Shown here one piece after another: positions 1 through 64,000 of a DNA stretch of 64,000 nt (position 1 is its first letter; each line of letters opens with the position of its first letter). A program made the translations under genes and the position numbers. Under the pieces are notes generated by a model. That model ran no database searches. It saw nothing but the letters and a program-made list of their open reading frames with translations, and was not told the DNA's origin. Location: NCBI GenBank assembly GCA_001972305.1, contig BDDD01003347.1, positions 62,001 through 126,000 of the forward strand, read 5' to 3'. The stretch is from Cephalotus follicularis. Lineage: Eukaryota; Streptophyta; Magnoliopsida; Oxalidales; Cephalotaceae.

Positions 1-581
1 GTGGAATTGAAGGAGCTTGCTAAAAGGATTGGAATTGCATGCATTGGAGAAGAAAAAAGAAGAAAAAGAGAAGAAAGGGGAGGGGGTTACCGTCGGTTGA
101 AGGCCTGGGGTTGACCGGCGTGCTCTCCCGGTCCGGTAGCTGCCCTCGGCGCCGTCTCCCGCTCCCTCTGCCGATCTCTCTCCCAAACCCTCTCTCTCTC
201 TCTCGGGCGCAGGCGCACAGAGCGCCTGCGTCTCTTTCTTGCACTGGCGCATCTTGCGCCCGTGGTCTCTCTCCCTTCCCTTTATATTTTTTGCTTCTCC
301 CTTTGTATTTTTTTGGCAAAATACTAAGATCTGGGTCCCGATTTTTCCGCAAATTGCGACATAAATTTTCTAAACGACCACCAAAATGATCGAAATAAAA
401 ATGCGAACATTCGGGCTTTATTGTCGCGCATAATAAAAATAGATTTTATTTGCCGTCTCGGCCAACACAATTACGACTTAAATGCGTAACGGCTTTTTAT
501 TACTTTGGGCTCTGCCGATTTTATCGCAACTGTACACGCACCAATTTCATAATAATAATTTATGAAATTCGGGGCGTTACA
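1..581 (-). mobile_element. B-family LTR fragment (Ty3/gypsy chromovirus type)
   Basis: Read on the minus strand this starts TGTAACGCCCCGAATTTC at 581 and matches, segment by segment, the starts of the B LTRs at 17795 and 24943: the same 'gacaataaagccc' stretch, the 'gggacccag' stretch, then a GC-rich hairpin, a purine/pyrimidine-rich tract and a GC-rich block. The rest of the LTR lies left of the window, so it could be a solo LTR or the edge of a whole element. It abuts the end of a D-like LTR at 582, so it probably inserted there. The open frames on both strands here are low-complexity LTR leader, not genes. Confidence 0.75.
208..230. repeat. GC-rich hairpin in B LTR
   Basis: CGCAGGCGC (208-216), loop ACAGA, GCGCCTGCG (222-230): a perfect 9-bp stem. 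A hairpin of the same kind lies about 290-350 bp inside the other B and D LTR starts, with a different stem sequence, so the base pairing rather than the letters is kept. Confidence 0.7.
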
Positions 582-682
582 GTTTTATAAAACCATGGGT
601 GACTTCCGAAAGGAAGTTGTCATGTGGAATGCCATATCCGTTCTCGGTAGGATATCAGTTGTTGTCGGGAACGGGTGTGACA
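582..682 (+). mobile_element. 3' end of a D-like LTR
   Basis: The stretch contains 'ctccgaaaggaag'-like and 'ctcggtagga' segments and ends GGGAACGGGTGTGACA at 682. The same order closes the solo D LTR at 29970-30049. No primer site follows, so this is probably a solo or truncated LTR into which the B LTR to its left inserted. Confidence 0.6.
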
Positions 683-1374
683 AGAGACAGAGGTTAACCT
701 GGACAACTTTTCACAGAAGTGTGAGTCTGGTGTTTTTGCTTCTTAGAGAACTAAAATAGAGAGAAGGAAAACAATACCGAAACACACTACAACTTGATTA
801 CTATAGGTGGTGTATTGCTTGCATTAAGCTCTACATTCCCTTTATTAATCCTAGAGTAGGATTAGTGTTATAGGAATTTTTTTACACTCGTTATTCCGCT
901 GTAATCCGTTTCTGAGTGAAAACTTGAAGTTTCAGAACGGAATCTTGAAGGAAGGAGTTTCGGTTGCTTAGTATAAACTCTGTCCTTCTCTATATGTATA
1001 TATGTGTAATCATTTATCTGGTAGTTGTTGATTAGAGATCCTGTCATGATTATATTCGTTTATGGTGTTAGATAACAGTTGTTCATTGTTTTGAGTCACT
1101 CTAATGAAAATTAAAGTTGAATAAACTATCTACCTAACGCCTAAAATGACTTTAATGCAAGTTTTATTCTTACAATTCGCCACATTGGCTTGTATCTATT
1201 GTTGGAAAAGATCAGCCATGCATTCGAAAGTACTCCTCTCATCGTGCACTGGCGGGGCATTTCCTCCTTCATTCATTTACGGGACATTTCCTCATTCATT
1301 CACTTGCGGGGCATTGATTCTTTTTTCGGCTCAATGCCTTCCTCGTCTACCTCTTCCACGATCCAATCTGTTTC
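683..1374. other. Unassigned AT-rich non-coding stretch
   Basis: I see no gene and no match to other parts of the window. Short open frames here lack any recognisable domain. It may be the target DNA of the neighbouring insertions or a decayed retroelement tail. A short direct repeat with 'catttcctccttcattcattt' character lies at 1258-1310. Confidence 0.4.
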
Positions 1375-1927
1375 TGTAATGCCCGAGATTTCCCTATGTT
1401 GTAATTTCACAATGTAATGTGTTTTTATTATGGGATTAATAAAGGATGGATTTCGAAGACCTTGATGATGTTTTCCAAACTCTAATAATGTTAATTTTAG
1501 AGTCATAATGTTAAAGGAATGTTAGAAGGGCAAATTGATGAAAACGGCGCTGTTTTGGGGAAAACGCGTCGATGACTTTCGAAACGCATCGATGTCTTTG
1601 GATCTGAGAGACGTATGTAACTGCATGCACATGCACGTCGATGCAGGAGAGGACATCGATGCCCTCATGTAAAAGGGAAAAGACGTCGACGTCTTTGAAG
1701 AAGACGTCGATGCGTAACTTTGAATGTCAGGCACGTTACACTGCTTACCAAATAACGTGCAAGGGGGCACTATCCAGGCATCTTAACATGCAGATCATGA
1801 CGTGTTGAGCATGCAATAGGGTACCCTGAACTGCTAGGACTGAAAGGGCAGAAGTGGGAAGGCATGTGAGAGCATGCATTGGCCTTGGCAGCAAAGGGGA
1901 GACACCTGGTGCGCCATGCAACCAGGT
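1375..1927 (+). mobile_element. C-family LTR fragment, 5' part
   Basis: It starts TGTAATGCCCGAGATTTCC and shares 'tgtaatttcacaat' and 'attaataaa' with the C' LTR start (41588). From about 1540 ('acggcgctgttttggg') it follows C2 (38573) through the array and the 'taacgtgc' and 'gacgtgttga' segments. It breaks off near 1925 where an opposite-strand C LTR takes over. It carries a GTCGAC array at the standard C position, about 190-340 bp from the LTR start. Confidence 0.75.
1568..1711. repeat. GTCGAC array, dialect III (ACGTCGACGT)
   Basis: Core positions 1568, 1588, 1637, 1656, 1685 and 1706, i.e. steps of 20, 49, 19, 29 and 21 bp. The clearest units read GACGTCGACGTC and ACGTCGATGC; several show C-to-T or G-to-A decay of the central CpG. 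Confidence 0.75.
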
Positions 1928-3175
1928 GTGGAAGCATTCATTCATATTGGATTATATAAAATTTAGCATACACAGGCAGCCCATACTATGTGCTTAAGCT
2001 TAATACAGTACATGTTATATAATACATATTGGAAATGTAAATATGACAACGGAGTATGACTTTATTACAGAACAACTTTTAACAACCTTAACAAGAAGGC
2101 TTCAAGAACAGCTTCAGCAGCTTGTCTCCACTTCACTTCGTCAATCTGAAATTGTATGTATTAGCCTTTGTCCTCACTTGGCTAGTTAGGAAGATTGCAT
2201 GACAATGAATATAAAGATGCAATTCATGCATGACAGTTTATATTTTGAAACAGTAATATATTTATATATGCCAATATATAAGCAATCATGCCAAGTGGCT
2301 AAAATCAATCAGTTATCAAGAATACCGCACAAGGGTACAATCAATCAATCCAGTGGTCCAAAGACCAGTAGTGGGTGTCATCTATCGCTACCTTCTAGCC
2401 CCAACGATGCACCACCTAACTACCACCATGCACTCCGATGGTGATAGAAAAGGTAAACAAAACTGTCGACACTTGGCAGGCAGCTAGCAGCCACGATCTG
2501 CATTACAGATAAGTTTGGTGTATAAGCTCCAGCCATCTGCTGGCACCTAGGCTCACTGCTGTAGTCAATGATACACTCCTATCACTAGACCATCGGAAAC
2601 TAGCAGAGACAAACAGTACGGTACAGTATATTAGTATTACAATACATGTATGTATGTAATTTAACAGTAGTTTTCGTTTGAGAAAACATAAACATTTCAG
2701 TAAGTCTCTTTTTGAGAAACAGTAAACATTTCAATAGCAGTGCCTCACATTGGAGGAAAACAGTACAGTAGAAATAGTGGGTTCTCACTTGGAGAAAACA
2801 GTACAGTAACAGTAGGTCTTCTTTTAAAAGCCGTAGTTGAAAACCTTAAAATTGTGCATATAGCACTCAGTATTCAAAATCCTTGAAATCCTTTGAAATC
2901 TCTTTAAGTAGTAGTAATTTTTAGAATTACTTTGATAGATATACAAATATATATAACAGTAGCAATATGAAATTGCATAACAGTACAGCAATAATTCAAG
3001 GATTCAAAAAGTACGATAAGCAGCAATATATGCAATCAAACAGTAGATACAAGGTTGTTCAAATCCTATATTCTGATTACACCAGGCAGAGGTTGATTAT
3101 GGAAATCATCCCCTTTGAAAATTGATGTAATTCCCATGAAATTAACCTAAACAATGCACTGAAGCGTCGACAGTT

Positions 3176-3300
3176 TTGACTTAGGTGTCACTGGTTATAT
3201 ATAAGCGTCGAAAGTGTTCATGTGTTTAAGCGTCGATGCATTGCACTTAAGCGTCGACTATTGGTCCTTAAGCGTCAACGGTTCATAGTAAAGGGTCAGC
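3176..3300. repeat. GTCGAC array, dialect II (AAGCGTCGAC), C position 2
   Basis: Cores at 3176, 3207, 3232, 3253, 3274 and 3295 (steps 31, 25, 21, 21, 21). The units begin AAGCGTCGA. The homologous place in the C LTRs at 41320 and 57936 holds dialect I (CAGTCGACTG) instead. Confidence 0.75.
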
Positions 3301-4033
3301 ACTTTAAGTCTACCGGGCAATTAATAGAAAAGAGCATGCATTTCATCAGTCAATTCAACCCAACCAACAACATATAACCACATATATGTTCAAAATCATG
3401 TCATAGTACGTACCTCACATAGCAATCCCAGAATCAGTTGAGTGATTCTTCTCTTTTATAGCTCAATACTCTTCACTCCAATTCAATCTCCAATTTCCAG
3501 ATTCTAATTCAAGTTTTGTATGATAACAGTAGATATAGAGAATGGAAATAAATATATATACATATGGATTAACTACCATAGCAACACTGGAATCAAATTA
3601 GAAGCTTACCAGTTCAATTAGAGCTTCCAATTTCCACTTGGAACACTCTAATTCCAACAAGCAAAGTTCCAGTTCATTTCAGATTGCTTCCCCTCTTCTC
3701 AAATGTTTTCAACACTCCACTCAGTTCATAAACATAGCTGATATTGAACTTTCAATTCAGTGACTCATCAAGTTCATTAACTCAAGTTTCCAACGTCTTC
3801 CTTACTCTCTCTACTATTTTCTTTCAGTTTTGTTTTCTTTTTTGTTTCTTACAATATTGCAGATTCCATGTGTTGAATCAGCCTCCAGACACTAACACAC
3901 CCTCTTGAGCAGCTGGTGACACGTCCTGAGCGTCCATGACACGTTCTAGGACACCTGCCATGCAAAGAAATCATTCCAACGCCACTGCTTTGTTTTAATT
4001 GACGCGTAGCACACACCTGGCACCGTGCGAAGC

Positions 4034-4150
4034 GTCGACGGTATGCTCTTTGGCATCGACGGTTAGCACGCCATAATTCTGTTCTCATCGAGACGTGTTG
4101 CATACGTACTTATGCTCAAAGCGTCGATGGTATTCCCTTGGCTTCGAAGG
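4034..4150. repeat. GTCGAC array, dialect II, C position 1
   Basis: Cores at 4034 (AGCGTCGACGGT), 4055 (GCATCGACGGTT), 4123 (GCGTCGATGGT) and a decayed one at 4143. The closely placed pairs are 20-21 bp apart. Counting from the LTR start on the minus strand this is the same position as the arrays at 50769 and 59103. Confidence 0.7.
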
Positions 4151-4358
4151 TTAGGCACAAAGCGTATTCTTTGAAATTCTTTTACACAACTTCCAATTCA
4201 GTTCAATTTAGTCCAATTTCCTTTCGATTAGGCCCTCATTTCGAATCAGTAGCAACAATTAGTTTAATTAAAGGACAATTAAACATGAATTCTAATTCAG
4301 TGTCTATTTTATTCATTAATTGTGCAATATACATCAAATTTAATATTGCGGTTATTAC

Positions 4359-4570
4359 ACATACCGTTCACAAACTTCGCAGATCCAGTTGAGATAAAAA
4401 GATAGATTTAGAGTGACAGACCTAGAAATTTTAACGAATTTGATACTAATAACGATGCACGATTTTGATGTCACTCTATGTGAATCGGATGTCAACAATA
4501 GAATAACAATAATCCACCCTTTTAAGATTGGTACTTTTCGTCGGTCATAGGAGACGGAGGAATGGTTAAC
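4359..4570. other. Unassigned spacer between C fragment and A1
   Basis: No coding potential and no match to another part of the window. It may be original target DNA or a remnant of an element interrupted by A1. Confidence 0.35.
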
Positions 4571-6200
4571 TGTAACACCCCCGGACGGCAGGAGTCGTCA
4601 CAGGTCATAATACAGAATCTATCATAACATAACATAACATATCTGAACATAAACATAACTTATCAGCAAAAAATGTGGCGGTCATAGCATAACTGAAAAC
4701 TTAAAAACTTAACAATTTCTGAAAACTTAAACATATTCAAGTTTCAAATTTAAAACATAAGTATCTTATTGTTCATGACCACTAGACATAAAAACACATA
4801 AGAATCACACTCCTAGGGGATCCAAACATAAGGTGGTCATCTCTCGTTCACACATTCCCCCACTGCCCCTGATAACCTGCCGCATGGAAACAAAAACGCG
4901 GCTGAGCAAACCTCAATACGGATAAGGGAATTATAAATAGTAAAGGATAAATTTTAAAAGCAGTAAGATTTCAATAAAATTCATAACAGAAATCTTAAGC
5001 AATTAAAAACAATTAAACATTCGTAAAGTCACATAAATGTGCTTTCATAAAACAGATTTGAAAATCGTTCACAACGTTATCATAACATACATTTCATAGT
5101 CAAATCATCAACTCATTTATACTTCGCTATAAAGAGGTGATCATAACATATTGTAACATATTGTATAAAGTTGGAATCATTTATAAATGTCAAAAACCAA
5201 CTTTATTTTTGAAACATGTCAAAACCATAAAACATTACCAATTTCATAAACGAAGAGGCATAGCATAAAACAAAACTGATTTCAGTTTGATAATCAGATA
5301 GCCAAAGAACGGTAGAAATCCGTACCTTATATGTTCACAAAACTCTTACGAAAAGATTGTTCACTCAACTCCCTTTGAAGCACAACAATCTAAAAGTCAC
5401 CCTAAACCATACATATAATGGTCTAAGAAACATTAGAGACATTAAACAGACTTATAACAGTGTTTAGAAAAGACCCAGATTGATATGGAGAAAAAACGGA
5501 GCAAAACAATTGAAAACAGAACTTTTCTGGGCAAAACAGCTGACTGTTACAGAGCACCAGCCGACTGGGGAAGCTTAGCAGTCGACTAATCACAATGGCC
5601 ATATGAACATAAACCACAATGCAGGCAGTTGACTATCACATAGATCCAGTCGACTACACATCCCAAGAGAGTCGACTGTGTTCATATGGCAGTCGACTAC
5701 TCATCCAATCCAGCCGACTGTCCACAAGAACAGCCGACTGTTATGGACGACAGAATAGCAGAAACTTGACATTCTAATACAGAAACTGGTTCAAATGATT
5801 ACAACATTCAACCAGAGATACAAGGACATAAACATATGACTTTATATAAAATTTACAAAACATAGAAACACACAATTGACATAGGAATAATTGGACAGTG
5901 GCTTAACTTCAAGAGAAAGAAAGAAAAGACATTTAACATGTGTATACATATATGTCCAGATTTCTGTCCATTATCATTTGCAGACCTTAAAACAAGATTA
6001 TGACAAGTCTACGGTGTATAAAACATGCTAACAGTCTTACTAACCCTATGACAGAACATATATATAGGTAGGAAATCAAAGGATACTATGAATACTAGCA
6101 ACAACACCACAAACCAGTGAAACAAATCATTACAGTGGGATTACTAACCTGCAATGATTATCCAGAACACAGAAAACACAGCAAGAATACAGCAAATTCA
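4571..6200 (-). repeat. A1 3' LTR
   Basis: It matches 10938 onward of the 5' LTR: 'cggacg.cgggagtcgtcacagg', repeated 'cataa' runs, 'cgctgagcaaacctca'-type segment, the palindrome array, and 'gcaagaatacagcaaattca' at the inner end. It is about 1.6 kb long. Confidence 0.8.
5537..5740. repeat. GTCGAC array, dialect I (CAGTCGACTG), A1 3' LTR
   Basis: Units start at 5537, 5558, 5579, 5626, 5647, 5669, 5690, 5711 and 5731: steps 21, 21, 47, 21, 22, 21, 21, 20. Each is a 10-bp palindrome or a near match (CAGCCGACTG, CAGTTGACTA), and the ~11-bp spacers share no sequence. This is one of the clearest demonstrations of 21-bp phasing. Confidence 0.9.
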
Positions 6201-6204
6201 CAAG

Positions 6205-6221
6205 GATTTCATCCCGAAATC
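6205..6221 (-). promoter_or_regulatory. Pre-PPT inverted repeat of A1
   Basis: On the element strand GATTTCGGGATGAAATC, an 7-bp stem with a short loop, lies just after the end of pol. The same motif precedes the polypurine tract of B, A2, C' and the minus C element. Confidence 0.7.
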
Positions 6222-6229
6222 ACAAACAT

Positions 6230-9200
6230 AAACATACCTCAGACAAACAAGTGCGGATATCACTCCCGAATATGCTCCTCCGGCTCCCATGTTGCCTCAC
6301 GTTCAGGATGATTCCTCCACAGAACTTTCACAAAAGAAACGGTCTTGCTACGTGTCACCCATTCCTGTCGATCCAGAATAGCCTCGACCTCCTCGTCACA
6401 AGATAGATCTTCCCGAATACTGTCCAACGGATAGTGAACCACATGTAGGGGATGATACTGATAACCTCCCAGCAAAGACACGTGGAACACGTTATGGACG
6501 TGTGCTAACTGCGGAGGCAAACATAAACGATAAGCAACCGCGCCTACCTTCCCTAGAACTTCGAAAGGTCCAATAAACCGTGGACTCAACTTTCCCTTCA
6601 ACCCAAAACGTCGGACTCCTTTCCAATGTGAAACTTTCAAGAACACATGTTCACCCACCTTGAACTCTAAGTCCCTCCGATGTCTGTCGGCATAACTCTT
6701 CTGTCGAGATTGAGCTGCCTTCAATCTCTCCCTTGCTATTGCCACTTTCTCAGTAGTGATCTGCACTAGTTCGGGTCCCTCGATAACTTGATCTCCAACC
6801 TCATCCCAACATGTCGAAGCTCGACACTTCCTCCCATAAAGAGCTTCAAACGGAGCCATACCAATACTAGCGTGCCAACTGTTATTGTAGGCAAACTCCA
6901 CCAAGCTCAAATATTCATCCCAGCTCCCAGTCCACTCCAACGTACACGACCTCAACATATCCTCCAAGGTCTGTATGGTCCTTTCAGTCTACCCATATGT
7001 CTGTAGATGGAAAGTTGTACTGTAACTGAGCCTAGTACCCCAAGCCTTCTGAAACCCTTTCCAAAAGCGCGAAGTGAAACGAGGATCCCTATCCGAAACA
7101 ATGGATACCAGAGTCCCATGCAGTCTCACTATCTCCTGCTAAAACACCTCAGCCAAACGATCCAGAGAAAAGTCCTCTCGGATAGCTAAGAAGTGAGCCG
7201 ATTTAGTCAATCGATCCACTACTACCCAGATAGCATCGTTCCTCTTGAAAGTTCTCGGCAAACCCATAACAAAGTCCATCGATATACACTCCCATTTCCA
7301 TACTGGGACTTCCAAGGGCTGTAACAAACCACTAGCACGCTGGTGCTCAATCTTTACCTACAGACAGATCAAACACCTCCCAACATACTCCGCTACATCC
7401 CTTTTCATTCCATTCCACCAGAAGTTCTATACATATTTGTAGAACCCGGATGTATAGAAAATGGAGAACTGTGTGCCTCTGACAAAACATCATCTCTGAT
7501 AGAAAAATCTGACGGAACGCACAACCGATTACCCAGCCATATCACACCATGCTCATCCATACGAAATTCCGATTGCTTACCCTTTTCAACATTCTGGAGT
7601 AAGGCCCAAAGTTCACCATCGTCACTCTGAGCTGTCTTAATCCGAGATATAAGCGTAGCCTCTACATTCATTGCAGCAACAAAACCTTCAGAACCTCGAA
7701 CATACAGATGTAAATCCATCCGCTCCATATCAGCTATCAACCGCGGCTTAGTAAGCAAAGCCGCTACACTCCCAAAACTCTTCTGACTAAGAGCATCAGC
7801 TACCACATTTGCCTTACCAGGATGGTACTGAATATTCAGATCGTAGTCTTTCAGAAGTTCCAACCACCTTCTCTGACGCGTGTTCAACTTTTTCTGTGGA
7901 AAGATGTATTTGAGACTCTTATGATCGGTAAAGACGTCACAAGTTTCTCTGTACAAGTAGTGCCTCCATATCTTCAATGCAAACACTACTGCTGCCAACT
8001 CAAGATCATGTGTAGGATAGTTTACCTCATAAGGCTTCAACTGTCTTGAAGCATAAGCTATCACATGACCGTGCTGCATCAAAACACACCCTAAACCCTT
8101 CTTAGCAGCATCGCTGTAAATCTGGTATCCACCCGACCCAGATGGTAAATGGAAAATTGGGGCTGATACAAGACCATTCTTCAGTTTCTCGAAGCTTGCT
8201 TCTTTCTCCTCGTTCCATTCAAACTTAGCTCCCTTCCTCATAAGCTGAGTTAGTGGTAAAGCTATAGAGGAAAAGCCTTCCACAAACCGCCTATAGTATC
8301 CAGCTAATCCCAGAAAGCTCCTAACCTCCGTCACTGTGGTAGGTCTCGGCCATTTAGTAATAGCCTGAACTTTAGCAGGATCCACACAAATACCTTCAGC
8401 TGTAACCACATGACCCAAAAATGCCACCTGTTCCAACCAGAACTCACACTTCGAAAACTTTGCGTATAACTGATTCTTCCTCAGAATACTCAACACCACA
8501 CGAAGATGTTCTTCATGTTTTTCCTTTGACTTGGAATATATAAGAATGTCGTCAATGAATACAATCATGAACTGATCCAAGTACACATGAAACACCCTAT
8601 TCATCAGATCCATGAAAACTGCCGGTGCATTAGTGAGTCCGAAAGGCATCACCAGAAACTCATAATACCCATACCGAGTACGGAAAGCAGTTTTAGGCAC
8701 ATCTTCACCTTTATCCAAAGCTGGTGATATCCCGATCTCATATAGATCTTAGAGAAATACCGAGCACCCTGGAGTTGATCAAACAAGTAACCAATCCTAG
8801 GTAGCGGGTATTTATTCCGAACAGTAATCCGATTCAACTCTTTGTAGTCTATGCATAGCCTCATAGACCCGTCTTTCTTCTTCACAAGAAGAACTGGAGC
8901 ACCCCACTGTTAAACACTAGGCCGAATGAAACCCCGATCCAACAGCTCTTGCAACTATTCCTTCAACTCTTGTAGTTCCAACGGTGCCATTCTGTAAGGT
9001 GCCTTAGATAAAGGTGCTGCTCCAGGAATGAGTTCGATGGTAAACTCCACTTCCTGTTGTGGTGGCGAACCCGTAACTCCTCCGAAAACACATCAGAAAA
9101 TTCTCTACCCACAGGATAGTCTTCAAGGCGAGGCTCAACCTTTGAGACATCCTTCACAACAGCTAAGAAACATTCAGCGCCCTTAGCCACCAACTTCTGA

Positions 9201-10768
9201 GCCTTCAGAGCAGATATAACCTTCACATCTTTCCTCGATCGTGAACCCTGATAAACAAAATCAGGTCTATTTACATCCCCAAATAGAACCCTCTGAGCAT
9301 AGCAGTCGATCGTAGTCCGATGACGATCCAACCAGTTCATACCCAGAATCATATCGAAGTCATACATATCAATAGGAAGTAGATCCGCATCTCGAATTCC
9401 ATCATCGAAAACAAGAGGACAAGCAAAAAAACACTCAGATATCACAACAGAAGAACCCGTAGGGGTTGAAAGAACCAAAGCTGGATCAAGCAACTCTGAA
9501 GACATCCCAAGATGCGAAACAAAAGACCTCGCTACAACCGAGTGGGTCGATCCAGTATCATACAAAACATAAGCCCTACGGCTACCAACATAAATAAAGC
9601 CCGAAACAGTACCTGGTGCATTAGCAGCCTGCTGAGTCGTGATAGCAAAGACATGACCTCCCACATTGCGCTGTCCATGATCTGCATTGTTCCCCTTCCT
9701 TTCCTTCGCACGAGGGTCTGGACAATCCTTCACGAAATGCCCTTTCTGACCACATACGAAACAGACCCCAATAGCCTTGTAGCACACTCCCACTGGATGT
9801 TGTCTACCGCAAACATCACATTTGGCAATCTGGACATCCGTAGCTCCCTGTGTCTGCCTTTGATCATTACTGGGTTGTTGTTGTCCCCGGTTATCATTCC
9901 TCTTTCCTCGCTTGCCATTTCTATTCTTATTATTCTGTCCAGAACCTTGCCCTTGAGAATCTCCTCTGTTTCTCTTCCTGTCACTTTCCTGACGAGCTGC
10001 CTAGAAATCTAACCTTTCCAGTTCTATGTTCTTTGCCGCGTTTGCCACTTCAGAAACATCAGCAAACCTGGTGTTGATCAGTTTACCCCATATCTGATAG
10101 TATAATTTCCACTTGAACTTTTCTGCCTGCTCCAATGTTGTCCCTACCGCGGAACCAGCAAAACCAGCAAGCCTAGTGAAACGGGTCAGAAACTCCGTGA
10201 CTGACTCTCTATCCTTCTGTCTGGTATTGATGAACTCCCTGGCGTAAGCCTCCTTATCAGCTGCGGGAAAGTACTGCTGATAAAAGACTTCGCAAAACTC
10301 AGACTAGGTCAAAGTCTCCGCATAGTTGCCACCCTTAGACAAATCCATAGCCTTCCACCATTTCTGAGCATCACCCTCAAGCTTGTAAACAGCTAACTTA
10401 ACCTTCTGCTCATTACTACAACCAAGCACATCGAAGATCTTGTCCATATGAGTAATCCAGTGCTCAGCCTCCACAGGAGTCACAGCTGAGCTGAAAGAAT
10501 GCGGCCTCTGCTTCTGGAACTGCTCTAGCCAGATATAAGCAGGTGTGTCAGTCCTGTCCCCAGCTTCTCTTCCCAACTGAACATCAGCTGGAGCATCCTC
10601 CTCAGCAATCGGCTCCCTACGGCCTTGTTCCTGATTCTGTTCACCCAACACACGTCGTACCTCCTGAGCGACCGCCTGACGTACTAACTCCTCCATAGTA
10701 GGCTCATTTCTGACTTCCTGAGCCTCAACCGATGCAGTCCTCCGAGCAGCGTTCCTTGTATATGCCAT
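6230..10768 (-). pseudogene. A1 gag-pol remnants
   Basis: Decayed polyprotein region of a chromovirus. Domains in element order, with rough window positions: gag capsid-type segment with 'EHWITHMDKIFDVLG' (~10450) and 'AQKWW' (~10350); CCHC zinc knuckle CFVCGQKGHFVKDC (~9727-9766); aspartic protease with YDTGSTHSVV (~9550); reverse transcriptase with '[10 protein letters not shown]' (~8840) and the FIDD active site (8548-8559); RNase H with '[10 protein letters not shown]' (~8110) and '[10 protein letters not shown]' (~7920); integrase zinc region '[10 protein letters not shown]' (~7430), core 'SMDFVMGLPR' (~7270) and C-terminal part 'YGRKCRA' (~6830). The tail 'TWEPEEHIRE' (~6265) is a chromodomain signature. 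It is broken in several places and not expected to yield a working polyprotein. Confidence 0.9.
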
Positions 10769-10921
10769 CTACGAAAAGGCACCCAGAACATAAAACATCA
10801 TAAAGAACAAAAACCGAAACAGAAAACATATCATAAGACCATAACGGAAAAGCCTAACCCAGTGTCTACCCAATCTCACAGGTGAAACCTAGTTAGGTAT
10901 TCTAAGGAAACAAAACCAATT

Positions 10922-10937
10922 CTCTGATACGACAATC
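10922..10937 (-). promoter_or_regulatory. A1 primer binding site
   Basis: On the minus strand, directly inside the 5' LTR end, the sequence reads TTGTCGTATCAGAGA. It resembles the initiator-Met tRNA primer site TGGTATCAGAG of the other elements here with one or two differences. Confidence 0.65.
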
Positions 10938-12449
10938 TGTAACACCCCCGGACGACGGGAGTCGTCACAGGTCATAATACATAATCTATCATAACATAAC
11001 ATAACATATTTGAACATAAACATAACTTATCAGCCAAAAATGTGCCGGTCATAGCATAACTGAAAACTTAAAAACTTAACAATTTCTGAAAACTTAAACA
11101 TATTCAAGTTTCAAATTTAAAACATAAAAACATAAGTATCTTATTGTTCATGACCACTAGACATAAAAACACATAAGAATCACACTCCTAGGGGATCCAA
11201 ACATAAGGTGGTCATCTCTCGTTCACACATTCCCCCGCTGCTCCTGATAACCTGCCGCATGGAAACAAAAACGCAGCTGAGCAAACCTCAGTACGGATAA
11301 GGGAATTAAAAACAGTAAACGATAAATTTTAAAAGCAGTAAGATTTCAATAAAATTCATAACAGAAATCTTAAGCAATTAAAAACAATTAAACATTCGTA
11401 AAGTCACATTTGTACTTTCATAAAATCCATATAACTTTCGAAACATTTACAAAGCATTTCAAAACATCATTTTTGATTCATAAGTCATACTGAGCCACAT
11501 ACATATCACATAACATATATTTGGCAAGGAAGGCGCTAATTCCACATGCCCACTAGAATTGAAGTGTATGGCACTACACAAGTCAATTCTCACATATCAC
11601 ATATCATATCACATATAATATACTAGAATCGATTCATACGCTTCTATCACATAGCGGATCCATAAATCCACCTCATGGGATTTATTCATAACACTCAGAG
11701 ACACCGTAGACTAATCACACCACTATGGAAGTGTCATGTCCCCGTGCCAGGCCTACGACATGACTATGGTACGCCCCATAGGTGGGTACAATACTCAGTA
11801 TTCAATCATTTCGAAAACATTGATTTATCAAAATTAGTCACATAAATGTGCTTTCATAAAACAGATTTGAAAATCGTTCACAACGGTATCATAACATACA
11901 TTTCATAGTCAAATCATCAACTTATTTATACTTCGCTATAAAGAGGTGATCATAACATATCGTAACATATCGTATAAAGTCAGAATCATTTATAAATGTC
12001 AAAAACCAACTTCATTTTCGAAACAAGACAAAACCATAAAACATTACCAATTTCATAAAGGAAGAGGCATAGCATAAAACAAAACTGATTTTAGTGTGAT
12101 AATCAGATAGCCAAAGAACGATAGAAATCTGTACCTTATGCGTTCACAAAACTCTTACGAAAAGATTGTTCACGCAACTCCCTTTGAAGCACAACAATCT
12201 AAAAGACACCCAAAACCATACATATAAGGGTCTAAGAAACATTAGAGACATTAAACAGATTTATAACAGTGTTTAGAAAAGACCCAGATTGATTCGGAGA
12301 ACAAAAGGAGCAAAACAGTTGAAAACTGCACTTTTCTGGGCAAAACAGCCGACTGTTACTGTAACGACCCAAATTTCCATGTAATATATTAATTATGGAA
12401 AATGATTGCTAGTATGTATTTTGGCAAATAGTTCAAGGGACCCGTAGTA

Positions 12450-12555
12450 TGACCCTACGCTCGGGGGGTTTGGGGGTTCTGCTCCCCGGTGATCGGATCG
12501 GGGGTCTCGCTGCCCGGTCAGCGGGCAGGGGATCGGGGGCAGCGCCCCCAGAAAA
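12450..12555 (+). repeat. G-run-rich block in E LTR
   Basis: A ~100-bp island with at least six runs of three to six G's in otherwise AT-leaning sequence, ending in a small GGGGGCAGCGCCCCC hairpin. It could form a G-quadruplex. It is not coding. Confidence 0.55.
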
Positions 12556-12713
12556 AAATGGAATTTGGCTAAGTGATGAGAGGGAAAAACTATCTTAAGC
12601 GCCGCTAGTTCGACTTCAAGCATCGGCGCCTGGGTAGTAATGGGCAATGCTTAGACCCCTTCTATCTGCACTTTAAACCAGTGCAACGGTAAATTGGACA
12701 AAGCCCTCACACC

Positions 12714-12926
12714 GGCGACGCTTACGAGAAAGAGTCGATGCTTTGGGCAACAGGCGACGCTCTAATTGAAAACGTCGACGCGTTGAAGTCAAGTGTGTCA
12801 GTTGACCTGGACGAAGACTTAAAGTGGCGACACTATGTAAGAAAGTGTCAGCGCTTTAGTCGAGATAGAAGTGGAGAACTCAGGTCAAGCCCGTGACCGG
12901 CGACGCTTAGGGAGAAAACGTCGACG
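12714..12926. repeat. GTCGAC array, dialect II, E LTR
   Basis: Cores near 12714, 12734, 12753, 12774, 12801, 12826, 12847, 12899 and 12920. Steps are mostly 19-21 bp. Units alternate between GTCGACGC-like and GGCGACGC-like forms. Confidence 0.75.
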
Positions 12927-15725
12927 CTTTGAGCTACAGACAAAATGCAAAATCTAACTTTTTGGCATTTTGTGAGTGAAAATATTTAATTTTGGACATG
13001 TGGCAGGCCAGGGAAGGATGATATGAGATGTTCTCAGATGATCTAACAAGTGTCATCACTTGGATTGGTTGAATTTGAGCACATGGGCTGCCAAGAGAGA
13101 GAGTTGAGTTGTGTGAGAAGGGGAGAAGACTTGCCTCCCAAGTAATCCTTCTATTTAATGGAAAAGAGGGTTGAACTCAGTCATTTTGGCTGAGAAGGAA
13201 AGTCCTCCTGCTGAGAGTGAAGTGAAGAATTCATGGGATAGGAAAAGAGAAAGAAATTCTAAAGCAAAGTAAGGAATTCCTATACCCATTTATGTCAAAG
13301 CTTCCTCTGTTTTGATTCAAAGTTATGTAGCAGATTGTTCTATTGATATATTCCTCAATTATTGATGAATTTTTAAATGGTTGAATGTTATGGAAACTTT
13401 AGTATGTCCTCTTTAACTTTTATGCTTGCACGTTTCAAGATTCTATCTATTTCTTGATGAAAATCAATGTTTTAAATTGCTGTGTGGGTACTGTTTTATT
13501 CCTGGGTTATGCAGCAAATTATTTAAATCATATCCTTCTCTTTTCTTGATGAAAAATTAAATGGTTGGATGTTTTGAAAACCTTAAGATGTCCTCTTTAA
13601 CTGTTATGCTTTATGTATCTAGAAATTCTGTCAAATTCTTGATGAGAATTAATGTTTCATTTTACTGCTCATGCCCTGTTATCATATGGAACCAACCACT
13701 CTAAAAAATTCATAACGGATTCAATTCTCAACCAATTGTTATGATCTTGAGTTTTATGAATTCATAAATATGTCTACTTTAATGTTTATGTTTTAAGTTT
13801 TCACTGAAAAGGCTTATTTCTATATGAATTATCAGTTTTCGCAAAGCTATGCAAAACTGTTTTTTATGAACTTATTTGAGTCAATTACTCAAATGAAGAG
13901 AAAAGTTTATGAATTGTGAAAGAAATGTGATGAAATGATTTTTATGATTGCTTTGAGCTGATCACTCAAAGTAAATAATGAATGAACCACCCTTGGATTA
14001 CGATCCAAGGGGAATGGAGCGAGATGCTCAATGTTAATGGAGCGAGATGCTCACGGACATGCATGTGATGTAAGGATAGTAGTCGGGGAGTGCACAATGC
14101 CCCGGTGAATCGGTGTAAAGGGTTCATTAAGGTTTTTATGACTTCTATGTTTATTAAATGTTCTAGTTATGAGTTTGTAAATAGAAAAGTGATATGCTTT
14201 ACAAAATGTTCTAGTTATATGTATTGACTAGAAAAATGTTATGATGAAATGTGTTTACTATAAAAACACCTTATTGAGCTATTTTGAGGTCATTCCTTTC
14301 AATGTTGTTTTCAAATAAAATGTTTTCAGGAAATGAATGAATGGAGATTACGAGCTTAGAGGAAGCTCTTAAGAAGGAGTTTTTGTGAAAGAAAGGCTAT
14401 GCAACGATGTTTGCATAAATGTTTTGATATGTAATAAGAACAAAGTTTTTCCGCTGTATTATATGTTTATGTAGAAGGATGATCTTGTGTAACGTAGACC
14501 AACGATATTGTTATGACATGTTTATATAAGATGATTATGTGTAAAGTTTGAATTTGAGATTATATATGATGTTGCAAGACATGAGTTTATGATGTAGTGT
14601 ACTTTTAGAAAATAGTACCAAAGGATGTAACGTTTCACACCCAACGTAACGCAACCATTCATCGGAGTTCACTTTGAGCTATTAGCGAGCTCGGGTCGGG
14701 GTCGTTACAGTTACAGAGCACCAGCCGACTGGGGAAGCTTGGCAGTCAACTAATCACAAGGGCCAGCCGACTACACAAACTAAAATGCAGGCAGTCGACA
14801 GTCACATAGATCCAGTCGACTACACAACCCAAGATAGTCTACTGTGTTCATATGGCAGTCGACTACTCATCCAATCCAGCCGACTGTCCACAAGAACAAC
14901 CAACTGTTCTGGATGACAGAACAGTAGAAACTTGACATTCTAATGCAGAAATTGGTTCAAATGATTACAACATTCAACCAGAGACACAAGGACATAGACA
15001 TATGACTTTATATAACATTTAGATAACATAGAAACACATAATTGACATAGGAAGAATTGGACAGTGGCTTAACTTCAAGAGAAAGAAAGAAAATGCATTT
15101 AACATGTGTATACATATATGTCCAGATTTCTATCCATTATCATTTGCAGACCTTAAAACAAGATTATGACAAGTCTATGGTGTATAAAACATGCTAACAG
15201 TCTTACTAACCCCATGAGAGAACATATATATTGGTAGGAAATCAAAGGACACTATGAATACTAGCAACAAAACCACAAACCAGTGAAACAAATCATTACA
15301 GTGGGATTACTAACCTGCAATGATTATCCAGAACACAGAAAACACAGCAAGAATACAGCAAATTCACTGGTCACACGGCTGTGCAAAAAGGAAGCCAAAG
15401 AAAACCAAAAACAAAGAGATACATGACTATGCTTAACAACCTAGAAGAATTTATCCCAAAAGAACTACCAAAGGATTGAAATTACCTCCACAACTTGATA
15501 AAACGATTCCACAGCAGATCAAACAAAGTCCAACAATACAGAATCGGCAGTGGCTTTACAGAAAAGGGAGGTAACATATAAAACGACAATACCTCTCACC
15601 AAAAGGGAAAAGTGGAGACAAAATCTGATCACATATGGAAGAATAGAGGATTTTCAGGGAATTAGAAAGGAAAAAGGGATTGAAACCGTGTGAATTGATG
15701 AGGGAAGGGAGAGAGTTCTGGAGAA

Positions 15726-15800
15726 ATAGAAGAAAGAAAGGAAAGAAAGAAAGAAAGAAAAAAAAGAAAAAAGAAAGAAAAAGAAAGAAATGAATAAAAG
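15726..15800 (+). repeat. (GAAA)n-like simple repeat
   Basis: A purine run built from GAAA and GGAAA steps in the outer part of the A1 5' LTR. The long Phe/Leu-rich open frame on the other strand is an artefact of this run. Confidence 0.85.
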
Positions 15801-15980
15801 GAATAAAGAAATGAAATAAAAGAAATAATAGGAATTAAGGAATTTTAAAATAAATAAAAGGATAAATTGTTTTAATAAAATAAGTTGGATTATAATAAAA
15901 TAAATAAAATCCCAAACCCAACATTGCACTACATATCCAAAAATTCAGGCTGGTATCAGACAGCCCAATACCCTGTAACA

Positions 15981-16910
15981 TATTTTGGCGTATGCTTAGT
16001 AAGTATGCATAGTATTTATAAAAATTCATACATTTGGTATCAGAGCAGACCAGGATGAATCATAATAGACCGAGTCTAGGCTAAGCAGACTTGGATGAGC
16101 AGGCTTGGTCTTGGTTGAACATACATGGTCTTCGATGAGCAGACCAGACTAGATTGAGCAAACTTGCAGAGCAGCGTAGAGTAGACCGGCATTAGCAAAG
16201 TAGACTTGCAGAATAGTGCGGATCAGATCTACGTTAGTTGTAGCAGGGCAGATCAGTTCCTGGAGTCTGCTCGACATCATGTTCGCTTGTGCGTACTCTG
16301 CCAAGAAGTCCCTGGAGCAGCTACGAAAAAGGCACTGTACATGTTTATAGGTTGCAGACTACGCATATGTTGAGAATGGAAGGAAACCTTGCTAACCTGC
16401 TCAATGCCTCCTTGAGAAGACTTGATATATGTAGAGCATACATGGGAGTCGACTAGGAAGTAAATGGGATAGTAAGGCTGCTCTGGAGTGGTTAGCTTAC
16501 CCTACGGTTAAGTCATGAAAAAGGATTTAATCGGTCTTAAGGCCTAAGGCCCAAATTTTAGGCCCAATAACTACATAAGTCCCGAATTATCTGGACGTAT
16601 CTCTAATAATCTCAAAGTTTCTAGATCATTGATCGCTAAACAAGTTCTAAGGTTTATAAAGAGGAAGCGAATGACATTCTCATTTCTCTGCTTGGCCGAA
16701 ACAATTATTTCATGGGAGCTCTCATTTCCTTCTCCATTTCTCTAAGAACTTCTTAAGGAATATAAGTATGGAAGTGACTCATCTTTCTCTCTTCTAACGT
16801 AATACTGCAAGTTTCCTAACAATTTGGTAGTAGCGGTTGAGAGTTCTATGGTTTAAGGAAGGATAAATGGATGTTAGTAAACTTGTGAAACCATCATTTT
16901 GATGTTAAGA
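15981..16910 (+). mobile_element. Remnant of a separate LTR element with primer site
   Basis: TGGTATCAGAGC at 16035-16046 is an exact initiator-Met primer site, preceded two bases earlier by CA that could end an LTR (16032). Only some 50 bp of that LTR is left before A1. Downstream the sequence is non-coding, with loose repeats of 'gagcagactt' (16060-16200). A TATA-like 'tttataaag' near 16652 follows a 'ggcctaaggccc' stretch and may mark another LTR promoter. I cannot place it in a family. Confidence 0.5.
16035..16046 (+). promoter_or_regulatory. Primer binding site (initiator-Met tRNA)
   Basis: TGGTATCAGAGC exact. The flank has no further tRNA sequence, so this is a retroelement primer site and not a tRNA gene. 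Confidence 0.8.
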
Positions 16911-17014
16911 TGTAACGACCTGAATTCCCTTTTTGTACTGTTCATGCATACCTTGCACCGTATTGTACTGTATCGAATTGTATTGAACCGTATTGTACTG
17001 TCTTGGGTTGAGGT
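16911..17014 (+). mobile_element. Start of a second E-type LTR, interrupted by A2
   Basis: It begins TGTAACGACCTGAATTCC, close to the start of the solo E LTR at 12360. It runs about 100 bp with reiterated 'accgtattgtactgt' before A2 begins. The remainder should lie beyond the right edge of the window. Confidence 0.55.
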
Positions 17015-18108
17015 TGTAATACCTCGTTTGTTCGTGTCTATTTTTTTTTCGGGGTTTTAATCTGTTTTGTTAAGTAGTTGGTCTATTTTGTTTTGGGTTT
17101 TTGTGCTTTGGGCCAAATGATACCATCTTTGAGCCTTTTGGATAATTGTTAAAATGTATATATGGATAAGAAAAAGTTATTGTTCATATTTTAAATTAAT
17201 TAAAAAGCAGCTTTTATATGGAATATGGTAAAAGTATATTATTTGGAAACAAAATAACTTATTTTGGGAAATTACTTATTCTTTTCTTATTTTTTCTCTC
17301 CCTCTCCCGTAAGTCTCTCCTCTCTTCTCTCTTTATCACTGATTCTTCCTCTCTTTCTCCCTATCTCTACCAAATTTCTACCCTATTTCCTTATCCTACC
17401 CAAATTCTGTTTCTTTTTCTTTAATCCAGTCAAAATTGCATCTTCTTTTCTGTTAATGTATGCCATTGCTCATTGTTTATGCCACCATTGTTTTTCTTGT
17501 GCCTGGTAGCCGAACCTGCAAGACTTTGGAATATGTTTTGTTCTTCTTTGCTTCATTAAATTAGGTTTAGTTATTCATATTTCGGTTTAAGGATTGTGTT
17601 GCTTGTTATGCATAACAATGATAGTTTTTGAATCCGTGTGTTCCTCCCTCTCGTTTCTCTTTTGAACAGCCATTGAACACCTCTAATTTGGTGTCTCTGT
17701 AATTGTTTTGGCATCCTTCAGGTTTGTTTCCTCTGTTGTTATGACTTAATATTTAGTTTTGGTCTTATGTCATCCAAGTCTATTGCATATAGGCTGTAAC
17801 GCCTGGAATTTTATAAATAATTATTTTAATATTGGCACAATGTATGGCCATATTGAGCCGATGGAGCCTGAATAGAATAAAAAGCATCGCGTATTGGAGC
17901 TGCAAATCATAAGGCCTAAAATGACTAATAAAGCCCATTTTTAATGCGTGACAATAAAGCCCTATGTTCGCATTTTTATTGTGGTTATTTTGGTACCCGT
18001 TCAGATAATTAATATCGTCGTTTGTGGATTAAACGGGACCCAGACCTTAGCATTTTGGCCAGTAAATACCAAGAAGGAAGCAAAAAAATTAAAAGAAGAG
18101 AAAAGGGA

Positions 18109-18131
18109 CACGGGCGCATAAGGCGCCCGTG
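18109..18131. repeat. GC-rich hairpin in B 5' LTR
   Basis: CACGGGCGC, loop ATAAG, GCGCCCGTG: a perfect 9-bp stem 314 bp into the LTR. The 3' LTR copy lies at 25256-25278 with one mismatch. Confidence 0.75.
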
Positions 18132-19193
18132 CAAAAGAAGAAGAGACAGACGCGTTGTGGGAGAGAGAGAGAGACATCATGAGAGACAGTGGGAGAGAAA
18201 GGGAGAGAGGGCGCCGGAGACGATGCCGGAGCCAGCCACCTGATCGGGAGAGCACGGCGGTCAGCCCAGGACCTCCACCGGACGGTAACTCCTCCTTCCT
18301 CTTCCTCTTTTTCCTTTCTCTTTCCCAGACATTTTCGCCTCTACCGTGCGTTTCGCCTTCAGTTAGCGTCGCGGATGGTGCTGGTCTTCGTCTAGAAGGC
18401 TAGCTCTTCCCACTTTGACCACTGTTGAGGAGCCAGTCGGACAAAAACGGACAGATTCGAACTGACGAGTTGACATAGTGGAGCCAACTCGCTGCTGCCT
18501 TTGACCGTGCGTTTAGCCCTGAGTCTCAGCGAGTTAAGGGCATGGATGTGTTGATATGATGATTGTGATGCGTTTTATGGTGGTAGCCGGAGTTGTGGAT
18601 GACCGGCGAGTCAACTCAGTGAGCTGAACTCATTGGCCGGCCGTGACAACGCATTTCATGGCAAGTCACGATGAGCCTCCGATGGTTTTGAACATATCAT
18701 CCAATGTGTAACCTGTTTTTGGGTTTCGCCGGAGCTAAATGAGTTGGCCGGAAACTGGCCGAAGCTCCGATGGTGGCTGTTCTTGGTTTCTATGCGTAGA
18801 GTGTAACAGAAATGTATTGTGCATACAGGATAAAGGAAATGATCAAGGATAAGCAAAACGATCAGCGATAGAGGATTTTCGAGCTTTACGAGCTCAGTTG
18901 CTAAGAGATAGGTTATACTATTGCTTGCATTACATTCATGCATTCTAAATAATTATATGGATTGATGTGTACGAATTGTATTTGTATGGATGCATGATTG
19001 TGTATATGATATGGATATGTATACTGCATATGGCATATGATATAAGGGTTCGACGTTGAATTAAGAGGAGATGAATTCTTGCCTTCTCTTAATTCACGGG
19101 CTATGGGATGAATTTTAAAGGGCTTTGAATTGTTTTGGACATAGTTCCATTGGTTTACAAACTCTTTCACAAACTGCATTTTCTATCAAAACC

Positions 19194-19440
19194 GTCGACG
19201 CTTTATGCTTTCAAAACAAAACCTGTCAACGCTTTCATGTCTTAAACTGAGTAGTCGATGTTTTATACTTATGCTTTCTAAAACTGTCGACGCTTTTATG
19301 AGTTAAACCAAACTCGTCGACGCTTTCATGTCTTAAAATGAGTAGTCGATGTTTTATACTTATGCTTTCTAAAACTGTCGACGCTTTTATGAGTTAAACC
19401 AAAGAGTCGATGCCTTATGCTTTAAAACAAACCGTTGACT
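19194..19440. repeat. GTCGAC array, dialect II, ~30-bp steps, B 5' LTR
   Basis: Cores at 19194, 19225, 19254, 19286, 19316, 19345, 19377, 19406 and 19434: steps 31, 29, 32, 30, 29, 32, 29, 28. Units read GTCGACGCTTT or decayed forms. A ~91-bp segment is duplicated in tandem (three units) relative to the 3' LTR. Confidence 0.85.
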
Positions 19441-20180
19441 CTTTATACTTTTGCTTTTTAAAACTGTGATGCCTGGGGCTAAGCATTGACGCTTAGTGCC
19501 CTATTCAGCCCAAACACACCGTTTTACATGGTTTTCCATCCAAAATGGTTTTTAACTTCAACCGGATTCCATAGAAAGCCTCTCCAAGGCTTTGTAACCC
19601 ATGGAAATGCTTCTGTATCACTTTTGATTTCTAAATCATTGTTCAAAGTGAAGTTTTAAGGAAAGTACCCAATAAAAGAGTTTTACACAAAGGGTTTCTA
19701 ACTGGTTTTCAAAATTTTCAGGATAGTTCCATTGGGATATCGAGACGCGAATATCTTAGTTGGACTTACTCTCCATTGTTTTATGGATTTTAGAATGGTC
19801 AGGTACTTCGATTGGGACATCTGGGCGCGGATACTCCCATTTGGACTCCCTTTCCATTCATTATAACTTCGATAGGGACCAACCAAATGATATATGAATA
19901 ATTGATTACAAAATGGATTATGGACACAAAAATGGCCATTGGATATGAAAAATGACTTATGATTATGAAATGATCTTTATATGATTTGACGGATGTGGAT
20001 CCTATGAGATCCTTTACAAAATGGTCCCTATTATTTAAAAACCTACACAATTTTGGGTCACAACTGCGGGATGGATTATTGGTTGTATTGTATGAGACCA
20101 ACGAGATAACCCATTCCTGACTTTCATTTCCATCATGAATTTCATGAATGTTAGACCACAGTTTATACCACATGGTGATC

Positions 20181-20345
20181 GCGGACCATACAAAAGAGCT
20201 TACCTCACCTTGTGGTTGACTATTTTGTACCCGGCTTACCTCACATTGTGATTGCGGACCATACAAAAGTGCTTACCTCACATTGTGATTGCGGACCATT
20301 AGGTACAGGACTTATCTCACATCATGGTGCGGGCCATACAAAAGA
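20181..20345 (+). repeat. ~38-bp tandem repeats in B 5' LTR
   Basis: 'gcggaccatacaaaag...cttacctcacattgtgatt' units begin near 20181, 20253, 20291 and 20331. The 3' LTR has fewer units (near 31737). The antisense B LTRs carry another ~38-bp tandem set in the corresponding part. Confidence 0.7.
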
Positions 20346-20632
20346 GCTTACCCCACGTTGTTAGAGGGCCAATATGAATTATGATACGACACTGTGGTCA
20401 GTGTTATCTCATTCCTCACACCTCCACAACACCAAAAGTGCATTGAGGGTGGGATGGACCCTATGGACTGGTTGTCCCTATGATTGATATGGATTGTTAT
20501 ATGGATTGTCTGCAGGCCTATGGCCTTTTATGTGATTAGGAGCAACCCGGTATACCACTGCTTAGGGACAGTTGGTATACTGATGTCGTCCGCAATTGTC
20601 ATTTATGCACACGACATGCCATACATATATAT

Positions 20633-20780
20633 TATACTGTTGCACGTATATCACCATTATGCTGATGCACTACATGACATACATTGATATACTATTGCAC
20701 GCATATCACCATTATGCTGATGCACTCATGACATACAATGATATACTGTTACACGCATATCACTATTATACTGTTGCATG
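20633..20780 (+). repeat. ~55-bp tandem repeats in B 5' LTR
   Basis: Three imperfect units of 'atatactgttgcacgcatat...gcactcatgacataca', beginning near 20633, 20689 and 20743. The 3' LTR has about two. Confidence 0.7.
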
Positions 20781-21551
20781 CATAGCATAGTACACCTACA
20801 CGACATTATGTCACTGACCTATTTCCCCTGTATGCAGAATGGGTCAGGCTAAGGCACAGGTGATGGACTGCAATGAGGTAAGCTGAGAAGGACGAGTTTT
20901 CTATAACAAATTTTGTTGGCCAATTTTATATGGAGTTTCTTGTATTTGGATTTGCTTATAAGAGTTGTATAAAAGGGCCTCATGTTTATCATTAAACTGT
21001 ATTGAGATATAAGGCTTGTTATGTATACGGATTGTGAAAAGGAACCCTATGTAATTGAGACAAATATAAAGATGTTAGATTTATGTTTTATTCAGCTATC
21101 GACCTACCGGCATGTGGGAGTGCTTATGATATGTGTATTGATGTATTAAACAGGGACAAGCCCATCATTTGAGGCATTAGAATGATATGATACTCCTGTA
21201 GTTACGATTGCTGGGGGCTGAGCCCATATATATACATAAACTGCTGATTCCTCCGTCGGGAGTGTTGAGATATAAAATGTGTTTTCCTTTACAGGGGGTT
21301 TAGTCCTATAAACGAATACTTCATGCCGAAATTTCGGGAGATTTCAAGAGTTAGTTTTTATTTGATTTTATTATTCCGCTGATGTTATATAATGATTCTT
21401 CCGCTTATATGACTTTGATTTAAAGTTTTAAATTTGTAGCACTTTTTGGAGCATGATTATATATGACATAAATGGATTGAATGACTGAATGGAAGGTATA
21501 TCATGCGTCGGATCGTGGGAGTTTACTCTCGCGGTTCGGGGCGCGACAGCT

Positions 21552-21563
21552 TGGTATCAGAGC
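21552..21563 (+). promoter_or_regulatory. B primer binding site (initiator-Met tRNA)
   Basis: TGGTATCAGAGC exact, three bases after the LTR end at 21548. Confidence 0.9.
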
Positions 21564-22249
21564 CGGTCCTATGCTTGATACGCCAGGATAGGGTCCTTCG
21601 CTATAGGAATTGAGAATGATTGATGGAAATAAAGTGCTATATGGAGTTACTTGGAGTAGCGGAATGATAAGTGTTACATGGAGTTTTTTGGAATTATGGG
21701 TATGAGAAGTCGATAGCTGAATCTTTGTCTCTTAAATAGGTAGATATGGAACGGAAAAGGAAAGGAACTAAAATACCACATTTAGACTAGTCCCACGATC
21801 GGGAATTACCGAGGACATACAATTTGACCTAGTCTCATAGTTTTATGGTATGGTCTGGTTATACAGTTATGGATCGTACGGTTGTGGACCGTACAGCCAT
21901 GAATCATACGGCTAGGGATCGTGCGGTTATGGATAAGGGATAAGGTATGGATACGGATACGATATGTTTGCGGATCGTATCGTTGTGGATCGTAATGGTC
22001 CAGATTGTGATGGTATAGTTGGAAGACGGTTTGTGTGCTTATTTAACCCTCCTAAGGGTATGGGATGGATTGGTTAGCAGCACATTGTACCCATGTGAAT
22101 GGTTACAGGAAGGTTAAGACCTTCAATATATCAAGATAGTCTCAATTCCAGTTTATTGGGACTTTAGATCATCAGACAATTCAGATGATATAAGCCCTTC
22201 ATGCTGATAGACTTATGGGACAAGGTTACAATGGATATCTGGCATATGT

Positions 22250-24420
22250 GACCGATAACAGGAGACTGGTACCAAGGTTTGAGGATATTTTGGTTGTTTA
22301 TGAATTCCCGGACGTGTTTCTGGATTAGTTAACATCCTTACCTCTAGAGAAGGGTTCAAAGTATCTGGTTGATTGCTTCTAGTGGTTTGGTAGGAATTCT
22401 CCTTTGTTTGTCAACCCCACTGTCAGTCAACACGTTGACGCATTGGTTCATAGTGTCGACACCTATGAGTGAAGAGTTGACACCCTGGAGGTGAGCAGTT
22501 GACGCGATGACCATTCTTTCGCGTTTCTGTGCATTAACTAGTGTTACACGTCGACGCCTACAGTGATGACGTCGATGCCTAGAGGATGATGTTGACGCCC
22601 AAATGCCCTGTTTTATATGAAGTTTTTGGTTTTGCTTGGGTTCTATCCTTAAAGGATTACCTAGTCAGGCTAGCACCTAAGGCTACCGAGTAGGACGTTT
22701 CTGAGGCCGCCAAGTTGTCTAGACTTTCTAGGAAAGCCGACTTTGAAAAGGCAACCCCTCTGAAACCCCATGAGATATACTAATGGTGTGACAGTGAGGG
22801 CCATGACATGTGAAGCGAACAGGTCACCGACTGAGATGACCGTGGTAGATCTGTGTGGCACCGAGAGTAAGGGTCGACAAGCCCTTACTACATGACGTAT
22901 ATTGTACAGTTTATGGTATATGGTTATGGCATGGTAAAGATACGGTTATGGATCCGGATTCGCTCAGTTCATGTATTTCCTTGTGACTCATATGTCATGC
23001 TAATGTGAAACCAAAACCCTCATGGAATGTTATGTAAGCTAACACTCCAATGGGAGAATCTATTCATCATGAATGAGTGTGTGAGTCATGCGCTATGAAG
23101 ATAGCCGACCCTATATGACTGCAACCCTCCTAGTGTCGCCGATGGATGAGTTAGAAAGTGATTACAGAGATGGATCCATTTGGATATGTGTTATCATCAA
23201 AAATCTCCAAGTCACGATATGGACCTTGTGCGTGGATCGTAGTGTCATTAAAGGGGATGATCAATTCCTTACTACATTCACAAACTTTATGGAAGGGGTG
23301 TGTAATCCATATATTGACCATATCATCGTAGTCTCCTTCAATGATGTGTTAGTGCATTCCAAGCTTGCGGAATGCCATGGGAAGTGGTTGTACTAAACAC
23401 GGCAGGTCTTGCGAGATCGCCAGTGGTATGCCAATTCAGCAAGTATGGAGTTTTGTTATTGGAGGTAGTTTCCTTGTTCACGTTGACCACAGTGCTGGTT
23501 CGTCTGTGGACCTAAAAAGGATAAAAGTGACAAGGGATTGGATATGGCTGATAAACGTGAAAATAGTCCCCGGTTTCTTAGGCTTAGCGGGTTACTATCA
23601 CCGCTTTGTCGAGGAATTTTTACGGATTACCACACCTTTGACTCGATTGACGCAAAAAGACGGGATGTAAAAGATGACAGTGGTAAAGGGAGCTTCCAGG
23701 AGTTAAAACATCATCTGATATCTGCGACAATCATGGTTTTACCTGAGAGCAATGATGGTTTTGTGGTATATAGCGAAGCCTCAGATAACGGTGCGAATTG
23801 TGTTTTGAGATTGTTAGGGGAATGAGCCCCTATGTCTTAAGGAAAGTTGGAACCTCAGGAGTGAGTTATTCCACTCATGACCTAGAATTTACAGCGTTAG
23901 CTATGCACTACGCCAATGGAGACCTTGTCTACGCGGTACAAAGTAGCGGTTTTCACAGATCACAAGGGTCCGAACATCCTTTCTCTTAGAAGGATTTAAA
24001 TATGAAACACAGAAAGTGGATGGAGCTGCTCAATGGTTACATCTGTCAGATCCAATGTCAACCAGGCGATGCTAATATGCTTGCAGACGCCTTAGGTCGA
24101 TGATTAGTTGGCTTGACAATCTCCTAAGTTCAAGCATGACCATGGTTGATGGATAGAATTGAAAGGCTCAAGGAATGAGTGGTGAATTGGTTAAGGCTGC
24201 ATTACATGATCAAGACGGATTCAAACCAGAATTCTCGATTCGTGGTGATGAGTTGATAAAATCCCACGGCAGAGTTTGTGCCCTTTACAACGAAAAGCCG
24301 AGCTATAGTTACAAGCTTATCGCTCTAGTTTCTCAGTACATCCGGCGATTAGAAAGATGTATCAAGATCTGTAATTCAATTTGGTGGAATGACATGAAGA
24401 GAGAGTAGGTGCTGTTGCCC
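22250..24420 (+). pseudogene. B pol remnants, heavily decayed
   Basis: Traces of a chromovirus pol. A pre-RT segment 'EFPDVF' lies near 22300, an RT palm trace with 'YIDHIIVVSFNDVLVHSK' near 23310-23360, the RT/RNase H linker 'GLAGYYHRFVEEF' near 23580, an RNase H trace 'YSTHDLEFTALA' near 23870, and an integrase zinc-region trace 'WWNDMKRE' near 24390. Between the pre-RT segment and the RT remnants lies a GTCGAC array. Breaks are many; no functional product is expected. Confidence 0.75.
22426..22600. repeat. GTCGAC array inside the B internal region
   Basis: Cores at 22434, 22455, 22476, 22498, 22550, 22571 and 22591 (steps 21, 21, 22, 52, 21, 20). It is dialect II, but with 21-bp steps and not the ~30-bp steps of the B LTRs. 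It lies within the pol region, and is followed by 'gccctgttt', which also borders the B-LTR array at ~35693. Confidence 0.8.
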
Positions 24421-24906
24421 ATAGACTTGCCTTACCACTCAGCCTACGGGATCGGAACCTACCATGTGAGGTAGAGTATATGCCTGGATCAGGGTGGCAT
24501 CACAGAAGCGTGATGGATAGAGATAACACTTGGAATGGACTTCTGCTGTTAGCAGAACTCACACGGGAAGATCATGTATTTCATAAGGTGTTCAAATCTC
24601 AATACATAGAATGTATTATCCAGATCCTTCTTACGTGCTACCATATGAGCCGTTAGAGCTAAGGACGGATACAAGCTTGAGGAGAACTTATATATATGTA
24701 TATAGATATATGTTCAGAAATGGTTTTCGAATGATATGGACGCCGAAGGACGATGAAACGGGTTATACGATCGTGGACCAAATGGTTAAAACAAAGGAGG
24801 ACATTTCATTGATAGAAGTGTGATGATAATGCTATGAGCCAGAGAAAGTTGTATGAGACGTGAGAAAGAAACGAAGACATTCTACCCTCACATGTTTTAA
24901 CCTAGG

Positions 24907-24925
24907 AAATCTCGGGACGAGATTT
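24907..24925 (+). promoter_or_regulatory. Pre-PPT inverted repeat of B
   Basis: AAATCTCGGGACGAGATTT, an 8-bp stem with a 3-nt loop, five bases before the polypurine tract. Confidence 0.75.
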
Positions 24926-24929
24926 TTCT

Positions 24930-24942
24930 AAGGAGGGGAGGA
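24930..24942 (+). promoter_or_regulatory. B polypurine tract
   Basis: AAGGAGGGGAGGA directly abuts the 3' LTR start at 24943. This is the expected plus-strand primer of the family. Confidence 0.9.
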
Positions 24943-25255
24943 TGTAACGCCCGAAATTTTATAAATAATTATTTTAATATTGGCATAGTGTATGGCCGTA
25001 TTGAGCTGATGGAGCCCGAATCAATAAAAAGCATCGCGTATTGGAGCCGCAAATCATAAGGCCCAAAATGACTAATAAAGCCCATTTTTAATACGCGACA
25101 ATAAAGACCTATGTTCGCATTTTTATTGCAGTTATTTTGGTACCCGTTCGGATAATTGATATCGTCGTTTGCGGATTAAACGGGACCCAGGCCTTAGTAT
25201 TTTGGCCAGTAAATACCAAGAAGGAAGCAAAAAAATTAAAAGAAGAGAAAGGGGA

Positions 25256-25278
25256 CAAGGGCGCATAAGGCGCCCGTG
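25256..25278. repeat. GC-rich hairpin in B 3' LTR
   Basis: CAAGGGCGC, loop ATAAG, GCGCCCGTG; one mismatch against the perfect stem at 18109. A (GA)n run follows at ~25306-25330. Confidence 0.7.
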
Positions 25279-25581
25279 CAAAAGAAGAAGAGACAGACGC
25301 GTTGTGGGAGAGAGAGAGAGAGAGAGAGATCAGGAGAGACAGTGGGAGAGAAAGGGAGAGAGGGCGCCGGAGACGACGCCGGAGCCAGCCACCTGACCGG
25401 GAGAGCACGGCGGTCAGCCCAGGACCTCCACCAGACGGTAACTCCTCCTTCCTCTTCCTCGTTTTCCTTCTTTTTCCCTTCTTTTTCCCCGACGTTTTCA
25501 CCTCTGCCGTGCGTTTTAGCGTCGCGGATGGTGCTGGTCTTCGTCTAGAAGGCTAGCTCTTCCTGCTTTGACCACTGTTGA

Positions 25582-28500
25582 TGTAACACCCGTGTTCCGA
25601 TTATATGGTATATTGTTTTCCGTAAAATTATGAACAGTGGTTGTAGCGTATGGTTTTGGATTTTGGGGAAAGAGAGACACGGGTGTGGATCACGAAAAAG
25701 GCACCGAGCGTATCATTTTTAGCATTATTATTATCATTAATACTAATATTACAATTGTTATTATATATATGTTAATTAAAAAAATAATACAAAAAGGAAA
25801 AATTTAAATGAAAAAGGAAGGCACCTGACGTTTCTGGAAGAAACGCCAGGTGCCTTATCAAAAAGAGAAATGCACGGGCGCATAGCGCCCGTGCCAATGA
25901 GAGTGACGGAGAGGGAACCAGAGAGAGCGGGAGAGAGGCGCCGGAGGCCAGGAATAGCAACGAACGACGAGATTCCACTGCCAGGTAATCCTTCCTCTTC
26001 TTCTTTCTCTTCTTTCTCCCTTATCTTTTCTTCTCTTCCGCGCCAAACGGCCACTGCCGTTGCTCCTCCGCCACCGATACCATCACGGGTGGGGCTGGTC
26101 TTCATCGTGGGGATCACCTACACCCATTTCAATGGTGGCCGTGGCGTCATTTTGCCAGATTCGACCGGATTCTAGGCATTGAGTCAACTCAGTGGCCCTG
26201 CCGCCTGTGACGCCACGTTTGGCGCCGATTCCCGACGAGTCTCGGCTACCAATGAGAAGACCGGAGCTTGTGGATGCTAGTGGTGGCGTGACTAGTGCAA
26301 TGGCGTCTCAGTCGGAGGTCCGGCGCGGCGAGAGCCACCGAGTCTGACCGAGTTTCGGGTAGAGATGTGTAGGCCTGGTTGTTTTGTGACTTATTTGTGA
26401 AGTGGCTATATTTGTTGGATGACCGGCGGTGGCTGCCTAATTCCGGGCGAGTCACAGTGAGTTTCGATCAGTAATGTGTTGACCAGCAATTTTGGGGGTT
26501 GTTTTGGGTGTCGCCGGAACTTCGACAAGTTAGCTGGAATCTGGCTGGAGTTGCGATTTTGATTAATTATGTTTCTTATGAGTACGTCGTAACGATACTG
26601 TTATGTTTATGCAGCGTGAAGGATGGTGGAGTTCCAATTGATGACGACCCACAGTTTCTCTGGCGAACCCAGTTTTCGGTAAATCGCAATTCACCTTGCC
26701 ACTCTAAAACTAGTGTTTGCACATCTCTAAACTCTATCTCTTTACATTTTGTTCATATTGTGTTTGCTTATTGTTTTTTATTCATTGCAAATAAGCTTAG
26801 AATTTTTAGAAACTACAATTCACCCCCCCTTGTAGTTTATTCAAGAGTTATAAGCTAATGACAGTGAATTGTGAGTTTTCTTACTTTTACTTGTTAATTA
26901 GTTGATATATGCATGTTTACACATTGTGTAGAGGTTCTAGTTTAGATAATAAAGAATTGAGAAGATATGTTCATTTGCAGTCGTAGAATTGGAAGTGTAA
27001 AGGGTTTAATGAATGGTATTTGTATGAGTATCATAAGGTTGGAATTATTTGAGTTTTGAGTATTAAGAGTAGAGATTGAATGGATATATGAAGATAACTT
27101 GCATATGTGGATATATGGATGAAACATGAAAACTATTAGTGGAAAGTGTAAAAAATGAGATGGTAAGGTTATGTAAGTGGTAAAGTGCATTTATAAGCGA
27201 TAAGGAGATTATGTGAATACGTTGAAATTGTATTATAAGTTGCTAAGAGAGTACATGTGAATGGTTTTGCAATGAATCTTTGAGGTTCATGGATGTTAGA
27301 GATTCTAATGAGTATAAAATGGGGAATATAGCTATCGTATAGCCTATATGTACATTTTATGTATCTCTCGTATATAAGCATGGAAAGTATGCTTATGGAT
27401 ATTGTTATGTAATATCTTTGTAGACGAGAATCCTGTATTTGATTCGGATCATCGATGGGCTAGTCCGTGGTAGTAATCGGCATTGATATAGTGAGTAGAA
27501 CATCTTCTTCCTTTACCTTATTTGTTATTGCTATTCTTTGATGATGTGACTCTATTGTGATTTCTCAAATGTCAAATGTTGTTGATAGCCTTTATTATTG
27601 GATTCCATCATGTGACATGACTTGTTTCTTGATATTTTGATCATTGGTCGTGCTTTGATTGTACTTCTTAATTGTATATTGTCGATAGACCTTATTGTTG
27701 ACTCCACCATGTGAATGGCTATATGACGAGTTCATCGTTGGTTATTCGGGAACCCTTTGAGTATTCTCGTTTGAACTTCTATATTGATATGAGATCTTTG
27801 TGATCGTATATTCATTACGCCTTGTGATGTCGTATCCGCATTCGCTCCTGTGGGCATATATTGTTTATGTTGTTGTTGTTATATCTGTTTAACTTCTACG
27901 AGGATCTATTTCGTTCTATTACTACTGTTATATTCATTCTAGCTTCATATCGTCATGTTTGAGTTTTGTTGTTTGATATGTGCTCTTTTGTGGTTCCATC
28001 ATGAGATGGCTATTGAGGGCCGAATTTGTTGAGTTTGATTGGTTTCCGCATTCTTATACTTGAGCTTTGTTGTTGTGCCGCTGAGCAATTCTTTATTTGA
28101 GAGTCCTGTTGTTTTCATATGTGCCCGGTTTCTTGTGATATGTGATCTTGGTTGGGATTTGTATCCCGATTGTCTTCTGTTAACATATTCATGGTTGTGA
28201 TGTGATTCCGAGCGGTTATATGCTCGATGCTTTGGGTGACTTGGTCACCTTCTCACACTTGTGACTTTGTGACTTGTTATATTATTTTACTATGTTTTAC
28301 TCTAATGCGGGGTACCGGGATTATGCATATGGTTCTACTGGTCCAAGGAGTGGTATATGTTCGACGCTCAACTCTACTTAGCATGCCCATTGGTCTATGA
28401 TGGGGTGTTATGTGGAAACTGCCCACGGGTTCCATACCAGGATCTGCAGCATACTATTGTCTATGATGGTATGATGAGTGTGAGTGCAACAGAGCTGTTC

Positions 28501-30049
28501 CATTACCCTCCCATTGGACTGTGTTTGGTTGTTGATATATATTGCACGTGGGTCCCTCGGATGAGGTTGAGTGTGCATGCGGGGTTTCTCGGCGAGGGCT
28601 AGGGTCCGTGCGGTATATGCCAGCCCCTCGTGCGAGGTTTGGATGTTATGCTTACCATAGGCACTCTGCACCGGTGTATGATGGATGATGATCACATCCT
28701 GTAGCCTATTGGCCTATATTATTGCTACAACGGTTTTGTTATGACGCCATGTGATTTGGCGGGGAAATGAGACAGTGATAGGATTGGTACCAGCATCCTC
28801 TTATATGTTTATGATTCTTTGGGCACATATTACATTTTTTATATTGATACTATTGTGACTCTCATGTATTTGATTATTGCCTTGAGTATTTTATTTGTTC
28901 AGTGGATTCCGTTGTTGAGTCACCGGTTATTTCGTTGGAGTCTTGCTATTATGCTTTTCATGATTTACTTCATCATATTGATTCTTATGTTCAGTGTATT
29001 GTTGACTTTGAGTGGTTTTTTATGAAGCCATGATGGTAATATATTCTCTTTAATCATTGATTCTACCCTGTGTGGGTTTATGTTCTTGATCATGTCAGGC
29101 ATATTTCTTGACTCATGTTTAGATTGTGGAGCCATTTGTTGAGTATCGAGATTTCCTTCTCGGATTTCGCTTATACTTGCTTATCTTGATTCCTTTTTAT
29201 GAGTTAACTTTTGTGGAATCTTGATATCCCTTTTTGATCTCGATATCCCTTTGGGATCTCGATGTTCTTTATGGATCGTGAGTTGTTATGGATCTTGACG
29301 TCTTTAGTGGATTTTGATTATCCTTGGGATCTTGATTTCCTTTGTGATTCGTGACTTCATTTCTTGCCATAGATTTACATTGCATTCTACTTTGAGTTGT
29401 ATCATTTCTCTTTTTATTCGATATATAGTTATGGGAGCTGTATTCTTTTGTTTCTACTCACTTAGTCATTTGGACTAACTCCCTCCCAGTGTTTCCATTT
29501 CAGATGATGGTAAGGAGTTCCTAGTTTGCTGCTGTAGATATTTGACCACGGAGGCAGGACATGCTACCAGGATTTCAACACATGCATAGCATAACTATAT
29601 CATCATTTAATTAAGCATTTACTTATGTTTTTATAAAAATGTTTGCTCTTATGGTTTTGTTTTTAAAGGGCCGAGCCCTATGGATTTACTTTGCATGCTT
29701 CATGTTTTGTATTATGGTTGAGGCAGAGCCCAACCCATGCATGTTTATAAGTTTAAACTGTTGATTCCTCCTTCGGGAGTGTGTTTTGCTGAGGGCTGAG
29801 CCCGTTTATAAAATGTGTTTTTCTTTACAAGGGGCTTAGTCCGATAAACGGATACTACACGCCCGATTTTCGTAAAATTTTAAGAGTTGGAAAAATTTTC
29901 AAGTTTTTGGAATAAAAAAAAAGCTTAACTTATGGTTTGATGAAATCATTTTAAAGAAATTTTAGGTTTTCAGATATAATGTGGTGGTCTCCGAAAGGAG
30001 GCTTGCCACGTGATTGTCGCATCCATCTCGGTAGGAAACGGGTGTGACA
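25582..30049 (+). mobile_element. Solo D LTR nested in B 3' LTR
   Basis: It starts TGTAACACCCG and ends CGGGTGTGACA, near-perfect terminal inverted repeats, and is 4468 bp long. A perfect 5-bp duplication GTTGA flanks it (25577-25581 and 30050-30054). The B 5' LTR near 18424 shows the empty site 'actgttgaggagcc'. No primer site or coding region is inside, so it is a solo LTR. It lacks a GTCGAC array. The open frames in it are short and lack domains. Confidence 0.92.
25824..25894. repeat. Two hairpins in a row in D LTR
   Basis: The first pairs GGCACCTGACGTTTCT with AGAAACGCCAGGTGCC (~25824-25857) apart from one G-U type mismatch. The second is GCACGGGCGC, loop ATA, GCGCCCGTGC (25872-25894), a perfect 10-bp stem. 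The second matches the B-LTR hairpin in stem sequence and in distance from the LTR start (~290 bp). Confidence 0.75.
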
Positions 30050-30605
30050 GTTGAGGCAACATTCAGCCAGAAACGGCCAGATTCGAACTGACGAGTTGAC
30101 TCAGTGGAACCAACTCGCTGCCGCCTTTGACCGTGCGTTTAGCACTGAGTCTCGGCGAGTTAAGGGCATGAATGTGTTGATATGATGATTGTGATGCGTT
30201 TTATGGTTGTAGCCGGAGTTGTGGACGACCGGCGAGTCAACTCAGTGAGTTGAACTCACTGGCCGGCCATGACAGCGCGTTTCACGGCGAGTCACAGTGA
30301 GCCTCCGATGGTTTTGAACATATCGTCCAATGTGGAACCTGTTTTTGGGTTTCGCCGGAGCTAAATGAGTTGGCCAGAAACTGGCCGAAGCTCCGATAGA
30401 GGTTGTTCTTGGTTTCCACGCGTAGAGTGTAACGGGAATGTGTTGTACATGCAGGATAAAGGAAATGATCAAGGATAGAGGATTTCCGAGCTTTACGAGC
30501 TCAGTTGCTAAGCGGTAGGTTATACTATTGCTTGCATTACATTCATGCATTCTAAATAATTATATGGATCGATGTGTACGGATTGTATTTGTATGGATGC
30601 GTGAT

Positions 30606-30610
<5 letters not shown>

Positions 30611-30648
<38 letters not shown>
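30611..30648. repeat. (TA)n microsatellite
   Basis: About 18 TA units in the B 3' LTR, expanded relative to 'gtgtatatgatatgg' in the 5' LTR near 19000. Confidence 0.95.
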
Positions 30649-30841
30649 GAGCATACGGATGGATATGTATACTGCATATGGCATATGATATAAGGGTTCG
30701 ACGTTGAATTAAGAGGAGATGAATTCTTGCCTTCCCTTACTTTACGGGCTATGGGATGAATTTTAAAGGGCTTTAAACTGTTTTGGACATAGTTCCATTG
30801 GTTTACGAACTCTTTCACAAACTGCATTTTCTATCAAAATC

Positions 30842-30997
30842 GTCGACACTTTATGCTTTCAAAACCAAACCCGTCGACGCTTTCATGTCTTAAACTGAAT
30901 AGTCGATGTTTTATACTTATGCTTTCTAAAACTGTCGACGCTTTTATGAGTTAAACCAAACAGTCGACGCCTTATGCTTTAAAACAAACCGTTGACT
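30842..30997. repeat. GTCGAC array, dialect II, ~30-bp steps, B 3' LTR
   Basis: Cores at 30842, 30873, 30902, 30934, 30963 and 30991: steps 31, 29, 32, 29, 28. The pattern equals the 5' LTR array minus its 91-bp tandem duplication. Confidence 0.85.
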
Positions 30998-33258
30998 CTT
31001 TATACTTGTGCTTTTTAAAACTGTGATGCCCGGGGCTAAGCATCAATGCTTAGTGCCCTATTCAGCCCAAACACACCGTTTTACATGGTTTTCCATCCAA
31101 AATGGTTTTATCTTCAACCAGATTCCATAGAAAGCCTCCCTAAGGCTTTGTAACCTATGGAAATCCTTCTGTATCACTTTTGATTTCTAAATCGATGTTC
31201 GAAGTGGAGTTTTAACGAAAGTACTCAATAAAAGAGTTTTACGCAAATGGTTTCTAAATGGTTTTCAAAATAGTCAGAATAGTTCCATTGGGATATCGAG
31301 ACGCGGATATCTTAGTTGGACTTCCTCCCCATTGTTTTATGGATTTTAGAATGGTCAGGTACTTCCATTGGGACATCTGGGCGCGTATACTCCCATTTGG
31401 ACTCCCTTTCCATTCATTATAACTTCGATAGGGACCAACCAAATGATATATGAGAAATTTATTACAAAATGGATTGTGGACACAAAAATGGCCATTGGAT
31501 ATGAAAAATGACTTATGATTATGAAATGATCTTTATATGATTTGACAGATGTGGATCCTACGAGATCCTTTACAAAATGGTCCCTATTATTTAAAAACAT
31601 ACATGATTTTGGCTCACAACTGAGGGATGGATTATTGGTTGTATTGTATGAGACCAACGAGATAACCCATTCCTGACTTTCATTTTTGTCATGAATTTCA
31701 TGAATGTTAGACCACAGTTTATACCACATGGTGATCGCGGACCATACAAAAGAGCTTTCCCCACATTGTTAGAGGACCGATATGAATTATGATACGACAT
31801 TGTGGTCAGTGTTATCTCATTTCTCACATCTCCACGACACCAAAAGTGTATCAAGGGTGGGATGGACCTTATGGATTGGTTGTCCCTATGATTGATATGG
31901 ATTGTTATATGGATTGTCTGCAGGCCTATGGCCTTTTATGTGATTAGAACCAGCCTAATATACCACTGCTTAGGGCAGTTGGTATACTGACACCGTCCGC
32001 AATTGTCATTTATGCACACGACATGCCATACATATATATTATACGGTTGCACACATATCACCATTATGCTTATGCACTACATGACATACATTGATATATT
32101 GTTACACGCATATCACTATTATACTGTTGCATGCATAGCATAGTATACCTACACGACATTATGTCGCTGACCCATTTCCCCTGTATGCGGAATGGGTCAA
32201 GCTCAGGCACAGGTGATGGACTGCAGTGAGGTAAGCTGAGAAGGATGAGTTTTCTATAACAAATTTTGTTAGCCAATTTCATATGGAGTTGCTTGTATTT
32301 GGATTTGCTTATAAGAGTTGTATAAAAGGGGCCTCATGTTTATGATTAAAATGTATTGAGATATAAGGCTTGTTATGTATAAGGATTGTGAAAAGGAACC
32401 CTGTGTAACTGAGACAAATATAAAGTTGTTAGAGTTATGTTTTATTCAGCTATCGACCTACCGGCATGTGGAAGTGCTTATGATATGTGTATTGATGTAT
32501 TAAACAGGGAGAAGCCCATCATTTGAGGCATTAGAATGATACGTTACTGGTTTAGTTGTGATTGTTGGGGGTTGAGCCCATCTATATACATAAACTGCTG
32601 ATTCCTCCTTTGGGAGTGTTGAGATATAAAATGTGTTTTCCTTTACAGAGGGTTTAGTCCTATAAACGAATACTTCATGCCGAAATTTCGGGAGATTTCA
32701 AGAGTTAGTTTTTATTTGATTTGATTATTCCGCTGATGTTATATAATGATTCTTCCGCTTATATGACTTTGATTTAAAGTTTTAAATTTGTAGCACTTTT
32801 TGGAGCATGATTATATATGACATAAATGGATTGAATGACTGAATGAAAGGTATATCACGCGTCGGATCGTGGGAGTTTACTCTCGCGGTTCGGGGCGCGA
32901 CATAAGCGGCCAGAGTTTTGTTGGCTTTGGTTCCTGCCACTCTAGGATATGACATTGTTTCTGAGTCTGTTAAACATCCTTTTAGAATCTTAAAAGAGTT
33001 GTGTAATCTAGTTTTGATAAATGATGATGATATTTAGACAGAAAATTGGATTATGTATATGTATGCAATGGTTTAAATTCATCACTCACTTTAAGTTGGT
33101 CACTGTTGAGTACCTCTCTTAAATTCAGTGTTATGTTGCTGTTTTAAATGCCTTATAGAGTCCTTTTAAGCGTTTATTGCACTCTGGTATTGTAACTTTT
33201 GAGTTTTTATAGCAATATTGCATTGAACTGTCACATTTTGTTTCTTTGTAACCCAAAA

Positions 33259-33466
33259 CAGTCGGCTGCCTATTGGAACAGTCGACTATTTTGCCTTGAG
33301 TAGTCGGCTGTCTTGGGAATTTGTCGGTTGTTTTGTCTTGCACAATCGACTGGACCCCTGTCACAGTCGACTGGCTGCAGCCCAGTTTGGGTAGTCGGCT
33401 GGCCCTGTTGTATAGTCGACTGCCACCCTTTGAGCAGTCGACTGGGGCCCTGTAACAGTTGGTTGG
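33259..33466. repeat. GTCGAC array, dialect I, A2 5' LTR
   Basis: Units start at 33259, 33279, 33301, 33321, 33343, 33364, 33392, 33413, 33435 and 33456: steps 20, 22, 20, 22, 21, 28, 21, 22, 21. Forms include CAGTCGGCTG, CAGTCGACTG and CAATCGACTG. Confidence 0.9.
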
Positions 33467-35029
33467 TATTGTCTAGTAAAATTCTGGTTTCAAGTTTTTC
33501 TATTCGTTTCTTCTTCTGATGAATCATAATCTATTTTAAACACTGTCGAACTGCTATTTTGATACTCGGAAGTAGTTTTCAAATCCCTATATGAATGATA
33601 CTGTATCTTTTAAATATTTGTGCTATGAGGGGCAATTAGAAATTGTTGATCAATTAATAAGTCATTCTGTGATCGCTTAAGGTACGGATCTTTCGTTCCT
33701 TGATAACCTCCTATTGATTTTATTATGAGTAAAAAAACTAGTTTTATAAAATGAAAATATACGGATTTTGTTATCTGATATTTGTTTCGATTTTTTTAAA
33801 ATATTTTTTTATTACTGAAGTTTAATATTACCGATTTTATAAATTGACTATGACTCTCACCTATGAAAGTATACTGATTATGATTTGGAACATGACTTTC
33901 ACATTAGGAAGTACGTAAATTTTTAGATACGAATATGGTTATGATATGTTCAGAAAATGTTTAGAAAATATGTTTATGTCACGCCCAAAACCGCGAGAGT
34001 AAACCCCCATGATCCGACGCGTCTGATACATTCCGTTCCATCCATTCATATAACAATCATACTCCACAAGTGCTATAAATATATAAAACTTTAAATCAAA
34101 GTCATACACATCAACAGAATAATCAAATCGAATAAAAACTAACTCTTAAAATCTCTCGAAAATCGGGCATGAAGTATTCGTTTATCGGACCATATCCCCC
34201 TGTAAAGAAAACACAATTTATATCTCCACACTCCCGAATGAGGAATCAACAGTTTTTACATATATATACATTATTACATCATTCTAATATCTAAAATGAT
34301 GGACCTATCCCTGTCTAATACATCAACACACATATCATAAGCACTGCCACATGTCGGCAGGTCGATAATTGAAACAAAACATCTCTTATACATCTTTAGA
34401 TTTTGTCTCTTATACATAACAAGTCTTATATATCAATACATTTCAATCATAAACATGAGCCCCCTTTTATACAACTCTTTATAAGCAAATCCATACACAA
34501 TTGGCTAACAAAATCTGCTATAGGAAACCTGTCCTTTTCAGCTTACCTCACTGTAGTCCATCACCTGGGCCTCAGCCTGACCCATTCCGCATACAGGGGA
34601 AATGGGTCAGCGACATAATGTCGTGTAGGTATACTATATGCCATGTAGTGCAACAGGTATATAACAATATGTCATGCATGCCACAGGGTAGTAATGTGCT
34701 ATGCATGTAATCAATATAATCATATGTCATGTAGTGAACAATTTGTATCATGTGTCATATAATGTCATGAGTATGAATGACAATTGCGGACAGCGTCAGT
34801 ATACCAACCGTCCCTAAGCAGTGGTATACTTGGCTAGTCCTAATAACATCAAAGGCCATAGGCCTGCAAACACTTTGTAAACAATCAGAAATCATACGTA
34901 GGGCAAACAATTCGTAGGTCTGAGTACTACTCTGCCCCTCCGGCCCGAGATAGTACTACCACCGACTACCTACCCTTTTGAGGTCGTAGCTGAGTGGGGA
35001 AGAGATAACGCTGATCACATCATGGCTAA

Positions 35030-35135
35030 GCCGTAAAAACTATCATAGCCCGTAATAATTGGTTATGCCGTAAAAACGGTCAGAACCCGTAAGTATAGTG
35101 GTAAAGCCGTAAAAACGGTCAGAACCCGTAGGCGC
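35030..35135 (-). repeat. ~38-bp tandem repeats with CCGTAAAAACGG hairpins
   Basis: Units beginning 'gccgtaaaaac' at 35030, 35067 and 35106. Each later unit holds CCGT-AAAA-ACGG, a small self-complementary core. The homologous stretch at 55970-56073 in the A2 3' LTR has the same units with decay. Confidence 0.75.
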
Positions 35136-35707
35136 CAGTAACCTCCAGCGATGATGTGATCTAACACCCATACTCCTCGGGACAGAAACGTAGATTATGA
35201 ATGGGTTATCTCATAGGTCTCAATCAATAATATTCATCATAGCCACACCTTGTAATACTCGTAACCCATAATTGTATTTTGTAGAAATGATAGGGACCTA
35301 ATAAAGGGGATCACGTAGAATCCACGTCCGACAAAATAGTTTATAATTCAATTCTATGGACATAAGTTATTTTTCATATCCATAAGTCATTTATGTTTCC
35401 AAAATCATTTGTTGGTCCCTGCCGAGTTTGTAAAATAATGGAGAGGAAGTCCAGTGAGATCATCCGCGTCCAAATGTCCCAAAGGCGCTATCCTAACCTT
35501 TCTTGAAAATTGTTTGTATAAACTCTTTGCTGCATTTTTTTCAAGAATCACTTGAAAACTTGATTTAAGATTCAACAGTGTTAAAAGATGATTCGCATAG
35601 GATATAAGGCCTTAGGGAGGCTTCCTATGGAATCACTTTAAAGAAGAAATAGTTTGGAATTGAAAACAGCGAGAAACAGTGCCGTTTCGCGAAACAGGGC
35701 GCTAAGC

Positions 35708-35865
35708 GTCGACTAGTTTAGTTTAAAAGCGTAAAGTGTTGACTATTCAATTTAACACACAAAAGAGTCGACGGTTTTAGAAAGCATAAGATAAAACATC
35801 GACTACTCATTTTAAAGAAAATGAAAGCGTTGACGGATTAGTTTTGAAAGCATAAGGTGTCGACA
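35708..35865. repeat. GTCGAC array, dialect II, ~30-bp steps, antisense B LTR
   Basis: Cores at 35708, 35738, 35767, 35798, 35829 and 35859: steps 30, 29, 31, 31, 30, the most regular of the 30-bp class. Confidence 0.85.
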
Positions 35866-36838
35866 AATTTTGATAGAAAATGCAGTTTACAAGACTGTTC
35901 GCAAATCAGTGAAACTATGTCCAAAATCCATGAGAATCCATTTTAAAACCAATAAAATAGATTATACATATACCCCGTTCCCCATTCCTTCCATTTAACA
36001 TGTGAGCAACCAACAATAATTCAACAGCAGCAATAATCCATACAAATACATAAATGTGGCAAATAGTATAACCTACCTGTTAGCGATTGGGTTATTGAAC
36101 CTCCTATCGTCAGCTAATCTCTCCACACTGCACACACAATACATTTCGTTACACTTTAAACATCAAAATCACAACACCATTGCCAACGGAGCTCCGGCCA
36201 GATTCTGGCAAACACCTTGGGCTCAGCGACACCCATAAACAGACTCCACATCGGACGAACTATTCGAAAACGCCGGAGACACGCCGTGACTCACCGCAGA
36301 ACGCGCTGTGATGGCCGGCAATGAGTTTGACTCACTGAGTCGACTCGCTGATCTTCAACAGTTCTGGTCAACAATAAAAAATGCCACAACCGACCTTAAA
36401 ATCCTCCAATAAGTCCATTGGTGTCCGTAACTCACCGTTACTCAGCGCCAAACACCGTGTCACAGGCGACAGTGAGATGGACTTGCCGAGTTGACTCAGC
36501 AACCACAATCCGGCTGATTCAGGCCGAAATACGCCTCAGCCAAAACCAAAAAAATGGAAGAGCTAGTCTTCACGACCAAAACCCACTCTACCCGTGATGG
36601 TTCTCAATGGTGGAACGCATGGCAGTGCGTGACTGTGGCGCAAGGTGCTGGGGAAATGGAAATGAAACGAGAAGAAGGAAGGAGGAAGAAGCTTACTGTT
36701 GGCAGTGTACTCTAACCGGCGCTCTCTCTTTCCGGCGTTGCGTCTCGCCGGTGTCTCTCTCCCTTTCTCTTTCTCTCGCGCTGCTCTGCCTTCTCTCTCT
36801 CGTGTCTCACTCTACCTCTCTTCTCCCTCTTTTATTCA

Positions 36839-36859
36839 CACGGGCGCTATGCGCCAGTG
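36839..36859. repeat. GC-rich hairpin in antisense B LTR
   Basis: CACGGGCGC, loop TAT, GCGCCAGTG, one mismatch. It lies nearer the LTR start (about 60 bp) than in the sense B LTRs. Confidence 0.65.
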
Positions 36860-38738
36860 ATTCTTTTTATTTATTATATATATATATATATTCATATACA
36901 TATTCGGCAGATTACAGTTTATGTTTTTAAATTGTTTGGAATAAAACAATATTTTTGGAATAATGATATACAGAGATATTTCCTACCTATGGAGGTACCA
37001 TAGGCATGTCGTATGCCTGGTACGGGGACATGACACTTCTGTAGTAGCGTGATTAGACTACGGCGTCTCTCTATGTTTTGATAATCCCATGAGGTGATTA
37101 TGGATCCGTTATGTATGATAGAGGCGTATGGGTCGATCGTAGGATATGTTATGGATTTTAATTTTGGGGATTGATAGTGTAGTGTCGTACACGTCTTTCC
37201 GACGGAGCATGTGGGCCTTGCAAACCCCTTGTAATTGTTTATATATGTATGAAATTTTGGATATCTGTGATGAGATTATGGAATCAGATAAGTATCCGTT
37301 TTTTTTTTGGAATCTTTAACTCGGATAATGTTAAAGAAATTTGGATATTGTTCCGTATACAGTTTTGGAAATTTAGATTGGCTTTGAAACTTGGAATATG
37401 CTTTGATGTCACACCCCGTTAATCCCTTACAATTAGACAACATATGTGGTGATATCAGGAATAAGTAAATTAATCCAGCATTCAAAATAACAATTCAAAT
37501 ATATATAAGCGGAAGCATTCCATAAGCCGGATTATAAAATAAAGGTCATTCGCACGCAGTCCATACTACGCGCTCGTACAATACTAGCAATTATCCTTTT
37601 ACATAAGGAAAGTAAAACAACAACACGGAGTGCGAACCGTTCATTACAAATACAATACGACATAAGAATAACAACCTTAAGCAGAAAAGAAGCTATCCAA
37701 AAGCTTCAGCAGCACCTTCCGAACGTCCTTGCTTAATCTGAAATTGTAGGGGTTAGCCGTTGTCCTCACTTGGCTAAATAGGAAATAATGCGTGATAATT
37801 GAATCTATAGATGCAACATGTATGACATTTTATATATAAAATAGCATTTTTAAATATTCCAATATATAAGCAATCATGTCATGTGGCCATAGACAGTACA
37901 ATGCAAGAATACCGCACAAGGGTACAATCAATCAATACAGTGGTTTGGGTGTCACATGTGGCTAACTCCTAGCACCAACTGTGCACCACCTATCTATCAC
38001 CCTTCACTCTGAAGATGATAGATCAGGTCAGTTACTACCGGCATTAGCGGCCAGTTTAACAATTAAGATCTGAATTGCAGACAGTTTGGGTGGGTACTCT
38101 AGCCAACTCCTAGCACATAGGACCACCTCCGTAGCCAGTGATGTCTCCTATCACTCGACTAACGACAATAACATAGACAATCAATTCAATCAATTCAGCA
38201 GTAATATTACATATATCAATAGTATGCAATATAAGTTGTTTTCTTTGAAACATTTACAGTTCAGTAATCGTACATCTCGTAGGAGGAAAACGATATTCAG
38301 TACAGTAACAATACCTCACATTGGAGGAAAAACAATAATCATTAGGTTTCATTTGAAAATGATAGTTGAAATCATTAATTGTGTATATAGCACTTAGTTG
38401 GTTCAATCCTTTGAAGTAATGGAACAGTAGTGTTTATGAACACTCGAGTAGTATGTACTAATTGTAACAGTAGCATATACAGTAAAACAGTAAGGGACAG
38501 TAGCAATTCAAAGATTCAATAAGGTCATTAGCATACCATAGTCATTCTTGCACAACTCTTACAAGGAGTGCATGTAACGCCCGGTATTTTCCTGAATGTA
38601 ACATTTCGATTTATGATGTAATCATTAAACTAGAATGTTGAGTTTTGAGCTCAAAGGATGAATGCAAACCCTAATTATGGCTTCGAAAATGGAATGAGTA
38701 TGTTGATGCTTGAAACGGCACTGTTTTGGGACAAAGAC

Positions 38739-38885
38739 ATCGACGCCTTTTGGAAAGACGTCGATGCCTTTGGGGTTTGAGATACGCGTGGATGCGTGGC
38801 ATGCACGTCGACTTGGAGGGAAAGCATCGACACCTTCTTACGAAAGGAGAAAAGACATCGACGTCTAAATAAAAGACGTCGACGC
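38739..38885. repeat. GTCGAC array, dialect III, C2 position 1
   Basis: Cores at 38739, 38760, 38788, 38807, 38826, 38857 and 38878 (steps 21, 28, 19, 19, 31, 21). Units read GACATCGACGCC and GACGTCGACGCC. The left border 'aaacggcactgttttggg' matches that of the array at 1568. Confidence 0.8.
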
Positions 38886-39626
38886 CTTTGTAAGAATGGC
38901 TACCACGTTCTTCGCTGGCAGAAGTAACGTGCGAGTGGAGTTTTATGGGGGACTTTACAGGTGCCTCTGCAAGTGCTTGGTGACGTGTTGATCCTGCTGG
39001 TGGGTTGCCAGGAATGCCAAGACAGGCCTCTCACATGGCACATGCAAGGGACTCACCATCCTCACCTACTACCTGCAAAGGAGAGATGGTTAAAGAATGC
39101 AAAAGAAATCCAGAAAGAAGGTAGGTGGGAGAGAGTATGAACATGGCCATCGAATGCCAGGAGGAGAATGTCGGGAGGGAGAAATCTGCATAAGAACCAC
39201 CCTCCCCACTTATCTCTCTCGTTTTTTAAACGCCAGAAGAGAGAGAAGGGATAAAACAGTGTGTGCGTTCCACCATTGTTGAGCTTGGAGCTTGGACCTT
39301 GGAACCACTGGTGCAGCTACGGGACGGACCTAGAGGGGCTGCTGTGACCTGTTTGGATACTAAAAGAGGTGGACTTTCGGTTTCTAACTTGAGGCCAGAG
39401 GTAGGGGAAAGCCATACTGTAATTTTGAGTTTGATATTAATGCATGGCTTATGATTTTGAATGTATAAAATGCATAATTCTTGTACTGGTTTTGTTACTG
39501 GATTGATGCCATGATATGCTAGATATGTTTGGAGTATCTGTATGTTGGTTTATTGCTATGAAAACCCGTTATTATGCTTGGCTATGGGTTATTGAGGTCA
39601 CTGTTTGATAAGTCGTGAGGTAGAAG

Positions 39627-39836
39627 ACGACTACTGTTGGAAATGACGTCGACTCCTTTTAGAAAGACATCGACGCCATCAAATAATACGCTGTCGTTTT
39701 GAGGTTCCAGACCTTGAACGTCGACGTGTGAGAAACGGACATCGACGTCTTCTGAGGAAAGGACACGCTGACACTGAACTTGGACATCGACGCCTGGCGC
39801 AAAAGACATCGACGCCTTTGGGAAAGACGTCGACGT
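39627..39836. repeat. GTCGAC array, dialect III, C2 position 2
   Basis: Cores near 39627, 39648, 39669, 39693, 39720, 39741, 39768, 39786, 39808 and 39829. Steps of 21 bp dominate. The unit GACGTCGACGTC at the right end is a full 12-bp palindrome. Confidence 0.85.
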
Positions 39837-40444
39837 CTTTGTTACTGTTTGGGAGTTTCTTCATCAAATGATACGAAACGATCCCGATTCCTGTTAGGGT
39901 GCATTTGAGCATATGTATGCATTGCATATGTACTGTTTACTGCCTGACTGTGTACTGTTTGTGTATTGTTTATAATTTCTAATGTGTTAATACTTTAGAA
40001 ATGCACATACGAACTCGGAATGAGATATTTTGAGTAAGAAAATATGTATTGATCAAATAACGCATTTTCAACCGAACGGATAAACAATTTACACTACTGA
40101 GACTGTTACTGATATTTTCTACTGAAAATACCTATTTTTAAATGTTGTCAATTTTGGAAACATTTTGGAAAAAAACTGCCTGTTGTCGATCAAATCGATC
40201 ATTACTGTTTACTGTACTGTTACTGTTTAAATTCACTGTTTGCTCTGTGAGTTGCTTGTGATTGTGTTTGAGCTGCTAGTTGCATGGTGGAGGTTGCCAG
40301 CGCCGACTAGTGGTAGGGTTGTACCTAGGGGCCTGGAGCATGGCTGGGTGACTCACTGTACTGTTGCCTCACTCGGTTGCCCGAAGTGGGGACCGTAGTG
40401 GGAGTGTAGCGTGGGGCCAGGAGTTGGCGGCGCTATAACTGTTG

Positions 40445-40528
40445 TTGTGGTCCTATGTGGACATACTGCCTGTTGTGGTCCTATGTGGACATACTGCCTG
40501 TTGTGGTCCTATGTGGACATACTGTACT
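40445..40528 (+). repeat. 28-bp tandem repeat, three units
   Basis: 'ttgtggtcctatgtggacat' plus 'actgcctg', starting at 40445, 40473 and 40501, nearly identical. C' has a single 'tggtcccttttggggacatact' at the same place (~43510), so the expansion is recent and local to C2. Confidence 0.9.
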
Positions 40529-41319
40529 GTACTGTTTACTGGTCCTTTATGGACATTACTGTGATTGTTGACGTGGCCCTGGCCGGGTTACTACTGCACT
40601 GTTACTGTACACATATATTTCTTATATGTGTAACACTGATATTTTACTGTACCGATATACGTATTTTCATATATGTATAAACTGGGTCTCCACTGCACTG
40701 CATCATTTATGCATTCATATCATGACATGCATTATGTTGATCCCGAATTACTGTTATGACTTAGCCGAGTGAGGACAAAGGCTAACCCCCTACTTTACAG
40801 ATTGATGCAATGGACTGTCGGGTCGGCATGGACGAGGACCAAGCTGTTATATTTTCCTGTTTCGTTTATCATCTTGTTTTGTATTAAACCCATGGGGATT
40901 ATAGTTTCCAGTTGTGCCATTGTTATGGTTATGTTTTGAAGGAGTTTTATATTTGTACTGTATGGTCACGCTCCGTTTTATGGGCGATTAACTCTGTAAT
41001 AACCTGTATTTGTGTAGCGTGTGGTATGGGACGCACGTTACGTGTTGGCAGCTTATGTTCCTTTGTGCTTCCGCGACTGTTATACTTGGAAAAGTTTTAA
41101 ATTTTATGGTTTTACATGAGCTATACTTCATGTTAATTGCCTTTACCGCTTTATGTCGTGTTTTATATAAACGGGGTGTGACAGTGCATATGTGTTTAAT
41201 TTATGAAATGTAATTATATAAGGCTAGGATTGACTGTTCTAATCATCCATATGGAGGCCAGGTTAATTACATTCAAATTATGGCCTAAACAGAACCTATA
41301 TCAGAAATTTATCCTAGGA

Positions 41320-41432
41320 CAGTCGGCTGTTCCCAAGAACAGTCGGCTGTTTTGATTGAGTAGTCGGCTGTTTGATCTTAACAGTCGACTGGTTCAATTG
41401 AGTAGTCGACTTCCATGAAGAATAGTCGACTG
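41320..41432. repeat. GTCGAC array, dialect I, antisense C LTR position 2
   Basis: Units at 41320, 41340, 41361, 41382, 41403 and 41423 (steps 20, 21, 21, 21, 20). The same six units with the same steps occur at 57936. Confidence 0.9.
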
Positions 41433-41754
41433 CTTTGCCCAGAAATTGGCAGGCAATAGCAGGGTATGTATATTCAATGTCCAAATACTAACTCAATCAA
41501 CACATGCAATGAAACAGAAAATTAACCATACATGATATGCATATTATATCTTCAAAAACATGCCATTACCCCTACCTTAAACGCTATTGTAACGCCCGGA
41601 AATTTCATGTATTGTAATTTCACAATGAAAATGTGCTTTATTTACGGAATTAATAAAATGATGGTTTTTCTGAATTTGATGATGTTGATGTTGATGTTGA
41701 TATTAAGTTAATTATATACTTAGAAGTGCGATCACTTGGTAACTATACGGGAGG

Positions 41755-41905
41755 CAGTCGACTGGCACAACAGACCAGCCAACTGGCTGACTGCGTGTGG
41801 AAGCAGTCGACTAGTGGGATGAACCAGACGACTGGCCAACTGTCGTGACACTTGGCAACAGACTGCCAGGCGAACAGTTGACTGCCAGGGAAAGGCAGCC
41901 GACTG
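41755..41905. repeat. GTCGAC array, dialect I, C' 5' LTR position 1
   Basis: Units at 41755, 41776, 41804, 41825, 41875 and 41896 (steps 21, 28, 21, 50, 21), with decayed copies between. Confidence 0.85.
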
Positions 41906-42747
41906 GATCGTGCTCTGTTTTATTTGCATGTGACGAGCTCACATGCAGCCACTGATAAAACCGTCTTGCAGGCGCCATCTGATGATAGATGAAACGTGTA
42001 TGCCATGCACATGACTGCTAGAACCTGTAGAAACTGAGGGGAAGGGGTGGAATGACATGTGTGTGTGCATGCAAGTGTTAGAAAGGAGGGTGGCATTTAG
42101 TGCCATGTGAGGGAGCTAGGGGAGAGGGGAAGAGAAAAGTCTCTGCATAAAATGCCACTCCTCACTCCTCTCATCAAGACACTGAAAGACCAAAGAACCA
42201 GAGAAATTGAGAGAGGAAATAGTGAGAAATTGAGAGGATTCTCCATTGGTAAGCTTGGAACTCGGATTGGAACTAGTGGACTATTCTTGGAGCTACTGGG
42301 CTTGGAGTTGGAGCTTCTGGGGAGCTCAAAAAGTCTATGTTGGAACACAAAGAGGTGGACTTACAGATTCCTAACTTGGAATCAAAAGGTAGAGGAAATG
42401 GTAGAGAATTCTATGCATGCATTTTGAATTTAATAGTAATGATATTATAAATGGATGGTGTAGTTGTTTGACAGTGGATTTCTGTGTTGATGTTGTGGTT
42501 ACTGTTAATGAATAACCTGACATGCACACTGAATTTTGGATGGAGTTTTGGATTGGTTTTCATGCAATACCATGTTTGGGTTTCATTTGAATTATAATGA
42601 AAACGAAGAATAATGCATGAATTGAGTTGTGTTTTAGACCAGGATATGAATACTGATTATATTCTTTGATATGAATACGTGTGGAAGGGTTTCAATTGCT
42701 TGTTGAATGGATTTAGAAGTGAATTACTGGCATTGTCCAGCCCAGAA

Positions 42748-42963
42748 CAGCTGACTGTTTAGGTATAACAGTCGACTACTCGATCATCCAGTCGACTGTC
42801 ATGTAAGAACAGTCAACTGTGCATGCGTTTTTGGCCAGAACGGTCGACTGTCGAAGGAAGACAGTCGACTGCTGATTACCCGTGATGAACCAGTCGACTG
42901 TTGGGGAAGAACAATCGACTCTCTCAAGGATCCAGCCGACTGTTATGGAAAAACAACCGACTG
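42748..42963. repeat. GTCGAC array, dialect I, C' 5' LTR position 2
   Basis: Ten units at 42748, 42769, 42789, 42810, 42841, 42862, 42891, 42912, 42933 and 42954: steps 21, 20, 21, 31, 21, 29, 21, 21, 21. This is the longest clean array in the window. Confidence 0.92.
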
Positions 42964-44125
42964 TTATAACAGAAATTGGACCTTTAGAAAAGGTGATAGG
43001 CCTAGGTTAATTACCAACAACCCTAGGTGCATTCAGAGCATATGTTTGCCGTGCATTTGAACTACTACTATACTGTAAATTGATTTTGGTTGATTACTAA
43101 ATGTATTAACCATCTTGGAAAACTTGCATGATTACTATAATCACTTTTGGTAAGAAAATGCATAATTGACAAATATAGACTTATATTTTCAAATGACTGG
43201 GGGAGTATTCCCAAAGACGGAGAAAGTATAATTTTAAGTATTACAACTTATAACATTCTGATAATGAGTAATATATTTTAACAAATATATTTTGATCAAG
43301 TAATCATATTTTGTTGCTTGACTTGTATTGTATTGTGTTTGTAAACTGTTGATTACTTAGCCACTGTGCTAGTAACCAGATGTTGGTTTAGCCGCCGTGC
43401 TAAGAAACATACGGAGGACTTGCTCCAAGCCGTTCGCAAACGGGGATGGGGTAAGAGTGCATGACGTTGGGGCCAGGAGGTGGCCACGGTTATGACGACC
43501 TGCTTGTCTGGTCCCTTTTGGGGACATACTTACTACCCGTTTGATATAGCCTTATGAGGTTATACATGTACTGCGAACATGCATATATTTTTATATACGG
43601 AGATATAATTACTGAGAAAATTACATGTCATACTGCATCACTATGCATTCATTCATGATACGCATTACCTTGACCTTGAACTGTATACATGAACTTTTCT
43701 ACTTAGCCGAGTGAGGACAAAGGCTAACCCCCTACTGTAACAGATTGATGGAGTGGGTTTTGATATGGAGCACACAAGGAGACTTAAGGAGAAGACTAAG
43801 CTATTGTTCTTATTTTTATGTACTGGATTACTGAACAATGATTGTGTAACTGGATTATTGTAACTTGGGCTTATTTTATTTCATACTGTATCATCACGCT
43901 CCGTTTATGGGCGGTCATCGACTGATATTGGGTTTTGTATAAACTCTGTGGGTATCACGTAGTATGGGATGCGTGATTCATATTCAAATTCAGCTTATTT
44001 AATGTCATTGCTTCCGCTATTGAAGGTTTTTGTTTTATGGATTATTGCATAAGCTGATTTATGTTGTGTTGATTGCCTTGCCGTTTTAAATGTTGACCTC
44101 TTGGAAAAAACGGGGTGTGACAATG

Positions 44126-44137
44126 TGGTATCAGAGC
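44126..44137 (+). promoter_or_regulatory. C' primer binding site (initiator-Met tRNA)
   Basis: TGGTATCAGAGC exact, three bases after the LTR end at 44122. Confidence 0.92.
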
Positions 44138-44233
44138 ATATTCCATATATTATTAGTTAGGATACTTTCCTTGGCAATCAATAAATTGATTTCCTAAAGT
44201 CGTGACTAACCGTCATCCTTCTTATAGGAACAA

Positions 44234-47200
44234 ATGGACCGAAGGAGAACACGTGGTAGGGCTAGAGCCGTTGGAGCCAATGCCCCTGAGGAAGCGAATA
44301 TGCCGCAAGGAATGAATGTCCCCTAGGATGATAGGGATCCGATGACCCGGATTGCGGATTATTTCCAGTAACAGATGGCCTTTAATATGGCTACTGCGGA
44401 GGAGATGCGCCAGTACTACGCGCAAGCTCGACCGCAACATGGAGCTCCCGATCACTGCCCGGGAGAGGATAGTAATCAGTTTGGGAGGGACATTGAAAGG
44501 TTTATGAGACAGAATCCATCCAGCTTCCGGGGTGAACTTGACGCTACGCTTGCTGAAAGATGGCTTTAAGACTTAGAGATGATCTTTGAAGTGATGGACT
44601 GTACCGACACACAGAAATTGAAGTTTGCCGTATACCTTCTATGGGGAGAGGCCACTCACTGGTGGAAAATGGTCAAAGCGAGGTGGGAGTCAACTGGACT
44701 CGATGCTACGTGGGAGAGATTCCAGACAGAGTTCCTCGATTCCTACGTACCCAGGATTGAGCAAGAACGGAGGGAGACAGAGCTTCTTGAGTTACGTCAA
44801 GGAGAGATGACTGTGGCCGAATACCAGGCCAGGTTTATGGAGCTAGCCAGACATTCACCTTATCTGGTAGCCGACGAAGTGATTAAGATACGGAGGTTTC
44901 TGAAGGGATTATGACCGGATCTTCGGTCGAGGATTAGGGCTATGGAGCTGGGTACTTTTTCAGAGGTCGCTCAAAAGGCGAGGCTGCTGGATAGCATATC
45001 CAGTGAGGACCGAGCAGAGAGGGCCTGAGCACAACAAAATAAACATAGCTCAACGAGACCAGCTTCTTCAAAATGGCAAGGCAGCGGTTCTCTGACTAAA
45101 TCATCGAAGAACAGATATGGACAGACTGCCACACAGGGTACTCCTAGTCAGGGGAGTAATGCAGGAACTGGAGCTTGTTATCACTGTGGTCGTAAAGTCC
45201 ACTTACAGAAAGATTGCTGAAGGATGAACGAATTGTGTTTGAGGTGTGGGGCATCTGGCCATTCCGTGAGAGATTGCTCGAAGAGTCAGGCTGCAGCACC
45301 TACTAGACCAACTAGTAGCAGCGGGGCTGCAGCGGGGCCTTCACGGCGAAGGGACACCGGCAAGGGCATTGCGAAAGGTAGAGTTTTAACCCTTTCACAG
45401 ACAGAGGTTCCGGAATCTACCTCAGTCATTGGAGGTACACTGTATATTTATGCTTTTTCTGCTAGAGTGTTGATGGACCCTGGAGCATCACATTCTTTTA
45501 TTTCTTCACAATTTGCATCATGTTTAGTTTTAACACCAGACCGTATGCCATACATTTTGGATGTGAGCACACCTGCTGGAGTTTCCATGTATACAGATAC
45601 CGTATATAGGAGTTGTGAGATGTCTATGCCAAGCATTTCCTTGTATGCAGATTTGATAGTATTGCCCATCAGCGACTTTGATGTTATTCTGGGGATGGAT
45701 TGGTTGTCAACACATCATGCTTACATGGACTGCTACAGCAAGACGGTTGATTTTCGACTGCCCGATGGTGCTGTTTTCCAGTTTAAGGGAGACAAGGAGT
45801 TTTCTACACCGATTATATCCTTCATCGGTGCATAGAGGTACCTCGAGAAAGGATGCGAAGGGTATCTTGCTTATGTAATTGACCGGAGAAGGGAGAAGGA
45901 TTGGAGCCTGGATGAGATCCCAGTGGTGTGTGAAGTTCTGCATGTATTTCCTGATGACTTGGGATCCTTGCCACCGAAGAGGAATATGGAGTTTGTTATC
46001 GATCTTACACAAGGTACAGCTCCTATTTTTAAAGCACCGTACAGAATGGCTCCTACAGAATTGAGGGAACTGAAATTGCAGTTACAGGATTTGATCGATG
46101 AGGGTTTTATTCGACCCAGTGTTTCTCCATGGGGTGCACCTGTACTGTTCGTTAAGAAGAAAGATGGGTCGATGAGGCTCTGCATCGACTACGGAATGTT
46201 GAACAAGGAAACTATCAAGACCAAGTATCCTTTACCCCACATCGAGGATTTGTTCGACCAGCTGCAAGGGGCGAGAGTATTCTCGAAGCTCGATTTGAGG
46301 TCCGGATATCACCAGTTGATGGTGAGGGAAGGAGATATTGAGAAGACTGCTTTCCGGACAAGATACGGTCACTACGAGTTCCTTGTGATGCCTTTTGGTG
46401 TCACCAATGCACCGGCTGCATTCATGTCATTAGTGAATGATGTCTTTCGACCGTACCTGGATCAGTTTGTCGTTGTATTTATTGACGACGTACTAGTGTA
46501 CTCAAGGAGTGAGGAGGAGCATGCTTGCCATCTGAGGTTGGTTTTGCAGATTCTCCGAGAGCAGTAGTTGTACGCCAAATTCAGTAAGTGTGAATTTTGG
46601 CTTGACCGTGTGATCTTCCTTGGTCACATTGTATCTGGAGAGGGTTTGGCGGTGGATCCGTCAAAGACAGAGGTAGTACAAGATTGGCCATAGCCAAAGA
46701 ATGTGACGTAGGTATCAGTTTTCTTGGCTTGGCAGGCTATTACAGGAGGTTTATCCAGAACTTTTCAAGGATAGCCGAGCCCTTGACTAGACTGACCCAG
46801 AAGAAGACCTTATTTGTCTGGGATGATGATTGCGAAGCTAATTTCCGCGAACTGAAGGATCGGTTGGTTTCCGCTCCTATCTTGGCATTACCTGAGGGTA
46901 ATGAGGACTTTGCAGTCTATAGTGATGCATCGGGTAAAGGCTTAGGCTGCGTGCTGATACAGCGAGGAAAGGTGATTGCTTATGCTTCCGACTCATGACC
47001 TTGAACTTGTAGCAATCATCTTCGCCCTTCAGAGGTGGAGACACTATCTTTATGGGGCGCAGTTTGAGATCTTTACCGATCATAAGAGTTTGAGGTACCT
47101 ATTTTTTCAGGACACACTGAACATGAGACAGTGCAGGTGGGTAGAGTTCTTTAATGATTATGACTGCAGTATCCAGTACCACCCGGGGAAAGCGAATGTA

Positions 47201-48763
47201 GTCACTGATGCCTTGAGCCGCAAGGCTATGGTTGCCAGTACGATGGTGTCGCAATGGAAGATGTTAGAACACTTCCAAGAATGGTCTCCATTCAACCAGT
47301 CACCGGGGATCTTTCTAGCCGACATGCGAGTACAGTCTGTGTTACTTGATCACATCAGGGGTGCACAACCACATGATCTGGAGTTGCAGCAAATTCAGGA
47401 AAACCTGGATTCGAAATCTTATTTTCGAGTGCATACTGATGGTATTCTGAGATATCGGGGACGCGTGTGTCTTCCGAACGAACCAAGACTGAAGGATGAG
47501 TTACTTCGCGGGGCTCATAAATCCCTGTACAGCATTCATCCTGGTAGCACCAAGATGTACCAAGATACGAAGAAGACTTACTGGTGGCCCGGTATGAAGC
47601 GCAAAATCGTAGAATATGTCGCGAAGTGTTTGACTTGCCAGAGGGTCAAGGCCGAACACCAGAGACCGGCAGGACTGTTGCAATCATTACCTGTGGCAGA
47701 GTGGAAATGGGAACACATCACGATGGACTTTGTTTCTAGATTTCCACTGACTAGGCATTGTCATAATGCAGTGTGGGTTATTGTTGATAGACTCACCAAA
47801 TCAGCACACTTTTTGCCTACACACGTTACTGACTCAGCGAGCAAGTTGGCTCGACTATATGTAAAGGAGATTGTGAGACTGCACGGTGTTCTGGTGAGCA
47901 TCGTTTGTGATAGGGATTCGATCTTCACTTCCAACGTCTGGAAGAGATTCCAGGCAGCATTCGGAACAAGATTGAATCTCAGTACTGCTTTTCACCCTCA
48001 AACAGATGGACAGTCTGAGCGTACCATCCAGACCTTGGAGGATATGCTACGGGCTTGCATTATTGATTTTGCTGGTACTTGGGAGGGTCACATTCCTTTG
48101 ATAGAATTCTATTATAATAACAGCTATCATTCCAGTATCGGCATGGCACCGTTTGAAGCGCTGTATGGGAGAAAGTGCAGATCTCCTGTGTGTTGGGACG
48201 AGGTCGGTGAACGACCATTGCTTGGGTCAGATTTGGTGGAGGAGACTTCGGAGAAAGTCAAGTTCATCAAAGATAAGTTACTAGCAGCACAAAGTCGGCA
48301 AAAGAGCTATGTCGACAGTGTGAAGAGAAGGCCTTTAACCTTCAATGTTGGCGATCACGTGTTTTTGAAGGTATCTCCGTGGAAAGGAGTGCAAATATTC
48401 GGGAAGAAGGGCAAGCTAGCGCCACGCTATATTGGTCCTTTTGAGATTCTGGAGAGGGTTGAGGAGGTAGCATATCAGCTAGCCTTGCCTCCTACCTTAT
48501 CGAGTGTGCATAATGTCTTCCACGTATCAATGCTACGAGGTTATATCCAAGACCCATCACAAGTCTTGGACAATGACTCGGTTATGGTGAGAGATGATCT
48601 TTCCTGCGAGGAGTCGCCTGTGAGAATCTTGGATTGGAAGACGCATGTATTGAGGAACCGAACCATTCCGATGGTAAAGGTTCAGTGGCAATATCATCGG
48701 CTGGATGAAGCCACTTAGGAGCGTGAGGAGGATATCCGAGAACGTTACCCGCACTTGTTCTAG
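44234..48763 (+). pseudogene. C' gag-pol remnants
   Basis: Decayed chromovirus polyprotein region beginning at an ATG about 100 bp after the primer site. Domains in order: gag capsid-type segment with 'ATHWWKMV' (~44650) and 'EYQARFMELARHSPYLV' (~44820); two CCHC knuckles, the second CLRCGASGHSVRDC (~45236-45280); protease region with 'LMDPGASHSFI' (~45470); reverse transcriptase with '[10 protein letters not shown]' (~46170) and FIDD (46478-46489); RNase H with 'YSDASGKGLG' (~46920) and 'TDHKSLRYLF' (~47080); integrase with the zinc region (~47520-47645), core 'TMDFVSRFPL' (~47725) and 'FHPQTDGQSER' (~47995), then 'YGRKCRSPVCWDE' (~48165). A chromodomain-like tail with 'MVKVQW' lies near 48670. 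It is broken in several places. Confidence 0.92.
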
Positions 48764-48770
48764 TTGTTTT

Positions 48771-48808
48771 GAATTTCGAGGATGAAATTCTTTTGAAGGA
48801 GGGGTGGA
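48771..48808 (+). promoter_or_regulatory. C' pre-PPT hairpin and polypurine tract
   Basis: GAATTTCGAGGATGAAATTC (48771-48790, 8-bp stem) is followed by GAAGGAGGGGTGGA (48795-48808), which abuts the 3' LTR. Confidence 0.88.
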
Positions 48809-49868
48809 TGTACATGTATTGTAATTTCACAATGAAAATGTGCTTTATTTGCGGAATTAATAAATGATGGTTTTTCTGAATTTGATCATGTTGATGTTGA
48901 TATTAAGTCGATTATATACTTAGAAGTGCGATCACTTGGTTAATATACGGGAGGCAGTCGACTGGCAAAATAGACCAGCCGACTGGCTGACTGCGTGTGG
49001 AAGAAGTCGATTGGTGGGATGAACCAGCCGACTGGCCAACTGTCGTGACACTTGGCAACAGACTGCCAGGCGAACAGCTGACTGCCAGGGAAAGCCAGCC
49101 GACTGGATTGTGCTCTGTTTTATTTTCATGTGACAAGATCACATGCAGCCACTGATAAAAGCGTCTTGTAGGCACCATCTGATGATAGATGAAACGTGTA
49201 TGCCATGCACATGACTGCTAGAACCTGCAGAAACTGAGGGGAAGGGGTGGAATGACATGTGTGTGTGCATGCAAGTGTTAGAAAGGAGGGTGGCATTTAG
49301 TGCCATGTGAGGGAGCTAGGGGAGACATGCATATATTTTTATATACGGAGATATAATTACTGAGAAAATTACATGTCATACTGCATCACTATGCATTCAT
49401 TCATGATACGCATTACCTTCCTTGAGCTGTATACATGAACTTTTCTACTTAGCCGAGTGAGGACAAAGGCTAACCCCCTGTTGTAACAGATTGATGGAGT
49501 GGGTTTTAATATGGAGCACGCAAGGAGACTTAAGGAGAAGACTAAGCTATTGTTCTTATTTTTATGTACTGGATTTCTGAACAATGATTGTGTAACTGGA
49601 TTATTGTAACTTGGGTTTATTTTATTTCATATTGTATCATCACGCTCCGTTTATGGGCGATCATCGATTGATATTGGGTTTTAGATAAACTCTGCGGGTA
49701 TCACGTAGTATGGGATGCGTGATACATATTCAAATTCAGCTTGTTTAATGTCATTGCTTCTGCTATTGAAGGTTTTTGTTTTATGGATTATTGCATAAGC
49801 TGATTTATGTAGTGTTGATTGCCTTACCGCTTTAAATGTTGACCTCTTGGGAAAAACGGGGTGTGACA
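48809..49868 (+). repeat. C' 3' LTR
   Basis: It matches both ends of the 5' LTR, starts TGTACATGTATTG and ends AACGGGGTGTGACA. Length 1060 bp. Only the position-1 array is present. Confidence 0.9.
48955..49105. repeat. GTCGAC array, dialect I, C' 3' LTR
   Basis: Copy of the array at 41755 with the same spacing. Several units differ between the two by single transitions at the central CpG (for example CAGCCAACTG against CAGCCGACTG), so units decay independently after insertion. Confidence 0.85.
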
Positions 49869-50768
49869 GCTATCCCAAGATCAATATGGATTGATCTCCC
49901 TCCTTAATGTCCAAAGCTCCTTCTCCAATTCAATCTTCCAATCTCAGCAGAAATTAATCTATATCAATGCATGCTCGAAGGTTCAGACATTTAATCAGTA
50001 AGTTTAACTAATTATCCAATTACAAATTACTACTCCACAGTAGCTCATCAATAATTCATTAAGTATCCATTCTTACATTTAACAACATCTCTCCACCATT
50101 CAACTCCAATTTCAGCAAGTACTAAGTTTGCATGTTACAGAAGGTATGTATAGGTGGTGATAGTATACATATACCTATTGACAACCATAACAGCGATTAT
50201 AATTCAAATTCGGGCTTATCAACAATTCCCTTAAGCTTCACATTCACATTTTTAACCCTTTTCAATACCATTTCTAAAATTTAACATTATGGACAGTAGA
50301 CATGTAAGCCGTATGTACTACTGTTAGCCTACAACTTCAACCATAATCCCAAATTTGGAAGCTTACCAGGAATCAAAGCTTCAACTCCTTCTTTGAGCTC
50401 CAATCCTTCAACATGCAAGATCCAAGATAATCCTTCCTTTGATTCCTTCTCCTCAGTGTTTTCTAACACTCAAATCAGCTCCCCATAGCTGATATAAAGG
50501 TTTTAGAGTCTTAGAATTCATTAGGATCCCATTAACTCAACCTTCCCTCTTTTCCTTCTCTCTCTCTCACATGTACCTCTCCTCACTCTTTTCTCTTCTA
50601 TTTTTGCAGGTTGCAGGTCTGCAAATCTTGCAGAAGGAATAGAGGGCATGCAAGGCACTCCTCTTGCATGTTATGGCAGCTGGTGACACGCATCCCTCAT
50701 GCATGCCACGATTAGAACACTTGTCATCACTGTCTCTGCGCATGCCAGACGCCTGTTTTGTGTCACTC

Positions 50769-50848
50769 CAGTCGACTGTCGTCCTGTGACAGTCGACTGT
50801 CTCTTCCACGAATCAACCAGTTGACTGTTACCCTGTGACAGTCGGCTA
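50769..50848. repeat. GTCGAC array, dialect I, antisense C LTR position 1
   Basis: Units at 50769, 50790, 50818 and 50839 (steps 21, 28, 21). The same four-unit pattern lies at 59103. Confidence 0.88.
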
Positions 50849-51669
50849 TTTGAGCTGGTTTTAGGGTTCCTTAAGTTTGTTTTACCAATTTGTATCTCAA
50901 ACCAACCCAATCATTCATTAATCACAATTGTTATGATAATTGGACAAATAATCCCAATTAAAATGTATATTTTATTTAAAATTGGAGTAATATACATTAA
51001 TTGAAATGGAGGTTATTACATTTGAAATTTGAATATTGCTTTGAAAATACGATTTTACCTTCGAATATCGATTTGAAAAGTTGATAACGTTTTGAAATTC
51101 GAATATTTGTTTTGAATTGATAGAATCGTCTAAGTGACTACTTTCCTTTGTTTTATGAAATAAAGTTAAATTATTTCATACATGAAATATATAATATTTA
51201 AAGGTTCAGGTATCTTCTATCCCTTTAAAGTATCGTGTTATGTTTTATGACTCTATATTCGTACTGAGGTTTGCTCAGCCGCATTTTTTTTTCATGCAGC
51301 AAGTATCCTGGGACAACATCCGGGAAACGTGTGATGAGAGAGATGTCACCTACGTTTGTGGATCTCCTAGGAGATTGATCCGTTTACATTCTATTACCTT
51401 ATGGTCATGTTAGGACCTGTCTTTTGAACAATGTTATGCCTTTCAACATATGATTTTGGTTTACGTTTAAGCTTTCAGATTATCAATAAAGTTTCAGACT
51501 ATGTTTTAGATTTTTTTATATATGATATGTTTAGACCACCACGTTTGAATAAAGTTAATATTGTATTTTGATAAAAGGAATAAAGTCGAGATTTTTTATA
51601 TGATACGTTATGTTTAGTTTTGGATTATGAACTGTAACGACTCCCACCGTTCGGGTGTGTTATAGATTA

Positions 51670-51681
51670 TGGTATCAGAGA
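51670..51681 (+). promoter_or_regulatory. A2 primer binding site (initiator-Met tRNA)
   Basis: TGGTATCAGAGA directly after the 5' LTR end at 51664. It matches the primer site of the B and C' elements except at the last base. Confidence 0.85.
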
Positions 51682-51840
51682 ATAGGTTTTTCTTTCCTTA
51701 GAAGACATATCTATGTTAGACCTGTGAGATTGGGTAGACCTTGGGTTAGGATCCTTTCGTTGAGGTCTTTCTAATATGTCTTTCGTTTCGACTTTGGTTT
51801 CTTTTGTTGTTGTTTTATATTTTGGAACTATGTTTTGTAG

Positions 51841-52945
51841 ATGGTACGAACAAGGAATACCTCACAAGGAAACGAACAGGCTGAGGATCAGGAAGAAGTG
51901 TGAAACAAGCCTACGGTGGAAGAGTTAGTATGGCAAGCCGTTGCTCAAGAAATAGATAGACTAATTCATGCTATGCAAAATCAGGGGCGAGGACGCCAAG
52001 ATCAAGTTGCGGCAGAGAATGCACCGGCTGATGTTCAGGCTGGTAGGGAAAATGGTGACTGGCCCAACACTCCTATATATGTTTGGCTTGAGTGGTTCCA
52101 AAAGTAGAGGCTGTAGTCTTTTAGTTCAGCCCTAACACCTGTGGAGGTTGAACACTGAATTGCGTACATGGAGAAAATGTTTAATGTGTTGGGATGTGAT
52201 GACAAATAGAAGGTGAGGTTAGCAGCTTATAAGTTGGAAGGAGATGCTCAAAAGTGGTGCCAACTTTGAGGTTGGCTAAGGGGGGAGACTATATTGATGC
52301 TTTGTCATGGTTTGAGTTCTGCGAAGCCTTCTATCAGCAGTATTTTCCCACTGCTGACAAGGAGGCTTACGCAAGGGAGTTTGTAAATACTAGGCAGAAA
52401 TATGGTGAATCATTCTGGCCCGGTTCCCTAGGTTAACGGGTTTTGCTAGATCCGCGGAGGGATCGGCATTTGAGCAAGTTGAGAAGTTCAAATGGAAACT
52501 GCATTATCAGCTTAGAGGGAAGCTGATAAATTCCAGATTTGTTGACGTGTTTGAAGTTGAAAATGCTACGAAGAATATTGAATTAGAGAGGTTGGACTTT
52601 CAGGCAACTCGGCAAGAGGGGGAAAGGAAACGGAATAGGAGTGATTCCCAAGGACAGAATTCTGTGTAGCAAGGTGATGGTAAACAACATAAAAAGAATC
52701 ACAATCATAATATGGATGGGGAACAACAAAGAAATGATCATAGACAAGTTCAGGATACTGCTAGTGGGGGTAACCCCGATGTTCAGATTGCTTTGTGTGA
52801 TACGTGTGGGAGGCGACATCCGATTAGGACATGTTACAAGGCCATTGGGGCATGTTTTGCGTGTGGAAAAATGGGTTATCTCTTTAAGAATTGTCCAAAT
52901 CATCGTACAAGGAATAAAGGAGGAGAAGCCAATGATGCGGGATAG
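51841..52945 (+). pseudogene. A2 gag remnant
   Basis: Starts with an ATG ('MVRTRNTSQG') about 160 bp after the primer site. It resembles the A1 gag: 'PTVEELVWQAVAQE' against 'PTMEELVRQAVAQE' in A1, 'NAPADVQAGRENGD', then 'VEHWITHM'-type and 'AQKWW'-type segments, and a zinc knuckle CFACGKMGYLFKNC (~52855-52897). A faint protease-like trace follows and no RT, RNase H or integrase is present before the polypurine tract. It is broken in several places. The element would have depended on another A element for enzymes. Confidence 0.85.
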
Positions 52946-53145
52946 CGTAACGTGGGAGGCAGAGTCTTCCCCATAACGACGCATCAGGCTATGAACGCTC
53001 CAGGTATTGTCTCGGTTTTCTTGTTTTTGGTAACCGTAAGGAGTTTGATTTGATGATGTGTCAACTATTTCTGTGGTAACTGAGTTCTTTTGTTATGCAT
53101 CTTGGGGTGCCTTTTCTGTTGTTTGATTTGGATGTGTATATGTTT

Positions 53146-53181
53146 AGATTTCGGGACGAAATCTTTTTAAGGGGGGAAGGA
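53146..53181 (+). promoter_or_regulatory. A2 pre-PPT hairpin and polypurine tract
   Basis: AGATTTCGGGACGAAATCT (53146-53164, 8-bp stem, 3-nt loop) is followed by AAGGGGGGAAGGA (53169-53181), abutting the 3' LTR at 53182. Confidence 0.9.
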
Positions 53182-54312
53182 TGTAATACCCCATTTGTTC
53201 GTGTGTATTTTTTTTGGGCTTTTAATCTGTTTTGTTAAATAGTTGGTCTATTTTGTTTTGGGTTTTTGTGCTTTGGACCAAATGATACCATCTTTCGGCC
53301 TTTTGGATAATTGTTAAAATGTATATATGGATAAGAAAAGGTTATTGTTTTATATTTTCAATTAATTAAAAAGCAGTTTTTATATGGAATATGGTAAAAG
53401 TATTTTATTAGGAAACAAAGTAACATATTTTGGGAAATTACTTATTCTTTTGTTATTTCTTCTCTCCCTCTCCCTTAAGTCTCTCCTCTCCTCTCTCTTT
53501 ATCACCGATTCCTCCTCTCTTTCTCCCTATCTCCACCGAATTTCTGCCCTATTTCCTTATCATACCCAAATTCTGTTTCTTTTTCTTTAATCCAGTCAAA
53601 ATTGCGTATTCTTTTCTGTTTATGTATGCCATCGCTCATTGTTTATGCCACCATTGTTTTTCTTGCGCCTAGTAGCCGAACCTGCAAGACATTGTAATCT
53701 GTTTTGTTCTTGTTTGCTTCATTAAATCAGGTTTGGTTATTCATATTTCGGTTTAAGGATTGTGTTGCTTGTTATGCATAACAATGATAGTTTTTGAATT
53801 CGTGTGTTCCTCCCTCTCGTTTTCGTTTTGAACAGCCATTGAACACCTCTGATTTTTGTGTCTATGCAACTATTTTGGCATCCTTCAGGTTTGTTTCATT
53901 TGTTGTTATGACTTAGTATTTAGTTTTGGTCTTATGTCATCCAATTCTATTGCATATAGGCTGCCAGAGTTTTGTTGATTTTGGTTCCTGCCACTCTAGG
54001 ATATGACATTGTTTCTGAGTCTGTTAAACATCCTTTAAGCATCTTGAAAGAGTTGTGTAATCTGGTTTTGATAAATGATAATGACATTTAGACAGAAAAT
54101 TGGATTATGTATGTGTATGCAATGGTTTAAATTCATCACTCACTTTAAGTTGGTCACTGTTGTGCACCTCTCTTAAATTCAGTGTTATGTTACTGTTTCA
54201 AATGCCTTATAGAGTCCTTTTAAGTGTTTATGGCACTATGGTATTGTAACATTCGAGCTTGGACAGCAATATTACATTGAACTGTCACATTTTGTTTCAT
54301 TGTCGCCCAGAA

Positions 54313-54515
54313 CAGTCGGCTGCCTATTGGAACAGTTGACTATTTTGCCTTGAGTAGTTGGCTGTCTTGTGAATCTGTTGGTTGTTTTGTCTTGCACAAT
54401 CAACTGGACCCCTGTCATAGTCAACTGGCTGTAGCCTAGTTTGTGTAGTCGTGGCCCTGTTGTATAGTCGACTGCCACCATTTGAACAGTCGACTGGATC
54501 CCTGTAACAGTCAGC
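54313..54515. repeat. GTCGAC array, dialect I, A2 3' LTR
   Basis: Counterpart of the array at 33259, with the same order of spacers ('cctattgga', 'ttttgcctt', 'acccctgtca') and ~21-bp steps; more units show CpG decay. Confidence 0.85.
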
Positions 54516-54897
54516 TTGTATGAATGATATTGTATCTTTTAGATCTTTGTGCTACGACGAGCAATTAGAAATTGTTGATCAATTAATAAGTCATTCTGTG
54601 ATCGCTTAAGATACAAATCTTTCGTTCCTTGATAACCTCCTATTGATTTTATTATGAGTAAAAAGTTAGTTTTACAAAATGAAAATGTACGGATTTTGTT
54701 ATCAGATGTTTATTTCGAATTTTATAAAATCTGTTTTACTACTGAAGTTTAATATTACTGATTTTATAAATTGAGTATGACTCTCACCTATGTAAGTATA
54801 CTAATTATGATTTGGAACATAACTTTCACATTAGGAAGTATGTAAATTTTCAGATACGGATATGGTTATGATATGTTCAGAATAGAAAATGTGTTTA

Positions 54898-56727
54898 TGT
54901 CATGCCCTGAACCGCGAGAGTAAACCCCCACGATCCGACGCGTGAGATACATTCCGTTCCATCCATTCATGTAACAATCATAATCCAAAAGTGCTATAAA
55001 TATATAAAACTTTAAATCAGAGTCATACACATCAACGGAATAATCAAATCGAATAAAAACTAACTGTTAAAATCTCTCGAAAATCGGGCATGAAGTATTC
55101 GTTTATTGGACTATATCCCCCTGTAAAGAAAACACAATTTATATCTCCACACTCCCGAAGGAGGAATCAATAGTTTATATATATATGGGCTCAGCCCTTA
55201 GCAATCACAAATTAGACTCATTATTACATCATTCTAATATCTCAAATGATGGACCTGTCCCTGTCTAATTCATCAACACACATATCATAAGCACTGTCAC
55301 ATGTCGGCAGGTCGATAATTGAAATAAAACATCTCTTATACATCTTTAGATTTTGTCTCTTATACATAACAAGTCTTATATATCAATACATTTCAATCAT
55401 AGACATGATCCCCCTTTTATACAACTCTTTATAAGCAAATTCATACAAAATTGGCTAACAAAATCTGCTCTAGGAAACCCGTCCTTCTCAGCTTACCTCA
55501 CTGCAGTCCATCACCTGGGCCTGAGCCTGACCCATTCCGCATACAGGGGAAATGGGTCAGCGAACTAATGTCGTGTAGGTATACTATATGCCATGTAGTG
55601 CAATAGGTATATAACAATATGTCATGTATGCCGCATGGTAGTAATGTGCTATGCGTGTAATCAATATAATCATATGTCATGTAGTGAGATGTGTCATATA
55701 ATGTCATGAGTATGAATGACAATTGCGGACAACGACAGTATACCAACCGTCCCTAAGCAGTGGTATACTTGGCTGGTCCTAATCACATCAAAGGCCATAG
55801 GCCTGCAGACACTTTGTAAACAATCAGAAATAATACGTAGGGACAAACAATTCGTAGGTCTGAGTACTACTCTGCCCCTCCGGCCCGAGATAGTACTACC
55901 ACCGACTACCTACCCTTTTGAGGTCGTAGCTGAGTGGGGAAGAGATAACGCTGATCACATCATGGCTAAGCCGTAAAAATGATCATAGCCCTTAATAATT
56001 GGTTAAGCCGTAAAAACAGTCAGAACCCGTAAGTATAGTGGTAAAGCTGTAAAAACAGTTAAAACCCGTAGGCGCCAGCAACCTCTAGTGATAATGTGAT
56101 CTAACACCCATAATCCTCGCGATGGAAACGTAGATTATGAATGGGTTATCTCATAGGTCTCAATCAATAATATTCATCATAGCCATACCTTTTAATACTC
56201 ATAACCCATAATCGTATTTTGCAGAAATGATAGGGACCTAATAAAGGGGATCACGTAGAATCCACGTCCGTCAAAACAGTTTATAATTCATTTCTATGGT
56301 CATAAGTTATTTTTTGTATCCCTAAGTCATTTATGTTTCCAAAATCATTTGTTGGTCCCTATCGAGTTTGTAAAGCAATGGAGAGGAAGTCCAGTGAGAT
56401 CATCCACGTCCAAATGTCCCAAAGGCGCTATCCTAACCATTCTTGAAAATTGTTTGTATAAACTCTTTGTTGCATTTTCTTCAAGAATCAATTGAAAACT
56501 TGATTTAAGATTCAACAATGTTAAAAGATGATTCGCATAGGATACAAGGCCTTAGGGAGGCTTCCTATGGAATCAATTTAAAGAAGAAACAATTTGGAAT
56601 TGAAAACAGCGAGAAACAGTCATTTCGCGAAACAGGGCACTAAGCGTTGACTAGTTTAGTTTAAAAGCGTAAAGTGTCGACTATTCAATTTAACACACAA
56701 AAGAGTCGACGGTTTAGAAAGCATAAG
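54898..56727 (-). mobile_element. Antisense B-type LTR in A2 3' LTR, same site
   Basis: It begins TGTCATGCCC after 'gtgttta' (54893-54897), exactly where the copy at 33977 begins, and is colinear with 33977-35780. By eye the two copies differ by about 6%, similar to the A2 LTRs around them. The right part is separated from the window by the C element at 56728. Confidence 0.9.
56645..56710. repeat. GTCGAC array, dialect II, ~30-bp steps, cut by C element
   Basis: Cores at 56645, 56675 and 56704 (steps 30, 29). The C element inserted within this array, after 'aaagcataag'. Confidence 0.8.
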
Positions 56728-57935
56728 TGTCACACCCCGTTATTTCAATTCCAATTCCATTAAGACAAGCATATATGGTGGCATCAGATATATAAATATA
56801 ATCCAGCATTTTATTCAATATTTCAATTAATCATAAGCGGAAGCATTCAAATATGAACTATAAAATAAACCCATCCGCACACAGCCCATACTACGCGTGG
56901 GTACAAACTGACACAAAATCCTTGTACATAAAAAGGTACAACAATAACTCGGGGTATGAACCGTTCATTACAATACAACACATAAACATAAGATAACAAC
57001 CTTAAATCGTAAAATAGAAGCTCTCCAAGCTTCAGCAGCAATCTCCAAATGTCCTTGCTTAATCTGAAATTGTAGGGGTTAGCCGTTGTCCTCACTTGGC
57101 TAAGTAGGAAGATAATGCATGTTAAGGAATATATGAATGAAACATGTATGATAGTTTATATTTAAAATAACATTTAAATGTGCCAATATATAAGCAATCA
57201 TGCCAAGTGGCCATAGACAATACATATGCAAGAATACCGCACAAGGGTACAATCAATCAATCCAGTGGTTGTCCGAAGACTAGTATTGGGCATCAAGACA
57301 TCGCTAACCCCTAGCCTACATCGAGCCACCTAACTATCACCCCAACTCCGCTGATGATAGGAGGTAAACAGTACAACCGGCATTTAGCGGGCAGTTAACA
57401 ATCAAGCTCTGCATTGCAAGTAGTTTTGGTGTGTACTCTAGCCAACTCCTGGCACATAGGACCACCTCCGTTAGTCAGTGACATCTGCCATCACTCGACT
57501 AATCGACAATATGCATAGACAATCAATTCAATCAGAGCAATTCAATAATAATACTACATAGATAAATAATATGCAATATCAAAGGGTTTTCTTTAGAAAC
57601 ATATAACATTTCAGTGATCGTACATCTCATATGACGAAAACGATATCAATACAGTAGTGGTTTCCATTTTTGGAAACAAAACAGGAGGTGCCTCACATAG
57701 GAGGAAAAATCAGTAGTTCCTTTAAAACAATAGTTTTCATTTTGAAAATGATAGTTAAACCATGAATTGTGCATATAGCACATAGTTCGTTCAAACTTTG
57801 GAAATATGGAACAATATTGTTTATAACAATCACTAGTATATACTAATTAACAGTAGCATATACAGGAACAATAACAAAGACAGTAGCAATTCATTTGGGT
57901 CCAAACAAGACCTATAGCAGAATTTTAACCCAGGA

Positions 57936-58048
57936 CAGTCGGCTGTTCTCAAGAACAGTCGGCTGTTTTGGTTGAGCAGTCGACTGTTTTCTCTTAACAG
58001 TCGACTGGATGCATTGAGCAGTCGACTGTCATGAAGAACAGTGGACTG
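57936..58048. repeat. GTCGAC array, dialect I, antisense C position 2
   Basis: Units at 57936, 57956, 57977, 57998, 58019 and 58039 (steps 20, 21, 21, 21, 20), same as at 41320. Confidence 0.9.
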
Positions 58049-59102
58049 CTTCTGCCCAGAAATGCATGCAGTAGCATGTAGTATGTATTTCAATGTTCAA
58101 TTTCTAACCAATTCAACACATGCAATCATACAGAAAATAAACATACATGATATGCATAATATATCTTCCATAAACATGTCATTACCCTTACCTCAATTGC
58201 TTATCCCAAGGTCAATTGTAATTGATCTTTCTCTTTGAGTTTCCAAGCCTCTTTCACCAATCACCGCTTTAATTCCAGCTGAATATAATCTATACAGTGC
58301 ATGCATGTTTACAGACACGTGCATTAGTACCAGTAGGTTTCAGCAATTCCTCATGATAACTACAACTCCAATAGTAGTTAATCACTAGTTCCTTAAGTCT
58401 TAACTTCCGTTTTTCAACTTCCCTTTTGAACTCTTGGTCAATATATCTTTCAATTTCGGATTCTTTGATCTTAATGTGTTGACAGAAGATGTATATGTGT
58501 ACTTAGGAGAATCAATGTACATTTATTTTGACAACTAACAACATCTATAATCCAAGTTAGAGTTATCAACAATTTCCTTAGCTTCACATCCATTATTTCT
58601 TAATCCCTCTCATTATCATTTCTAATTGTAGCATTATGGACGTAAGATATTAAACATTCCTAGTCACATTCTTGACAGATTACAACATCAGTAGGGAGCT
58701 CGAATTTGAAACTTACCAGGAGATATCCAAAGCTTCCAAGTCTTTCTTTGAGCTCACCAAATCCTCAAATGCAAGCTTTCCCAAATTTTCAGCAATTCTC
58801 CTCAACTTTAGTGTTTTCTAACACTCTCACACAGTCCTAGCAGTTGATATAAAGGCTTAGGAATCTTTGCATTTTGCCATATTACCTTACTCCATTTTCT
58901 CTCATTCCTTCTCTCTCTCACATGCATTCCTTTTTCTCTCTTTTCTCTTCTTTCTATTCTGTCTTTGCAGGTTGCAGAGAACATGCAAGCACTCTATCTT
59001 GCATGCTCTGGCACCTATTGTCACGCATGACACCAGCCCCTCATGCAATACCCCTTGCATTCAGTCTCACAAGCATGCACAGACACCTGTTCTGTACCGA
59101 TC

Positions 59103-59181
59103 CAGTCGACTGTCGTTAGCAGGCAGTCGACTGTCCACACACGCCTCAGACAGTCGACTATTCCCCTGTGACAGTCGGCTG
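59103..59181. repeat. GTCGAC array, dialect I, antisense C position 1
   Basis: Units at 59103, 59124, 59151 and 59172 (steps 21, 27, 21). Confidence 0.88.
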
Positions 59182-59355
59182 TCGATGGCTGTTTAAGGGT
59201 TTCTTAAGTTTGATACTTCACCAATTGTACAATCCATTCATCTCAAGCATTTAACAATCACAGAAATCATTAAAATTGGACAAATAATTCAATTAAAATG
59301 TATATTTTATTTAAAATTGGATCAATATACATTAATTGAATTTGCGGTTATTACA

Positions 59356-59391
59356 TTCCCCCCTCCTTAAAGAAAATTCGTCCTCGAATTT
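59356..59391 (-). promoter_or_regulatory. Polypurine tract and pre-PPT hairpin of the C element
   Basis: On the minus strand AAATTCGAGGACGAATTTT (inverted repeat) is followed by TTTAAGGAGGGGGGAA, which abuts the LTR at 59355. Confidence 0.88.
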
Positions 59392-59399
59392 AGCTCTTA

Positions 59400-59971
59400 C
59401 ATTAAATTCCAAACAAGTGGGGAAATGTCTCCCTCATTTCTTCCTCACACTCCCACGTAGCTTCCTCCGCTCCGTGAAAACGCCACAGTACCTTTACCAT
59501 AGGGATGGTGTTGTTCCTTAGAACCTTTTCCATTCGATCCACTATCCTTGTCGGCCTTTCCTCATATGTCAATCTAGGACTAATGAATCCAGGGTCGTAG
59601 CTCAAAATGTGAGATGGGTCGGGTACGTATTTCTGTAGCCTGGAGACGTGAAATACGTTATGCACATCTGACAAACTAGGAGGTAGTGCAATCTGATATG
59701 CTACCTCCCCCACTCTCTCCAGTATCTCGTAAGGTCCAATATACCTTGGAGCCAACTTCCCTTTGAGGCCAAAACGGTGCATCGCTTTCGAAGGTGAGAT
59801 CTTCAAGAAAAAATGATCCTCCTTCTCGAATTCTAGCTTCCTTCTCTTGATATTGGCGTAACTCTTCTGCCGACTTTGTGCAGCTAGCAGTCTCTTCTTG
59901 ATCATTTCCACTTTATCAGTGGTCTCTTGTACAGGGTCCGGTCCCAGCACTTGTCTCTCACCTACCTCGTC
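59400..59971 (-). pseudogene. Integrase C-terminus and chromodomain of the C element
   Basis: On the minus strand the order is 'AAQSRQKSYA' (~59870), 'GKLAPRYIGPYEILERVGEV' (~59720-59770), 'DVHNVFHVS' (~59650), then a chromodomain-like tail with 'MVKVLWRFHGAEEATWE' (~59450-59500) and 'FPHLFG' at the end. This is about 180 residues of the pol C-terminus, close to the same part of C'. The upstream part is displaced by the A3 LTR insertion. Confidence 0.88.
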
Positions 59972-62662
59972 TGTAATATCTCGTTTTTCTGTATAGAATT
60001 TTCGGGCTTTTCGATATGTTTCGTATGGGCTGTCGATTTTTTTCGGTTTATGGACTGCCTATTTTTCGGTTTGTTTTGCTTTTGGCTAGGCTAAGTGGGT
60101 TTTGGCCTTAGCCTAGTGGGTTTTGATATTAAGTCCATGATAAATAAAACATTTTTTGGCTTTTTATTTTTTTGTTAAAACCAAATTTGAGCATTTTATA
60201 ATCAAAAACCCTAATTTTACATTTAAAATTCTTTTCTCTCCCTCTCTCTCTCTCCCGGCCACCCTCTCCCTCTCCTGTTCTCTCACCCCTCTCACCCTCT
60301 GCCGTCGGCGTCGGTACCGATATGGCACCGGTCAAACCCCCACGACCTCTTCAGTCCACCGGACCCAACCTCCGCGCCGGACAACGTCTCAATCGGCGTG
60401 TGCGACGTCTTCTCTCCTCGCCACTGTCGAACGCCGTAGCTCCGTCTCCAGTGATCGTCACGACAAGACAATCACATATTCGTCATCCTGGCATCGAGAG
60501 GAAGCGAACCCGACCAGCCCCGACCCTTGGAGACGCCGGAAAAGCAGATCGGTACAAAGTCAGCCGCGGTCAAAAGCGTTCCTTCCGGCCAAAGGAGGTG
60601 GCGCCATGGCAAACGTGCCCTGGATATGTGATTACCGGCCTCAAACGCTCCAGATCGGACCCTCACGGCCACTGGTCGACCGCGCGTGATGGACAATCGC
60701 TGGCCAGTGGCGGCAAGTAAGCCCACGCGCGGCTGTCTCCGGCGACATTTTTTTTGGACAGTTTCCGACTCCGCTATTCGCATAGGTGTGATCCGTTCCA
60801 GTTCCGCGATGTGATTATGACTATGTGCTCTGTTTCAACCGCGTTCGGTAAACTCTGAACCCTACTCCGTTAAATTCTATATTCGGTTGAATTATGTATT
60901 TATGTAATCATTTTACGATATTATGAGCTGAACTAGTATTATGATTCGAAATTGGATGAATTGGACAAATTGGACTTACCTTAGCTAATTCGAAATTATG
61001 TTTAGATGAGACTTCTGCGAATTGGACGTATTAAACCTATTGTTATCTTATATGGTCATGATTGGTGTACAATGACCCATGAGTTGAGGTCTGATTTTAT
61101 TTCAAGTCCTTATGAGAACGATTTTATTTCTGTTAGATGTTTGCAACAACCGATGAGCGTTCTAGAGAAGTCTCGATTTATTTTCTTAAGGTTATTTTGG
61201 TGATTGCATGAGGTACGGATGTCCTTCTTTCTTGGCTATCCTTCTGAATTATTTGAAATAATTTCAGATCCTATATTGGGTATGGATTTCCTTTCCTTGG
61301 GTTCTCTATCAGTTTTATTGAAATGAATTCAGTTTTACTGTTATGAATGTGGTACGGATTTTCTGTTCTTTGGCTATCTGATTTTATTGAAACTGTCCCG
61401 TTTTACTTTTTATGATTAAAGTACGGATCTTCGTTTCTTGATACCCGCCTATTGGTTTTACTGTAGTAAATAAAAATATAGTTTACTTTATGAATAACGT
61501 ACGGATTCTTCGTTCTTGGCTTATTCCTTTGGTTTTACTAAAATGAATTCAAATATGTTTTAGTACGGATGCTTTCATTCTTTGATTATCGTCCCCTGAT
61601 TTTATTAGAATAAATTCAGTCTTATATTTTTATGAACTTGGCTATGTTTTATGATTCGATACGATTTTGAAAATAAAAGTCAGTTGACATTTTACGAATT
61701 TAATGTTCTTAACTTTATTCTTATGCTAGGATATGTTAAGAAATATGATACGATCATCTCTTTATAGTGGAAAATAAATGAGTTGATGTTATGTAATGAT
61801 TTTGCTATGACCAGCAAATGTTTAAAAAATGCGTTTACGTTTTTAAATTTTTTTTAGAAATAAAACAATGTTTTTGAAATAAGGATATACACAGAGATAT
61901 TTCCTACCTATGGAGGTACCATAGGCATGTCGTAGGCCTGGCACGGGGACATGACACTTCCGTAGCGGTGTGATTTGACTACGACGTCTCTCTTTGTTAT
62001 GAATAAGTCCCATGAGGTGGACTTATAGATCCGATTTTGTGATAGAGGTGTATGAGTATACTCTAGTTTTTGTTATGTTAAGGATTCGGATTTTGGGGAT
62101 TGATTGTGTAGTGTCGTACACGTCTTTCCGTTTGGCATGTGGGCCTTGCAAACCCCTTGCAACTTCGCATATGTGTATGCGCTTTGGATCTCGGTAATGA
62201 TATTTCAGAATCGGATAAGTCTCTGTTATATGTTTGGATCTCTATGATGAGATTATGGAATCGGATAAGTTTTTATTTTTAAAATCTTTAACTTGGTTGA
62301 CGTTAAAGTAATTTGAACATTTGATTTGGATACTGTTTTGAACTTGGATTATGTTTTGAAATTGAATAACGCTTTGAAAATTTGATATTCGTTTTGAATT
62401 GATTGAATGACTACTTACCTTTGCTTTTGAAAATAATGTCTAAATTATTTTATGCATAAGGTATATGTTATTTAAAGATTCAGGTATTTTCTATCTTTTA
62501 AATTATCGTTTTATGTTTTATGATTCTATATCCATACTGAGATTTTCTCAGCCGCGTTTTTGTTTCCATGCGGTAGGTTTTCAGGGACAGCATGGGCAAG
62601 TGTGATGAGAGAGTTACCCTATGTCAGAGGATCATCTAGGAGATTGGTTCGGTTATATTTTT
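59972..62662 (+). mobile_element. A3 LTR (A family), visible part
   Basis: It starts TGTAATATCTCG at 59972 inside the C element. The segments at 61810-62040 match the A2 5' LTR (36925-37160) and minus-strand A1 (11640-11780), and 62340-62655 matches 51030-51390. It lacks a GTCGAC array but has six ~70-bp repeats (61213-61630). It is interrupted at 62663. The GC-rich block at 60300-60720 is open in several frames but has no domain. Confidence 0.8.
61213..61630 (+). repeat. ~70-bp TACGGAT repeats in A3 LTR
   Basis: Six imperfect units that start with (G)TACGGAT near 61213, 61276, 61350, 61421, 61499 and 61564, each followed by a TTCTTTG(G)CTATC-like and a TGATTTTATT-like segment. A2 has two such units (33680-33780) and A4 at least one (63944), so the unit is old and was amplified in A3. 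Confidence 0.85.
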
Positions 62663-62789
62663 TGTAATATCCCGTTCTTATGCTTACATGTTTTATGTTG
62701 GGTTTATACCTTTTGATATATGCTATGCTTTTTGAACGCTTGGATTTATTGTTTGAATTTCTTTTATTTTTGTTCTCTGCGCGCAAAGC

Positions 62790-62916
62790 GTCGACGCTCT
62801 TATTAGAATTTCCGACGCTTTGTCTGCTGTGTGGCACGTCGACGCCTAAACGTGTGACTTTGACGCGTTTTGTGTTTAAGCGTTTAAACGTCGACGCTTA
62901 AAGTAAACAGTCGACG
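62790..62916. repeat. GTCGAC array, dialect II, A4 position 1
   Basis: Cores near 62790, 62811, 62838, 62859, 62890 and 62910 (steps 21, 27, 21, 31, 20). The best unit is AAAGCGTCGACGCTCT. Confidence 0.85.
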
Positions 62917-63687
62917 CTTTAGTCGGCTTTCCATATGAGTTTGGACGGTGGGCTGTTTAGGGAAAGAGAAGTTTTTGCCATTTTTGGTTGATCTGATTTT
63001 CCTTCTTTGTTGAAACCGAACCTGCAAGAAAGGAAAACCTATTAGATGCACGATTTACCATTAATTTTTACTCGTTTTTCTGATTTTAAAAGGCTAAGAA
63101 TTATTTTGAAAAAAATTATCTGCACTTTTTACAAACCCGAACAGCAACTTTGGACGCATTTTCCTGCATCGATTTTGACGTTTTCTGAAGGTATTTTCTA
63201 AACGAAAGTTGTAGTTTGTACTATGTAGTTTCTGTATCACCCTTTAATTTGTATTAAAACCGACTATAAATTTATTTAGAGCATGATTTTATAAGCCTAT
63301 TGAAACTAAATTCTGTTGTTATCTTTATATGTTCATTCATGGGTTTCATGCATAACTTGTAATGTTGATCCTTAAAGACAAAGAAATCATGCTATTGACG
63401 TATATACATATATGTATATGCCACTGATTGTAGGATTTATACATAAAAATTCGGATTATAGTGCATGATTTACAAACTGTTCTAAACCAGAATTTTTAAT
63501 TCAAGATTTCCATACCTTTGTTTTACTTTTGATCATGCACTAAGGTAGTATATACTGGCATTTTTAAATTGATGTAACATGTCACAGAGCTTGCATGTTA
63601 ACAATTATGCTTGAGTTTAAGAAAATCGGATGTAGCCATGGATTTGAAACTATTTTCTGTATTGGTATTCTGTGTCTGACGCAAACC

Positions 63688-63792
63688 GTCGACGCTTTGT
63701 ACCGTTTTGTGCTTTGGTCAGTCGACTCTTTGCTCGACGCTTTGTCCTTTTATGCGATGAAACCGTCGACGCTTAAGAATAAACTGTCGACG
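63688..63792. repeat. GTCGAC array, dialect II, A4 position 2
   Basis: Cores at 63688, 63721, 63733, 63765 and 63786. One 21-bp step and two ~32-bp steps; 63721 and 63733 form an irregular pair. Confidence 0.75.
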
Positions 63793-64000
63793 CTTTATGG
63801 AAGTTTTAATGTTTCATCCTTTTTATGTTATGTGATGTTTTGACTCATATGTTTAGGTATTGATATCATCAGTGGTGGAGTTTAGGATACTTATAGAGTG
63901 CTTTTGTTCGATATTCTAGTTGTTTAGATTTTCGACCTGCTAAGGTACGGATTTTCTGTTCTTTGGCTATCTGATTTTATTGGAACTGTCTCGTTTCACC

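Follow-up and report, generated by a model that had tools for sequence, protein, structure and literature searches.

GTCGAC arrays phased at 21 bp in nested Ty3/gypsy LTRs of Cephalotus follicularis: candidate platforms for a DNA-binding protein

Why the short palindrome GTCGAC should recur at a near-constant step in a series of nested plant retroelements is the question raised by this locus, a 64,000-nucleotide stretch of the Cephalotus follicularis genome (contig BDDD01003347.1), hereafter the window. GTCGAC occurs 72 times; the dinucleotide composition of the 64-kb window predicts 6.6 copies, and 100 shuffles that preserve dinucleotides locally give a mean of 6.0 (sd 2.6, maximum 13). Among the 64 palindromic hexamers, none is enriched more strongly (10.9-fold; the runner-up reaches 3.7-fold). 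Exact neighboring pairs at 20–22 bp number 15, as opposed to a mean of 0.01 and a maximum of 1 in 100 shuffles, and when every 5-mer and 6-mer is ranked by raw pair number per spacing, GTCGA and AGTCGA at 20–22 bp rank first. The excess and the spacing peak proposed in the initial annotation are thus confirmed, and each of the five ranges that it named as best examples contains an array.

Chains, defined as at least three units with at most one mismatch to GTCGAC and steps of 18–34 bp, number 23, and 49 sites occupy chain position four or higher, compared with none in 30 Markov controls. The earlier estimate of about two dozen arrays agrees with this raw count but overstates the distinct ones: one chain (40457-40518) lacks GTCGAC and is an ordinary tandem repeat, many arrays recur as copies in 5′/3′ LTR pairs or among family members, and a condensed list holds 16 arrays, or 14 with D1 and D2 merged, two weaker clusters (at 12.7 and 22.4 kb) being extra. 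With most array copies taken out, 38 of the 63 steps are 20–22 bp and 27 are exactly 21 bp. Steps of 27–33 bp interrupt or soften this phase, and the steps other than 20–22 bp show no significant helix phasing (n = 20, R = 0.31, p ~0.14). The suggested placement of units on the same helix face is therefore supported for the 20–22 bp steps only, and strict phasing over whole arrays was dropped.

The arrays are located in nested LTRs of plant Ty3/gypsy elements (Table 1), and the module is indeed common to several LTR families, as had been claimed. Six LTRs have a first row of units upstream of the probable TATA region and another ~0.8–1.1 kb farther downstream, in the part expected to be transcribed. 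A TATA-like sequence was recognized by eye at offset ~500–615 in A41, E, E2, D1, and D2, although those of D1 and D2 read better on the opposite strand; the second arrays are downstream of this putative element. The LTRs of A, B, and C have zero exact GTCGAC at the U3-array offsets, and thus the two-array plan is not universal. The 3′ LTR of A41 is without ~1.45 kb, the second array included. The first 100 bp of the E2 LTR match A41 at 76%, and its array part matches E at 66%.

Table 1. LTRs, arrays, and associated features, with positions in the window; T, D, and G are the unit types described in the text
Feature	Position	Strand	Remarks
A41 5′ LTR, 2535 bp	41588..44122	+	element 41588-49868, TSD GCTAT and ends
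A41 LTR pair matches	41606-42125/48813-49325 and 43577-44122/49325-49868		
A41 first (U3) array, T-type CAGTCGACTG	41757..41903	+	4 units, LTR offset 170-311
A41 putative TATA-like box, CATAAAATG	42140..42152	+	between the A41 arrays, by eye
A41 second array, T-type	42771..42961	+	9 units, LTR offset 1184-1369, steps 20,21,31,21,29,21,21,21
A41 interior	44123..48810	+	gag, protease, RT, RNase H, integrase with Tf2-1 SH3 domain
A41 3′ LTR U3 array	48957..49103	+	steps 21,28,21,71
E solo LTR, 2611 bp	38573..41183	+	TSD GTGCA
E first (U3) array, D-type	38739..38883	+	
E second array, D-type	39648..39834	+	
E2 first array, D-type	1568..1711	+	LTR start 1375
D1 LTR, ~2628 bp	56728..59355	-	ends by sequence, match to D2
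D1 first (U3) array, T-type	59105..59179	-	steps 21,27,21
D1 second array, T-type	57938..58046	-	steps 20,21,21,21,20
D2 LTR	37407-51020		TSD TTTGA, split by E and A41
D2 first (U3) array, T-type	50771..50846	-	steps 21,28,21
D2 second array, T-type	41322..41430	-	
D3 first array, G-type	4034..4128	-	LTR start 4359 by sequence, homologous to D1/D2
D3 second array, G-type	3166..3279	-	aligned with D1/D2 second array
A element 3′ LTR array, T-type	5560..5738	-	
A element 5′ LTR array, T-type	14724..14884	-	
C LTR array, T-type	33261..33442	+	LTR offset 1139-1315
Second C LTR, array part	54467..54494	+	two units
B 5′ LTR array, G-type	19194..19439	+	LTR 17795-21548, steps 28-32, tandem duplication
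B 3′ LTR array, G-type	30842..30996	+	
B-like array within C LTR copy	35708..35864	-	steps 29-31
F first array, G-type	62790..62927	+	LTR start ~62664 and direction from sequence only
F second array, G-type	63688..63791	+	
Weaker GTCGAC/GTCGAT cluster	12734..12925	.	in solo LTR 12360-14709, TSD GTTAC
Decayed cluster, mainly GTTGAC/GTCAAC	22410..22596	.	between B LTRs

Three unit types, drawn up by us after inspecting the sequences, have an RTCGAC core in common: T (CAGTCGACTG), D (GAC[A/G]TCGACG[C/T]C), and G (GTCGACGCTTT). A perfect palindrome of at least 8 bp is found at 54 of the 72 GTCGAC sites (18.7 expected), of at least 10 bp at 22 (4.9 expected), and of at least 12 bp at four; to describe the units as mostly extended to a 10–12 bp palindrome is therefore too strong. 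Among 32 phased one-mismatch variants, ten are ATCGAC/GTCGAT and ten are GCCGAC/GTCGGC, all of them RYCGAC on one strand; these 20 of 32 are the unbiased support for the RYCGAC word, and five further variants are the CpG-loss forms GTTGAC/GTCAAC. RYCGAC is present on at least one strand in 115 of 134 counted sites, under a search pattern that admitted only the RYCGAC class and two CpG-loss words. Units of the G type are asymmetric, and the one-sided variants (RYCGAC or the complementary word) for the most part share one polarity inside an array, so that a symmetric dimer site need not be assumed; of the dimeric-protein platform first suggested, protein binding is the part that stays.

The arrays are still best read as protein-binding platforms. 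With moderate confidence, we regard them as probable cis-regulatory platforms, rows of sites to which a host DNA-binding protein would attach, driving LTR transcription. From the sites, their 21-bp steps, their placement in LTRs, and their shared core, we infer that a sequence-specific host protein would recognize the RTCGAC (RYCGAC) core and a few flanking bases, occupy adjacent sites, two helical turns (21 bp) apart, in a cooperative manner, and turn on the element promoter at the putative TATA position; the different flank types would follow different paralogous proteins. Counted against this reading are the 27–33 bp steps, the incomplete distribution of the two-array plan, and the lower conservation of unit flanks between insertions. 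Should the arrays prove to be binding platforms, they would offer a direct handle on the activation of abundant plant gypsy elements, and palindrome-box regulation would extend beyond the copia Sireviruses.

A DREB/CBF-like AP2/ERF protein is one candidate, not preferred over another factor. The CBFHV element is a monomer-type AP2 site. The candidate is named because the CBFHV element is printed as RYCGAC (PMC5281569, in the part consulted). The four words of this element, GTCGAC, ATCGAC, GCCGAC, and ACCGAC, largely cover the phased variants; it leaves the palindromic flanks of the units without explanation. Less favorable to a CBF is that Vitis CBF1 and CBF4 require a CCGAC core (PMC4196112, in the part consulted), most units having TCGAC. 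Nor is the RCCGAC core of the CRT/DRE typical here, most units being GTCGAC, ATCGAC, or GTCGAT and CCGAC units being few. The arrays resemble stress elements in plant LTRs, such as the dehydration/CBF-type sites of Rider, in that host transcription-factor sites would lie within LTRs, but the consulted part of PMC6762207 notes no phased homotypic array. According to the same source, Rider, whose U3 contains a CBF site, did not respond to cold; the ONSEN heat elements are mentioned there as another LTR stress-response case.

The palindromes could instead act as RNA, the transcribed arrays forming hairpins that feed small-RNA silencing, a role suggested earlier for the palindromes of Sireviruses. 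All six T-type arrays tested fold better as RNA than their shuffles (z −3.1 to −6.0), eight control stretches give z values from +0.8 to −2.2, and Sirevirus palindromes are described as small-RNA mapping hotspots in the consulted parts of PMC5311732 and PMC10760457. However, the one D-type and the one G-type array tested fold ordinarily (z −0.01 and −1.0) despite having the same core and placement, and hairpins were dropped as the common function. On the transcript strand, most one-sided variants of D1, D2, A41, and E would be expected to disrupt pairing with a perfect unit, whereas those of A, B, C, and E2 would mostly permit G-U pairs. Selection should not favor the silencing of an element by itself, so hairpins may be a mere by-product, and we consider this function unlikely.

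Observed here for the first time is that both arrays of one LTR have matching unit types. This is the case in all six LTRs with two recognized arrays, which represent five lineages because D1 and D2 are one family. Homologous LTRs can differ in type, as in D1/D2 (T) and D3 (G); the second array of D3 is in register with that of D1/D2 and has CGCTT flanks instead of CTGTT. The difference between A41 (T-type) and E2 (D-type) is less clear. Because homologous LTRs differ in unit type in both arrays together, co-evolution of a transposon cis-element with a DNA-binding protein becomes testable. The flank switch could also stem from gene conversion or from unit descent within a family.

Matching within an LTR and divergence between homologous LTRs also suit a VANC-like anti-silencing system, in which a transposon-encoded protein binds the tandem motifs of its own family and strips methylation, with motif and protein changing together. 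In the consulted part of PMC5735166, the targets of VANC are given as short motifs within tandem repeats of non-coding DNA; they vary among related transposons, and their arrays are described as arising by tandem repeat formation. Family-specific motif arrays in non-coding DNA are found here as well. The VANDALs, however, are DNA transposons with an encoded VANC and the motifs YAGTATTAY or AGTTGTCC/AGTTGTAC (same part of PMC5735166). In a Pfam scan of the seven A41 interior ORFs of at least 110 aa, five are coding-strand gag-pol and two are antisense without a match above cut-off; no VANC-type protein and no further gene were recognized among them. Gag or integrase would thus need to bind, which leaves this account quite unlikely. 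A speculative and likewise unlikely reading is that the gypsy LTR families of this plant are each tied to a different member of a single DNA-binding protein family, encoded by the host or by a transposon, such that a lineage changing partner would rewrite all of its 21-bp-phased sites in both arrays. The arrays would then be a record of an arms race or partner switch, the gypsy counterpart of VANC motif co-evolution.

A third alternative to the protein-binding platform is that the arrays are functionless old tandem repeats, grown by 21-bp and 30-bp duplications and followed by spacer drift. The spacers were initially described as unrelated and as excluding recent tandem duplication. For T-type arrays, both statements stand: spacer similarity is 0.31–0.45 compared with 0.28–0.33 in nulls built from shuffled spacers (units, 0.79–0.91), and recent tandem duplication is excluded because the spacers are at or only slightly over chance. 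Neither statement extends to the B arrays (step ~30 bp), which have related spacers (0.55–0.56; null, 0.36–0.37) and include a tandem duplication, and the B-like array (0.51; null, 0.39) and the first array of E (0.55; null, 0.41) likewise exceed their nulls. In all compared arrays except A (the second array of E being excluded from the comparison), spacers are slightly to clearly over their nulls. The D1 and D2 spacers are still alignable, and the shared polarity of one-sided variants fits common descent.

Drift, however, should remove the CpG-containing cores first, yet these persist beside near-chance T-array spacers. When the 5′ LTR of an insertion is compared with its 3′ LTR, conservation is lower in the core than elsewhere (105/119 vs 1248/1313, p = 0.005); this faster decay occurs in two of three pairs, the B pair being without it, and the cores nevertheless remain. 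Between insertions, the core is at 147/164 and the rest at 725/849 (p = 0.18); taken singly, none of the five pairs, which have sequences in common, is significant (p 0.17–0.61). The difference between the two settings in log odds (z = 3.2) is statistically suggestive of a post-insertion decay that is quicker in the units than around them, with no such excess between insertions. These values depend on masks that count a site in either sequence, on regions picked by us, and on alignments anchored by the cores themselves. The gap-rich A41 versus D comparisons (core 24/29 vs 132/169; 33/36 vs 54/71) were kept outside the pooled test. Between insertions, the flanks of the units are at 171/216 and the rest at 725/849, the flanks being the less conserved part. 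Since drift also gives no account of a joint flank change in both arrays, we find it an improbable origin for the module as a whole.

RNA dimerization or 5′–3′ pairing of genomic RNAs for packaging or template switching is very improbable: every perfect unit is self-complementary and, to judge from LTR order, U3 units would lie at the transcript 3′ end and second-array units in its 5′ part, but G-type units lack this symmetry, several families have variants that break RNA pairing, and known retroviral dimer signals consist of one or two palindromes, not arrays.

The protein-binding platform has a close precedent, and the initial annotation, which knew of no comparable module in plant LTR elements, was wrong in kind on that point. 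In the consulted part of Bousios et al. 2010 (PMC2829016), LTRs of Sireviruses (Ty1/copia) carry repeated palindromic boxes upstream of the TATA box, and the Vitis Sirevirus box, CGGTCGACCG, contains GTCGAC. By analogy, the arrays are a gypsy variant of this kind: both consist of short repeated units that are element-specific around a common CpG core. The Sirevirus boxes are palindromic, numerous in each element, and clustered in the upper LTR before the TATA box, features that the units here approach to differing degrees, with perfect palindromes of at least 8 bp at 54 of 72 sites and with asymmetric G-type units. The Sirevirus boxes differ in their copia host and CGG-CCG core (Tnd-1 excepted), compared with gypsy and RTCGAC here, and their second cluster is near env, whereas the second array here is inside the LTR; the 21-bp step has no counterpart in the consulted account. 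None of the 72 GTCGAC sites reads CGGTCGACCG, and on this count the CGG-CCG core is not that of the units here. Where Sireviruses have at least eight boxes in the upper half, the 2535-bp 5′ LTR of A41 has 4 + 9 units, the second cluster straddling the middle. Among search-result listings, no gypsy or 21-bp version of LTR palindrome boxes was found in the literature.

Outside the window, the exact GTCGAC pair pattern (20–22 bp) has no match in viral contigs and nine loci in bacterial genome contigs, with GTCGAC counted in all nine and the sequence inspected in six. These were rejected as relatives: two (L002 and L009, at least four units) are tandem copies with near-identical spacers, and the four other inspected loci have two units. 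A protein search with an ORF spanning an array gave no match, and a pol-protein search of viral contigs gave no confirmed locus. The proteins of A41 and A are of the Ty3/gypsy type rather than of a Ty1/copia Sirevirus, with RVP_2 and SH3_Tf2-1 in both and Ty3_capsid in A41; a Chromo domain scores above cut-off in A and was not found in A41. Among the best 120 of 8000 scored proteins in each of two pol searches, the entries that bear a species name are from plants, many others bearing none, and the top local identity among the matches listed is 85% over 63% of the query (P0107).

GTCGAC occurs 72 times in the window, against 6.6 occurrences expected from dinucleotides and 6.0 in shuffles, and is the most over-represented of the palindromic hexamers. 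At 20–22 bp there are 15 pairs of neighbouring units, compared with 0.01 in 100 shuffles; the comparison of counts and pair distances with shuffled sequence, proposed in the initial annotation, thus returns the excess at this spacing and bears out the arrays described there. In a word-free scan, GTCGA among 5-mers and AGTCGA among 6-mers, both at 20–22 bp, have the most pairs at one spacing. There are 23 chains with at least three units, including one plain 28-bp tandem repeat that lacks GTCGAC; 30 Markov controls gave 0–2 sites completing a three-unit chain and none completing a four-unit chain. Among 63 steps, a set in which mostly one copy was retained per family, 38 are 20–22 bp and 27 are exactly 21 bp. 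The description of the units as mostly 10–12 bp palindromes did not hold, since only 22 of the 72 are perfect to 10 bp. The 28-bp tandem repeat lies in the E LTR (40457–40518, three copies, core GTGGAC) and is unrelated to the GTCGAC units. Across the whole window, GGCGCC and ACGCGT reach 3.7 and 3.2 times their dinucleotide expectation.

The 64 kb consist of nested plant Ty3/gypsy elements, and copies of A, B, C, and D were recovered by self-comparison. The assignment to a plant host comes from those relatives of the pol proteins that carry a name. The long reading frames of A, on the minus strand, and of A41, on the plus strand, contain Pfam RVP_2 protease, RVT_1, RNase H, integrase parts, and a Tf2-1 SH3 domain. 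A chromodomain scores above the Pfam cut-off in A and below threshold near D1, and none was found in the Pfam scan of the long reading frames of A41. The 3′ LTR of A41 (48811–49868) lacks ~1.45 kb that is present in its 5′ LTR; the missing part contains the second array as well as the TATA-like box. A 4468-bp insertion (25582–30049) with TGT...ACA ends and the target-site duplication GTTGA lies within the B 3′ LTR; the single ORF examined in it (112 aa) has no Pfam match. The CpG observed/expected ratio is 1.24 at 60001–64000 and 0.60–0.96 in the rest of the window.

Elements and solo LTRs delimited in the window
Feature	Position	Strand	Remarks
A41	41588–49868	plus	bounds set by target-site duplication
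E solo LTR	38573–41183		bounds set by target-site duplication
D2	37407–51020		interrupted by E and A41; bounds set by target-site duplication
Solo LTR	12360–14709		bounds set by target-site duplication

With units oriented along their own LTR, three types are distinguished: T (AA-CAGTCGACTG-TT, 50 units), D (AAAGAC-RTCGAC-GYCTTT, 17 units, mildly asymmetric), and G (AAA-CC-GTCGAC-GCTTTA, 28 units, clearly asymmetric with a stronger right side). All share RTCGAC flanked by A-rich sequence on the left and T-rich sequence on the right. Among 32 one-mismatch words phased with an exact unit, transitions at position 1 or 2 (ATCGAC, GCCGAC, and complements), which retain RYCGAC on one strand, number 20, and five are CpG-loss forms. 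One-sided variants mostly have one polarity per array: sense in the second arrays of D1, D2, and A41 (8/8) and in the E arrays (7/8), antisense in both A arrays, which are copies of each other (6/6), in B (4/4), and in C (4/5). In contrast to E, E2 has 3/3 antisense; the first array of the A41 3′ LTR has three sense and one antisense, and D3 is mixed. A common polarity can mean either a polar site or units of shared descent.

Two arrays were recognised in six LTRs (A41, E, D1, D2, D3, and F), starting at offsets of 127–232 and 1025–1332, where the LTR starts of D3 and F come from sequence alone and the direction of F is an assumption. A single array was recognised in each of A, B, and C, and E2 is truncated past its first array. 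By eye, a TATA-like sequence lies between the two array positions in A41, E, E2, D1, and D2; that of D1 and D2 reads better on the opposite strand, and the D3 version is weaker. In A41 (42248), D1 (58715, minus), and D2 (50375, minus), the TATA-like region is followed after ~100–140 bp by GGTAAG, a splice-donor-like sequence also found by eye, and the second array may therefore lie in a leader intron.

The flank bases of both arrays agree in all six two-array LTRs (five lineages), apart from a few exceptions in most of them: CA..T[GA] in A41, D1, and D2, AC..G in E, and ..GC in D3 and F. Unit type can nevertheless differ between relatives. D3 matches D1 over 994 bp at 68% (76% in the initial 72 bp), and its second array is in register with that of D1/D2 in an alignment partly anchored by the unit cores, yet its units are G-type rather than T-type. 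E2 is 76% identical to A41 over the initial 100 bp but has D-type units. Over its array it resembles E as well (66%) and may thus be of mosaic origin, which makes this second case of type change a weaker one. Part of the A41 second array (42789–42871) matches the D1/D2 first array (59101–59181) at 68–73% over ~84 bp, a hint that the two array positions exchanged sequence, or merely that they have units in common.

Unrelated spacers had been taken to exclude recent tandem duplication, which stands for the T arrays only. Spacer pairs match at 0.31–0.33 in the A arrays (null, 0.29–0.33) and at 0.36–0.45 in other T arrays (null, 0.28–0.32), a small excess that takes in bases immediately outside the unit. 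Recent duplication is thereby excluded for T arrays, which may have arisen by ancient duplication. Spacers are more clearly related in the E first array (0.55 vs. 0.41), B (0.55–0.56 vs. 0.36–0.37), and B-like (0.51 vs. 0.39), and those of D1 are still alignable to those of D2. As RNA, all six T arrays tested fold strongly (z −3.1 to −6.0), compared with +0.8 to −2.2 in eight control stretches; the single D array (z −0.01) and single G array (z −1.0) examined do not, and hairpins are therefore not a common property of the arrays.

Between the 5′ and 3′ LTRs of one insertion (three pairs), cores are less conserved than their surroundings (105/119 vs. 1248/1313, p = 0.005; A41 alone, p = 0.014; A alone, p = 0.011), as expected for methylated CpG; the B pair has no faster core decay (29/30 vs. 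327/349). Between insertions (five overlapping pairs, each a weak test and none significant singly), cores match at 147/164 vs. 725/849 for the rest (p = 0.18). The within- and between-insertion contrasts differ from each other (z = 3.2, p = 0.001), which, given the weak single tests and overlapping pairs, is read as suggesting that cores were retained while the elements were active. Between insertions, unit flanks match less often than the remaining sequence (171/216 vs. 725/849), and selection, if any, is therefore on the core.

There is perhaps an even chance, judging from sequence, that the arrays are platforms to which a host factor would bind and thereby drive LTR transcription. The array word RYCGAC is identical to the dehydration/cold element CBFHV (PMC5281569). 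However, grape CBFs require CCGAC (PMC4196112) and Rider has a CBF site without a cold response (PMC6762207); CBF is therefore a candidate binding protein that is not favoured over other factors. Among the systems compared, the closest known kind is the repeated-motif (RM) palindromic boxes of Sirevirus LTRs (PMC2829016), and the motif arrays targeted by VANC, a VANDAL DNA-transposon protein (PMC5735166), come nearest as a model of how motifs change from family to family. The arrays plausibly work like these by analogy, but they belong to neither on the features tested: RM boxes are found in copia elements and have a CGG-CCG core, whereas the window arrays have neither property, and the VANC system encodes an extra protein, whereas no such protein was recognised among the A41 ORFs of at least 110 aa.

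GTCGAC-centred units at 21–22 bp steps also occur in two bacterial sequences, six in L002 (2930–3045, Pengzhenrongella) and four in L009 (4537–4605, a Myxococcales MAG). The spacers are near-identical in each, and both sets are tandem repeats of operator-like appearance.
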